Shown piece by piece: positions 1-42,754 of a stretch of 42,754 bases of DNA. The DNA comes from Candidatus Lumbricidiphila eiseniae (GTDB lineage: Bacteria > Actinomycetota > Actinomycetes > Actinomycetales > Microbacteriaceae): contig NAEP01000015.1 of the NCBI GenBank assembly GCA_002529645.1, forward strand, positions 1-42,754. The letters are read 5' to 3'. The position numbers and the translations under genes are program-made. Under the pieces are notes generated by a model that was given only the letters and a program-made list of their open reading frames with translations, was not told the DNA's origin and ran no database searches. Every line of letters starts with the position of its first letter. Within the stretch, counting starts at the first letter, position 1.

Positions 1-123
1 ACACCCCACACACCACCCCAACACCACACGAATCAACACGCAAACCCTCAAACACAACCCACCCCCTCCACCCGGACACCCTTGCCACAACAAACACTAA
101 CCCGACACCACCACCCACAAAAC
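1..123. other. Strand-asymmetric A/C-rich intergenic sequence
   Basis: The plus strand here is made almost only of A and C, so the minus strand is almost only G and T. I see no ORF with a credible start. It directly precedes the CRISPR-like array and could be its flank or leader side, or the tail of a more degenerate repeat series (a weak box-like sequence ends near 81). No function can be assigned. Confidence 0.4.
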
Positions 124-574
124 AACACACCAACCACCTGTGGATAACCCCGACGGAGGCACCACCCATCACACATCCTGCCGACCCCAACCACATGCGG
201 ACAACCCCTCCGGGCGGGAATGTGATGTTCTCCGTGGTGACCTCAACCAGGCTGCGCACAGATACCCCATCAGCGACGAGGCGGAAATCCTGAAGTACCC
301 GCCTCGACCAGGCTGCGCACAGATACCCCGAGTGCCGGGATGCTTCGGTTGACGAGCTGCGCCCTCGACCAGGCTGCGCACGGATACCCCCAGGGGGAAC
401 TGGGTAAGGAAGGCGACTCGGAACCTCGACCAGGCTGCGCACGGATACCCCACCTGCCCCTTAGCGGGGGGTCCGCGGGCACGTTCCTCGACCAGGCTGC
501 GCGCGGATGCCCCCTCCGGGTGGGAATGTGAGTGTCTCTATTCCGGGCTGGCCCCGATCATATGTGGGTAACTC
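124..574. CRISPR. Cas-less CRISPR-like array, 61-base period
   Basis: Five near-identical 28-base repeats lie at 241-268, 302-329, 363-390, 424-451 and 486-513, beginning CCTCGACCAGGCTGCGCACG and ending GATACCCC. Starts are 61, 61, 61 and 62 bases apart, giving 33-34-base spacers that mostly differ from each other. Degenerate copies in register end at 151, 208 and 574. A 28+33 geometry is typical of type I-E arrays. The minus-strand reading shares only about 12 of 28 positions with a generic I-E repeat, and the stem is poor. Two spacer positions (209-233 and 514-538) are homologous, which is unusual for independently acquired spacers. No cas gene is in the window; one could lie left of position 1. 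An intergenic tandem repeat family is the alternative. Confidence 0.5.
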
Positions 575-853
575 CGAGGAACCGCCCGTTTAACAGTGTG
601 TGGGATCTGGTGGTTTCAGTGGTGGTTAGCTCTCTTGAACCGGTCCGCGGAGGTGATCGTGGGCACGTTGAGGGCGGGTTGCTATCTGAACACCGTCGCA
701 TGATGCTGCAATCCCAGGTCCTCAAGATCGCATCGACCACCACCGGGCACGTCGTACCCAGCAGGCGCGAGGATCATTCCGAAAGTCCCGCGGCAACTTT
801 CTCGGTAATCCCGCTGATGGTGTCCTTAGATGTTGTTCCCACGGAGGTTGTGT
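575..853. other. Gene-free stretch between repeat loci
   Basis: About 280 bases with no ORF that resembles a protein. The open frames here have no ribosome binding site and no recognisable product. No clear repeat, terminator or promoter was found. Confidence 0.4.
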
Positions 854-946
854 GTGGTGTCTATCCACGAACGCTCGGCACATACCGCGGCGGGGTCGGC
901 TGCGGCGACGGCGAGTGGTGTCTATCCACGAACGCTCGGCACGTAC
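854..946. repeat. Direct repeat pair, 61-base period (locus 2)
   Basis: The 28-base sequence at 854-881, starting GTGGTGTCTATCCACGAACG, recurs without mismatch at 915-942; over 32 bases only one position differs. The offset is exactly 61, so the spacer is 33 bases, the same geometry as the array at 124-574 but with a different repeat sequence. It may be a relic two-repeat CRISPR-like unit or a local duplication. Confidence 0.5.
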
Positions 947-1053
947 TTCGCAGACCCGTATGCGGCGCGGCAGCGCGGAGCCAACGGGCACCGCAACGGC
1001 CAAACCCTCGCCGTATGCTGCCCCGCTGCAATAGCAGACACCCATACAAGCAA

Positions 1054-1141
1054 GTTCTACCTACGCCTGCGTTGTGTCTGCTGTGTGCGGCACCACCTCT
1101 GAATAGACGGATGCGTTCTACCTACGCGTGCGTTGTGTCTG
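1054..1141. repeat. Direct repeat pair, 61-base period (locus 3)
   Basis: The 27-base sequences at 1054-1080 and 1115-1141 differ at one position; they begin GTTCTACCTACGC and end TGCGTTGTGTCTG. The offset is again 61. Laid over a generic type I-E CRISPR repeat it matches at about 16 positions, including the central CGCGTGCG, and ACGC-GCGT forms a small stem. The second copy contains the stop codon of the adjacent DUF2304 gene (1122-1124), so the end of that protein is made of repeat sequence. Confidence 0.5.
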
Positions 1142-1505
1142 TGCTGATCTCAGCCGACGGAGACTCCAAGGAATTCAATCGCATGTCCAACAGCGCGATT
1201 TCCTCGGCAAGCACTCTGTTCTTAGCCTCTAGGCTCGTGAGCTCGGCGCTGTGCTGGATGTTAACAAGAACAAGAATGGCAATGCTGACAAAGTACACGA
1301 GGTTTGCCGGAACCTGAACGCCGATGAGCTCTGCGGCAGCCTGAACAATCGGCGGATACACCCCAATCACTAGGGCGAGCAGGCCCGCAACCAGCCACCA
1401 CAACGCGTGACGCTCGCGAAGTCGGCGACGGCGCAACAGTTCGACGACAACACCCAGCGTCACGATAGCTGACACGATGCCGAGAATGTAGAGTGCAACA
1501 GTCAT
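1122..1505 (-). CDS. DUF2304 family membrane protein
   Basis: 127-residue protein. Two hydrophobic helices (about residues 3-22 and 35-55) flank a basic RRRRLRER stretch, a third follows near 68-82, and the C-terminal part is a likely coiled coil (SLEAKNRVLAEEIALLDMRL). This matches DUF2304 proteins, usually encoded beside DPM1-type glycosyltransferases and thought to help membrane-linked glycan assembly. The start at 1505 is preferred over an in-frame start at 1595 because its ATG overlaps the stop of the upstream glycosyltransferase (ATGA), and because the extra residues are Cys-rich and unlike the family. The last residues lie inside a 61-base-period repeat, so the C-terminus may have been remodelled. 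Confidence 0.8.
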   Translation of the reverse strand: MTVALYILGIVSAIVTLGVVVELLRRRRLRERHALWWLVAGLLALVIGVYPPIVQAAAELIGVQVPANLVYFVSIAILVLVNIQHSAELTSLEAKNRVLAEEIALLDMRLNSLESPSAEISTDTTHA

Positions 1506-2224
1506 TGGTTCCTCGCAGTCCGTGCTCTGCTCGGTCGCGCAAGCGCAAAAAAGAGCGCGACAACAGCACGTGCTAAGTAGACAGCTGCTTTCCACGGATT
1601 ATGTGACGGCTGACCACCAGCTCGGGGTCGCATTGCCACGGGCACCTGCCGAACAGTGCACCCGTGGCGAGTCGCAATCACCAGCGCTTCGACCGTATCG
1701 CCCAAATATTCGGCTGGATACTCCTCAGAAAACAGCTGAACCGCCTTGGGCCCACACGCTCTGAATCCGGATGTTGTGTCGGTCAGTTTGGTGCGTGTTG
1801 TCCTGCTCAGTGTCACCGAGAGAAACGCCATCGCCCATTTTCGTGGACCTCGTACGTAGTAGTCACCTTCACCGGCAAAACGGGCCCCAATCACAACATC
1901 AGCGCCGTCGAGCGCGGCAAGCATCGCCATAACCTGTCGCGGATCATGCTGACCATCCGCATCAATTTGCACAACATAGCGATACCCGCCGCGGACACCA
2001 TACTTGAACCCGAGACGCATCGCACCACCCACCCCCAGGTTAAACGGCAGAACCGCGACCGTCGCGCCAGCTTCCCGGGCACGCGAGGCTGTGTCATCAG
2101 CCGACCCATCATCCACAACAAGACACGTGACCCCCTGCAGGTTGGCAAAAATCTCGTGCACAACCGACCCGACCGTCGCCTCCTCGTTAAAGGCGGGCAC
2201 CACAACGAGGGTTTGGGCGAGCAT
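1502..2224 (-). CDS. GT2 family glycosyltransferase (polyprenyl-phosphate type)
   Basis: 240-residue cytoplasmic family 2 glycosyltransferase. It has the N-terminal VVVPAFNEE nucleotide-sugar motif, VVDDGSADDT, and the DADGQHD metal-binding motif near residue 90, followed by DTTSGFRACG. That set is typical of DPM1/polyprenyl-phosphate glycosyltransferases that charge a lipid carrier with a sugar. Coupling with DUF2304 by ATGA overlap fits a small membrane glycosylation unit. I chose ATG 2224 because the conserved domain begins there; a GTG at 2308 would add 28 low-complexity residues. The ribosome binding site is weak in either case. The sugar cannot be told from sequence. Confidence 0.83.
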   Translation of the reverse strand: MLAQTLVVVPAFNEEATVGSVVHEIFANLQGVTCLVVDDGSADDTASRAREAGATVAVLPFNLGVGGAMRLGFKYGVRGGYRYVVQIDADGQHDPRQVMAMLAALDGADVVIGARFAGEGDYYVRGPRKWAMAFLSVTLSRTTRTKLTDTTSGFRACGPKAVQLFSEEYPAEYLGDTVEALVIATRHGCTVRQVPVAMRPRAGGQPSHNPWKAAVYLARAVVALFFALARPSRARTARNQ

Positions 2225-2400
2225 TGAGGTCGCAGTGGAGTTCCCGTCAGCACCACCGGTAGTGTGGTTCCTGGTAGCGTGGACGACTCCCCCCCTAGCC
2301 ACGACCACCGCTATCCCCGGCCTCGGGTAGGCTGTCTAGGTCCATTTCAGCACACTCGCATTAGTATCGATAGCTGCGCCACATGATAGGAGAGCACCCG
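2225..2400. promoter_or_regulatory. Divergent intergenic region between GT2 and DUF2142 genes
   Basis: This 176-base gap separates two divergently transcribed surface-glycan genes and must hold both promoters. I could not assign -35/-10 pairs with confidence. An AGGAGA ribosome binding site lies about nine bases before ATG 2401. Confidence 0.4.
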
Positions 2401-3984
2401 ATGAGCGTAGCATCCGATAGCCATCCCGTGACAACAACGGAGAATCGCTTCTCAGCAGAGGCAGCACAACCCAGTTCAAGACGAGTTCGGATGATCCGAA
2501 TCATCGCTGCGGTCATCGCACCGGTCATGCTGGCCGTCGCACTGGGCACCTGGGCTCTTGCGTCACCCGTCGGATCTAGCCCGGACGAGGATTTTCACCT
2601 TAACAGCATTTGGTGCGGTAACGGAATACGCCAGGGACTGTGCGAGGCCGGTGCTACCGATCAATCACGCAGTGTCCCGTCCGCGCTACACGAGAGCTCA
2701 CACTGCTTCGCCGGTAAACCGACGCAAACCCCCACCTGTCTACTCAGCCCCTACGAAAAATTCGTCGACACCACTCGAGGTAACTTCAACAACAGCAATG
2801 AGGTCAGTGGGAGTGGTTATCCAACTCTCTACTACGCAGTAATGGGGCTCATCGCATCGAAGCACGTTACCACGTCTGTCATCGTGATGCGCTTACTTAA
2901 CGTCCTCATCTATGTCGGCCTCATTACCGCTCTCGGCCTCCTCCTGAGCCCGGCACGACGTGGGATTTTACTCTGGTCAATCCCCATCACAATCGTCCCG
3001 TTTGGAATGTTTCTTATTCCGAGCATCAACCCCTCCGGTTGGGGTCTGATATCGGCGTCAACGCTGTGGTTGGCGTTAGTGGGATACTTCGAAGCCGATT
3101 CGACGCGTCGGCGAATCGGTTTTGGTGCCATCGCCCTGGCCGCCTACGCGATAGGGGTCGGTGCGCGCGCCGACGCCGGTGCCTATGCGGTCGTCGCGAT
3201 CGTCATCGCGATAATTCTGACGGCACAACGCACGCGACGGTTTGTGTTGCTCTCGATCCCGCCACTGCTTTCCATCATTGTCGCCATCGTGATCTTCCTG
3301 CAGCTGGGGCAGAACGATCCGACAGCCAGAGGCTCCGAACCAAGGCCGAACTCAGAGATGTTCCTCAACTTCTTCAGACTCCCAGAACTGTGGGCCGGGT
3401 CATTTGGTACATGGGGTCTAGGATGGCTCGACACCACCCTACCCGGAACGGTGTGGGCCCTCGCCTTCCTTGTCTTTGCCGGAATGACCTTCCGTGCATT
3501 CGGCAGGTTCAGTCGGCGCACGCTTCTGGCAACACTCGGAACTGGATTCTTTCTGGTTGCGATACCACTCGCAGTGTTGTTCCGCAACCACCTGCTTGTC
3601 GGTACTCTCATTCAGCCGCGATACCTACTACCCCTCCTGATAATCCTGGCGGGAGTCATGCTCTTTTCATGGACCGGTGAATCCGTTGGTCTCTCTCGAG
3701 CACAAATAGCGGTAGTCGTGGCTATGCTTGCCATCGCCAATACGGTCGCACTCCACGTCAATATGCGTCGGTACCTCACCGGCACCGATACCATATCTCT
3801 CAACCTTAACTCCCAAGTGGAATGGTGGTGGGCAATCCCGGTTAGCCCACTAACGGTGTGGGTTGTCGGAACGCTTACATTCGCACTGTCCCTAGCCGCA
3901 ATCGCTACGCTAGCCTTCACTGATCGATATCGGAGGGTGGCACCACCACAGAGCCAAGGGCTGTTATCCGAGCAGTTACGCTAA
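2401..3984 (+). CDS. DUF2142 family polytopic membrane protein
   Basis: 527-residue integral membrane protein with about ten to twelve hydrophobic helices. The first (about 32-55) is followed by an extracytoplasmic loop with SSPDEDFHL; the PDE-type acidic motif after helix 1 resembles the active-site loop of GT-C glycosyltransferases. DUF2142 proteins are commonly found in surface polysaccharide loci and are thought to transfer lipid-linked sugars outside the membrane. The start at 2401 is chosen for its AGGAGA site; ATG 2383 lies upstream of it. It is divergent from the GT2/DUF2304 pair, which could supply lipid-linked sugar (inference). Confidence 0.78.
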   Translation: MSVASDSHPVTTTENRFSAEAAQPSSRRVRMIRIIAAVIAPVMLAVALGTWALASPVGSSPDEDFHLNSIWCGNGIRQGLCEAGATDQSRSVPSALHESSHCFAGKPTQTPTCLLSPYEKFVDTTRGNFNNSNEVSGSGYPTLYYAVMGLIASKHVTTSVIVMRLLNVLIYVGLITALGLLLSPARRGILLWSIPITIVPFGMFLIPSINPSGWGLISASTLWLALVGYFEADSTRRRIGFGAIALAAYAIGVGARADAGAYAVVAIVIAIILTAQRTRRFVLLSIPPLLSIIVAIVIFLQLGQNDPTARGSEPRPNSEMFLNFFRLPELWAGSFGTWGLGWLDTTLPGTVWALAFLVFAGMTFRAFGRFSRRTLLATLGTGFFLVAIPLAVLFRNHLLVGTLIQPRYLLPLLIILAGVMLFSWTGESVGLSRAQIAVVVAMLAIANTVALHVNMRRYLTGTDTISLNLNSQVEWWWAIPVSPLTVWVVGTLTFALSLAAIATLAFTDRYRRVAPPQSQGLLSEQLR

Positions 3985-4066
3985 AACGTTCCTAGCCCGA
4001 GCAGCAGTGCTGGCAGGAGCCGACATTACCGCACAAAACTAACGAAGCGCCCTTCACCCCGCAGTG

Positions 4067-5068
4067 CTAGAACTGAAATCCGGTTGGGAACGGATCACTC
4101 GGGTCGCACAGATACTGAGCCATCCCGGTGACCCATGCTCGTCCCGTAATTATCGGAACAACGGCCGGGCGACCGGCGACCGTTGTTTCCGCGATGAGAC
4201 GACCCACAAACCGACTACCAATAAACGACTCATTAGTGAAGTCTTCGTGCAAACCCAACTCACCATGAGCCCACAGCTCCGCCATCCGCGCCGATGTGCC
4301 GGTGCCGCACGGCGACCGATCAAACCAACCGGGGTAGATCGCCATTGCGTGCCGCGAGAGCCGGGCATCCGAACCGGGTGCAATGAACTCCACGTGGTGA
4401 CAGTGATCAAGCCCCGCAATCTCGGGATGCCTCGGCGGTACCTGTTCGTTAATGGCATCCATAATCGCAAGGCCCGCGCTGAGGATATCGTGCTGACGAG
4501 CACGATCAAACGGCAAACCGACCGCATCGAGATCGACCATGGCGTAAAAGTTTCCGCCGAACGCCATCGAATACGGAACCTGTCCGAACCCCGGAACATC
4601 GATCTGTGCATCCAACACGTCAACATAACTGGGAACATTCTCCAGGGTGACGCTCTGCGCGTGACCATCTTTCACCGCCACCCGCGCAGTGACAAGCCCG
4701 GCGGGGGTGTCGAGCCGAATAACAGTCTCCGGCTCCACAACCGCCACCATCCCCGTCTCGACGAGCACCGTGGCAACACCGATCGTGCCGTGCCCACACA
4801 TGGGCAGACACCCCGACACCTCAATGTAGACAACACCCCAGTCACAGTCATCCCGAGTGGGTGGCTGCAAGATCGCGCCACTCATCGCGGCGTGGCCGCG
4901 GGGCTCGTTCATAAGAAACAGTCGCAGATCGTCGAGATTCGCCATAAAGTACAGGCGCCTCTCGTTCATGGTCGAACCGGGGATAACCCCGACTCCACCG
5001 GTGACAACCCGTGTCGGCATTCCCTCGGTGTGGGAATCGACAGCGTGAATGACTCGCTGTGAGCGCAT
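4067..5068 (-). CDS. Proline racemase family: probable 4-hydroxyproline 2-epimerase
   Basis: 333 residues, normal for the family. Both catalytic cysteines are present: Cys91 in PMCGHGT and Cys254 in DRSPCGTG. A Cys/Cys pair is the two-base racemase/epimerase arrangement (proline racemase or 4-hydroxyproline 2-epimerase), not the dehydratase variants that replace one Cys. The gene is last in a run encoding a DapA-type deaminase and a D-amino-acid dehydrogenase, which fits epimerisation of trans-4-hydroxy-L-proline to the cis-D isomer as the pathway's entry step. It starts nine bases after the deaminase stop, with a poor ribosome binding site. Proline racemase itself remains possible. Confidence 0.85.
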   Translation of the reverse strand: MRSQRVIHAVDSHTEGMPTRVVTGGVGVIPGSTMNERRLYFMANLDDLRLFLMNEPRGHAAMSGAILQPPTRDDCDWGVVYIEVSGCLPMCGHGTIGVATVLVETGMVAVVEPETVIRLDTPAGLVTARVAVKDGHAQSVTLENVPSYVDVLDAQIDVPGFGQVPYSMAFGGNFYAMVDLDAVGLPFDRARQHDILSAGLAIMDAINEQVPPRHPEIAGLDHCHHVEFIAPGSDARLSRHAMAIYPGWFDRSPCGTGTSARMAELWAHGELGLHEDFTNESFIGSRFVGRLIAETTVAGRPAVVPIITGRAWVTGMAQYLCDPSDPFPTGFQF

Positions 5069-5077
5069 GCGCAGACT

Positions 5078-5992
5078 CTAGCGGCTCGCGATGTAGTCAA
5101 GCGCCCGCTTCGTATCGCGCCGTACCTGCTGTTCGTGTCCCGCCGAGAGGGGGCCGCGGGGGGGCCGGGTGCGGCCACCATAGCTCTGGCCGGTCAGGTC
5201 GATCGACAGCTTGATGGCCTGCACAAACTCTGTCTTCGTGTCCCACCGGAACACCGCAACGAGGTACTTATACAGTTCACGTGCCTCCGCAATTTTTCCG
5301 GCCTGCACGAGGTCGTAGATCTCTACCGCCTGCTTCGGGAACGCGTTCGGATAGCCCGCGAACCATCCGACCGCACCCACAACCAGCGACTCAAACAACA
5401 GATCGTCAGCGCCAGCGACCACCTGGATGTCACACAGCTCCTGAATTTCAAGCACCCGCCGGACATCGGTCGAGAACTCCTTCACCGCGACAATGTTCTC
5501 CAACTGGAACAGTTCGGCGATGAGATCGGGAGTGAGGTCAACCTTCGTGTCGATCGGATTGTTGTACATCATGATGGGCAGTCCGACATCGTTCAGTCGC
5601 GTGAAGTGCTCGATAACCTCGGAGCGATTTGCCCGGTAGATCGTCGGGGGCAACGCAAGAACACCGTCGGCGCCGTCCTGCTTCGCAAGCTCCGCCCACT
5701 TCACGGCCTGGTGCCAGCCGACACCGTGTACACCGGCGACGACAAGACCCCGGTCCCCGACCGTTTCCACGGCAACCTGGATGACCCGGCGCCGCTCCTC
5801 ATCGGTCAGGCTCGAGTACTCACCCAGCGACCCGTTCGGGCCGACCCCGCGACATCCATTGTTCATGAGGAAGTCGCAGTGTGCGGCAAATCGGTCATAG
5901 TCGACAGCGAGCCCGGCGGGGGCGTGTGCATCCTCCTTGAACGCGAGAGTGGTTGCGACAATGACGCCACCGAGATCGAACTTTTTGGTCAT
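5078..5992 (-). CDS. DapA-family lyase: probable 1-pyrroline-4-hydroxy-2-carboxylate deaminase
   Basis: 304-residue TIM-barrel protein of the dihydrodipicolinate synthase/N-acetylneuraminate lyase family. Visible signatures are GVGPNGSLGEYSSLTDEE (substrate carboxylate loop), the catalytic tyrosine in MMYNNP and the Schiff-base lysine in AVKEFS. In hydroxyproline catabolism this family removes ammonia from the dehydrogenase product to give alpha-ketoglutarate semialdehyde. The assignment rests on context, between the D-hydroxyproline dehydrogenase and epimerase genes; DapA itself would sit with lysine genes. AAAGGA precedes ATG 5992 by about nine bases. The C-terminal R/G/P-rich stretch (RTRPPRGPLSAG) is odd but in frame. 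Confidence 0.82.
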   Translation of the reverse strand: MTKKFDLGGVIVATTLAFKEDAHAPAGLAVDYDRFAAHCDFLMNNGCRGVGPNGSLGEYSSLTDEERRRVIQVAVETVGDRGLVVAGVHGVGWHQAVKWAELAKQDGADGVLALPPTIYRANRSEVIEHFTRLNDVGLPIMMYNNPIDTKVDLTPDLIAELFQLENIVAVKEFSTDVRRVLEIQELCDIQVVAGADDLLFESLVVGAVGWFAGYPNAFPKQAVEIYDLVQAGKIAEARELYKYLVAVFRWDTKTEFVQAIKLSIDLTGQSYGGRTRPPRGPLSAGHEQQVRRDTKRALDYIASR

Positions 5993-6028
5993 GAGAGCGG
6001 TCCTTTCGGGACAAATAATGGTGAGCAG

Positions 6029-7789
6029 TTAGGTGGATGTGGCTGGTTGGCCCGACGGACCGGTGGGTGAGCGCGGCGTGGGATCGGATCGGCGAGGTGT
6101 CGACCCGGATGGAACCGAGGGCGCAGCGGATGGAACCGAGGGCGCAGCGGATGGAACCGAGGGCGCAGCGGATGGAACCGAGGGCCTGGCGGATGGAACC
6201 GAGGGCCTGGCGGATGGGGACGGTGGCATAGCGGCGAGCTCGGCGAGGCGTACGGGGGTGGTAATCGGGCGACGGTCGGAAACAGCAACGGGCACGGGAG
6301 CAGGGAGCGATATCCGAGTGTGATCGATGTCCACCTCCGCGACACCGACCGTCGGCTCCCCGATCAGAAGATCTTCAACCGTCCGCCCACAGACTCGAGC
6401 CTGACACACACCCAACCCGGCGCGCGTTGTCATTCGTAGTGAACGCAGGCTGGGGCCGCCGGTTGCGGCGAGGGTGCTGCAGAAACGACCGTAGGTGACC
6501 TCCTCGCACCGACACACGATCGTGTCCTCGGTGAGCCACGCGGTCCAACCCGGCTGAATACCGTGGGCGGCTTCGATCCGCGCGGCAAATCCGGTGAAAA
6601 CGGTCGCACTCCGGCGGGCAGTTACCACCGCTGCATCCGCGGAGCACCCACCCGCGGCGGCGTGACCGGCGAGTTCCCCCTCCGCGAGTGCGGCATCGAC
6701 TCCACCAATCCGAGTGATCTCCCCCGCCGCAAAAACACCGGGAACGCTCGTGCGCTGGTCAGCGTCGACGACGACAAACCGGTCCGGCGAGAGGGCGCAT
6801 CCCGCCGCGATCGCAAGTTCGAGCCGGGGTGTAAAACCGTGGCTGACGCACACGGCATCCGCCTCAATTCTGCGAGCGGTTCCGGGAATCGGTGCCCACT
6901 GCGCATCGACCCGGGCAACTGTCACTGCCGCCACTCGATCCTCACCGTGCGCGGCAACGACCGCGTATCCGGTGCGGTAGGGAACCCGGTGGCGCAGTTG
7001 GCCTCGGATGTATCCGGCAAGCTCGCCGCTCTTGTGAGCTGCACCCGCCAACTGCCACGGTTTCGAGAGCCACCCCCGTATCATCTGCCGAGGGGTGGAT
7101 GCCTCGTACACACCCAGCACGGTCGCTCCCGTGCTCACAAGCGACGACGCAACGGGCAGCAAAAACGGGCCCGCGCCGGCAACAACAACACGCCGTCCCA
7201 CCGCAACCCGCTCCCCCTTGGCGTACGCCTGTGCGGCACCCGCCGTGAAAACTCCCGGCAGGTCCCAGCCCGGAAACGGGAGCGTGCGATCGTGCGCCCC
7301 GGTCGCGAGCACAAGGGTTCTCGGTTGGATGGTGCGCGGTTTTCGGCCTGTTCCGTCGGGTGGCCCGATCAGCGCGTGCACGGTCAACGGCACCGATGGC
7401 GCAGGTGATGCGATAGCCGTGCCATCCCTCGGGTCTTGTCGGTCGGTCGATTCTGTCGTCTCACCGTCACCGCGACGACCCGACTCCAGTGCCCAGACCT
7501 GAGCACCGAGAATGATCTCGCACCGCGGGGCATCCCGAAGCTCACAAACCAAACGCCGATACGTCGCCCAACCGTGGTGAAGAATCTCCTCGCGCGCTGC
7601 CCTGCGGGTCTCGGGCAGGTGCCGCCAGTACTGCCCACCGAGGGAATCAGCGGCATCGAGCAGGGTGACCGATGCACCACGCCGAAGCGCGGCACGCGCT
7701 GCTGCAAGCCCGGCCGGCCCCGCGCCAATGATGAGCACGTCCGGACGTAGGACACCGTCCATCCGATTGTCCCGGGGCACAGCACCGCT
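6029..7789 (-). CDS. D-hydroxyproline dehydrogenase FAD/NAD-binding subunit with BFD-type Fe-S domain and repeat tail
   Basis: About 587 residues; the start ATG spans 7790-7792 and overlaps the upstream gene by ATGA. Residues 19-50 carry the FAD Rossmann motif (GAGPAG), 203-210 a second GAGP motif, and 350-365 the usual VFAAGEITRIGG. A bacterioferritin-associated-ferredoxin-like cluster site follows: Cys427, Cys429, Cys463, Cys468. This is the HcnB/LhpE-like subunit of three-part dehydrogenases that oxidise D-amino acids. Homologues end near residue 520. Here about 65 extra residues rich in Pro/Ser/Ala follow, encoded by a 21-base tandem repeat. The tail is probably disordered and dispensable. 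Confidence 0.85.
   Translation of the reverse strand, partial: SGAVPRDNRMDGVLRPDVLIIGAGPAGLAAARAALRRGASVTLLDAADSLGGQYWRHLPETRRAAREEILHHGWATYRRLVCELRDAPRCEIILGAQVWALESGRRGDGETTESTDRQDPRDGTAIASPAPSVPLTVHALIGPPDGTGRKPRTIQPRTLVLATGAHDRTLPFPGWDLPGVFTAGAAQAYAKGERVAVGRRVVVAGAGPFLLPVASSLVSTGATVLGVYEASTPRQMIRGWLSKPWQLAGAAHKSGELAGYIRGQLRHRVPYRTGYAVVAAHGEDRVAAVTVARVDAQWAPIPGTARRIEADAVCVSHGFTPRLELAIAAGCALSPDRFVVVDADQRTSVPGVFAAGEITRIGGVDAALAEGELAGHAAAGGCSADAAVVTARRSATVFTGFAARIEAAHGIQPGWTAWLTEDTIVCRCEEVTYGRFCSTLAATGGPSLRSLRMTTRAGLGVCQARVCGRTVEDLLIGEPTVGVAEVDIDHTRISLPAPVPVAVSDRRPITTPVRLAELAAMPPSPSARPSVPSARPSVPSAAPSVPSAAPSVPSAAPSVPSGSTPRRSDPTPRSPTGPSGQPATST
6107..6211. repeat. 21-base minisatellite inside a coding region
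   Basis: Five head-to-tail 21-base units start at 6107, 6128, 6149, 6170 and 6191. Each reads GGATGGAACCGAGGGC plus a variable end (GCAGC in the first three, CTGGC in the last two), and a degenerate sixth follows. The unit is a multiple of three, so on the minus strand it adds seven-residue P/S/A repeats to the end of the FAD subunit without a frameshift. Near-identity of units points to recent or ongoing slippage. Confidence 0.92.
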
Positions 7790-8112
7790 CATTCGATCAC
7801 CTCGGGCACATCGTCGTGCTGGGTGGTGATGACATCACCCGGTTGCGCCCGTCGTTGGCACGCGCGGACATCCCGCTCGCCATTGACCGTGACAATGCAG
7901 TCAAAGCAGACACCAATCCCACAAAACAGGCCGCGCGGTTGCGCCCTGACCGAGGTTCGACGCCAACTGAGCCTGCCCGCGGCGAGGACAATCCCCGCTA
8001 TCGTCTGACCGGTCACACCCGTTAGCTCATCGCCATCCAACGTGAGAGTCAGTGGCTGCGGCTGATCGGGCCGAATCGGGTCAGATTCGGGCGAAAGAAG
8101 TCGGGCCGACAC
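7789..8112 (-). CDS. D-hydroxyproline dehydrogenase 2Fe-2S subunit
   Basis: 107-residue ferredoxin-like protein with the 2Fe-2S ligands Cys64, Cys69, Cys72 and Cys85 (FCGIGVCFDC ... RACQ). It matches the small HcnA/LhpF-type subunit that passes electrons within multi-subunit FAD amino-acid dehydrogenases. It begins with GTG, sharing one base with the stop of the upstream oxidoreductase gene (TAGTG), and its stop overlaps the next start, so all three subunits look translationally coupled. Confidence 0.85.
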   Translation of the reverse strand: MSARLLSPESDPIRPDQPQPLTLTLDGDELTGVTGQTIAGIVLAAGRLSWRRTSVRAQPRGLFCGIGVCFDCIVTVNGERDVRACQRRAQPGDVITTQHDDVPEVIE

Positions 8113-9308
8113 TATGCCGCCTCTGCAAGATACGGAGCGAGCGATGCCCGGTTCACTGCGAACGACGCGATATCAATCGGGAAAGAAGCCTCCACCTCGC
8201 AATCGGTGATGCCCGCACGAAGCAGTTCAGCGGTTGCGAGCGAGAGTCCGATTCCGGCACCCTCGTGCCCGGTCGCGTGCCAGAGGCCGGGCATCCGATG
8301 ATCTTGCCCAATCACGGGCAGATGGTCTGGCATGTAGGGGCGGAAACCCCCGTAGCTGCGCATGACGCTCGCCGTCGCCAGGAACGGAAACAGTCGGATC
8401 GCCTTGGCCGCGATCTCCCGAAGGGGTGTGATCCGGAGGCTGTCATCGAAGCCGCACTGCTCCCGGCTCGACCCGATCAGCACGGTACCAGCGGCGGTGG
8501 TCTCCACGACACTCGAGGTCTGCAACCCGACATCCGCCGACTGGGTTGCGCCCACGTAGTCGCCGTCATACACCTTGTGAAACACCCGGTGCGCCATTCG
8601 GGTCGTGACGAGCACATTTCCCCGCCGCGGGCGCACGGGCAACCCCACCCCGAGCACCCGTGCCACATCGCCAGACCAGGGTCCGGCTGCATTGACGATG
8701 TGGTCGGCACGGATGTCCCCTCCGCTCGTGCTCACACCCACAAGCCGCCCCCCGGAGTCGTGCACTCCACCGGTCACCGTGACTCCGGTGCGCACCGATG
8801 CCCCCCGGCGACGGGCCGATGCGAGCAGCGCCTCGGTCGCGATAACCGGTTGGACCTGGGAGTCCTCGGGGTAGAGTACGGCGGCGGTCACGTGCGGTGT
8901 GAGTTCCGGCTCGAGCCGATGTGTCTGGTCGCGCGTGAGTTCGTGCGCATCGACTCCCGCCGATCGCTGGCGGGCGGCAAAATCGAGAAGCGGCTGTGCA
9001 CCCTCTGCTGTTGTTGCGGCGACGAGGCCACCCTTGCGCTCATACTCAAGGGGAGGAAAATCCGGGCCCAACTCGGCGATCAGATCGGCGACGGTGCGCG
9101 ACCACAGCGAGGCGGCGTACTGTGCCAGTTGCAGTTCCAGTCCGGGGCCTTTGTCAGAGACCAGAAGGTTGCCCTCGCACATAGCGGAGGTCGCCGAGGC
9201 CGTACTGCCGCGCTCGAGAACGGTGACGTTCATGGCGGCCCCGCTGAGCGCACGAGCACAGGCGGCACCGACAATGCCCGCGCCAATAATGACAACGCTG
9301 CCTGACAT
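8112..9308 (-). CDS. D-hydroxyproline dehydrogenase catalytic FAD subunit (DAO family)
   Basis: 398-residue FAD-dependent oxidoreductase of the D-amino-acid oxidase fold. GAGIVG at 9-14 binds FAD, a GGL/RGNVLV region lies mid-protein, and the C-terminal FRPYMPDHLPVIG then GHEGAGIGLS are typical of DAO/HcnC proteins. With the 2Fe-2S and BFD subunits it would form the membrane-associated D-hydroxyproline dehydrogenase that yields 1-pyrroline-4-hydroxy-2-carboxylate. The start at 9308 has a purine-rich GAGAGGGG site upstream. A perfect palindrome lies 25-36 bases before the start, so this is probably the first gene of its own transcription unit within the larger run. Confidence 0.87.
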   Translation of the reverse strand: MSGSVVIIGAGIVGAACARALSGAAMNVTVLERGSTASATSAMCEGNLLVSDKGPGLELQLAQYAASLWSRTVADLIAELGPDFPPLEYERKGGLVAATTAEGAQPLLDFAARQRSAGVDAHELTRDQTHRLEPELTPHVTAAVLYPEDSQVQPVIATEALLASARRRGASVRTGVTVTGGVHDSGGRLVGVSTSGGDIRADHIVNAAGPWSGDVARVLGVGLPVRPRRGNVLVTTRMAHRVFHKVYDGDYVGATQSADVGLQTSSVVETTAAGTVLIGSSREQCGFDDSLRITPLREIAAKAIRLFPFLATASVMRSYGGFRPYMPDHLPVIGQDHRMPGLWHATGHEGAGIGLSLATAELLRAGITDCEVEASFPIDIASFAVNRASLAPYLAEAA

Positions 9309-9332
9309 TCCACCCCTCTCAAGACTCCACGA

Positions 9333-9344
9333 GTAATATATTAC
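9333..9344. promoter_or_regulatory. Palindromic operator candidate GTAATATATTAC
   Basis: A perfect 12-base palindrome 25 bases upstream of the dehydrogenase catalytic-subunit start. It holds a -10-like TATATT, so a bound repressor would block the promoter. A near-copy (GTAATATGCTAC) lies at 17429-17440 in the other promoter of the locus. The GntR/FCD regulator next door is the obvious candidate ligand-responsive binder (inference). Confidence 0.55.
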
Positions 9345-9419
9345 ACCTCGCTACGCTTTCACAGGGGTCAACCCGCCAACCCGGCAACATCGGGTGTTGC
9401 GAACCTCACCACCACGCTC

Positions 9420-10103
9420 TCATACCCCTTCGGGCTCCCCCGCCCACCAACCAACCGCATGGCGGATGTGTCGATCCATGAGTTCCCTCGCGGCGTGCGC
9501 TTTTCCCCTCGCCAGGTGCGTGAGCAGTTCGTGATGCTCCATTGCCGAGGCATCCAGTGTCTTTGATTCCACCAGCGCAGACAGCCCCACCATCCTTGTT
9601 CGCGACCGCAGATCGGCAATCGTGTCCACCAGGATGGGGTTTCCAAGCAACCGGGTGAGCCCCAGGTGAAACTCCACATCGGCTTCCAAAAAAGACTGCA
9701 GATCACCGGTTCGCGCACCCTTGGTAATGCGATCCGCGAGCGCGGTGTAGGTCGGGAGCTCGGACGAGGGAAACCGAGTGGCAAGCTGCTGCATCGCCGG
9801 TGGCTCCAGCAACCGGCGCACCTCGACAAGCTGCTGGAGAACCTCCGGGCTGACCTCGGTTACTCGGAACCCCCTGTTTTTCACCGACTCGACAAAACCG
9901 CGCGTCTCCAGGTCAAGAATCGCCTCCCGAACCGGAGTAGCAGACACATCAAACTGCTGCGCCAGCGTGGGCACCGTGAGAAGAGTGTTCGGTGCTAGTT
10001 CACCAGAGATAATCGCCGCCGCGAGCGCCTTGCCTACGTGCGTTCTGAGACTCGGGTGAAACTGGACAGGTTTCAGGCTCGACACTGGCGCCGACGATTC
10101 CAC
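9420..10103 (-). CDS. GntR family regulator, FCD (FadR) subfamily
   Basis: 227 residues. The winged helix is at about 20-85, with the recognition segment VPTLAQQFDVSATPVREAIL and the RGFVES wing. The rest is an all-helical FCD ligand domain with the metal-binding type residues expected there (ADVEFHLGL, MEHHELL, MDRHIRHA). It most likely controls the surrounding proline/hydroxyproline genes. The start is a GTG at 10103 with AGGG seven bases before. An inverted repeat (10127-10141) lies 24 bases upstream and may be an autoregulatory site. Confidence 0.86.
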   Translation of the reverse strand: MESSAPVSSLKPVQFHPSLRTHVGKALAAAIISGELAPNTLLTVPTLAQQFDVSATPVREAILDLETRGFVESVKNRGFRVTEVSPEVLQQLVEVRRLLEPPAMQQLATRFPSSELPTYTALADRITKGARTGDLQSFLEADVEFHLGLTRLLGNPILVDTIADLRSRTRMVGLSALVESKTLDASAMEHHELLTHLARGKAHAARELMDRHIRHAVGWWAGEPEGV

Positions 10104-10126
10104 AGGTAACCCTTTCTGACTTTGCT

Positions 10127-10141
10127 GTTACACCGCGTAAC
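10127..10141. promoter_or_regulatory. Inverted repeat GTTAC-N5-GTAAC before the GntR gene
   Basis: Five-base arms separated by five bases, just upstream of the GntR start and before the stop of the Xaa-Pro aminopeptidase gene. The GTAAC arm resembles the ends of the palindromes at 9333 and 17429, but spacing and core differ, so a shared regulator is only a suggestion. Confidence 0.35.
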
Positions 10142-10148
10142 GGACAGG

Positions 10149-11603
10149 CTACCGCTGGCTCTGCATCCACTTTTCCAGACCGAGTGCATCGAGCGGAAGC
10201 GCGTCAGACAACACCGTAGAGCCCTGCTGGGTGACCAGAAGGTCATCCTCGATCCGCACTCCAATTCCTCGAAGTTCCGGCGGAACCGTCTCATCAAAAC
10301 TGTGAAAGTACAGCCCGGGTTCCACGGTAAGAACCATCCCCGGAGCAAGCTGTGCAGCCTGATAGGCCGAGTAGCTTGAGCGCGCACAGTCGTGCACATC
10401 AATGCCCAGGTGATGCCCGATCCCGCAGACCAGGTAACGGCGATGGTGCTGCCCGGTCGGCGAAAGCGCCTCGTCAACCGAGACCGGAAGCAGGTCCCAA
10501 TCAAAAAGCCCCTGCGCAATGACGGCCATCGCGGCGGCGTGGAAGTCACTGAACGCCCGCCCCGGCTGCACGGCAGCGAGCCCGGCGCGGTGGGCTTTCT
10601 CCACGAGTTCGTGCACCTGGCGCTGCGCCGCACTAAATGTCCCGGATGCCGGGAACGTGCGGGTGATATCCGCGGTGTAGTACGACCTCACCTCAACACC
10701 CATGTCGAGCAACAAGAGTTCCTCGGGCACCACCGGGCCATCACACCGCACCCAGTGCAGCGTCGGCGCGTGCCCGGCACTGCCGACAATGGTCGTGTAG
10801 CCCGGCCCATTGCCGGTCGTGCGAGCGTGACGGTCAAAACTGGCCTGCAACCACCGTTCTCCACCCGCCTCAATCGCGGTCGGAATTTCCCGGATAACGC
10901 TGCGGAATCCGTCGATTGTGGCGTCAACAGCGGCACGAAGCTGTGCGATTTCCCAGTCATCCTTGATCATTCGAAGTTCCGCGAGCACGCGGCACAGTTC
11001 CTCGGAACGGCGCAGCCCTCTCGCCGCAATGTGTGGTGAGGTAAACGTTCCCGCGCCGAGCGCATCTGCCATGGGAATTCCGTTTAACCGCTCCAGGTGC
11101 GCGACCGAGACATCCAGCGCAGCCGACCAATCGGATGCATCGGGGGCCGCCCCCACCCACAGCTCACCGCGCAGCGAATCCGCGAAAAAATCAGGGTCAC
11201 CCGGATACGCGGGTGACCGTACGTACACGGTGGCGTCGTGGCCGCCCGCGGTCGGTGTCATGACAAGAACGGCGTCCTCGGCATCGCATCCGGTAAGCCA
11301 GAAAAAATCACTGTCCGGCCGGAACTCGTAGTACGTATCATTCGCTCGCACCGGAGCTCGACCCGAGGCAACCACGATCGTGTGGCCTGGAAGTGCCGCA
11401 CTCAGTCGGGCTCGGTGAGAGGCGGCCGCGCCGGCCGCGCCGGGTTCCACCGCCGGTGCACGATCCGGGGTTCCCCAGCCCGTGCCCATGTATTCCACAA
11501 ATCCGGTCATTTCGCGGAGTTTGGGAAGACGAGGATCCGGCTCGCTCGAGGCAGGCATCGAGGAACCTCCCGACGGTGACGAAGTCTGCGGTGTGTCAGT
11601 CAT
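10149..11603 (-). CDS. pepP: Xaa-Pro aminopeptidase (M24B, PepP type)
   Basis: 484-residue cytoplasmic metallopeptidase. An aminopeptidase P N-terminal domain (creatinase-like, with ANDTYYEFRPDSDFFWLTG) is followed by the pita-bread M24 domain. All five metal ligands are seen: two Asp (LLDMGVEVRSYYTADITRTF), His in GIGHHLGIDVHD, Glu in TVEPGLYF and Glu in GVRIEDD. It removes the residue before proline in peptides, so imported X-Pro or X-Hyp peptides would be opened. The chosen start has AAGGAAAAT directly upstream; the in-frame start at 11756 runs into the permease gene. The N-terminal 35 residues are Ser/Pro-rich. Confidence 0.88.
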   Translation of the reverse strand: MTDTPQTSSPSGGSSMPASSEPDPRLPKLREMTGFVEYMGTGWGTPDRAPAVEPGAAGAAASHRARLSAALPGHTIVVASGRAPVRANDTYYEFRPDSDFFWLTGCDAEDAVLVMTPTAGGHDATVYVRSPAYPGDPDFFADSLRGELWVGAAPDASDWSAALDVSVAHLERLNGIPMADALGAGTFTSPHIAARGLRRSEELCRVLAELRMIKDDWEIAQLRAAVDATIDGFRSVIREIPTAIEAGGERWLQASFDRHARTTGNGPGYTTIVGSAGHAPTLHWVRCDGPVVPEELLLLDMGVEVRSYYTADITRTFPASGTFSAAQRQVHELVEKAHRAGLAAVQPGRAFSDFHAAAMAVIAQGLFDWDLLPVSVDEALSPTGQHHRRYLVCGIGHHLGIDVHDCARSSYSAYQAAQLAPGMVLTVEPGLYFHSFDETVPPELRGIGVRIEDDLLVTQQGSTVLSDALPLDALGLEKWMQSQR

Positions 11604-11690
11604 ATTTTCCTTCCGAGTGTGGAGTTGATCCCGACCGCGCCCCGGGCCATGAACCAGTACGCGTGTTTTCCTTCCGAGCGTGAACCCGAT
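11601..11690. repeat. Direct repeat pair, 61-base period (locus 4), carrying the pepP ribosome binding site
   Basis: TTTTCCTTCCGAGTGTG at 11605 recurs as TTTTCCTTCCGAGCGTG at 11666, exactly 61 bases on. Similarity covers about 29 bases (11601-11629 against 11662-11690). The pepP-proximal copy supplies its ribosome binding site on the minus strand. This is the only non-coding gap in the transport operon, and the period equals that of the repeat loci at 124, 854, 1054 and 37157. Confidence 0.45.
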
Positions 11691-11713
11691 GGTGGGGCGA
11701 GTCGATGGTCTGG

Positions 11714-12682
11714 TTACGAAGCTGTCCTTATGCGAGAATCTAACAGCACATAGCACAAATCGACAATGAGGTTCACGGCAACAATAAAAATTCCACCGAC
11801 GAGAACGACCCCAATAATGGTGGGGCGGTCCTGTGCCTGAACCGAAGTGACAGCCAGATTCCCGATCCCCGGAAGCCCGTAGACCTGCTCAATAACGATC
11901 GCGCCACCGAGCAAGAATCCGACATCATTGCCCAACTGAGTAACCAGCGGTGGCATCGCGCTACGGAACGCGTGTTTGTAGATGACGCGTCGCTCGGTGA
12001 GCCCCTTTGCGCGTGCGGTGCGAATATAGTCCTCACCGAGTACCTCCAGCATTTGACCGCGTGTGAGGCGGGCGTAGATTGCCGCCGTCACAAGGGCAAG
12101 CGTTGTCCACGGCAGTATCAAGTGCCACGCCCACTGGAGGGGATCCTCGGTCAACGGCACGTAGCCGCTCGGGGGAAATATCGGGAATCCAGCTCTCGTG
12201 GGAAGAAAGTACAGCAGGTACAGTGACATCATCCCGAGAACAAAGGTGGGGAAACTAATCCCCAGCAGTGCGAATGTCTGACCCGCCCGATCCCGAACGG
12301 TTCCCGGTCGACGGGCTGAGGCGATGCCAATCGGCACCCCGATCGCAAGCCACAGCACCACCCCGCCCACAACGAGCGAGAGGGTTACCGGAAGTCGATC
12401 CAGGATAATCCCGGTAACCGGGAGCTGATTACGGAAAGAAAACCCAAGATTGCCCTGCAGGAGGTTCCCGATGAAGCTCAGGTACTGTTCCCCGATCGGG
12501 CGGTTGAGTCCCAGGTTTTGTCGCACCTGTTCGAGTAACTCATTGTTCGCCTTGTCTCCGGCAATAGCACGGGCAGGATCCCCCGGAGCCAGGTAGAACA
12601 GGAGGAAAACGAACAGGCTCAGCGCGAAAAGCACGACCAGTCCAAAACCGATTCGGCTCAACAGATACCGTGACAGTTTCAT
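11714..12682 (-). CDS. dppB: Peptide ABC transporter permease, DppB type
   Basis: 322-residue membrane protein with six helices. The N-terminal helix is followed by a periplasmic-side loop with YLAPGDPARAIAG, and the ATPase-contact loop is RTARAKGLTERRVIYKHAFRSAMPP. These are DppB/OppB hallmarks. ATG 12682 overlaps the stop of the DppC gene (ATGA); a longer ORF to 12850 only reads through that gene. It forms the import channel with DppC. Confidence 0.9.
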   Translation of the reverse strand: MKLSRYLLSRIGFGLVVLFALSLFVFLLFYLAPGDPARAIAGDKANNELLEQVRQNLGLNRPIGEQYLSFIGNLLQGNLGFSFRNQLPVTGIILDRLPVTLSLVVGGVVLWLAIGVPIGIASARRPGTVRDRAGQTFALLGISFPTFVLGMMSLYLLYFLPTRAGFPIFPPSGYVPLTEDPLQWAWHLILPWTTLALVTAAIYARLTRGQMLEVLGEDYIRTARAKGLTERRVIYKHAFRSAMPPLVTQLGNDVGFLLGGAIVIEQVYGLPGIGNLAVTSVQAQDRPTIIGVVLVGGIFIVAVNLIVDLCYVLLDSRIRTAS

Positions 12683-13617
12683 CGGCCCCTCCCCATCTGC
12701 GAGCGCGGATCCAGGGCGTCCCGAAGTCCATCCCCCAAAATATTGAAAGAGAGGGTTGCCCCGAGCAGAGTAAGACCCGGGAAAATCACAAGCCACCAGG
12801 CCACCAGATACACCGAATTGTTCCCCGCTTCCGCGAGCATTCCACCCCAACTCGCGGTCGGTGGCACGACACCAAGCCCCAGGAAAGACAGTGTCGCCTC
12901 AAACACGATCGCACTGGGGATCATGAGGGTGGAATAGATGAGGATCGGCACGGCCAGGTTGGGCAGCAGGTCTCGGATCATGATCGACACGTGACTGGCC
13001 CCGAGCGAGCGAGCCGCTTCAACAAACTCTCGTTCCCGCAGGGCCAGCACCTGACCCCGGATAACCCGGCCGAGCGCTGTCCAACTAAAAAACACGATAA
13101 CAGCAACGCTCAGCGGCAAGCTCGGACCAAACACCGACACGAGCGCGATCGCACACAGCAGAAACGGCACGCTCATGACAAGGTCCATGACGCGGCTGAG
13201 GATGGTGTCTACCACTCCGCCCAGATACCCGGCAACAACCCCGACGACAACACCAATCGTCGCTGCCGCCAGCGAAGCGAGCACACCGACCATGAGCGAG
13301 ACCTGCGCCCCGTACGCGAGGCGCACAAACACGTCCCGGCCAAGCTGATCGGTTCCCAACAAGAACTGCCCGCCCGGCGCGACCGGAGTTCCCGAGGGCG
13401 AAAGTCCGGTGTCGCGGAACTGTTCATTCGGGCCGTGCCCGGTCCACGCCGCGATAAGGGGTGCGCACAGCGCAAACAGCACGAGCAGGAGGATGAACAC
13501 CGCTGCGATCATGCTTGCCGGGTCACGCCGCAGCCGTCGCAGTGTCAGACTCGTTGACCCACGCTGGACAACCGCAGCCACGGCGGCGGCCTGTTTCGGT
13601 GTTCGCACGGGGCTCAT
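12679..13617 (-). CDS. dppC: Peptide ABC transporter permease, DppC type
   Basis: 312 residues. A basic N-terminus and first helix are followed by the conserved HPLGTDQLGRDVFVRL-like sequence (here LLGTDQLGRDVFVRL) and the EAA loop EAARSLGASHVSIMIRDLLPN. It starts four bases inside the end of the fused ATPase gene. It is the second channel subunit of the peptide importer. Confidence 0.9.
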   Translation of the reverse strand: MSPVRTPKQAAAVAAVVQRGSTSLTLRRLRRDPASMIAAVFILLLVLFALCAPLIAAWTGHGPNEQFRDTGLSPSGTPVAPGGQFLLGTDQLGRDVFVRLAYGAQVSLMVGVLASLAAATIGVVVGVVAGYLGGVVDTILSRVMDLVMSVPFLLCAIALVSVFGPSLPLSVAVIVFFSWTALGRVIRGQVLALREREFVEAARSLGASHVSIMIRDLLPNLAVPILIYSTLMIPSAIVFEATLSFLGLGVVPPTASWGGMLAEAGNNSVYLVAWWLVIFPGLTLLGATLSFNILGDGLRDALDPRSQMGRGR

Positions 13618-15497
13618 GCGACATTCTCCCGAACCAGCCCCGGTCCACCCGCCACGACCGGCACGAGGGTTCGCGCAATCTCGGTCACGGGCGCAGTGTT
13701 GAAGGTCGATGCCGCGAGGAGTTTTTGAGTGAACTCTTCGCGAGGGGCACGATAAATCTGTTCGGTCGGGGCATTCTCGATAATTCGCCCGTTCTCCATC
13801 ACGGCAATTCGATCACACATGTGCCGCACCACAGACAGATCGTGTGAGATAAACAAATAGCTCAGACTGAACTCGTGCTGTAGCGAAGACAACAGGTTGA
13901 GAATCTGCGCCTGAATCGAGACATCCAGTGCCGACACCGGCTCATCGAGGATAATGACCGCTGGATTCAACGCCAAGGCACGAGAAATTCCAATGCGCTG
14001 ACGCTGTCCACCAGAAAACTGAGCCGGAAACCTGTTGTAGTGCTCGGGGTTGAGGCCCACCAACTCCATGAGGCCTTGCACCCTGCTCCGACGCTCATGA
14101 CGGCTGACCGTGCCGTGTATTCGATACGGATCACCGATGATGGATCCCACCCGGCGACGCGGGTTGAGTGACCCAAACGGGTCTTGAAAAACAAGCTGAA
14201 TGTCCCGGCGCACCGCCTTCCACTCGGCGCGACCGAGCCCACGGGTCGAACGGCCCGCGAGCGTGATGGTGCCACCGGTCGGCTCGATAAGGCCCGCGAG
14301 AATACGCGCGAGGGTGGTCTTACCGCACCCGCTTTCTCCCACCAACCCCAGCGTTTCACCCCTGTTGAGTGTGAGGTCAATGCCGTCGAGAACTCGAGCA
14401 CTCGATCGACGGCGGTTGCGGTAGACCATCTCGATTCCGGTGGCACGAATGATCGGCTCGACTGGATCGCCGGCCGGCTCCGCCGCGGGATGGCTGTTCA
14501 CCACCGCCTGGGCGGCAGTGTCGGTCAGCACCGAGGCGGCCTTCCCGCTCACGTCCAACCAGCACGCCGCCTCAGCTCCGTCACTGTACCGACGCACCGG
14601 CGGTGTCTCAGCGCACTGTTCATGCGCCTGCGGGCAGCGCGGTGTGAAGACGCATCCGGTCGTGACCTCCAGCAGGCTCGGTGGGCGCCCGCTGATGGGA
14701 ACCAGGTCGGCACCGGGGGTGTAGTTGGCCGGGGAGGAGCGCAGAAGACCCGAAGTGTAGGGATGCACCGGGGCTGCAAAGAGCGCCGCACGCGGGCCCA
14801 TCTCAAGCCGCCGCCCCGCGTACATGACCATGACCCGGTCCGCGACGCGGGAGAGCACCCCCAGGTCGTGTGTGATCATGAGGATCGTGACACCGAACTC
14901 GTCTCGCATGTTCCGAAGCAGTTCGAGGATTTGGGTTTGCACGGTGGAATCCAGTGCCGTCGTGGGTTCATCCGCGATGATGAGCTTCGGTTCGAGCACG
15001 AGCGCCATTGCGATCATGACGCGCTGTCGCATTCCACCGGAAAACTGATGCGGGTAGAACCCGAAGCGCGAGGTCGGGTCGGGAATACCCACCTTTCCGA
15101 GCATATCCACCGCCATCGTTCGGGCCTGCTCCCGCGACACCGAACGGTGAGTGTGAATAAGCTCGGTGATCTGCGCACCGATGGTGTACTGCGGGTGGAG
15201 ACTGCTCAGCGGGTCCTGAAAAACCATCGAGACGGCGGAACCGCGCAGTGAGCGCAGGTCGCGGTCGTTGAGTGCGAGCAGGTCACGCCCGTCAAACCAC
15301 GCTTCGCCGGTAACCCGAGCTCCCGGGATCAATCCCAGCAGTGCCTGTACGAGCACGCTTTTACCCGATCCGGATTCTCCCACAATGCCGAAGAACTCCC
15401 CCGGCTCGACCGCGAACGAGACATCCTGAACCGCGTGAACGGTGCCGTCTTCGCTCGGCAGGTCAACCGTGAGATGTCGAACATCGATTAGCGCCAT
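13614..15497 (-). CDS. Fused peptide ABC transporter ATPase (DppD-DppF)
   Basis: 627 residues with two complete ABC domains in one chain. The first has Walker A GESGSGKS (40-47), signature FSGGMRQR and Walker B LIIADEPTTALD. It is followed by an oligopeptide-transporter C-terminal region with a four-Cys Fe-S-like pattern (CVFTPRCPQAHEQC). The second has GESGCGKTT, FSGGQRQR and VIILDEPVSALD. Such DppD-DppF fusions are common in actinobacteria. Both sites look active. It sits between the binding protein and permeases and would power peptide import. Confidence 0.9.
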   Translation of the reverse strand: MALIDVRHLTVDLPSEDGTVHAVQDVSFAVEPGEFFGIVGESGSGKSVLVQALLGLIPGARVTGEAWFDGRDLLALNDRDLRSLRGSAVSMVFQDPLSSLHPQYTIGAQITELIHTHRSVSREQARTMAVDMLGKVGIPDPTSRFGFYPHQFSGGMRQRVMIAMALVLEPKLIIADEPTTALDSTVQTQILELLRNMRDEFGVTILMITHDLGVLSRVADRVMVMYAGRRLEMGPRAALFAAPVHPYTSGLLRSSPANYTPGADLVPISGRPPSLLEVTTGCVFTPRCPQAHEQCAETPPVRRYSDGAEAACWLDVSGKAASVLTDTAAQAVVNSHPAAEPAGDPVEPIIRATGIEMVYRNRRRSSARVLDGIDLTLNRGETLGLVGESGCGKTTLARILAGLIEPTGGTITLAGRSTRGLGRAEWKAVRRDIQLVFQDPFGSLNPRRRVGSIIGDPYRIHGTVSRHERRSRVQGLMELVGLNPEHYNRFPAQFSGGQRQRIGISRALALNPAVIILDEPVSALDVSIQAQILNLLSSLQHEFSLSYLFISHDLSVVRHMCDRIAVMENGRIIENAPTEQIYRAPREEFTQKLLAASTFNTAPVTEIARTLVPVVAGGPGLVRENVA

Positions 15498-15515
15498 TGG
15501 TTCCTCATCTGCCGG

Positions 15516-15547
15516 GTCGGGGCGGAAGCTCTCGCTCCCGCCCCGAC
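15516..15547 (-). terminator. Intercistronic stem-loop after the peptide-binding protein gene
   Basis: GTCGGGGCGG (15516-15525) pairs perfectly with CCGCCCCGAC (15538-15547) around a 12-base loop, in the 69-base gap between the binding-protein stop and the ATPase start. No T-run follows, so it is more likely a partial terminator or an mRNA-stabilising hairpin that keeps the binding protein in excess, as known for many ABC import operons. Confidence 0.6.
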
Positions 15548-15566
15548 GACTGACTCCAGAGTGTAC

Positions 15567-17345
15567 TTACCGTTTGAGCCACACGTTCGTCCAGTCACCC
15601 TGAACGCTGAGTGCGTAGGGGGTGAAGTTCTGAACGCGAGCGCTTCGGTAGAGAGTGTCCAATCTCGACGCCAGCGGGATAATCACCGCGTCAGCCATCA
15701 CTGCTTCGTCAACCTGTGCCCACAGTTTTGCCTGCTCGTCAGGGCTGGTCGAGGCCAGTGCCTGTGCCGCGAGTGCATTGGCCTTGTCGTTGTTGTAGTC
15801 GACGTAGTTGTAGCCCTGCGGAGTGCCCGTGTAGGTGAACTGCGGTTGGAACACCGACCGAGCGGCACCACCCTGCCAGTCGGGTGTCCACCCCACAGGG
15901 GCAATGTCCCACGTTCCGTTTGCCGTGTTCTCGTGGTTGGTGAGGAATTTTGAATAGTAGTCGGACGGGTTCACGGGAACCAACTGGATTGTGACCCCGG
16001 CCTTCTCAAAGGATGCCTGCAGCGTCTGTGCGATCTGCGGCTCCAGCCCCTTCGTGCGGTACGGCAGCTTGAGCGTCAGGTTTGTAACGCCCGCCTTTGC
16101 CAGCAGTTCCTTGGTCTTGGCGGGGTCACCCTTCGAGCCCGAAGTGGGGTAGAGATCAAAATCGTGGTACCCGATAACACCGGGGCCGAAGATTCCGTTC
16201 TGCACCTTGGCGTTTTGGGTGCCTCCAAAGGTTTGCACGATTGCAGCCTTGTCTACGGCGTACTCCAGCGCCTGGCGTACTTCGAGCTTCTGCAGTGCTC
16301 CGCCGTTGTTACTGGTCTTCGTGTTGATCCACAGGAACGGATCCACTCGACCGGCAGCGATAGTGGTGAGCTTCGGGTCATTTGTGGCGCGCATCTGCTC
16401 GAGTACGGCGGTGGGAATCGATGAGTTCTCGAGGCTCATATCTGCCGATCCGGCCTGCAGTTGCTGCGCGACCGCATCGGCGGTGAGTCCGAATGTGACC
16501 TCAATAGTGTCAACGTAGGCCTTGCGAAGCGGGTCGGCCTCGGCTTTCCAGGCCGGGTTGCGCTCAAGAATGAGCGATTTGTCGGCGGTGTAAGACTTGA
16601 TTCGGTACGGACCAGCCGAGAAGTAGTTTGATCGATATTCGGGTGAATCCGGCACGTACTTCAGCGCCTCCACCGGTGCTGGGGACGCGTTGTTGAGCGA
16701 CAGCATGTAGGCAAAGTCACCCGCTGGCTTAGTCAGCTTGATGGTGAGGGTCTTGTCGTTGACGGCGGTCACGCCCGAAATCGGTGTCCCCTCAACGTAG
16801 GCGGTCATTGCATCGGGAGTCGGTGCCACTTTTTCGAAACCATCGCAGAATGACTGCATACCCACGATCGCGTCGGTGAAGTATCCCAGCATGGTGCTGG
16901 CCTGCACGGGAGTGCAGAGGCGCTTGAATCCGCGGGCAAAGTCGGCGGCAACAATTTGGCGAGGGCCAGAGGGGATGTCCCACATTGCTCCCTGCCGAAT
17001 CTCAAAGGTGTACGTCAATCCCCCGTCGGTCGGTGTCGGAACGCTCGTCGCAAGGTCACCCTGCGGAACGAGCCGTTCTTTCGCGTCATCAACCGTCTTG
17101 TAGCTTATGAGCTGGCGAGAAATCGCCCGCATGATGCTCGTCGTGCCCACCATCGCTCCCAGGGCGGGATCCAGGTGGTCAACGTCGGCCTGTCCAAGAA
17201 CCTTAAGAGTTCCGCCCGGGACACCGCTTCCCGCTCCGGCGGTCGCTGTCGAAGCGGTCTTTGCGTTCGAGCACCCGACGGTGGTGAGGGTCATGGCAAC
17301 CGCAATAGTCACCGCTGCGGGCATGAGTTTCTTTCTGAGCTTCAT
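15567..17345 (-). CDS. Peptide ABC transporter substrate-binding lipoprotein (SBP_bac_5)
   Basis: 592 residues. It has a lipoprotein signal (basic MKLRKKL, hydrophobic core, lipobox ending TTVGC with Cys near 25), an S/T/A/G-rich linker, then a family 5 solute-binding fold starting GGTLKVLGQADVDHLDP. It would sit on the outer face of the membrane and capture peptides for the Dpp-like channel. The strong site CAGGAG lies five to six bases before ATG. First gene of the minus-strand locus, behind a stem-loop and a shared palindrome. The ligand is inferred from context to be proline- or hydroxyproline-containing peptides. Confidence 0.88.
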   Translation of the reverse strand: MKLRKKLMPAAVTIAVAMTLTTVGCSNAKTASTATAGAGSGVPGGTLKVLGQADVDHLDPALGAMVGTTSIMRAISRQLISYKTVDDAKERLVPQGDLATSVPTPTDGGLTYTFEIRQGAMWDIPSGPRQIVAADFARGFKRLCTPVQASTMLGYFTDAIVGMQSFCDGFEKVAPTPDAMTAYVEGTPISGVTAVNDKTLTIKLTKPAGDFAYMLSLNNASPAPVEALKYVPDSPEYRSNYFSAGPYRIKSYTADKSLILERNPAWKAEADPLRKAYVDTIEVTFGLTADAVAQQLQAGSADMSLENSSIPTAVLEQMRATNDPKLTTIAAGRVDPFLWINTKTSNNGGALQKLEVRQALEYAVDKAAIVQTFGGTQNAKVQNGIFGPGVIGYHDFDLYPTSGSKGDPAKTKELLAKAGVTNLTLKLPYRTKGLEPQIAQTLQASFEKAGVTIQLVPVNPSDYYSKFLTNHENTANGTWDIAPVGWTPDWQGGAARSVFQPQFTYTGTPQGYNYVDYNNDKANALAAQALASTSPDEQAKLWAQVDEAVMADAVIIPLASRLDTLYRSARVQNFTPYALSVQGDWTNVWLKR

Positions 17346-17371
17346 AAATACTCCTGTTCAGTACACCTGTG

Positions 17372-17389
17372 CGCGAGGGTTTTCTCGCG
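17372..17389. promoter_or_regulatory. 5'-leader hairpin before the peptide-binding protein
   Basis: CGCGAG and CTCGCG form a six-base-pair stem with a six-base loop, 27 bases upstream of the start. It may protect the 5' end of the transcript. Confidence 0.35.
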
Positions 17390-17428
17390 GATTGGTCCTG
17401 CCGTTGTTCGTGCCTGCCGAACCGCGTT

Positions 17429-17440
17429 GTAATATGCTAC
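17429..17440. promoter_or_regulatory. Shared operator candidate GTAATATGCTAC in the divergent promoter
   Basis: It matches the perfect palindrome at 9333-9344 at 10 of 12 positions and lies between the divergent peptide-binding-protein gene (start 84 bases away) and the second racemase-family gene (start about 144 bases away). One regulator, probably the GntR/FCD protein at 9420-10103, could thus control both directions. Confidence 0.5.
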
Positions 17441-17583
17441 ACAGTACGGTGGGGAATCGTAAGAGCTGTTAGCAAATCGTGATTGGCCCACTCGTAATCC
17501 GTCCCTGATTCGCCGCCAAATTACCCCCGTGACACGTTTCCATCACGTTTTGACCGACACCCGTATAACAATGTGTGAGGACC

Positions 17584-18756
17584 ATGGTGCATCCACTACA
17601 ACTCAACTCAGTCCGCACCGAGGACTACCACACGGCCGGCGAGCCATTCCGCATCGTCACGATTGACGATGCGGCAGGCTCCGGGATGACCGTTGCGCAG
17701 CGACGTGTCCTCGCGCAGTCCGGTGCCGACGGGCTCGACCGACTGCGACAGTTTCTCTGCAACGAACCACGCGGGCACGCCGATATGTACGGCGGGTTTG
17801 TTGTTCCACCCGACGACGACGGGGCCGACTTTGGTGTCCTCTTTTGGCACAAGGATGGGTTTTCCACTGCGTGTGGGCACGGCACGATCGCGCTCGGCGT
17901 GTGGGCGGTGGAAACCGGGAGAATTACCGCAACAGACAATAAAATTGTTCCTGTGACGATCGATGTTCCTTCCGGGCGGGTGGTCGCACTCGTTGAACAC
18001 GAAGCCGGGCTCATTCAACGGGTGACGTTTCGGAATGTGGCATCCCATGTCATTGCCCGCGATGTGCCGATAACGGTGCTCGGGCGCAGTATCCGTGCCG
18101 ATCTCAGCTTTAGCGGAGCCATCTACGCGTCTGTTCCGGCGAAGGCATTCGGCCTCGCGGTCACGCCCGAACACTACACCGACCTCATCGCGGCGGGACG
18201 CGCGGTGAAGTGGGCACTCAATGACTCACCGCTTGCTCAACACTCCACCGACCCGCGGCTCTCGGGCGTGTACGGCACGATTTTGTACGATGAGCTCGGC
18301 CGGATGCCGCGGGGCCCCCATCAACGAAACGTCACCGTTTTTGCCGACGGTGAGGTTGACCGCTCACCGTGCGGATCGGGGACCGGTGCGCGAGTCGCGC
18401 TCCTCGCTGCGGATGGCACGCTCCAGCCCGGTGAGGAACTGACCCATGACTCGATCATCGGAACACGGTTTACGGCCCGGTTTACCGCTGCTGCACCCAG
18501 TACTCCCGAGAACACCGCCACCTCTGCCGCGCCCGGCACCCCGACGAGCCCGCCCGGTCTCGGCGTCGGCGGGCCATCTGGTCTCGGCACTGACGGGCCA
18601 TCTGGCCTCGGCACTGACGGGCCATCCGGCCTCGGCACTGACGGGCCATCCGGCGCAATAATTCCCGAGGTCACCGGCCTTGCACACGCCACCGGAACCC
18701 ACGTCTTTCGGCTCGACCCGCACGACGAACTCGACACCGGGTTTGTGCTGCGATGA
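17584..18756 (+). CDS. Second proline racemase/hydroxyproline epimerase family enzyme, with repeat insertion
   Basis: About 390 residues, 50 or more longer than the family norm. Both catalytic cysteines are present (Cys97 in FSTACGHGT and Cys263 in DRSPCGSGT), which argues for a racemase/epimerase, although the neighbour is the reductase that usually accompanies trans-3-hydroxy-L-proline dehydratase. Near the C-terminus about 45 residues rich in T/A/P/G, including GPSGLGTD repeats, interrupt the domain before HVFRLDPHDELDTGF. Start choice is uncertain: GTG 17575, ATG 17584 or GTG 17587. A TATAAC box at 17564 would give an almost leaderless transcript. Confidence 0.82.
   Translation: MVHPLQLNSVRTEDYHTAGEPFRIVTIDDAAGSGMTVAQRRVLAQSGADGLDRLRQFLCNEPRGHADMYGGFVVPPDDDGADFGVLFWHKDGFSTACGHGTIALGVWAVETGRITATDNKIVPVTIDVPSGRVVALVEHEAGLIQRVTFRNVASHVIARDVPITVLGRSIRADLSFSGAIYASVPAKAFGLAVTPEHYTDLIAAGRAVKWALNDSPLAQHSTDPRLSGVYGTILYDELGRMPRGPHQRNVTVFADGEVDRSPCGSGTGARVALLAADGTLQPGEELTHDSIIGTRFTARFTAAAPSTPENTATSAAPGTPTSPPGLGVGGPSGLGTDGPSGLGTDGPSGLGTDGPSGAIIPEVTGLAHATGTHVFRLDPHDELDTGFVLR
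18571..18655. repeat. 24-base minisatellite inside the second racemase gene
   Basis: Three 24-base units start at 18571, 18595 and 18619, beginning GGGCCATC and ending CTCGGCACTGAC; partial copies flank them. Each encodes GPSGLGTD in frame. Unit differences are single bases. The repeat lies inside the enzyme domain rather than at its end, and is unrelated to the 21-base repeat at 6107. Confidence 0.92.
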
Positions 18757-19694
18757 CAGAGTCGTTGCCCTGGCTCGATGCCGACCGAATCCTCACAGCG
18801 GTCGGATTCACTCGAGCGATCACCGCGCTGACGGAGGCGATCACGGCGGGACTCGACCCTGTGTCGGCGGCAACTCGCACCGTCGTGCCCGTCGCCAGCG
18901 GCGAACTGCTGCTCATGCCGGCTGCAACATCCGAGAGTGTCGGCGTCAAAGTCGCCACCGTTGCCCCCAACAACCCAGCGCGGGGGATGCCACGGATTCA
19001 GGCCCTCTACCTCCTTATCGACGCGGCTACTCTTACCCCCCGAGTGCTGCTGGACGGCACCGCGCTCACGACGCTGCGCACCCCCGCGCTCTCTGCTGTC
19101 GCCGCGAGCTACCTTGCGGCGCCCGAGGCATCCCGACTTCTTGTGTTCGGCTCGGGGCCACAGGCGTGGGGGCACGTCCACGCACTCGCATGCGTTCGAC
19201 CACTCACCGACATCACGATCGTGGGCCGTTCGAGTGCCAGCGCGGGAGTGAGTGAGGTGGTCGAGAAACTCCGTCACGAGGGATTCGCGGCCCGCCCCGG
19301 TGCACCAGAGGATGTCGCGGACGCCGACATTATCGTCTGCGCAACAACCGCACGAACTCCCCTGTTTGCCGAAACCGAGGTGTCTGCACGCGCGCTGGTT
19401 GTTGCCGTGGGATCGCACGAACCGGAGGCACGCGAGGTTGATGCGGCGTTTGTTCATCGAGCGCAGACGGTTGTTGAGGATCCGGCGACCGCGCTGCGAG
19501 AGGCCGGGGACATCATCCAGGCGATCGCCGAGCGCGGACCGCTCACCCTCATCCCGCTCGGATCCCTCGTTCACGGCGAGGCAACGGTTGACTTTTCGCG
19601 TCCACGGTTCTTCAAGAGCGTCGGCATGGGGTGGGAGGACCTCGTCGTCGCACAGGCGTGCGTGCGGGCATCCTGGCCCTCGAACGAGCACTAA
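18753..19694 (+). CDS. Ornithine cyclodeaminase/mu-crystallin family reductase (probable 1-pyrroline-2-carboxylate reductase)
   Basis: 313 residues. The Rossmann motif LLVFGSGPQAWGHVHAL is at about 126-142, and the C-terminal FFKSVGMGWEDLVVA block is typical of the family. Members beside hydroxyproline genes reduce 1-pyrroline-2-carboxylate to L-proline with NAD(P)H; true ornithine cyclodeaminase is the less likely alternative. Its ATG overlaps the stop of the racemase-family gene by ATGA. It would return the product of a 3-hydroxyproline dehydratase, or of D-proline oxidation, to L-proline. Confidence 0.82.
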   Translation: MTESLPWLDADRILTAVGFTRAITALTEAITAGLDPVSAATRTVVPVASGELLLMPAATSESVGVKVATVAPNNPARGMPRIQALYLLIDAATLTPRVLLDGTALTTLRTPALSAVAASYLAAPEASRLLVFGSGPQAWGHVHALACVRPLTDITIVGRSSASAGVSEVVEKLRHEGFAARPGAPEDVADADIIVCATTARTPLFAETEVSARALVVAVGSHEPEAREVDAAFVHRAQTVVEDPATALREAGDIIQAIAERGPLTLIPLGSLVHGEATVDFSRPRFFKSVGMGWEDLVVAQACVRASWPSNEH

Positions 19695-19709
19695 CCGACC
19701 CGGCTGGAA

Positions 19710-20264
19710 TCAGGCGTCGTGGACGCGCTGTTCTTCCGGTGCGCGGCGAGGCCAGATCATGTAGCTGATCGGGAAAACCAGCGAGACAATCCCGGCCAAT
19801 AAGATCCGTCCGACCCAGGTGAACAGTTCTCCGGCCCGTTCCGGCCCGCCCGCGAGCCAGACACAGCCCACGAGGATGAGCGTGGCCACGGCGATGCCAA
19901 GCCAGAAGATACCGGTCTCTCGCCACTCGTACCGGATTTTGTCCGCGCCGTACAGCTTCGGCTTGGCCGGAGGGCGCTCTCCCGCCCGATAGGCGGTGAA
20001 GCGTCGATCCGCCCACTGCACGAGCCGCTTCCCGTAGGAAACGGAGAAGCCCAGATAGAGCGCAGCAAGCCCATGACTCCAGTGCGGCTGGGCTCCGCCG
20101 CGCAGGTCGATCACGATGAGTGCGAGCAACACCAGGTCGATAATCGGCGTGCACGCGAGCAGGATCGCCCCTGCGACACGCCAATTCAGGAGATACCGCG
20201 TACACAGGCCCGCGACGATGAACAACCAGAAGGCCACCTCGTCCGCAATGATCGCTACTATCAC
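19710..20264 (-). CDS. Uncharacterised membrane protein
   Basis: 184 residues. About five hydrophobic segments (near 5-20, 27-52, 63-78, 118-136, 146-165) are separated by a basic cytoplasmic-type loop (SYGKRLVQWADRRFTAYRAGERPPAKPK). I do not recognise a named family. The GTG start at 20264 has GAGGG about seven bases upstream. It stands alone, convergent with the reductase gene and 125 bases from the ABC exporter; nothing recognisable lies in that gap. Confidence 0.75.
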   Translation of the reverse strand: MIVAIIADEVAFWLFIVAGLCTRYLLNWRVAGAILLACTPIIDLVLLALIVIDLRGGAQPHWSHGLAALYLGFSVSYGKRLVQWADRRFTAYRAGERPPAKPKLYGADKIRYEWRETGIFWLGIAVATLILVGCVWLAGGPERAGELFTWVGRILLAGIVSLVFPISYMIWPRRAPEEQRVHDA

Positions 20265-20389
20265 TCGAATCCCTCGTTCACCGTTTCTGGGTTATGCACT
20301 CTAGTTCCCTCTCGGAGAACGTACCTGCCCCCCGCGCAAGATAACCGTGCGCGCCCACCACTTCTGAAGAACGGTCATCGACATTCCCT

Positions 20390-21652
20390 TCACAGTTCCT
20401 CGCGGAGCGCATCCATCGGTAAGAGCCGCGCGGCTCTTACCGCGGGGATGACCGCAGCGGCCGTTGCAGCCAGTGTCACACCGATGACGATGACAGTCAG
20501 GCTCCCGGCATCGAATTGGAACAGGGCCAGCCCGGGTAGATCGAGTGCAGCCGCCTCCAACGCGAGCGGGCCAAGCAGCAGCCCGACGCCGACGGCGAGA
20601 GCGACAGCGATCAGGCTACCGATCAGCCCGAGAACCACCGCTTCCAGTGCGATCGAGGTGAACACGGTACGCCGAGGCATACCGAGCGCGCGGAACAGAC
20701 CCAACTGGCGGGTTCTCTCCTGGATTGACATGAGGAGTGTGTTCACGATGCCGAACATGGCTGCGGCGATCGCGATCGCCGCGAGCAGGTTGAGCACCAG
20801 CAGGATTCCGGTCACGATCGTGCGAGAGTCTCCGACCATCTGGGCGGCCGTTGCGGCGGAGAGGCCTTTGTCACGCATATCGTTGACGACGCGCTCGACA
20901 TCATCGGTCACAACGAGCACATAGGGATACCACTTCGCCCCGCCTGCGCCCTTACCCGAGTAGTCCTGAAGCAGGGCGTCAAAGGCTTCGTTGCCGAAGG
21001 GCAGGTTTCCGCCAATCAGTGCGCGCTGTTGCACGCCGACAATCTCGGCCTCAATGTCGCGCACCTGACCGTCAACCCCGAGGACACCGACAAAAACCGT
21101 CTGCCCAATCGCCGACGTGGCATCGGCGAAACCGAGCGGTTTGACCGCATAAGCGGGAACGACCAGTTGTGCGGCGCTGTTCTTATCATCGAGTTGGGTT
21201 CCGGCGACAAGGTTGACCTTTTTTCCCGGCCAGAAACCGTTGTAGATGAAACGGTACTTCTCGCCGTTGGGGGCGTGAATGTACTGGGGATTCGTCTGGA
21301 CCGAGGTGATGAGTCGGTCGCCACTCGCAAGGGTGGATTTGATCGTGTTGATATCACTCTGGCTCAGGATCCCGGCACCGGTTCCGGCGACCGCTGACAC
21401 AAGATCCGGATCGTACTTTTCGAACCGCTCGCTGAGCAGTGCCATCGACGAGGTTGCCGTCACACTGACCGTGTTCTCGGCACCGATTGCCGAGGTCTGC
21501 GCGTCGATGTACGAGTTGATCCCATTGCCGAGGCCACTAGTGATGGTGAAGGTGAAGGCACCGATCACGATCGCGACGATCGAGAGGATCGCTCGCCCCC
21601 GCCGACGAAACGCGCTCTTTAACGAGAACTGCAGCAGATCAATTGTTCTCAT
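20390..21652 (-). CDS. MacB/FtsX-type ABC exporter permease
   Basis: 420 residues. An N-terminal helix (about 25-45) is followed by a MacB-like extracytoplasmic domain (about 48-270) and three C-terminal helices of the FtsX domain with SIQERTRQLGLFRALGMPRRTV. This is the layout of type VII ABC systems that export or extract molecules at the outer membrane face. ATG 21652 overlaps the ATPase stop (ATGA). It may have exported the product of the decayed biosynthetic genes upstream. Confidence 0.88.
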   Translation of the reverse strand: MRTIDLLQFSLKSAFRRRGRAILSIVAIVIGAFTFTITSGLGNGINSYIDAQTSAIGAENTVSVTATSSMALLSERFEKYDPDLVSAVAGTGAGILSQSDINTIKSTLASGDRLITSVQTNPQYIHAPNGEKYRFIYNGFWPGKKVNLVAGTQLDDKNSAAQLVVPAYAVKPLGFADATSAIGQTVFVGVLGVDGQVRDIEAEIVGVQQRALIGGNLPFGNEAFDALLQDYSGKGAGGAKWYPYVLVVTDDVERVVNDMRDKGLSAATAAQMVGDSRTIVTGILLVLNLLAAIAIAAAMFGIVNTLLMSIQERTRQLGLFRALGMPRRTVFTSIALEAVVLGLIGSLIAVALAVGVGLLLGPLALEAAALDLPGLALFQFDAGSLTVIVIGVTLAATAAAVIPAVRAARLLPMDALREEL

Positions 21653-22347
21653 CGGGCCGCTCCCTCCCCGGAAGTTGAAAGGAGGAGGCCATCCGAGATC
21701 ACCACTTGGCGGACGCATGTCGATGCCAGTTCCGGGCTGTGCGTGACCATGACCAGCGTGATCCCTTCCTGCTTGTTGAGGTCGAAAAGAAGCTGCGAGA
21801 CGGTCTCCCCATTCGTGGAGTCGAGGGCACCCGTAGGTTCGTCGGCGAAGAGGATCCGAGGTTTGGCGATCACGGCACGAGCGATGGCGACCCGCTGCTT
21901 CTGGCCACCGGAGAGCACACTGGTGCGCTCGTCGGCGCGATCCGCGAGGCCAAGTCGGTCCAAGACCTCAATGACACGACGGCGGCGATCCTTCTTCACT
22001 CCGCCGATCACGAGCGGCATGGAGACGTTTTCGGCAACCGTCGAGTGAGGGTCGAGATGGAAACTCTGGAAGACAAACCCGAACTCCTGATTACGCAGGG
22101 TGTCGGCCGCTCGAGATGTGAGTGCAGAGAGGCTCTTTCCGCGATAGAGAATCTCGCCTTCGTCAGGAATATCTAGCAGTCCCATGAGATGGAGGAGGGT
22201 AGATTTCCCCGATCCACTCTTTCCAACGATCGCAAGCGATTCACCCTCAACGAGATTGAGGCTGACACCTTTGAGCGCCCGAAATCGACCCGAACCCGAT
22301 CCATACGATTTCTGTATGTCACGGACGCTGAGAACAGTTTCTGTCAT
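21649..22347 (-). CDS. MacB/LolD-type ABC exporter ATPase
   Basis: 232 residues with Walker A GKSGSGKST, Q-loop VFQSF, signature LSGGQKQR, Walker B ILFADEPTGALD and switch His in VTHSPEL: complete and apparently active. It pairs with the following permease. I chose ATG 22347 (GGAAAG eight bases before) over GTG 22362, which has AGGGAG twelve bases upstream. Confidence 0.88.
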   Translation of the reverse strand: MTETVLSVRDIQKSYGSGSGRFRALKGVSLNLVEGESLAIVGKSGSGKSTLLHLMGLLDIPDEGEILYRGKSLSALTSRAADTLRNQEFGFVFQSFHLDPHSTVAENVSMPLVIGGVKKDRRRRVIEVLDRLGLADRADERTSVLSGGQKQRVAIARAVIAKPRILFADEPTGALDSTNGETVSQLLFDLNKQEGITLVMVTHSPELASTCVRQVVISDGLLLSTSGEGAAR

Positions 22348-22394
22348 CTTCTTGCTTTCCACTTAGTATCAATTCTCCCTAGAATACTCCGTAT

Positions 22395-22998
22395 TCAAAG
22401 CGGAGAAGGGTGGCGGAGTAGGACACTCGCGTTATTGCCGCCGAAGCCGAAGGCGTGCAAGAGGACGTGCTCGACGGGCCTGGGCGCGACGGAAGCGGGA
22501 CCCTCGACGGGAAGGTGGACCCCCTGGCAAGAAGCGGTTCGCGAAGCCCGATCGTCGTCGGAAGCAGTCCATCGCGGATCGCGCCGATGGCGGCCACGAG
22601 TCCGGGGAAGGCGGAGGCGTGCAAGAGGTGGCCGAGGGCACCCTTGTGGGATGACACGGTGATGTCCGGGATTCCCCGTTTGGCGGTGAGACGAGTGATC
22701 GCTTCGACCTCGGCGGCATCACCTTGAACCGTATCGGTCGCGTGTGCGTGCACGTAGTCAACGCCGACTACACCCGCCTCCTCCAGAGCGCGAGTCATGC
22801 ACTCAAAAATGATCTCGGTGCCGGATGCCGCCGCTGAGATACCACCGAGCTCAGCGACGGATGCCGCGAGTTCGGCGAGAGGTATTCCGCCGCGTGCAGC
22901 AGAAGTGGCGACTCCGCATCATCTGGCCACGCGGCGTTCAAGTTGTTCGTCCCGTAGGCCGATACCAATCCAACGCCCGAGAACACGATCTCACTCAT
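22395..22998 (-). pseudogene. Beta-ketoacyl synthase pseudogene (internal deletion, two frameshifts)
   Basis: Reading right to left, ATG 22998 opens a ketosynthase N-terminus (MSEIVFSGVGLVSAYGTN). After about 30 residues the frame shifts and joins the family's C-terminal third (ASGTEIIFECMTRALEEAGV, then VDYVHAHATDTVQGD and SSHKGALGHLLHASAFPG, which hold the two catalytic His). About 200 residues with the catalytic Cys are missing. A second shift near 22480 is needed to reach HAFGFGGNNASVLL and the stop at 22395. It is clearly inactive. The altered AHATDTVQGD (usual AHGTGTPLGD) hints at a chain-length-factor-like ancestor. Confidence 0.8.
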
Positions 22999-23520
22999 GG
23001 CCTCGTCCTGTACTGATTGAGCCGTCCGGATATGGGCGGCAAGAAGATCGCAATCCTCCGGCTCTGGACCGTGGAGCTCGTAGCGGACAACGAGCATCGA
23101 GCGGTATCCCACCGCCAGCGATGCGGCCAGAACCAGGTCGAACGGCGAGACGAGAACGATCGTACCCCGCGGCCGTCCTTTTCCGAGCGCAGCGAGTGCG
23201 GCCCTGACCGACTCTGAGGTTTCCATGTCGGTCGAGTCACGAGGTCGCACATACTTCGTCTCATCATCAACCGCGACGATCAACCTGTGTGCGAATGCGG
23301 TCGCGAATGTGCTCGCGAAGACAAGTAGCAGATACACGGAGGCGTACGACTCCCCAACGACGGGAGTGAGGAGTTCGAGGCAATGACAAAGCGCCGTTTC
23401 GGGCACGCGCCGAATTCCCTCCGGAAGCGTTTCGAGCGCGAGCGGCTCCCCATCGAACCAGAAACCAGCGCTGCCGAAATCTAGGGCGATCCGATCAGCA
23501 AGGCCAATCCGCGAACTCAC
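22999..23520 (-). CDS. Unrecognised ORF, open into the ketosynthase pseudogene
   Basis: About 174 residues from GTG 23520, continuing in frame into the ketosynthase N-terminus with no stop of its own. Visible parts are an acidic FDGEPLALETLPEG start, a Cys-rich LCHCLELL segment, a hydrophobic block (SVYLLLVFASTFATAFAHRLIVAVDD) and LAASLAVGYRSMLVVRYELHGPEPED. I do not recognise a family. It may be a degraded partner of the ketosynthase; absence of a proper stop suggests it is broken. Confidence 0.4.
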
Positions 23521-23550
23521 CCCTAACCCAAGAGATGTCGGAGGTGTCGA

Positions 23551-24753
23551 TCACGATGCCTCGCTCGCTTCGTCCGCCGTCGGCGCAGGCTTGTCCGCGA
23601 CATCCATCACTCGCAAGGCCAACGGAGCCGCAAAGCCACCGAGCAGCGCGATGGCGGCGAACACCAGGCAGGAGATCTGCCACGATCCTGCCTCGTAGGC
23701 GATGCCGGCGAGAGTTGTTCCCACTGCGCCACCGGCAAGCGCGGCGGCCTCATAGGCACCCATCGCTGTTCCAAACAGTGAGTCGGCGGACTCGGAGACC
23801 ACGGCCTGCTCGACGGGCACCACGATGGCCCAGGCGACGGCGCTCAACACCCAGAGGATCCCGATGACGGGCGGGCTCGGTGCAAAGGCCAGCCCGGCTG
23901 CAAAGGCCGAACTTAGGACTGCGGCGGCGGCCAGCGCTCTGCGTCGACCGATCCGGACGATGACCACGTGCAAGGGGCGTGGCAACACCGCAAGCGCGAT
24001 CGCGCCGGGGAGGAAAACCCAGGCTGCCTGGATGACGCCGAGGTCGAACTCCTTTTGGAGGTGGATGAGCAGAAGAATAGCGATGCCCGTCTCTGCGGTC
24101 ATTGATCCGACGACCGCGGCCAGCATTGGTGTGATGCGACGCACAACCGCACGTGCCTGGCCGGGGGTGGCCTTCTCTGGCGGCGCGTCCGTGAGCCTTG
24201 GCATGACGGCCAGGATCACCGCACCGATCGTGCAGGCAAGTGCCGCGAGTAGGAAGAGGCCGTTGTAGCCAATGAAGCCGAGCGTGGAAAGCCCTGCAAC
24301 GAAGGCGATCCAAGCACCGGTCTCTTCCGCCGCCATCAGGCTCGCGAAGGCGGCGGTGTTCGATCCGTGCTGCTCACTGACAATCGCCCGTAGTGCAACC
24401 CAGAGCAGTGACCCTCCGACACCGCTCACAGCGGCCGCCGCGAAGGCTATCGGGATGAGTCCCTCCGTGGCGAGCGCATACCCCGCGACTCCAAGACCGT
24501 AAACGACCGCCCCGGTTGCGGCGATGTATCGTCGATCCGCCCGGTCGGCCAGCCAGCCTGCGATCGGACGGGCAACGAAGGAAACCGCGAGTTCGACAGC
24601 GACAAGAAGACCGATCGACGCTGCATCCAGATGCAGGGCGAGGCCCGCCCACAGCGGCACCACGAAGTCGAGCAACTCCGCTGGCCCTCTGGTCAGCGCC
24701 GCGGCGTAGCGCGCGAACGACCATCTCGATGCTGTCGGGTCAGTGACCGTCAT
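23551..24753 (-). CDS. MFS transporter
   Basis: 400 residues with twelve hydrophobic helices and the MFS loop 2-3 motif GWLADRADRRYIAATG; a central basic loop (TPGQARAVVRR) separates the halves. It appears intact. ATG 24753 overlaps the stop of the ligase remnant (ATGA), so it was translated with a biosynthetic gene and is probably a drug/product efflux pump. Substrate unknown. Confidence 0.85.
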   Translation of the reverse strand: MTVTDPTASRWSFARYAAALTRGPAELLDFVVPLWAGLALHLDAASIGLLVAVELAVSFVARPIAGWLADRADRRYIAATGAVVYGLGVAGYALATEGLIPIAFAAAAVSGVGGSLLWVALRAIVSEQHGSNTAAFASLMAAEETGAWIAFVAGLSTLGFIGYNGLFLLAALACTIGAVILAVMPRLTDAPPEKATPGQARAVVRRITPMLAAVVGSMTAETGIAILLLIHLQKEFDLGVIQAAWVFLPGAIALAVLPRPLHVVIVRIGRRRALAAAAVLSSAFAAGLAFAPSPPVIGILWVLSAVAWAIVVPVEQAVVSESADSLFGTAMGAYEAAALAGGAVGTTLAGIAYEAGSWQISCLVFAAIALLGGFAAPLALRVMDVADKPAPTADEASEAS

Positions 24754-25035
24754 ACGCGTCCTTTTCTCGCCACAGATCGTCCCGCTTCCGCATCCGCATC
24801 CGCAATCAAGCGGGCGCGGTCGATTTTCCCGTTGCCGAATCGCGGCAGCGCAGGTAGGACAACAATCCGGTTGGGCCACTCATACTCGGGCAGCACCGCC
24901 CGAATCCGGTCGGTCCACGCGGAGGGCGTGTTCGCACCCGGCACCGCGATCGCGTTGCGCGCTCGCGAAACGAAAATGAAAAGAAGCCCCGCGAGGGTCA
25001 AACTGGAAAGCTTCATGCCGGGCACCACGCCGCAC
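24750..25035 (-). pseudogene. C-terminal remnant of an adenylate-forming (AMP-binding) enzyme
   Basis: The frame ends with the C-terminal sub-domain of acyl/aryl-CoA ligases or adenylation domains: NAIAVPG, then LPEYEWPNRIVVLPALPRFG and NGKIDRARL with the catalytic lysine. Everything before the hinge is missing: the sequence becomes unrelated near 25035, next to IS debris. The remnant keeps its stop overlapping the MFS start, so the operon structure outlived the enzyme. Confidence 0.72.
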
Positions 25036-25176
25036 CGCCACCACCCAACGACGATCCCCTGACCACGGGGCAAGCCTACAGTTACACAACTACGCTCAGA
25101 AATTAGCAGAGTGCAAACTATCGAGTCCTTAATCGAATATGGGGTAGAACTACTCATTCGATGTCAGGAGGTTCTC

Positions 25177-25440
25177 GTGTCCTACGTTACTCATGCTCGT
25201 GTTGCGTGTCACGAGGATGTTGGGGTGCGTACCGAGTCGGGTATCACGTGCATGTGTCGCAGTCAACGGTCTCCAAGTAGGGTTTGCCCGGTATCGGGTG
25301 CCGTTGTGGGGGCATGTTGACCGAACCACCAAGAAGTGCGGATACCTAAGACAAAGCCCGCGCGATACGAGCGAGCCAATCTCAGGGGATCTGGTTCACG
25401 TGGACGTGAAAAACTCACCCCGTTCCCCCAGGCGTGGGGA
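25177..25440 (+). mobile_element. IS481-family transposase remnant
   Basis: GTG 25177, behind an AGGAGG site, opens VSYVTHARVA like IS481 N-termini. After frameshifts, SGDLVHVDVKNSPRSPRRGED (the family's LVHVDVKKLGRIP region) appears by about 25385-25440. The DDE domain is otherwise gone. Confidence 0.5.
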
Positions 25441-25499
25441 GGACATCGGTGGCGTCGCTGAGGAACTGGTTGGGGCAGGCTGGTATTGAGAGGGCAGCT

Positions 25500-25800
25500 G
25501 TCCTGGTCAGAGGCTGACGAGGTTGTCCAGGTGCGTGAGCTGCGATGGCGGAGCCGGCTGCGGGGGCAGGAGAACGATCTCCTCAGGAAGGCGGTGGTGT
25601 GTCTGTTGCAAGCGAACCTGAGGCTTGGTGGCTTCCCAAAATGATCTACTCGCTCGTGAGCGAGTTTGCCCGTGATCGGGGTTCTTGTCACGGTGTCGTG
25701 TCGGGTTCTGAAGCTTGCTTCTCAACCGTGTTACCGGTGGAAACCTAACCCGGTCGCTGACGCTGCCTGGTTGCGGGCTCGCCGCATAAGCGTGCTGTTG
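25500..25800 (+). mobile_element. IS3-family transposase remnant
   Basis: Contains the OrfA-type end (RGQENDLLRKAVVC) and an OrfB-type start (KMIYSLVSEFARDRG), then after a frameshift WKPNPVADAAWLRARRIS. These fit the orfA/orfB junction of an IS3-group element. The catalytic part is absent. Confidence 0.6.
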
Positions 25801-26085
25801 GACGGGCATGCAATATCGGGGATCGCACCGTGATTTTTTCCATCTATCGCCGTCACCACGCGGTTGAGTTCAAGAAGTTCCTGACCAAGATCAATACCAA
25901 ATGTCCACCGAGCTCGAGGTGCATATCGTGTGCGATAACTACGCAACCCATAAAAGCCCCTTCGTGAAGAACTAGTTGAGCGCGCACCCCAGATTCCACG
26001 CGCACGTCAATCTGGACCAAAACCCCGAACAACCCTCGAATCCATCACCCAACTAATGAAACAAACCTCAGACACAGAACACTAG
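25801..26085 (+). mobile_element. IS630-family transposase remnant with internal deletion
   Basis: The frames read VIFSIYRRHHAVEFKKFLTKI, then LEVHIVCDNYATHKSPFVKN and HPRFHAH of an IS630 DDE domain, then WTKT and LESITQLMKQTSDTEH with a stop at 26083-26085. About 50 residues carrying the third catalytic acid are deleted and several frameshifts are present. The stop overlaps that of the convergent CitE-like gene. Confidence 0.65.
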
Positions 26086-26906
26086 AGTTCCAGAATACGG
26101 TGTGCCCTGCCGAGCATTGCCGAGTCAACCATCTCACCGTTGTCTAACGTAGTGACACCGCCATCGGCCACCGCTGACACGACCGAGCGAGCCCACTCAC
26201 GCTCCTGCTCACTGGGTGCAAACACTGACCTGATGAGGGGAATCTGAACGGGGTGAATGGCGACCCGCCCCCACCATCCACCGCGTTTGCCACGCTCGGT
26301 ATCGGCACGCAAACCATCCAGATTGTGGGTGTCGGGATAGACAGACAGCATGGGTGCTGGCAGTCCGCACGCCAGAGCGGCAACAAGAACCCGAGCCCGG
26401 ACATAGTCCATCACCTCGGGTTCACGAGAACCCAACTCGCTCGCGAGATCGGACTCACCGAGAGCGAGCCTGGCAACAGAGGGATGCGCCGCAGTGCGGG
26501 CTGCGTGTTCTATTCCCACCGCGGACTCGATGAGGGCTGTCACCGCTCGCCCCCCGCACAGCTCGGCAATCCGATCGAGCGCGGAGGGGTCGTGCACCTT
26601 GGGAACCCTCAACCCAAAGCTGGCAGGAACGGCAGCGAGAGTTTCAACCTCGTGATCGGCATTCGCGTTAACGCGCACCTCAACGTCCGGGGCATCCCTG
26701 TTCTCGCTGAGCCAGGCAGCGCGCTGAGTGAGCCACGCCATGACGTTGTCGAGCGCCGCGTTCTTGCGGGTAGCCGCAACAGAATCCTCAAGATCAAAAA
26801 TAATGAGATCCGCACCAGATTGTGCTGCCCTCTCAAAACGATCAGGCCGATCACCCGGCACATAAAGGCCGGTAACAGGGGCCACGGAGGGACATCCGTT
26901 GCTCAT
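26082..26906 (-). CDS. HpcH/HpaI aldolase/citrate lyase family (CitE-like) protein
   Basis: 274-residue TIM barrel. Its start (LYVPGDRPDRFERAAQSGADLIIFDLEDSV) and ALIESAVGIEHAA and LALGESDLASELG blocks match CitE-like acyl-CoA lyases such as citramalyl-CoA or malyl-CoA lyases, with Glu and Asp for Mg2+. ATG overlaps the CoA-transferase stop (ATGA), so substrate activation to a CoA thioester followed by C-C cleavage is plausible. Last gene of the LacI-controlled operon; its end abuts an IS630 remnant. Confidence 0.83.
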   Translation of the reverse strand: MSNGCPSVAPVTGLYVPGDRPDRFERAAQSGADLIIFDLEDSVAATRKNAALDNVMAWLTQRAAWLSENRDAPDVEVRVNANADHEVETLAAVPASFGLRVPKVHDPSALDRIAELCGGRAVTALIESAVGIEHAARTAAHPSVARLALGESDLASELGSREPEVMDYVRARVLVAALACGLPAPMLSVYPDTHNLDGLRADTERGKRGGWWGRVAIHPVQIPLIRSVFAPSEQEREWARSVVSAVADGGVTTLDNGEMVDSAMLGRAHRILEL

Positions 26907-28090
26907 ACGATGCCCCTCGACCGCAGGGCCGCAATCCGATCCTCACTCACGCCGATACCGGCAAGGACGGTATCGGTATCACTCCCGTGGGCTCGTCCGG
27001 CCCATCGGATATGCCCGGGGGTTTCCGACAGTCGGAACAGAACATTCTGCATCTTTACCGGGCCCAGCTCGTCATCGTCAACAGTCACCACCGTTTCAAG
27101 AGCCTGGTACTGGGGGTCGGCAATCACCCCGCGAACATCGTAAACCCGCGCAATCGCCGCCTCAGCTTTTTCAAATGCGGACATGACCTCGGTGGTCGGG
27201 CGGGCAGATATCCACACGGACACCGCAGCATCCAGCTCATCGGCGTGCTGCGCCCTCGAATGACCCGAACTAAACCACGGCTCGTGGATAACATCACCAC
27301 AACCTATAAGTTCCATAACCCGTTCAGCGATGGACTGCGAACTCGTTGACACAGCAACCCAGTCGCCGTCCCCGGTTCGGTAAACATTACGAGGCGCGTT
27401 GTTGACCGAGCGGTTACCCGTGCGCGGCTGCACCGTGCCGAGTTGATCGTACGCGGTGATCTGACCACCGAGCATCATGAGGATGGGTTCGATGATTGCC
27501 ATATCAATAACCTGCCCGCGACCATCGCGTTCAGCGGCCCGGTGAGCAACCACAACCGCGTAGGCGGTCGCCAGGGCAGCAACCCCGTCAGCAAGACCAA
27601 ACGGAGGGAGCGTGGGAGGGCCGTTCGGGTCACCGGTCAACGCGGCAAAGCCACTCATCGCTTCGGCGAGGCTACCGAAGCCTGGGCGGGATGAATAGGG
27701 ACCGACCTGTCCGAACGCGGTCACCCGGGCAATAACAAGCCGAGAATTTACCGCGTGCAAGACATCGGGACCAAGCCCCCAGCGTTCGAGCGTTCCGGGA
27801 CGGAAGTTTTCGATAAGAACATCCGCCTCCGCTGCGAGCGCACACAACAGTTCAGCTCCCTCCGCGGACCCGAGGTTGAGTGTCGCAGTGCGCTTGTTGC
27901 GTCCAAGCGTCTTCCACCACAGATTGACACCGTCTTTTGCCGGCCCGTGACCGCGGGCCGCGTCGGGCCGCGTCGGGTGCTCAATCTTAATGACATCCGC
28001 CCCGAAGTCACCAAGAAATGTTGCCGCCAGAGGCCCCGCGAACAGTGTTGAAATGTCGAGAACTCGGACACCTGCCAGGGGTGCGGTCAT
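26903..28090 (-). CDS. CaiB/BaiF class III CoA-transferase
   Basis: 395 residues. Signatures are GVRVLDISTLFAGPLAATFLGDFGADVIKIEHP at the N-terminus, GRNKRTATLNL, a FGSLAEAMSGFAALTG block and the Asp in PFGLADGVAAL at the expected catalytic position. These enzymes move CoA between acyl-CoA and a carboxylic acid. Coupled by overlap to the CitE-like gene and 31 bases from the preceding gene. The acid is unknown; a hydroxy-dicarboxylate would suit the lyase (inference). Confidence 0.85.
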   Translation of the reverse strand: MTAPLAGVRVLDISTLFAGPLAATFLGDFGADVIKIEHPTRPDAARGHGPAKDGVNLWWKTLGRNKRTATLNLGSAEGAELLCALAAEADVLIENFRPGTLERWGLGPDVLHAVNSRLVIARVTAFGQVGPYSSRPGFGSLAEAMSGFAALTGDPNGPPTLPPFGLADGVAALATAYAVVVAHRAAERDGRGQVIDMAIIEPILMMLGGQITAYDQLGTVQPRTGNRSVNNAPRNVYRTGDGDWVAVSTSSQSIAERVMELIGCGDVIHEPWFSSGHSRAQHADELDAAVSVWISARPTTEVMSAFEKAEAAIARVYDVRGVIADPQYQALETVVTVDDDELGPVKMQNVLFRLSETPGHIRWAGRAHGSDTDTVLAGIGVSEDRIAALRSRGIV

Positions 28091-28121
28091 CGGTGCTCCT
28101 TGACTCGTCTTGCGAAAATTG

Positions 28122-30281
28122 TCATACGCTCACATCCCAGGCCACCCGGAATCCAATGTTTGCGGAACGCTCTACTCCCAAACCCGGGAGAAGATACTTT
28201 GCTGTGAAGGTGGCATCCTGCACACCACCATCGAAGTACCAGTCGGAGCCTGAAGCACGATAGTCGCTGCCTCCCTTGAGCATGACAAACCGGGTGATAC
28301 CGTCGCTGTGTTCGCTTTCTGTCAGGTTCCACACCGCGGGTGCACGGCGTCTGAAACCGGCAAGGTCGGCAGCAAGTTGCCATTCATACTCGGTGGGGAG
28401 TCGGGCACCGACCCATGCCGCGTAGGCGCGCGCGTCACGGAGTGAAACACCCGTCACCGGGGCGTCGGGAGACTCGGAGATGCAAACGAGGAACCGGTGG
28501 GCAGTCCTGGGTTGATAGCCGCTCTCGCGACAGAATGCCTGAAACTCGGCGACACTCACCTCCCGAGCCGCAACCCTGACGGGAGAGGGAACTGTGACCC
28601 GTGTTATCTCTCGACGGATATCGTGAAGCCTGGGCGGCAGCGGTTTCCACTCCTCCACGTACGGTGCCCCATCAAAAAAACCGGTCTCGCGGCGACGGTA
28701 GGTCATCGGGATGTCGCGAACACCAGAGTCAACGAGCACCGTCGTGCCTGCACCCGGTGATACGGTTCCGCTCCTCTTCTCACGGCGATGGTGGTGATCG
28801 CCCGAGTCCGTCCCACAGGGGGGCGAGTCGGGATGGTTCTCACACCCGTCGCGTGGCGTGGCGTGGTTGCTTCCCGCAGGGAAAGGGGGGATGACCCGGT
28901 CGGCTGCACGCGCGGGAAACGTGCTGCTGATCTCGCCGAGACACACCGCTGCCGGATCCGCGGCAGCGGACACCATGAGTTCTTCTAAGCCGTCAACGGT
29001 GCTGTTGTCGGGGCAGTCGAGAATCCCGGTGACACCTCGCCCTGGAATAGTCACAACCGAGTGGATGTCACGACCGGCCGTCACATCCACTCGGCGCCCC
29101 CCGACCGGGCAGGACACACGGAGCGGATCTCCCTGCCACGGTTCATCTCCACGGTTGATGAGTGTCCACAGCGTGAGGTTCCCGTCACTCCACCGCGACA
29201 CATACACGCCCGAGGCGAGCGCCTCACTCGTGGCCCCCTCGAGCGGTGCCCACTCCCCGTCTATGAACAGCGAGCTGAATGCTCGTTGCACACGAAGCAT
29301 CCGGCGGAGCGTTGCTTTATCGCGATCATTCCACCCCACCCACGACCCGAACACCGTGTCCCAGACGAGCATGCCCGTCCCATTCATCCATGCCGACTGA
29401 AGTTCGTCACTGTGATCGCGGTTCCAGCGCCGGGTCGAGTGCATCATGTGCCGCCGCTCGTACCAGTGTGCTCGCATAACCCCGGGTGCTGGGGAGTCGG
29501 CGAACCACTGTGCCCAGCTCAGCAGATGATCGGCCACTCCCGAATTGGCAACGCGTGACTCGCACTCAAGAACCTGCGGAGGAGCAGCGGCCGCGAGAGA
29601 AGCCGTCAGTCGCGCATCGCCCTCTTTCATGGTGTCGAGAAACACGCCGTCAATGCCAAACTCGGTGACAAGAGCCATGAGTTCTTCAGCGTCATCGCGC
29701 GCGGCCCGGAGGGTGCCGGTATCCCAGGGGTTGTAGTCAACAAAAACCCTGAGCCCCTGCTCGTGAAGGTGACAAACCAACTCACCAAGACCGGGCACAT
29801 CGCGGTAGTAGTCCCACTGATTCCGGTCGTCAATGCCAATCACCGGGTAGGCGTGCCACAGGACAACACCGTCGAGGCCGCCAAAATCTCGCTGCGAATC
29901 AAGAAACTCCTCGACGGTGAACTCCTGACGCTCGTGGTTGAAGAGGCGTTCATCCCAGAGCCATACCTGCGCGACCGCGTATGCGGTGCGAGCCCACGCG
30001 GTTGCTGGCCGCTCATACTGCTCACCGGAATAGCCGAGTCTTCTGTGAGCTTCGGCCCGCCACGCAGATAGCGCTTCCCGCCAGGCGGGCCAGTCGTCTG
30101 GATTATCGGGGGCCGCGAAAATCTTGGCGGTGTCACCCCGCCCCGGGTCTATGACACCGTTGAGCGGAAGTACCGTGGGAAGGTCAATGGTCCGCGGAAG
30201 AAGAGGGGTGGTGTCGTTGGTGTTTGCCTCGTCCGGGTCCTTTTCAGACCGGGCGAAAAGATGTTCAGCAGGATGTATCAC
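28122..30281 (-). CDS. Glycoside-hydrolase-like TIM barrel fused to a SUMF/formylglycine-type domain
   Basis: 719 residues. Residues about 60-430 form a barrel resembling glycoside hydrolases (GLDGVVLWHAYPVIG, GLRVFVDYNPWDTG, FGIDGVFLDTMKEGDA, VLECESR, then a beta-rich region). After a G/H/R-rich linker (about 510-560) comes an FGE-sulfatase/SUMF-like domain: VSVAEFQAFCRESGY, GVSLRDARAYAAWVGARLPTEYEW, then RFVMLKGGSDY and SANIGFRVAWDV. The pair of cysteines used by true formylglycine-generating enzymes is not evident, so a binding or structural role is likely. No signal peptide. GTG 30281 is chosen with GAGGGG upstream, seven bases after the LacI stop. Confidence 0.75.
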   Translation of the reverse strand: MIHPAEHLFARSEKDPDEANTNDTTPLLPRTIDLPTVLPLNGVIDPGRGDTAKIFAAPDNPDDWPAWREALSAWRAEAHRRLGYSGEQYERPATAWARTAYAVAQVWLWDERLFNHERQEFTVEEFLDSQRDFGGLDGVVLWHAYPVIGIDDRNQWDYYRDVPGLGELVCHLHEQGLRVFVDYNPWDTGTLRAARDDAEELMALVTEFGIDGVFLDTMKEGDARLTASLAAAAPPQVLECESRVANSGVADHLLSWAQWFADSPAPGVMRAHWYERRHMMHSTRRWNRDHSDELQSAWMNGTGMLVWDTVFGSWVGWNDRDKATLRRMLRVQRAFSSLFIDGEWAPLEGATSEALASGVYVSRWSDGNLTLWTLINRGDEPWQGDPLRVSCPVGGRRVDVTAGRDIHSVVTIPGRGVTGILDCPDNSTVDGLEELMVSAAADPAAVCLGEISSTFPARAADRVIPPFPAGSNHATPRDGCENHPDSPPCGTDSGDHHHRREKRSGTVSPGAGTTVLVDSGVRDIPMTYRRRETGFFDGAPYVEEWKPLPPRLHDIRREITRVTVPSPVRVAAREVSVAEFQAFCRESGYQPRTAHRFLVCISESPDAPVTGVSLRDARAYAAWVGARLPTEYEWQLAADLAGFRRRAPAVWNLTESEHSDGITRFVMLKGGSDYRASGSDWYFDGGVQDATFTAKYLLPGLGVERSANIGFRVAWDVSV

Positions 30282-30288
30282 AGCCGTG

Positions 30289-31329
30289 TCAGCCCCTCGT
30301 ATTCTCGGGTAGTTTGTGGCCGGAGCGTGGATGAGCGGTTGATTCGCGAAGAACCAGGGAGGGTCTGACAAGCTCCTCGCGCGGCGGCCTCGCCGGGCGC
30401 TCAAGGCGTTCGCGAAGCAACTCAGCCGCTAGTTGCCCACGGACCCGCGCGCCGAGCGACACACTCGTGAGCGAGGGGCTTGAAATTCGAGCAAAATGGA
30501 TGTCGTCCATCCCCACCACCCCCAGGTCGTCGGGAACCACGCGGCCTGCGTTGCGAGCGCCCCGCATGATTCCCAGTGCGAGCAGATCGTTGGCGGCTAG
30601 AACGGCATCCGGCTGCGCCACACCGGTCAGCTCTTCCAACTGCGCCCAGGCCGCCTCTCCCGCATCGACGGTGAAGGCTCCCGCATCAATGGTCGGCCCG
30701 TGTACACCCGCTTCGTCGCGGGCCTTGAGAATTCCCGCGAAACGCGCACGCCCCGGCGCGGTATCGGTGGGGCCGTTGACGAACGCAATCCGGGTGTACC
30801 CGGCCGTGACAAGGAACCGGTGCGCGATAACAACTCCCCCCTGGGAGTCTGTTCGAACGGTGTCGAGAGGAACCCCGTCACCAAGGTCACCAACAACAAC
30901 AACCGGCACCGGAGCTGCAAGGAGCGCAGCGACAAGCTCGGGAGAGCTTTGCAGCGGACTGATAATGAGAGCGTCAGCGGCACCCCGAGAAAGACTCTTG
31001 ACGAACGACACAAGGTCACTCGGGTTGTGCCCGGTTGAGGCAACAAGCAGTCGCGCGTCTGAGCCCGCTAACCCCGCTTCGACGCCCTGAAACATCTCCG
31101 TGTAAACCGGGTTTCCGATGTCATCAATTGCAAACGCCACCTGGAGGGTTGGGCCGAGTTTCAACGCTCGGCCCGTTGCATCCGGGCGGTAGCCAAGCTC
31201 TGCAGACGCTGCCCGAACTCTTGCTTCAGTCGCGGGACGGGTCGGTATGCCGCTGATGACCCGGGACACCGAGGCAACAGAAACTCCCGCCCTGGCGGCT
31301 ACTTCGACAATCGTTGGCTTACGAGGCAT
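30289..31329 (-). CDS. LacI family transcriptional regulator
   Basis: 346 residues. Helix-turn-helix at 4-25 (TIVEVAARAGVSVASVSRVI) with the hinge helix YRPDATGRAL, then a periplasmic-binding-protein-like sensor domain. It lies inside the operon it probably represses, six bases after an ADP-ribosylglycohydrolase gene. The LacI-type palindrome at 37094-37113 before the first gene is the likely operator. Inducer probably a sugar or glycoside brought in by the ABC importer. Confidence 0.88.
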   Translation of the reverse strand: MPRKPTIVEVAARAGVSVASVSRVISGIPTRPATEARVRAASAELGYRPDATGRALKLGPTLQVAFAIDDIGNPVYTEMFQGVEAGLAGSDARLLVASTGHNPSDLVSFVKSLSRGAADALIISPLQSSPELVAALLAAPVPVVVVGDLGDGVPLDTVRTDSQGGVVIAHRFLVTAGYTRIAFVNGPTDTAPGRARFAGILKARDEAGVHGPTIDAGAFTVDAGEAAWAQLEELTGVAQPDAVLAANDLLALGIMRGARNAGRVVPDDLGVVGMDDIHFARISSPSLTSVSLGARVRGQLAAELLRERLERPARPPREELVRPSLVLRESTAHPRSGHKLPENTRG

Positions 31330-31335
31330 GACCGG

Positions 31336-32688
31336 CTATTGGGTGGAGAACACGGCTTCGGTGCGTTCAGCAAGACAGGTAAATGTGACACCGTGCTCGC
31401 CGGGGAGCGAGGTGGATACGCACCCGTTGAGGGGTTTACTCCAGCGCGGCGAAATCCCCTGCTCTCCCACAAGTGCACCTACCACAGAACCGACGGTAGC
31501 ACCGTTCGAGTCAGTATCAAGACCCCCCATGACGGTGAGGCAAATCGACCGATCAAAATCACCCGCACCCGCCGACAGCGCGTAGGCAACAAGGGCGGTG
31601 TTGTTGAGAGCGTGAACCCAGTGGTATCCCGCAAACTCCCGTTCAATCTCGGCAAAGGCATCGCTCGGCTCAGTGGTGTGTGCGGCAAGGTGACGTCCGA
31701 ATGAGATTGCTCGAGCCATCCGGCTTGTTGGGGGAACAACCGACTCGCCCGCGTCGAGTACTCTCTCGATGGAGGAGCCGGTTATTGCCTCGGATGCCAT
31801 CGCGGCAACAAACATTGCCCCGTAGAGTCCGTTCCTCGTGTGACTGACAGCCGCATCGCGCCAGGCAAGTTCGGCGGCACCTCGCGGATTGCCCGGCATC
31901 ACCCACCCGTAAAGATCGGTGCGGATCTGGGCACCAATCCACTCTCGAAACGGATTACGCACTCGTGCGGTCGCGGGTGGGTTCAGTCCCTGAAGCAGGT
32001 TTCGGTAGGCAAGCCGCTCGGCGGTGAAACTTCGGCCCGCGGGCAGGTCCAGGAGCCACCCCGAGGCAACATCGTCGCTCGTGAAGCTAAGCCCGTGATT
32101 CTCAAGAACCCGAAGCGCCATGATCGTGTAATTGATGTCATCATCTTCGGGCGTGCCATTGATGTTCTCTTCGAGGCTTGTCGTGCGGCTCGCCCTATTC
32201 CACGGCCACCTCTCGGTTACGGCGGGGTCAACACCCACCGCGGTGATCCACCGATCGAGCGGCCATCTGCCCGCTGAGCGAAGGATCGCTTCAATACCGA
32301 TCCGAGGGATTTTCTCCACCGGTTTGCCAAGAACGCAACCAATCGCTCGTCCAAGCCAGGCCGAGTTCAATCGCTCGGAGTAGTCGTGTGGGCGGTGACC
32401 GGAGGAGGGTGTGGCCGCAATGAGCGTGTGGATGTCGGCCCAGTCACTGGGTTCGTCCTTCGCGGTGGGGTCAGGGAGGGCATCCAACTCGTGGAGAAGT
32501 TCTTCCGCGAGGGTGCGCAGCGAGGGTGATGTCTCAGAGAGGGGGGATGCACCTGCGTGAGGGATCTCCGTTGTGCCACCGGCTGCACGCCAGCGCGAAG
32601 AGATCGACTCGGTGTCACGTCCCTCAGCACACGACTGCCACAGTTCGTGGCGGATGAGATCTTCGGGTTGTATCCAGGTTATTCGCAC
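31336..32688 (-). CDS. ADP-ribosylglycohydrolase family protein with N-terminal extension
   Basis: 450 residues; about 110 extra residues precede the domain. The family core shows SAWLGRAIGCVLGKPVEKI, the metal site as PEDDDINYT (in place of TDDT), and GGLDTDSNG near the C-terminus for the second Mg2+ ligands. Members hydrolyse N- or O-glycosidic bonds of ADP-ribose-like substrates; the EDDD/LDTDSN variant differs from protein de-ADP-ribosylases. GTG start five bases after the partner gene's stop. Together with the importer, a small glycoside rather than a modified protein is the likelier substrate (inference). Confidence 0.82.
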   Translation of the reverse strand: MRITWIQPEDLIRHELWQSCAEGRDTESISSRWRAAGGTTEIPHAGASPLSETSPSLRTLAEELLHELDALPDPTAKDEPSDWADIHTLIAATPSSGHRPHDYSERLNSAWLGRAIGCVLGKPVEKIPRIGIEAILRSAGRWPLDRWITAVGVDPAVTERWPWNRASRTTSLEENINGTPEDDDINYTIMALRVLENHGLSFTSDDVASGWLLDLPAGRSFTAERLAYRNLLQGLNPPATARVRNPFREWIGAQIRTDLYGWVMPGNPRGAAELAWRDAAVSHTRNGLYGAMFVAAMASEAITGSSIERVLDAGESVVPPTSRMARAISFGRHLAAHTTEPSDAFAEIEREFAGYHWVHALNNTALVAYALSAGAGDFDRSICLTVMGGLDTDSNGATVGSVVGALVGEQGISPRWSKPLNGCVSTSLPGEHGVTFTCLAERTEAVFSTQ

Positions 32689-32693
32689 GAGAT

Positions 32694-33845
32694 TCAGTTT
32701 CCCGCGGGCTGTATCAAAGCGGAAAACACGTTGTGACGATGAGCAAAGAGGGCGGCGTCAGATGCGTAGATTTCTTCAGCGACACCGGCCATTGTTGACC
32801 CTGTTGCGCGCAGGTCGAGGCGTGATGCTTCACCGACCCGCTCAACCCATTCGGCTGGCACTGCCGCCTCACCGCCGAGAGCTCCGGCCAGTGCCCCTAC
32901 CATCGTGGCGATGGAGTCAGAATCACGTCCGTAGTTTGTCGCGGCGAGGATCCCTTCGCGAGCGGCTCCTCTTGTGACTTTCAGAAACCCGAGCGCGACG
33001 GGAAGTTCTTCGATGGACCGCAGGCGGCTTGGGCGCCGTGAGTCCTGCGCGGGTAGCGCGTAGTGCTCGCCAACGGTGTCGTACGGTGTGATCGCCGCAC
33101 GAAGCACAGGAATAGCTGCGCGCCAGTCCTCCCCCGGCACGGCCGCCGCGAGCACCGCGTCAATGGCTGTTCGGGTGCCGTCGTGAGCGCACTCAAGAGC
33201 GGCGGCAAGAACAGAATCAACGGTCGCGGAGCAGGACATTGCTTCGGCGACCGCAGCGGCAAACACTGCGGCGGCCTCCCGCCCATAGCTTGATTGATGC
33301 GCCCCAGCGATGTCGATGGCCTCGGCGTAGGCCCCCTGTGGGTGTCCGGCGTTTGCGATACCGACGGGGGCCATGTACATGGCCGCACCACAGTTAACGA
33401 TGTTACCAACCCCGGCCTCACGGGGATCAATATGACCGTAGTGAAGGCGGGTGACAAGCCATTTTTCCGCGAGAAAAACACGAAGAATAGCAACGGTTTC
33501 TTTTTCAAGCTCAGGAATCCAGGTTCGCTGATGCATCATTCTCGGCACGAGGTCTTCGGCGATGTCGAACGCAGTGAGGTGTCGCCGTTTGCTCGCGTAC
33601 ACATCGACGAGAAGGTTGGTCATCAGGGTGTCATCGGTGACATGGCCGTCACCCTTGTAGTAGGGGGACATCGGCTTCGCGGTACGCCAGTCTGGAAGGT
33701 AGTAGTCAACGATTCCTTCGACGTACCCGTTGTACCGCGCAAGTATCTCCTCCGTGCTACGCCCTTCGGTTGCACCGCCGATGGCGTCTCCTACCGCCGC
33801 ACCCATCAGGCTGCCAATTGCTTTGCTGCGCAGTGAACTGTTCAC
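32694..33845 (-). CDS. ADP-ribosylglycohydrolase family protein
   Basis: 383 residues with canonical motifs: GSLMGAAVGDAIGGATEG, the metal-binding VTDDTLMT and NYGRDSDSIATMVGALAGAL. A complete all-helical dinuclear-Mg hydrolase is expected. GTG 33845 has AAAGGA about ten bases before; the in-frame extension to 33947 overlaps non-coding sequence. It lies between the sugar-binding protein gene and its diverged paralogue, which suggests two successive or alternative glycosidic cleavages. Confidence 0.85.
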   Translation of the reverse strand: MNSSLRSKAIGSLMGAAVGDAIGGATEGRSTEEILARYNGYVEGIVDYYLPDWRTAKPMSPYYKGDGHVTDDTLMTNLLVDVYASKRRHLTAFDIAEDLVPRMMHQRTWIPELEKETVAILRVFLAEKWLVTRLHYGHIDPREAGVGNIVNCGAAMYMAPVGIANAGHPQGAYAEAIDIAGAHQSSYGREAAAVFAAAVAEAMSCSATVDSVLAAALECAHDGTRTAIDAVLAAAVPGEDWRAAIPVLRAAITPYDTVGEHYALPAQDSRRPSRLRSIEELPVALGFLKVTRGAAREGILAATNYGRDSDSIATMVGALAGALGGEAAVPAEWVERVGEASRLDLRATGSTMAGVAEEIYASDAALFAHRHNVFSALIQPAGN

Positions 33846-33962
33846 GTGACGTACATTCCTTTCCGGGCGATAACCCGAGGTGTGATCCGCTGTTGATAGC
33901 TGCGAGGGGTGGTCAAGAGGGAGGGGGTCGGGCGACCGCAGCGGCACCCGACCCCCGAGAAA

Positions 33963-35243
33963 CTACTCGTTGGCTTTCCGCCACCCGTCTACCAGGCGCT
34001 GCCGAAGGGTTTCGAGATCAATTTTCCCACCGAGGTATTCCTGGAAGGTGGGGTTACCGATCTCGGTCTTAAACCGGGGGAAGTTATCCGCCTTGTTCCA
34101 GGGAGCATCCACCAGCTGCGAGCTGGCCGCAAGGATATTCTCCCAACCGTGCCTACCGGTGAGTTTCTTCGTCACGATCTCGGCGGCCGCCTTCGAGGCC
34201 GGAATCATTGCATCTCCTTCAGAAAGTGCGGCGATGTTCTCGGCCTTGGCGTAGTACTCGATGAACTTCATCGCTTCCTTTTTGTACTTGCTCTGCTCAG
34301 AAATACTCAGCGTCTGTGGATTGGCTGCTTGGCCCTGTGTGGTGCCCTTGAGCAACGGCAGCATCGACCAGTTGAATCCGGCCGGGGCTTTCTGTTCAAG
34401 CTGTGACTCAACGTAGCTTGCGGCGAGGATAAGCGGGTACTTCCCGGCGAAAAATCCGGGGAGGATTTCGGGACCGGACTGGGCGAGAGATGTCGGAGCC
34501 ATAACACCGGAATCGAGGAGAGCTTTGACACGCTTCGGAACCTCGAGTTCTTTGTCTGTTACCGCCATCGTTGGTTTAGCGGTTCCTCCTGAAAGGTACT
34601 GTCCACCGAAAGCGAGTCCGCTGGACATGAGCCCGAGCGCGGGCGACTTGAGGCTCCAGGCGAATCCGTATCCGTCGCCTGCAGGCTTGAGTTTTGTCGC
34701 GTTGGTGGCCAGATCATCCCACGTCCACGGCTTATCACGAGTGGGCAGTGAGATCCCCGCTGCCGTGAGCGCGTCGGTGTTTGCAAACAGGGTGTATACC
34801 TGCGCAATTGTCGGTACTCCTGAAATTTTTCCGTCGTAGGTGACAGCGTCCCAAACTGACTCGGGAATATCCTTCTTGACACCGTCGGGGATAAGTGCAG
34901 CAAGGTCCGCGAGGTACCCCTGTCGGGTAAATCCTGCAAGGTCAGACGATTCATCCTGAATAATGTCTGGAGCTGAGTCACCCGCAAACTGGGTAACGAG
35001 CTTGTCGTGTACGGAGTTGGGGTCGACTTTCTGGTATTTAATCTGGATCGTGGGGTTGGCTTTATTCCATGAGTCAACGATGTCGGTCGTTGCCTTGACG
35101 GTCGCATCTTGGAATGCGGGACTGGAGAAGGTCAGGGTAATCGGACCTGTGGCCTCGGTGTTCGTTGTCGAACAGCCTGCGAGTGCGAGTGCCGTACTGG
35201 CTGCGACTGCGAGGAGTGTGGTGGTGCGGCGGTGCACTGTCAT
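33963..35243 (-). CDS. Sugar-type ABC transporter substrate-binding lipoprotein (SBP_bac_1)
   Basis: 426 residues. Lipoprotein signal with basic HRRTT, hydrophobic core and lipobox ALAGC (Cys near 24), then ITLTFSSPAFQDATVKATTDIVDSWNKANP and a family 1 fold. It would deliver a carbohydrate-like ligand to the following permease pair. AAAGG lies seven bases before ATG 35243; the longer ORF to 35708 runs through the permease gene. A 64-base gap separates it from the permease stop. Confidence 0.87.
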   Translation of the reverse strand: MTVHRRTTTLLAVAASTALALAGCSTTNTEATGPITLTFSSPAFQDATVKATTDIVDSWNKANPTIQIKYQKVDPNSVHDKLVTQFAGDSAPDIIQDESSDLAGFTRQGYLADLAALIPDGVKKDIPESVWDAVTYDGKISGVPTIAQVYTLFANTDALTAAGISLPTRDKPWTWDDLATNATKLKPAGDGYGFAWSLKSPALGLMSSGLAFGGQYLSGGTAKPTMAVTDKELEVPKRVKALLDSGVMAPTSLAQSGPEILPGFFAGKYPLILAASYVESQLEQKAPAGFNWSMLPLLKGTTQGQAANPQTLSISEQSKYKKEAMKFIEYYAKAENIAALSEGDAMIPASKAAAEIVTKKLTGRHGWENILAASSQLVDAPWNKADNFPRFKTEIGNPTFQEYLGGKIDLETLRQRLVDGWRKANE

Positions 35244-35307
35244 CTGATGCCTTTCGTAGCGGTGTGTGAGGAATTGAGTAAACAGGTAGCGGGTGGTTGA
35301 CACGTTG

Positions 35308-36141
35308 TTATCCCTTAATCGATCCGGCAAGAAGTCCAGACACAAGCTTGCGCTGAATGATCGCGAAGACCAACAGGCTGGGCAGAGTGGTGATGAGTGC
35401 TGTTGCCGCAAGGGGTCCCAGGTTGACGAGCCCTTCAGCCCCGACATATCGCGCAAGAAGAAGCGGTGCTGTCTCGAGAGCGGGGTCTTGGATGATGACC
35501 AGAGCGAAGAAAAACTCGTTCCAGGCTGAGATGAACGAAAACATGATCGTCGCGACAACTCCGGGTGCAAGAAGCGGGAAGATAATTCGCCACAGAACGA
35601 CGGCCCGTGACGCGCCATCGGTCTCGGCGGCTTCCTCAAGTTCTCTCGGAATGGCAGCGATGTAGCTTTGGAGCATCCACAGAGTGAAGGGAAGCGCCCA
35701 CACAACATAGACGAGGATGACCCCGACGAGGGTGTTAATGAGGCCCAGGTTTTTCAGGAGAATGAACACGGGGATGACGATAAGAACGAAGGGGAACACC
35801 TGGCTCACGAGAATCCACCCGATACTCACCGTGCGGACTCTGCTTCGACTTCTTGCAAGAACATAGGACGCGGGTGCCGAAATAAGCGTCGTGATGATCG
35901 CTGTTGCCGTGGCGACGATGAATGAGTTACGCAAGGCCAAGAACAGGTTTGACTGACCGAATGCGATGTGGAAATTTTCGAGCGTCCAGTTCACCGGCAG
36001 GATCGTCGGTATGAGTTTTGTGAGCTCTGGTGGCGATTTGAACGCCGTTGAGAACAGCCAGAGCAGAGGAAATCCGAGGAAGATAATGTACGCACCCAGC
36101 GCGATGTACTGAGCGATGCGCGTTCCGGTTTTTGGTTTCAT
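35308..36141 (-). CDS. Sugar ABC transporter permease, MalG type
   Basis: 277 residues, six helices, with the ATPase-contact loop EAAETDGASRAVVLWRIIFPLLAP. It starts four bases inside the end of the MalF-type gene. Second channel subunit of the importer; no ATPase gene is in the operon, so a shared MsiK-like ATPase elsewhere is presumed. Confidence 0.9.
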   Translation of the reverse strand: MKPKTGTRIAQYIALGAYIIFLGFPLLWLFSTAFKSPPELTKLIPTILPVNWTLENFHIAFGQSNLFLALRNSFIVATATAIITTLISAPASYVLARSRSRVRTVSIGWILVSQVFPFVLIVIPVFILLKNLGLINTLVGVILVYVVWALPFTLWMLQSYIAAIPRELEEAAETDGASRAVVLWRIIFPLLAPGVVATIMFSFISAWNEFFFALVIIQDPALETAPLLLARYVGAEGLVNLGPLAATALITTLPSLLVFAIIQRKLVSGLLAGSIKG

Positions 36142-37076
36142 GCCCTGGCCGCCGACCGTAACTGCCGACGTAGATACAGTCCCAGGATCGCGAGAATGAC
36201 GATGACCATGACATTGCCAAGCGCGGAAGCGTATCCAAATTCACCGTTACCGAATGCCCGCTGGTAGGCAAAAAGCATGGGGAGCAGCGTGCGGCCGCCG
36301 GGGCCACCGTCGGTGAGAACGAAAACGAGTCCGAACGAGTTGAAGTTCCAGATGAAGTCGAGCGCGGTGATGGCGAAGGCCACCGGAGCGATGGAGGGCC
36401 ATGTGACCGCTGTGAACCGCCGCCACGCTCCCGCACCGTCGAGGGAGGCGGCCTCGTGGAGCTCGGCGGGGGTTCCCTGAAGCGCCGCGAGCAGCGTCAC
36501 CGTTGTTTGCGGCATCCCCGCCCACACTCCCACGATGATGACGGCAGGCAGTGCCAGCTCGAAGCTGCCAAGCCAGTTGATGCTGTCTGTGATGAGACCG
36601 AGCGAGTGCAGCATTCCGTTGAGGATTCCAGCATCGGGGTGATAAATAAGTTTCCACAGAATGGCAACAATGACAGACGGCATCGCCCACGGCACGAGCG
36701 CGAGCGGCCGTGCCAGCCACTGGAGTTTGAGCCCCGAGTTGAGCAGCAGCGCAAGCCCCAGTGCGAGAAGGAATTGGATGGCGGTGACAGAGAACGCCCA
36801 GACCAGCCCAATCTGGAATGAGCTCCAGAAGAGCTCGTCCTTGAGCATCTTGACGTAGTTGTCGAACCCATTAAAGCTGAACTGAACGTTCCGGCCCGCA
36901 CGCGCGTCGGTGAACCCAAGCCACACACCGTTCACCAGAGGATAAACGCTGAAGACGACCACGGGAATGAGGCTCGGTACGAGTAGGAGCCACATTCCTC
37001 GGGAGTTGCTTGCGGGTGCCCGAAGTTCGCTCTGTCGACGCCGCGGGCGAGCAAGCGCAACGGGATTTTGTGCCAT
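36138..37076 (-). CDS. Sugar ABC transporter permease, MalF type
   Basis: 312 residues, six helices, contact loop EAASLDGAGAWRRFTAVTWPSIAP. First gene of the nine-gene operon. GAGAGG lies about six bases before ATG 37076. The LacI-type operator begins only 17 bases upstream of the start, so the transcript leader is short. Confidence 0.9.
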   Translation of the reverse strand: MAQNPVALARPRRRQSELRAPASNSRGMWLLLVPSLIPVVVFSVYPLVNGVWLGFTDARAGRNVQFSFNGFDNYVKMLKDELFWSSFQIGLVWAFSVTAIQFLLALGLALLLNSGLKLQWLARPLALVPWAMPSVIVAILWKLIYHPDAGILNGMLHSLGLITDSINWLGSFELALPAVIIVGVWAGMPQTTVTLLAALQGTPAELHEAASLDGAGAWRRFTAVTWPSIAPVAFAITALDFIWNFNSFGLVFVLTDGGPGGRTLLPMLFAYQRAFGNGEFGYASALGNVMVIVILAILGLYLRRQLRSAARA

Positions 37077-37093
37077 CCGATGCCTCTCTGCAC

Positions 37094-37135
37094 AACTGTA
37101 AACGTATACAGTTTGGACGAATAAGAAGGTATCAA
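37094..37135 (-). promoter_or_regulatory. LacI-type operator and overlapping promoter of the ABC/ADP-ribosylglycohydrolase operon
   Basis: AACTGTAAACGTATACAGTT (37094-37113) is a near-perfect 20-base palindrome with the central CG of LacI-family operators; nine of ten half-site bases match. On the minus strand a TTGATA (37135-37130) and TGTATA (37110-37105) are 19 bases apart, so the palindrome covers the -10 region. Repression by the operon's own LacI protein is likely. Confidence 0.68.
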
Positions 37136-37156
37136 GGGAATGTTTATTCTGTCAAC

Positions 37157-37245
37157 TCCGCGCCCACACACCGATGGAAATGTGTCGAATTCATGCAGTA
37201 GCGGGTGCCGGTGGGGGTCCGCGCCCACACACCGATGGGAATGTG
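37157..37245. repeat. Direct repeat pair, 61-base period (locus 5)
   Basis: A 28-base sequence starting TCCGCGCCCACACACCGATG is at 37157-37184 and again at 37218-37245 with one mismatch. The offset is 61 and the spacer 33. Read on the minus strand, CCCAT and GTGGG can pair around a six-base loop, as in type I-E CRISPR repeats, and TTCCC..CG....GGG positions match. It lies between pheT and the ABC operon promoter. Confidence 0.5.
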
Positions 37246-37308
37246 CCCACCACCGGCGCAAGCACCCCACGACCAACACGGGTGTCTCACGATCAGCGCG
37301 ACCGTCGT

Positions 37309-37332
37309 GCACCCGGTGTCGCGAACCGGTGC
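37309..37332 (-). terminator. Possible terminator hairpin after pheT
   Basis: GCACCCGG and CCGGTGC pair imperfectly around a nine-base loop starting two bases after the pheT stop. No T-run follows, so intrinsic termination is doubtful. Confidence 0.3.
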
Positions 37333-37333
37333 C

Positions 37334-40027
37334 CTAACCGCGAACGACCGCGCCAACCCGTTCCGTCGCGACGGCGGCACCGGACAGCTTTGCATCCGAT
37401 GCCTCCGCCGCCGTCAGCGTGCGGTCGGGTGCCCGGAAACGCAGCCCAAACGTGAGACTTTTGGTGCCGATCGGCACCCCCGATCCACGGTAGTCATCAA
37501 CGAGTTCGATCACTTCCAGGAGTTCGCCCGCACCGGCTGCCACCGCCGCCCTGACATCCGCGGCCGGGACATCTATCGCGACCACGAGCGAAAGATCCTG
37601 CGTTGCGGCCGGAAAGGTCCCAACCGCCCGGGCAACAATCCCGTCGGAGGATGCCGCGATGATCTCATCCAGGGCGAGTTCGGCGACCGCGACAACATCG
37701 GGTAGATCGAGTTCGGCGGCGAGCGCGGGCAGCAGTTCCCCGACCCATCCCACGGTGTGAGCACCGACCCGAATGAGGGCAGTACGACCGGGATGCATCG
37801 CCGGGTGGCTGCCCTGTACGAACTCAACTGTTACGCCCACCGCGTGCGCGACGCGACGCACCTCGTCGAGGGCATCGGCAATGCTCGCCGCAACGGTGGG
37901 CTGACCGGGCTGGCGTGGGGTCACCCTGCCGGTAAGCAGCACCGCGAGGTGGCGCGGTTGCGGTGGGATGCCCGCCTGCAGCGCGGCCAGTTCGGTGGCA
38001 GAAGGCAGGCGCTCACCCGAGGGCAGGGTTGCTGAGCCGTACTCGCTGTCGGCGGCGGGCAAGAAAACAAGACCCTGCTCAAAGAGCGAGATATCCGTGA
38101 GCCCACGCGCCCGGTTCCGCCGCGCGGCAGCGATGAGCCCCGGCAGCAACGAGCGGCGTAACAGCCCCGTGGTCTGGTCGAGCGGGTTTGCGAGACGAAT
38201 GGATGCCACACCGCCGCTGTGCGCGCGCATCGGAGTCTCAAAAGTCGTGACCGCGTGCGCGGCGACTCCGAACACGGCGTTCTCTGCCTCGGTGGCAAAC
38301 GGAAACGTGAGCACTTCGACCGACCCCGCCGCGGCCAGTGCGTCGGCAGCCTGCCGACGCAGTCTCTGAGCGCGAGTGAGACCACGACCCGGTGGCGCGA
38401 CCGGCAGCACCGACGGAATACGGTCGTAGCCGGTGAGCCGAGCAACCTCCTCCGCAAGCTCAGCGCACCCGGTCAAATCCGGCCGCCACGACGGCGGTGT
38501 GACACAGAACCCACTCGCGGTCTCGGTCACGGTTGCACCAATCTGGCTGAGCGTGCCCACAATCTCACCGGTCGAATAGTCAGCGCCAGTCCGGTTTGCG
38601 ATGTAGTCAGCGGGCAGATCAATGACCCGTGCGACACCCGCAGAACTCCCGGCACCAGCAACGGGGTCGTTCCCGCCGCCAGCGGCGCCCACCACCTCAG
38701 CACCGCTCGCCCCTCGCACAACGGTCCCGGGTTCGGCAACCCCACCCGCGTACTTCACCATCAAGTGTGCCACCCGCGCGGTTGCCGCTTCCGCAATCTC
38801 CGGGTCTACCCCGCGTTCAAAGCGGCGGGATGCCTCGCTCGGCACCCTGTGCCGCCGCGCGGTGCGCGCGATCGAAACGGGGTCGAAGTGCGCCGCCTCG
38901 ATAAGCACGTTGCGCGTGCTGTCTCGCAGCTCGGTGTCGGCACCTCCCATGACACCAGCAAGCCCAATCGGACCCCGGTCGTCCGTGATAATCAGATCCT
39001 CCGGGTGGAGTGCGCGCTCTTTCTCGTCAAGCGTTGTGAGCGTGTCGCCCGCGCGCGCGCGCCGCACGGTGATGCCGCCGCGCAGCGCGTCGAGGTCATA
39101 ACCGTGAACCGGTTGCCCGATCTCAAGCATGACGTAGTTCGTGATGTCAACGAGCAGTGAACGGGATCGGATGCCCGCGAGCGCGAGTCGGGACACCATC
39201 CGCGGCGGTGTCGGGCGGCTCGCGTCGACACCGCGCACGATGCGAGTGGCAAACACGGATATCCCGGTGCGGCCACGAATCGGATTATCATCGGCGAGCG
39301 TGACCGGGAAGAAGCGGGAAACACACGCCGCACCGTCGGAGATGGCATCAGCAGTACCGGTCTGCCCAACACACCCACCACCCAGCCCCACGACATCGGC
39401 CACCGCCACCGGATCACGAAAGGTCGCCCCGGTTGCGTGCGAGTACTCGCGCGCAACCCCGCGGATCGAGAGGGCGTAGCCACGATCGGGGGTGACGTTG
39501 ATCTCCACGGCTGCGTCATCCAGGCCCAGCAGTGGCAGCGCGCTGCTGCCCACCGGGGCATCCTGCAACCCCAGCGTCACAAGCCGGATAATGCCGGCGT
39601 GGTCATCGCCGAGACCGAGCTCTCGGGCCGATGCCATCATGCCGTCCGACACATGACCGTACGTTTTGCGTGCGGAAATCGGGAATGGCCCGGGCAGCAC
39701 CGCGCCCGGCAGCGTCACCACAACCCGGTCACCGACTATAAAATTGCTCGCGCCACAGACAATTCCGCGCACCGCGTCGCCGCCGTCAATCGCGCGCTCC
39801 CCCTCGGGTGCAACCTGCACCTGACACCACCGAATGGTCTTGCCATTGGACTGAGGTTCTTCGACAAACGAGAGCACCTCCCCGACAACAATCGGTCCCT
39901 GGGTATCGCCGCCGTGCACTCCCTCTTCTTCCAGTCCCACCCGCACGAGCGCCGCGTGCACCTCTTCTGGTGTTGTTCCCGGCGCGAGGTCAACAAACTC
40001 GGCCAGCCATGAAAGCGGAACCCGCAT
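37334..40027 (-). CDS. pheT: Phenylalanyl-tRNA synthetase beta subunit
   Basis: 897 residues, somewhat longer than the usual 800-850. Begins MRVPLSWLAEFVDL; a tRNA-binding (EMAP-like) domain lies at about 40-165, then B3/B4 editing (PSEASRRFERGVDPE), the B5 domain and core, and a C-terminal anticodon-binding FDX-ACB domain (FPAATQDLSLVVAIDV). With PheS it forms the cytoplasmic alpha2-beta2 enzyme that charges tRNA-Phe. ATG 40027 overlaps the pheS stop by one base (TGATG); a GTG three bases earlier is an alternative. G/A-rich insertions between domains explain the length. Confidence 0.95.
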   Translation of the reverse strand: MRVPLSWLAEFVDLAPGTTPEEVHAALVRVGLEEEGVHGGDTQGPIVVGEVLSFVEEPQSNGKTIRWCQVQVAPEGERAIDGGDAVRGIVCGASNFIVGDRVVVTLPGAVLPGPFPISARKTYGHVSDGMMASARELGLGDDHAGIIRLVTLGLQDAPVGSSALPLLGLDDAAVEINVTPDRGYALSIRGVAREYSHATGATFRDPVAVADVVGLGGGCVGQTGTADAISDGAACVSRFFPVTLADDNPIRGRTGISVFATRIVRGVDASRPTPPRMVSRLALAGIRSRSLLVDITNYVMLEIGQPVHGYDLDALRGGITVRRARAGDTLTTLDEKERALHPEDLIITDDRGPIGLAGVMGGADTELRDSTRNVLIEAAHFDPVSIARTARRHRVPSEASRRFERGVDPEIAEAATARVAHLMVKYAGGVAEPGTVVRGASGAEVVGAAGGGNDPVAGAGSSAGVARVIDLPADYIANRTGADYSTGEIVGTLSQIGATVTETASGFCVTPPSWRPDLTGCAELAEEVARLTGYDRIPSVLPVAPPGRGLTRAQRLRRQAADALAAAGSVEVLTFPFATEAENAVFGVAAHAVTTFETPMRAHSGGVASIRLANPLDQTTGLLRRSLLPGLIAAARRNRARGLTDISLFEQGLVFLPAADSEYGSATLPSGERLPSATELAALQAGIPPQPRHLAVLLTGRVTPRQPGQPTVAASIADALDEVRRVAHAVGVTVEFVQGSHPAMHPGRTALIRVGAHTVGWVGELLPALAAELDLPDVVAVAELALDEIIAASSDGIVARAVGTFPAATQDLSLVVAIDVPAADVRAAVAAGAGELLEVIELVDDYRGSGVPIGTKSLTFGLRFRAPDRTLTAAEASDAKLSGAAVATERVGAVVRG

Positions 40028-41061
40028 CACACCACCATCCCGAACTGCTGCGAGAACCGGATGTCGCCCTCGGCCATGTCCCGCATGTCTTGCACACCGT
40101 TGCGGAGCATAAGACCGCGCTCCACCCCCATCCCAAACGCAAACCCGCTGTATTCGTCAGGGTCAATTCCCGCCGAGCGAAGAACGTGGGGATGCACCAT
40201 CCCGCAGCCACCCCACTCGATCCACCGCGCACCGCCCGCAAACGTGGGGTGCCAGAAATCAAGTTCGGCGCTCGGTTCCGTGAAGGGGAAGTAGCTGGGA
40301 CGCAGGCGGATCATCGCTTCCGGTCCAAAAATTGCCTTGACGAAGTGATCGAGGGTGCCCTTCAGGTGAGCCATGGTGAGCCCGTGATCAACCGCAATGC
40401 CCTCGAACTGGGTGAACACCGGCAGATGGGTTGCGTCGAACTCATCTGTTCGGAAAACGCGCCCGGGCGCGAGCACGTAGAGCGGCAGGGGGCGTTCAAG
40501 CATTGAGCGCACCTGCACCGGGCTCGTGTGTGTGCGCAAAACAAGATGGTGTTCGGGGGGGTCAATAAAAAATGTGTCCTGCATCGCGCGCGCCGGATGG
40601 TCGGCGTCGAAGTTCAGCGCATCAAAGTTGAACCACTCGCTCTCCAGCTCCGGCCCCTCGGCGATCTCCCACCCCATGCCAACAAAGACGTCGCACACCC
40701 GGTCTTGTAGAAGAGAAAGGGGATGCCTCGCTCCCTCCCGAAAACGCGAGGGCAACGCCGTGACATCCACCCGCTCTGCCGTAAGCCGTGCCGCCTGTTC
40801 GGCCGCGTTAATCTCGGCTTCGCGGTCTTTCAGGGCCTGCGCGACCCGACCGCGAGCACCGCCGACGAGCTTGCCAAGCGCGGCTTTCTTCTCTGGTGGC
40901 GCGTCGCGCAACTGTGCGTTGAGGTGTGCAAGCGGAGATTTGTCGCCGGTGTGCTCGGTCGCCACTGTCTTGAGAGCGGCAGAACTAGACGCACCGCTGA
41001 TTGCGGCGAGCGCGGCGTCAACGGCGTGCTGAACGTGGGAGTCAGAAATGCCTTGGGACAC
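40027..41061 (-). CDS. pheS: Phenylalanyl-tRNA synthetase alpha subunit
   Basis: 344 residues. An N-terminal helical coiled-coil region (1-100) is followed by the class II core: motif 2 RTDEFDATHLPVFTQFEG and motif 3 GFAFGMGVERGLMLRNGVQDMR, plus the WIEWGGCGMVHP block. Normal length. GTG start at 41061 with a weak ribosome binding site. First gene of the pheST operon; I saw no attenuator or T-box in the 100 bases upstream. Confidence 0.95.
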   Translation of the reverse strand: MSQGISDSHVQHAVDAALAAISGASSSAALKTVATEHTGDKSPLAHLNAQLRDAPPEKKAALGKLVGGARGRVAQALKDREAEINAAEQAARLTAERVDVTALPSRFREGARHPLSLLQDRVCDVFVGMGWEIAEGPELESEWFNFDALNFDADHPARAMQDTFFIDPPEHHLVLRTHTSPVQVRSMLERPLPLYVLAPGRVFRTDEFDATHLPVFTQFEGIAVDHGLTMAHLKGTLDHFVKAIFGPEAMIRLRPSYFPFTEPSAELDFWHPTFAGGARWIEWGGCGMVHPHVLRSAGIDPDEYSGFAFGMGVERGLMLRNGVQDMRDMAEGDIRFSQQFGMVV

Positions 41062-41162
41062 AGGGATCGAGTCTACCGGGACAGCACTGCTACTGCACGG
41101 GGGCGGGAGGTTGTGGGGTTCGGGCCGGTGACGGTGCGAAGGGCGTATGGTTCTGGTCGTAG

Positions 41163-41485
41163 ATGTTCAGCGACTTGAGGAACCGAGAGGTCCAGGACGT
41201 GCTTATCGCTGTTTGTGACCGGCTCGAGTAGGGGCTGCCCGAGGCAATCGTGACAATCTGGGAACGCACGCCTCGTGCGGCAGTGCGTCAGGCGCCTGGT
41301 CCGGAACTTGCTGCGCTACACGGGTCGGCGGCACCGCGGTGGGATCGTGAAAGCACCCATACTTATCTATACAGCCTCGTCCGAGCAAGCGGCAAAGGAC
41401 CGATTCAAAGAACTCGCTACGGAACGGGACGGCCGTTACCGGGCGATCGTGAAGCTCTGGGAGTTCGCATCTCTACCTCCTGACC
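41163..41485 (+). mobile_element. IS256-family transposase remnant
   Basis: From ATG 41163 the frames read MFSDLRNREVQDVLIAVCD, then after an in-frame stop GLPEAIVTIWERT, then VRRLVRNLLRYTGRRHRGGIVKAP and SEQAAKDRFKELATERDGRYRAIVKLWE. This is the mid-to-late part of an IS256 (mutator-type) transposase with stops and frameshifts. Neither end of the element is evident. Confidence 0.7.
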
Positions 41486-41736
41486 CGGTCCCCCAACCCA
41501 ACCAGCAACGACAGGACACGCTGGGTAGTCAGATTCGGGAAGCGTCGGGTGGTCGAGAAACTCGGGCTCAGAGCCATCCCTGCGACCTCTCACTCCCAGG
41601 AAACCTAAAGGAAGGGACACAATCTCTCACCCTCCTCACAGGTGATTGGTGTCCTTTTGGATGTAGAATATCCCTGTATATGGGTTGTTTGTACCTAATA
41701 TCCGTATTTGTGCTGTGTGGCATGAAGGAGTGTGTT
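41486..41736. other. Gene-free stretch between IS256 remnant and small ORF
   Basis: About 250 bases with no recognisable coding or structural feature. It may hold the promoter for the secreted-protein genes that follow; the A/T-rich segment near 41665-41710 is the likeliest place. Confidence 0.35.
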
Positions 41737-42099
41737 GTGAGAGCTGTGTTGCTGTCTCCTGTTGTGGTGGACTCGCGCGAGCAAGTGTTGCGTGACGGGT
41801 GCGAGAAAACCCCGCCTGGGTGGCGCTGCTCCGGGATGGTGAAAAATTTGGGAGACAGTTCGGAATTGTTGATCACGGTGTCTTTCACAGATGAACACAC
41901 GACGGTCATTGATCTCACGCAGACAACGATTCAGATGGGGACGGAAACTCAGGTGGGGCGGGGTGCTAAGAAGTCGCGTGGCACCACACCCACTATGAGG
42001 TGTGTGTTGGCAAGAGCGAGAAAGAGAGTGAAACAACCCGGTACAGCCAAGAGTTCTTGCAGGCTGGATGCGCTCAGAGACAGGAGCGTGTGCTCATGA
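41737..42099 (+). CDS. Unrecognised small protein upstream of the YVTN gene
   Basis: 120 residues from GTG 41737, which has a good AAGGAG site six bases before. Its TGA overlaps the ATG of the next gene (ATGA), supporting a real coupled gene. The middle (GWRCSGMVKNLGDSSELLITVSFTDEHTTVIDL) looks like a small beta-sandwich in the style of FxLYD domains, but the C-terminus is basic and atypical. No signal peptide is clear. Function unknown. Confidence 0.45.
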   Translation: MRAVLLSPVVVDSREQVLRDGCEKTPPGWRCSGMVKNLGDSSELLITVSFTDEHTTVIDLTQTTIQMGTETQVGRGAKKSRGTTPTMRCVLARARKRVKQPGTAKSSCRLDALRDRSVCS

Positions 42100-42754
42100 G
42101 AGTACCGACCAGGAAACACCGTGTGGGGATAGTAATCGTCATGATCGCGGCGGCAGCGTTGACAACAATCGGGATGGTACCGATGAACACACACACAACC
42201 GCTGCTGCACTCGGCCAAAACGGAACGAGCGCACCGGGCGCTCTCTCCTCGCGCCTGAGCGATAACGACACCGTCACCAACACCATCACCGTCGGCACGC
42301 GCCCGTACGGGGTGGCGGTTACACCAGATGGGAGCACCGCATACGTCACCAACGTCGAGTCGAATTCGGTGTCGAGGATCGACACGGCCACCGGAACAGT
42401 CACCAACACCATCACCGTCGGCACGAACCCGTTCGGGGTGGCGGTCACACCGGACGGGAGCACCGCATACGTCACCAACTGGGGATCGAATTCGGTGTCG
42501 AGAATTGACACCGCCACCGGAACAGTCACCAAAACCATCACCGTCGGCACGCGCCCGTACGGGGTGGCGGTTACACCGGATGGGAACACCGCATACGTCA
42601 CCAACTGGGGGTCGGGTTCGGTGTCGAGAATTGACACGGCCACCGGAACAGTCACCAAAACCATCACCGTCGGCACCACCCCGTTCGGGGTGGCGGTGAC
42701 ACCGGATGGGAACACCGCATACGTCACCAACTGGGGGTCAAATTCGGTGTCGAG
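42096..42754 (+). CDS. Secreted YVTN-family beta-propeller protein (3' end outside the window)
   Basis: At least 219 residues, open at the window's end. The N-terminus has a basic start (MRVPTRKHR) and a hydrophobic core (IVIVMIAAAALTTIG), a probable signal peptide. From residue 59 identical-looking 42-residue repeats begin (42270, 42396, 42522, 42648), each with VTNTITVGT, PYGVAVTPDG and TAYVTN. YVTN repeats form propeller blades in surface or secreted proteins; the role is often adhesion or unknown. DNA identity between the 126-base units is very high, so repeat number may vary between strains. Confidence 0.85.
   Translation, partial: MRVPTRKHRVGIVIVMIAAAALTTIGMVPMNTHTTAAALGQNGTSAPGALSSRLSDNDTVTNTITVGTRPYGVAVTPDGSTAYVTNVESNSVSRIDTATGTVTNTITVGTNPFGVAVTPDGSTAYVTNWGSNSVSRIDTATGTVTKTITVGTRPYGVAVTPDGNTAYVTNWGSGSVSRIDTATGTVTKTITVGTTPFGVAVTPDGNTAYVTNWGSNSVS
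42270..42754 (+). repeat. 126-base tandem coding repeats
   Basis: Three complete 126-base units start at 42270, 42396 and 42522, and a fourth starts at 42648 and is cut by the window end. They differ by scattered single bases and by alternating CGCCCGTAC and AACCCGTTC or ACCCCGTTC blocks. Each unit is one YVTN blade. Confidence 0.9.

Follow-up and report, generated by a model that had tools for sequence, protein, structure and literature searches.

The window, a stretch of 42,754 nucleotides from contig NAEP01000015.1 of Candidatus Lumbricidiphila eiseniae, raises the question of why loci with different repeat sequences should share one repeat distance of 61 bases. A preliminary description listed five such loci, and offered decayed solo CRISPR units, off-target Cas1-Cas2 integration or an unknown 61-base element as explanations. 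The window was scanned to base 42200 at offsets of 30 to 139, and several unrelated loci scored 16 or more only at offset 61, together with a single interval of 62 bases that had already been noticed in the first locus. The loci starting at 241, 854, 1054 and 37157 were recovered (Table 1). The first had been drawn at 124-574; its core was confirmed, and the outer parts (124-240 and 514-574), which are weakly similar at about 61 bases, were not secured. The fifth, at 11601, is weak, with a score of 14.5 (window background at threshold 14, 0.10 hits per offset); it lies close to where an M24 peptidase gene begins, a genome search found no second copy of its insert, and it is probable but unproven that it is the same kind of unit. 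The 27-base pattern of the mini-array has no other place in the genome within 3 mismatches. Rfam and tRNA searches of the window returned nothing, and no match was found for window positions 1-1300 among phages or for 1-12000 among plasmids. Ordinary tandem duplications also occur in the window, at 6106, 18570 and 42273.

Table 1. Repeat units, inserts and a likely insert source in the window.
Feature	Position	Strand	Details
Off-array mini-array, 28-base unit present five times	241-513		offset scan
Unit copies of the mini-array	241-268, 302-329, 363-390, 424-451, 486-513		inserts of 33 bases (three) and 34 bases (one)
33-base insert	269-301		second own-genome copy C31:11041-11073, 97%
33-base insert	330-362		second own-genome copy C27:5005-5037, 97%
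33-base insert	391-423		second own-genome copy C3:30818-30850, 100%
34-base insert	452-485		own-genome second copy not found
Duplicated target, copy 1	854-881		copy 2 at 915-942
33-base insert	882-914		own-genome second copy not found
Duplicated target, copy 1	1054-1081		copy 2 at 1115-1142
33-base insert	1082-1114		exact copy of C3:18760-18792
Likely origin of the insert in the L016:18995 locus, contig C1	2203-2235	+	97%
Weak candidate	11605-11682		offset 61, 16/17 bases; copy 1 at 11605-11621, copy 2 at 11666-11682
Duplicated target, copy 1	37157-37184		copy 2 at 37218-37245
33-base insert	37185-37217		second own-genome copy C56:43907-43939, 97%

Repeat pairs were counted in 681.6 kb of the same genome, corresponding to 24% of its 2.85 Mb. 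Canonical-array pairs, recognised by the string GCACATGCGGGG, were dropped before counting, as were all-N contigs under 3 kb and the stretches of two comparison genomes, G037 and G038, that contain their arrays. Offsets 60, 61 and 62 yielded 24, 44 and 10 pairs (78 in total), against a mean of 0.60 and a maximum of 5 pairs per offset at other offsets from 40 to 90, and the shared period suspected from the window is thus real and genome-wide. The resulting off-array set, from which a second I-E-like array (L015:11840) was left out, comprises 62 loci with 75 inserts; just two copies are present in 52 of the loci and three or more in 10, among them mini-arrays of 3-5 copies. As had been described for the window, loci lie mostly outside called genes (48/62, against 23% expected intergenic). 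At a typical locus a sequence of 27-29 bases is present twice with a 33-base insert between the copies, and the median exact-copy length is 27, 28 and 29 bases at offsets 60, 61 and 62, respectively, so that the insert is constant at 33. The number of off-array sites in the whole genome was estimated at about 260 (200-334).

The same counting in six congeners lacking cas1 (600 kb) gave 4, 0 and 0 pairs at offsets 60, 61 and 62, and in five Cas1e carriers of other families (560 kb, outside two array stretches) 1, 1 and 0, where the 61-offset pair, in carrier G037 (L296:9146), consists of a 36-base repeat and a 25-base gap and not of 28+33. Neither group has an excess comparable to that of the present genome. 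The congener offset-60 pairs, 4 in the 600 kb at score 20 and 7 at score 16, are 24 to 171 bases long, and two small-genome congeners (199 kb) had one offset-60 pair each, at scores of 18-18.5. Cas1e was found in 1 of 60 genus genomes examined, in addition to a single weak hit that contains a stop codon. A survey of 1.23 Mb around 80 further named cas1 loci, from which pairs with 10-mers occurring at least 5 times were removed as arrays, gave 6 pairs at offsets 60-62; these were read as four short arrays with I-E-like repeats and two longer duplications.

The absence of cas genes noted earlier is consistent with the window and does not extend to the genome, which has a type I-E CRISPR-Cas system with cas1e, cas2e, effector genes and an array on another contig (C67). 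The array contains 70 nearly uniform repeats of 28 bases (mismatch in 3/70) with gaps of 33 bases in 66/69 cases. It is adjoined by cas1e (TIGR03638, 334.7 bits, cut-off 215.6) and cas2e (TIGR01873, 63.9 bits, cut-off 33.15), with cas3, cas8e, cas11e, cas7e, cas5e and cas6e nearby. Both match over their whole length, and residues 5-303 of the 309 of Cas1 align to the solved Cas1 structure 8fy9_B. NCBIfam cut-offs are exceeded by cas8e (match confined to the first half), cas11e, cas7e and cas5e; cas3 was assigned from its two domain models, and cas6e, below its NCBIfam cut-off, from a PADLOC call only. Among the Cas1 matches listed in a search of genome contigs, the best is that of Actinopolyspora (51% identical). 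An own-genome copy was found for 2 of the 39 canonical spacers searched genome-wide (of 68; the search covered spacers from the earlier part of the array that were neither low in complexity nor duplicates). No convincing phage or plasmid protospacer was found for canonical spacers, the plasmid run being confined to L014:17600-20000. Strong hits in those searches were multi-piece and about 70% identical, and were interpreted as repeat matches; single-piece hits had E values of 0.01 or more, except one (3e-5, 70% over 148 bases) that was interpreted likewise.

The inserts are for the most part copies of the cell's own chromosome. For 54 of the 75 off-array inserts the genome contains another copy at a different place, which is a lower bound since two of the searches scored 40/47 and 40/52 candidates. 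When 52 inserts were compared with their copies, identity was 95.5% inside the insert and 28.5%, the chance level, in the 15-base flanks, so the copied segments have sharp ends. With either strand allowed, AA precedes the protospacer on its 5’ side in 19/52 cases compared with 8.1% at random sites (p=9e-9). Sources were not found for 21/75 inserts, and contig C35 has a source for only 1 of its 8, at 88%. Within the 24% sample a second place was found for 14/75 inserts, 38/1000 random 33-mers and 5/124 flank control 33-mers; as random and flank sequences also have second places, some insert matches could be paralogues. Neither the self origin of most inserts nor the number of loci was foreseen in the preliminary description.

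These distant copies refute tandem duplication for most loci. A reading as ordinary duplications that share one length by chance could draw on the tandem duplications seen in the window, and the congener offset-60 pairs may be of that kind. Duplication at the present loci, though, covers just some 28 bases in every 61, and no comparable excess appears at other offsets. With most 33-base inserts copied elsewhere as well, this explanation is scarcely credible.

Target sites were compared all against all (75 target copies), and are largely unrelated, in agreement with the earlier impression that repeats differ between loci; the target of window locus 854 and that of L048:10803 share 17 bases, and the other listed pairs at most 15. 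Window loci do not share the canonical repeat, their best agreement being 13/28 matches. A general I-E consensus, tried as a yardstick for these loci, gave nothing clear, and the genome's own repeat was better suited. Across 63 loci, a set that includes one repeat-like second array and from which a low-complexity pair (L018) and any stretch shorter than 20 or longer than 34 bases were dropped, 62% reach at least 13/28 matches to the canonical repeat, as against 19% of random sites. CC at positions 8-9 or GG at 20-21 occurs in 37/62 loci against 9.8 expected, at positions chosen post hoc from these same loci. Orientation of the insert, judged from AA, and of the repeat-like target showed no concordance (13 agree, 12 disagree, 3 tie), which may mean no more than that the target motif is near-symmetric; dyad symmetry of targets was not raised (4.48 vs 4.39), and no AT-rich, leader-like flank was found on either side of the 62 loci.

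An unknown mobile element of 61 bases, or templated repair in which short patches are copied during break repair, would account for inserts that copy distant chromosomal sequence, as most do. Against both, the patch is fixed at 33 bases with a target duplication of 27-29, the AA signal adjoins the source, congeners without cas1 show no excess, and the 75 inserts, compared all against all, never have more than 10 bases in common between different loci and hence no common element sequence; such an origin is very improbable. A transposon or MITE was rejected on the same comparison. Decay of several genuine CRISPR arrays that differed in repeat sequence and whose cas genes have been lost would explain the 28+33 geometry, the mini-arrays of 3-5 copies and the sequence drift among copies, but would require 62 loci with largely unrelated targets in 24% of one genome, just two copies in 52 of them, and self copies for most inserts where only 2/39 canonical spacers have one, all beside a canonical system that is present with a nearly uniform repeat. 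That origin can be given even less credence. The decayed units and the 61-base element proposed earlier are accordingly unsupported, since targets are largely unrelated, inserts share at most 10 bases and mostly have self copies, and the unit is one of 27/28/29 + 33; the third proposal, off-target Cas1-Cas2 integration, is strongly supported.

Units also occur inside genes, where 4 of the 5 loci called have 60-base in-frame units. A PAC2-family gene carries two 60-base units, which are lacking in all 11 congeners aligned residue by residue. In 35/36 congeners the homologue matches in two pieces that break at the unit and abut in the genome (gap of at most 36 bases); in the remaining one (G014) the match was weak. 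A site lacking the insertion was seen in congeners at this one locus; blastn of the genome's own loci against congener DNA bridged no intergenic locus.

We conclude, with a probability of roughly 0.94, that the loci are off-target (non-canonical) integration products of the cell's own type I-E Cas1-Cas2. Prespacer-length inserts, repeat-length target duplications, PAM-biased copied inserts and repeat-like targets, which are marks expected of integration products, were observed. Cas1-Cas2 would take up prespacers with a constant length of 33 bp, in most cases host chromosomal DNA and with AA overrepresented on the 5’ side of the protospacer, where the PAM is expected, and would insert them by staggered attack at chromosomal sites that are loosely repeat-like (CC at 8-9 and/or GG at 20-21). 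Gap repair would then double 27-29 bases of target and leave a unit of 60-62 bases, and a site already hit may be hit again to give a mini-array of 3-5 copies. We infer that Cas1-Cas2 carries out these reactions, that integration still continues and that off-array units serve no immune purpose. It is also likely that in this lineage the integration of spacers off target is no rare by-product and acts as a lasting source of mutation that shapes the genome. Hundreds of events of different ages would then preserve the self DNA that naive adaptation takes up before selection, grow into new arrays at repeat-like sites and extend proteins in frame by units of 20 residues; the canonical array would hold another repertoire, for which self matches are mostly lacking.

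Off-target insertion by Cas1-Cas2 has so far been known mainly from overexpression, and here appears to have left a large natural record, a statistical one of integrase errors, of DNA captured before selection and of cost to the host. Off-array inserts were probably spared autoimmune selection, and the in-frame units suggest that CRISPR adaptation is able to add protein-coding sequence. The target-site rules of an actinobacterial I-E integrase, the actual proportion of self to foreign DNA in naive uptake and whether the mutational load of adaptation helps explain the patchy distribution of CRISPR become testable by sequence alone. Caution is also due with short CRISPR-like loci labelled orphan arrays, which may be integration scars.

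The kind of event is already known; what appears to be new is its extent in nature, the origin of inserts in self DNA with a PAM bias, and insertion in frame. In 2018 Nivala, Shipman and Church reportedly described how type I-E Cas1-Cas2 integrates spacers at non-canonical (off-target) sites, where target duplication is said to create new CRISPR-like loci; a few hints from natural genomes are reported as well. Casposons likewise combine a Cas1-family integrase with target duplication, whereas the captured inserts here, at 33 bases, are too short for a gene. The canonical array on C67 shares with the off-array loci the 28-base repeat, 33-base spacer, 61-base period and some stem bases, and differs in that off-array repeats vary by locus, mostly form one unit and flank inserts that mostly have a self copy. 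A review (PMC10011333) gives a 33-bp protospacer, repeat duplication through staggered cleavage, uptake of self DNA in naive adaptation and, for E. coli, a canonical PAM in at most half of cases. Ectopic acquisition in Streptococcus thermophilus (PMC7999890) also involves a non-standard position of spacer entry, there within an existing array and here scattered over the chromosome. Two further reports describe spacers integrating outside the array, into the genome, under Cas1-Cas2 overexpression (PMC11788318) and raised off-target integration near IHF-like motifs (PMC9456107). Genomic spacers outside the array are common to overexpression-induced integration and the present loci. The latter differ in that a single natural genome carries them, their number is estimated at 200-334 and their ages vary, and in that inserts are mostly self DNA, sites have grown repeatedly and some genes contain in-frame units.

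The 61-base period of the window, which is the complete contig C20 of a genome of 2,847,834 bases in 73 contigs, is real: among offsets of 30-139 it is the sole one at which several unrelated places score at least 16. Four of the five loci named in the preliminary description are secure (table below); the first, which had been drawn at 124-574, is so in its core, its outer parts being unsecured, and the remaining one, at 11601, is a much weaker candidate for an off-array unit, scoring 14.5 where a threshold of 14 gives a background of 0.10 hits per offset. Positions 209-240 and 514-546, which flank the first and last copies of the five-copy locus, share the stretch CTCCGGG[C/T]GGGAATGTGA at a spacing of 305 bases (5 x 61) and are possibly further decayed units. 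Tandem repeats of other lengths were also seen in the window, one of 126 bases (42273-42754; 3.8 copies, extending past the contig end) and two of 21 and 24 bases within called genes (6106-6217 and 18570-18654, respectively).

Secure loci with a 61-base period in the window
Feature	Window position	Composition
Secure locus	241-513	five copies, 28-base unit
Secure locus	854-942	
Secure locus	1054-1142	
Secure locus	37157-37245	

Autocorrelation, a check suggested in the preliminary description, was applied to 681.6 kb of the same genome (24%, window included) and gave a clear excess: with the canonical CRISPR array excluded, 24 pairs lay at offset 60, 44 at 61 and 10 at 62, against a mean of 0.60 and a maximum of 5 at the other offsets of 40-90. 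Filtering left 77 usable pairs in 63 loci, or 62 loci without a repeat-like second array beside cas6e; if the sample is representative, the whole genome would hold about 260 (95% Poisson range 200-334). Six loci with 8 inserts are clustered within 14 kb of contig C35 (stretch L022).

Exactly duplicated stretches have medians of 27, 28 and 29 bases at offsets 60, 61 and 62, and the part between the copies is therefore constant at 33; the unit is a fixed-length insert within a target duplication that varies by plus or minus one base. Two copies are present at 52 of the 62 loci and three at 8; one locus has five (241-513 in the window) and one was clustered as four, which on inspection is a three-copy locus on C35 adjoining a two-copy locus with a different target. 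In all-against-all comparisons, inserts of different loci had at most 10 bases in common and the remaining listed target pairs at most 15, the best target pair being two distant loci, window 854-942 and L048:10803-10884, whose 17 exact bases are the only strong target-target match. The units are of differing age: target copies are identical in 21 of 75 pairs and carry several mismatches in others, and these mismatches correlate weakly and positively with those between insert and source (rho 0.29, p=0.035).

The preliminary description had reported no cas genes and had proposed a search for cas1 and cas2. The window showed none, but contig C67 of the same genome carries a type I-E set, and the search found cas1e and cas2e there. 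These are followed by the canonical array (70 near-identical 28-base repeats; gaps of 33 bases in 66 of 69) and then by cas5e, cas7e, cas11e, cas8e (match restricted to the first half), cas3 and cas6e (score under the NCBIfam cut-off). Residues 5-303 of the 309 of Cas1 align to a solved Cas1. The 49 bases upstream of the array plus its first repeat form an exact tandem duplication of 77 + 77 bases (C67:47574-47727; L014:17575-17728), so that the array has two leader-repeat junctions. The small second array beside cas6e (C67:61839-61987; L015:11840-11988) holds three copies in reverse orientation, with a repeat matching the canonical one at 24 of 28 positions and self matches of 93% for one insert. 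The record of Saccharomonospora phage PIS 136 (JX006077.1, about 15680-15892) shows many separate matches, of about 71%, to the canonical array and, judged by these, may hold a CRISPR-like array.

Among 60 genomes of the genus Cas1e was found in this one only, one weak match aside (E=1.9e-4, 24% identity, internal stop codon). Six congeners without cas1 (600 kb) gave 4, 0 and 0 pairs at offsets 60, 61 and 62, and five carriers of other families, all with a Cas1 over the I-E cut-off, gave 1, 1 and 0 in 560 kb outside two array stretches. The surroundings of 80 named cas1 loci (1.23 Mb) contained 6 pairs at 60-62, of which four are interpreted as short arrays whose repeats are I-E-like and the other two as longer duplications. 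At present sampling, the scattering is therefore no general property of I-E carriers.

Each of the 77 inserts was compared with the complete genome, and some unmatched ones were searched a second time. With the two inserts of the repeat-like array set aside, a second copy is present elsewhere in the genome for at least 54 of 75, among them 5 of the 7 secure window inserts; this is a lower bound, as scoring covered 40 of 47 candidates in one search batch and 40 of 52 in another. In 52 cases with flanks, identity to the source is 95.5% within the 33 bases and 28.5%, the chance level, in the 15 bases on each side, so the ends of the copied segment coincide with those of the insert; 19 match at 33/33 and 37 at 31 or more. 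Within the 24% sample a second place was found for 14 of 75 inserts, 5 of 124 flanking 33-mers and 38 of 1000 random 33-mers; since the controls also match, some insert matches could be paralogues. Unlike the rest, inserts of C35 have a self match in 1 of 8 (88%). Canonical spacers searched likewise had one in 2 of 39 (of 68), both at the leader end: spacers 1 and 2 match C4:71863 (31 bases) and C24:9828 (33/33, preceded by AA), which raises the question of whether interference is active. A third, outside those 39, had a 97% self match in the sequence sample. G+C is 52% in canonical spacers and 60.5% in off-array inserts.

AA stands immediately 5' of the protospacer, on either strand, in 19 of 52 sources versus 8.1% of random sites (p=9e-9). 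In E. coli type I-E adaptation, as outlined in a review (PMC10011333), the PAM is AAG, the protospacer 33 bp, and staggered cleavage duplicates the repeat; naive adaptation takes up self DNA, and no more than half of naive spacers carry the canonical PAM. The present numbers fit such unselected, naive uptake. Targets resemble the genome's own canonical repeat: at least 13 of 28 positions match in 62% of the 63 loci (second array included), compared with 19% for random sites (rank test p=8e-18). Of 62 loci, 37 carry CC at positions 8-9 or GG at 20-21, stem bases in that repeat (9.8 expected), and 9 carry both (0.5 expected), an excess somewhat flattered because these positions were picked with the base counts of the same loci in view and as the best of a scan. 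Dyad symmetry of targets showed no general rise, and target and insert orientation no concordance (13 agree, 12 disagree, 3 ties).

A basic in-house gene caller (74% assigned as coding) placed 48 of the 62 loci in intergenic sequence, 9 at gene edges and 5 within genes, versus 23, 7 and 70% for random placement. Four of the five within genes have 60-base units and thus keep the reading frame; the fifth, of 61 bases, lies in a called LysR gene but probably upstream of its true start, because the Pfam HTH match begins only at residue 98. In a PAC2-family gene, two units form an insertion of 40 residues. None of the 11 homologues compared at residue level has it. Of 36 congeners, 35 have a homologue that matches as two pieces, which adjoin on the genome (no more than 36 bases apart) and are split at the insertion; the 36th matches only weakly. 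One in-frame 60-base unit each lies near the N-terminus of a PRTase-domain protein (L022:12425-13051) and a GntR regulator (L022:5878-6789), the latter with three AWQT motifs spaced by about 20 residues.

Off-target integration by the genome's own Cas1-Cas2, mostly of self DNA, an option of the preliminary description, accounts for the geometry, sources, AA, targets and controls, the exceptions being the missing orientation rule and the sourceless C35 inserts. We infer that Cas1-Cas2 is the agent of insertion and that insertion is still ongoing. That self matches are commoner in off-array units than in the array would most simply reflect selection, because self spacers inside a true array would lead to attack on the chromosome and off-array units, with unrelated repeats, would probably make no guides. 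Titles and abstract openings found by searching a largely open-access literature gave no recognisable report of a natural genome of this kind. Nivala 2018 reportedly described off-target integration and also gave a few hints of it in natural genomes. Genomic off-target integration itself is known from Cas1-Cas2 overexpression, as described in passages of PMC11788318 and PMC9456107, which cite Nivala 2018.
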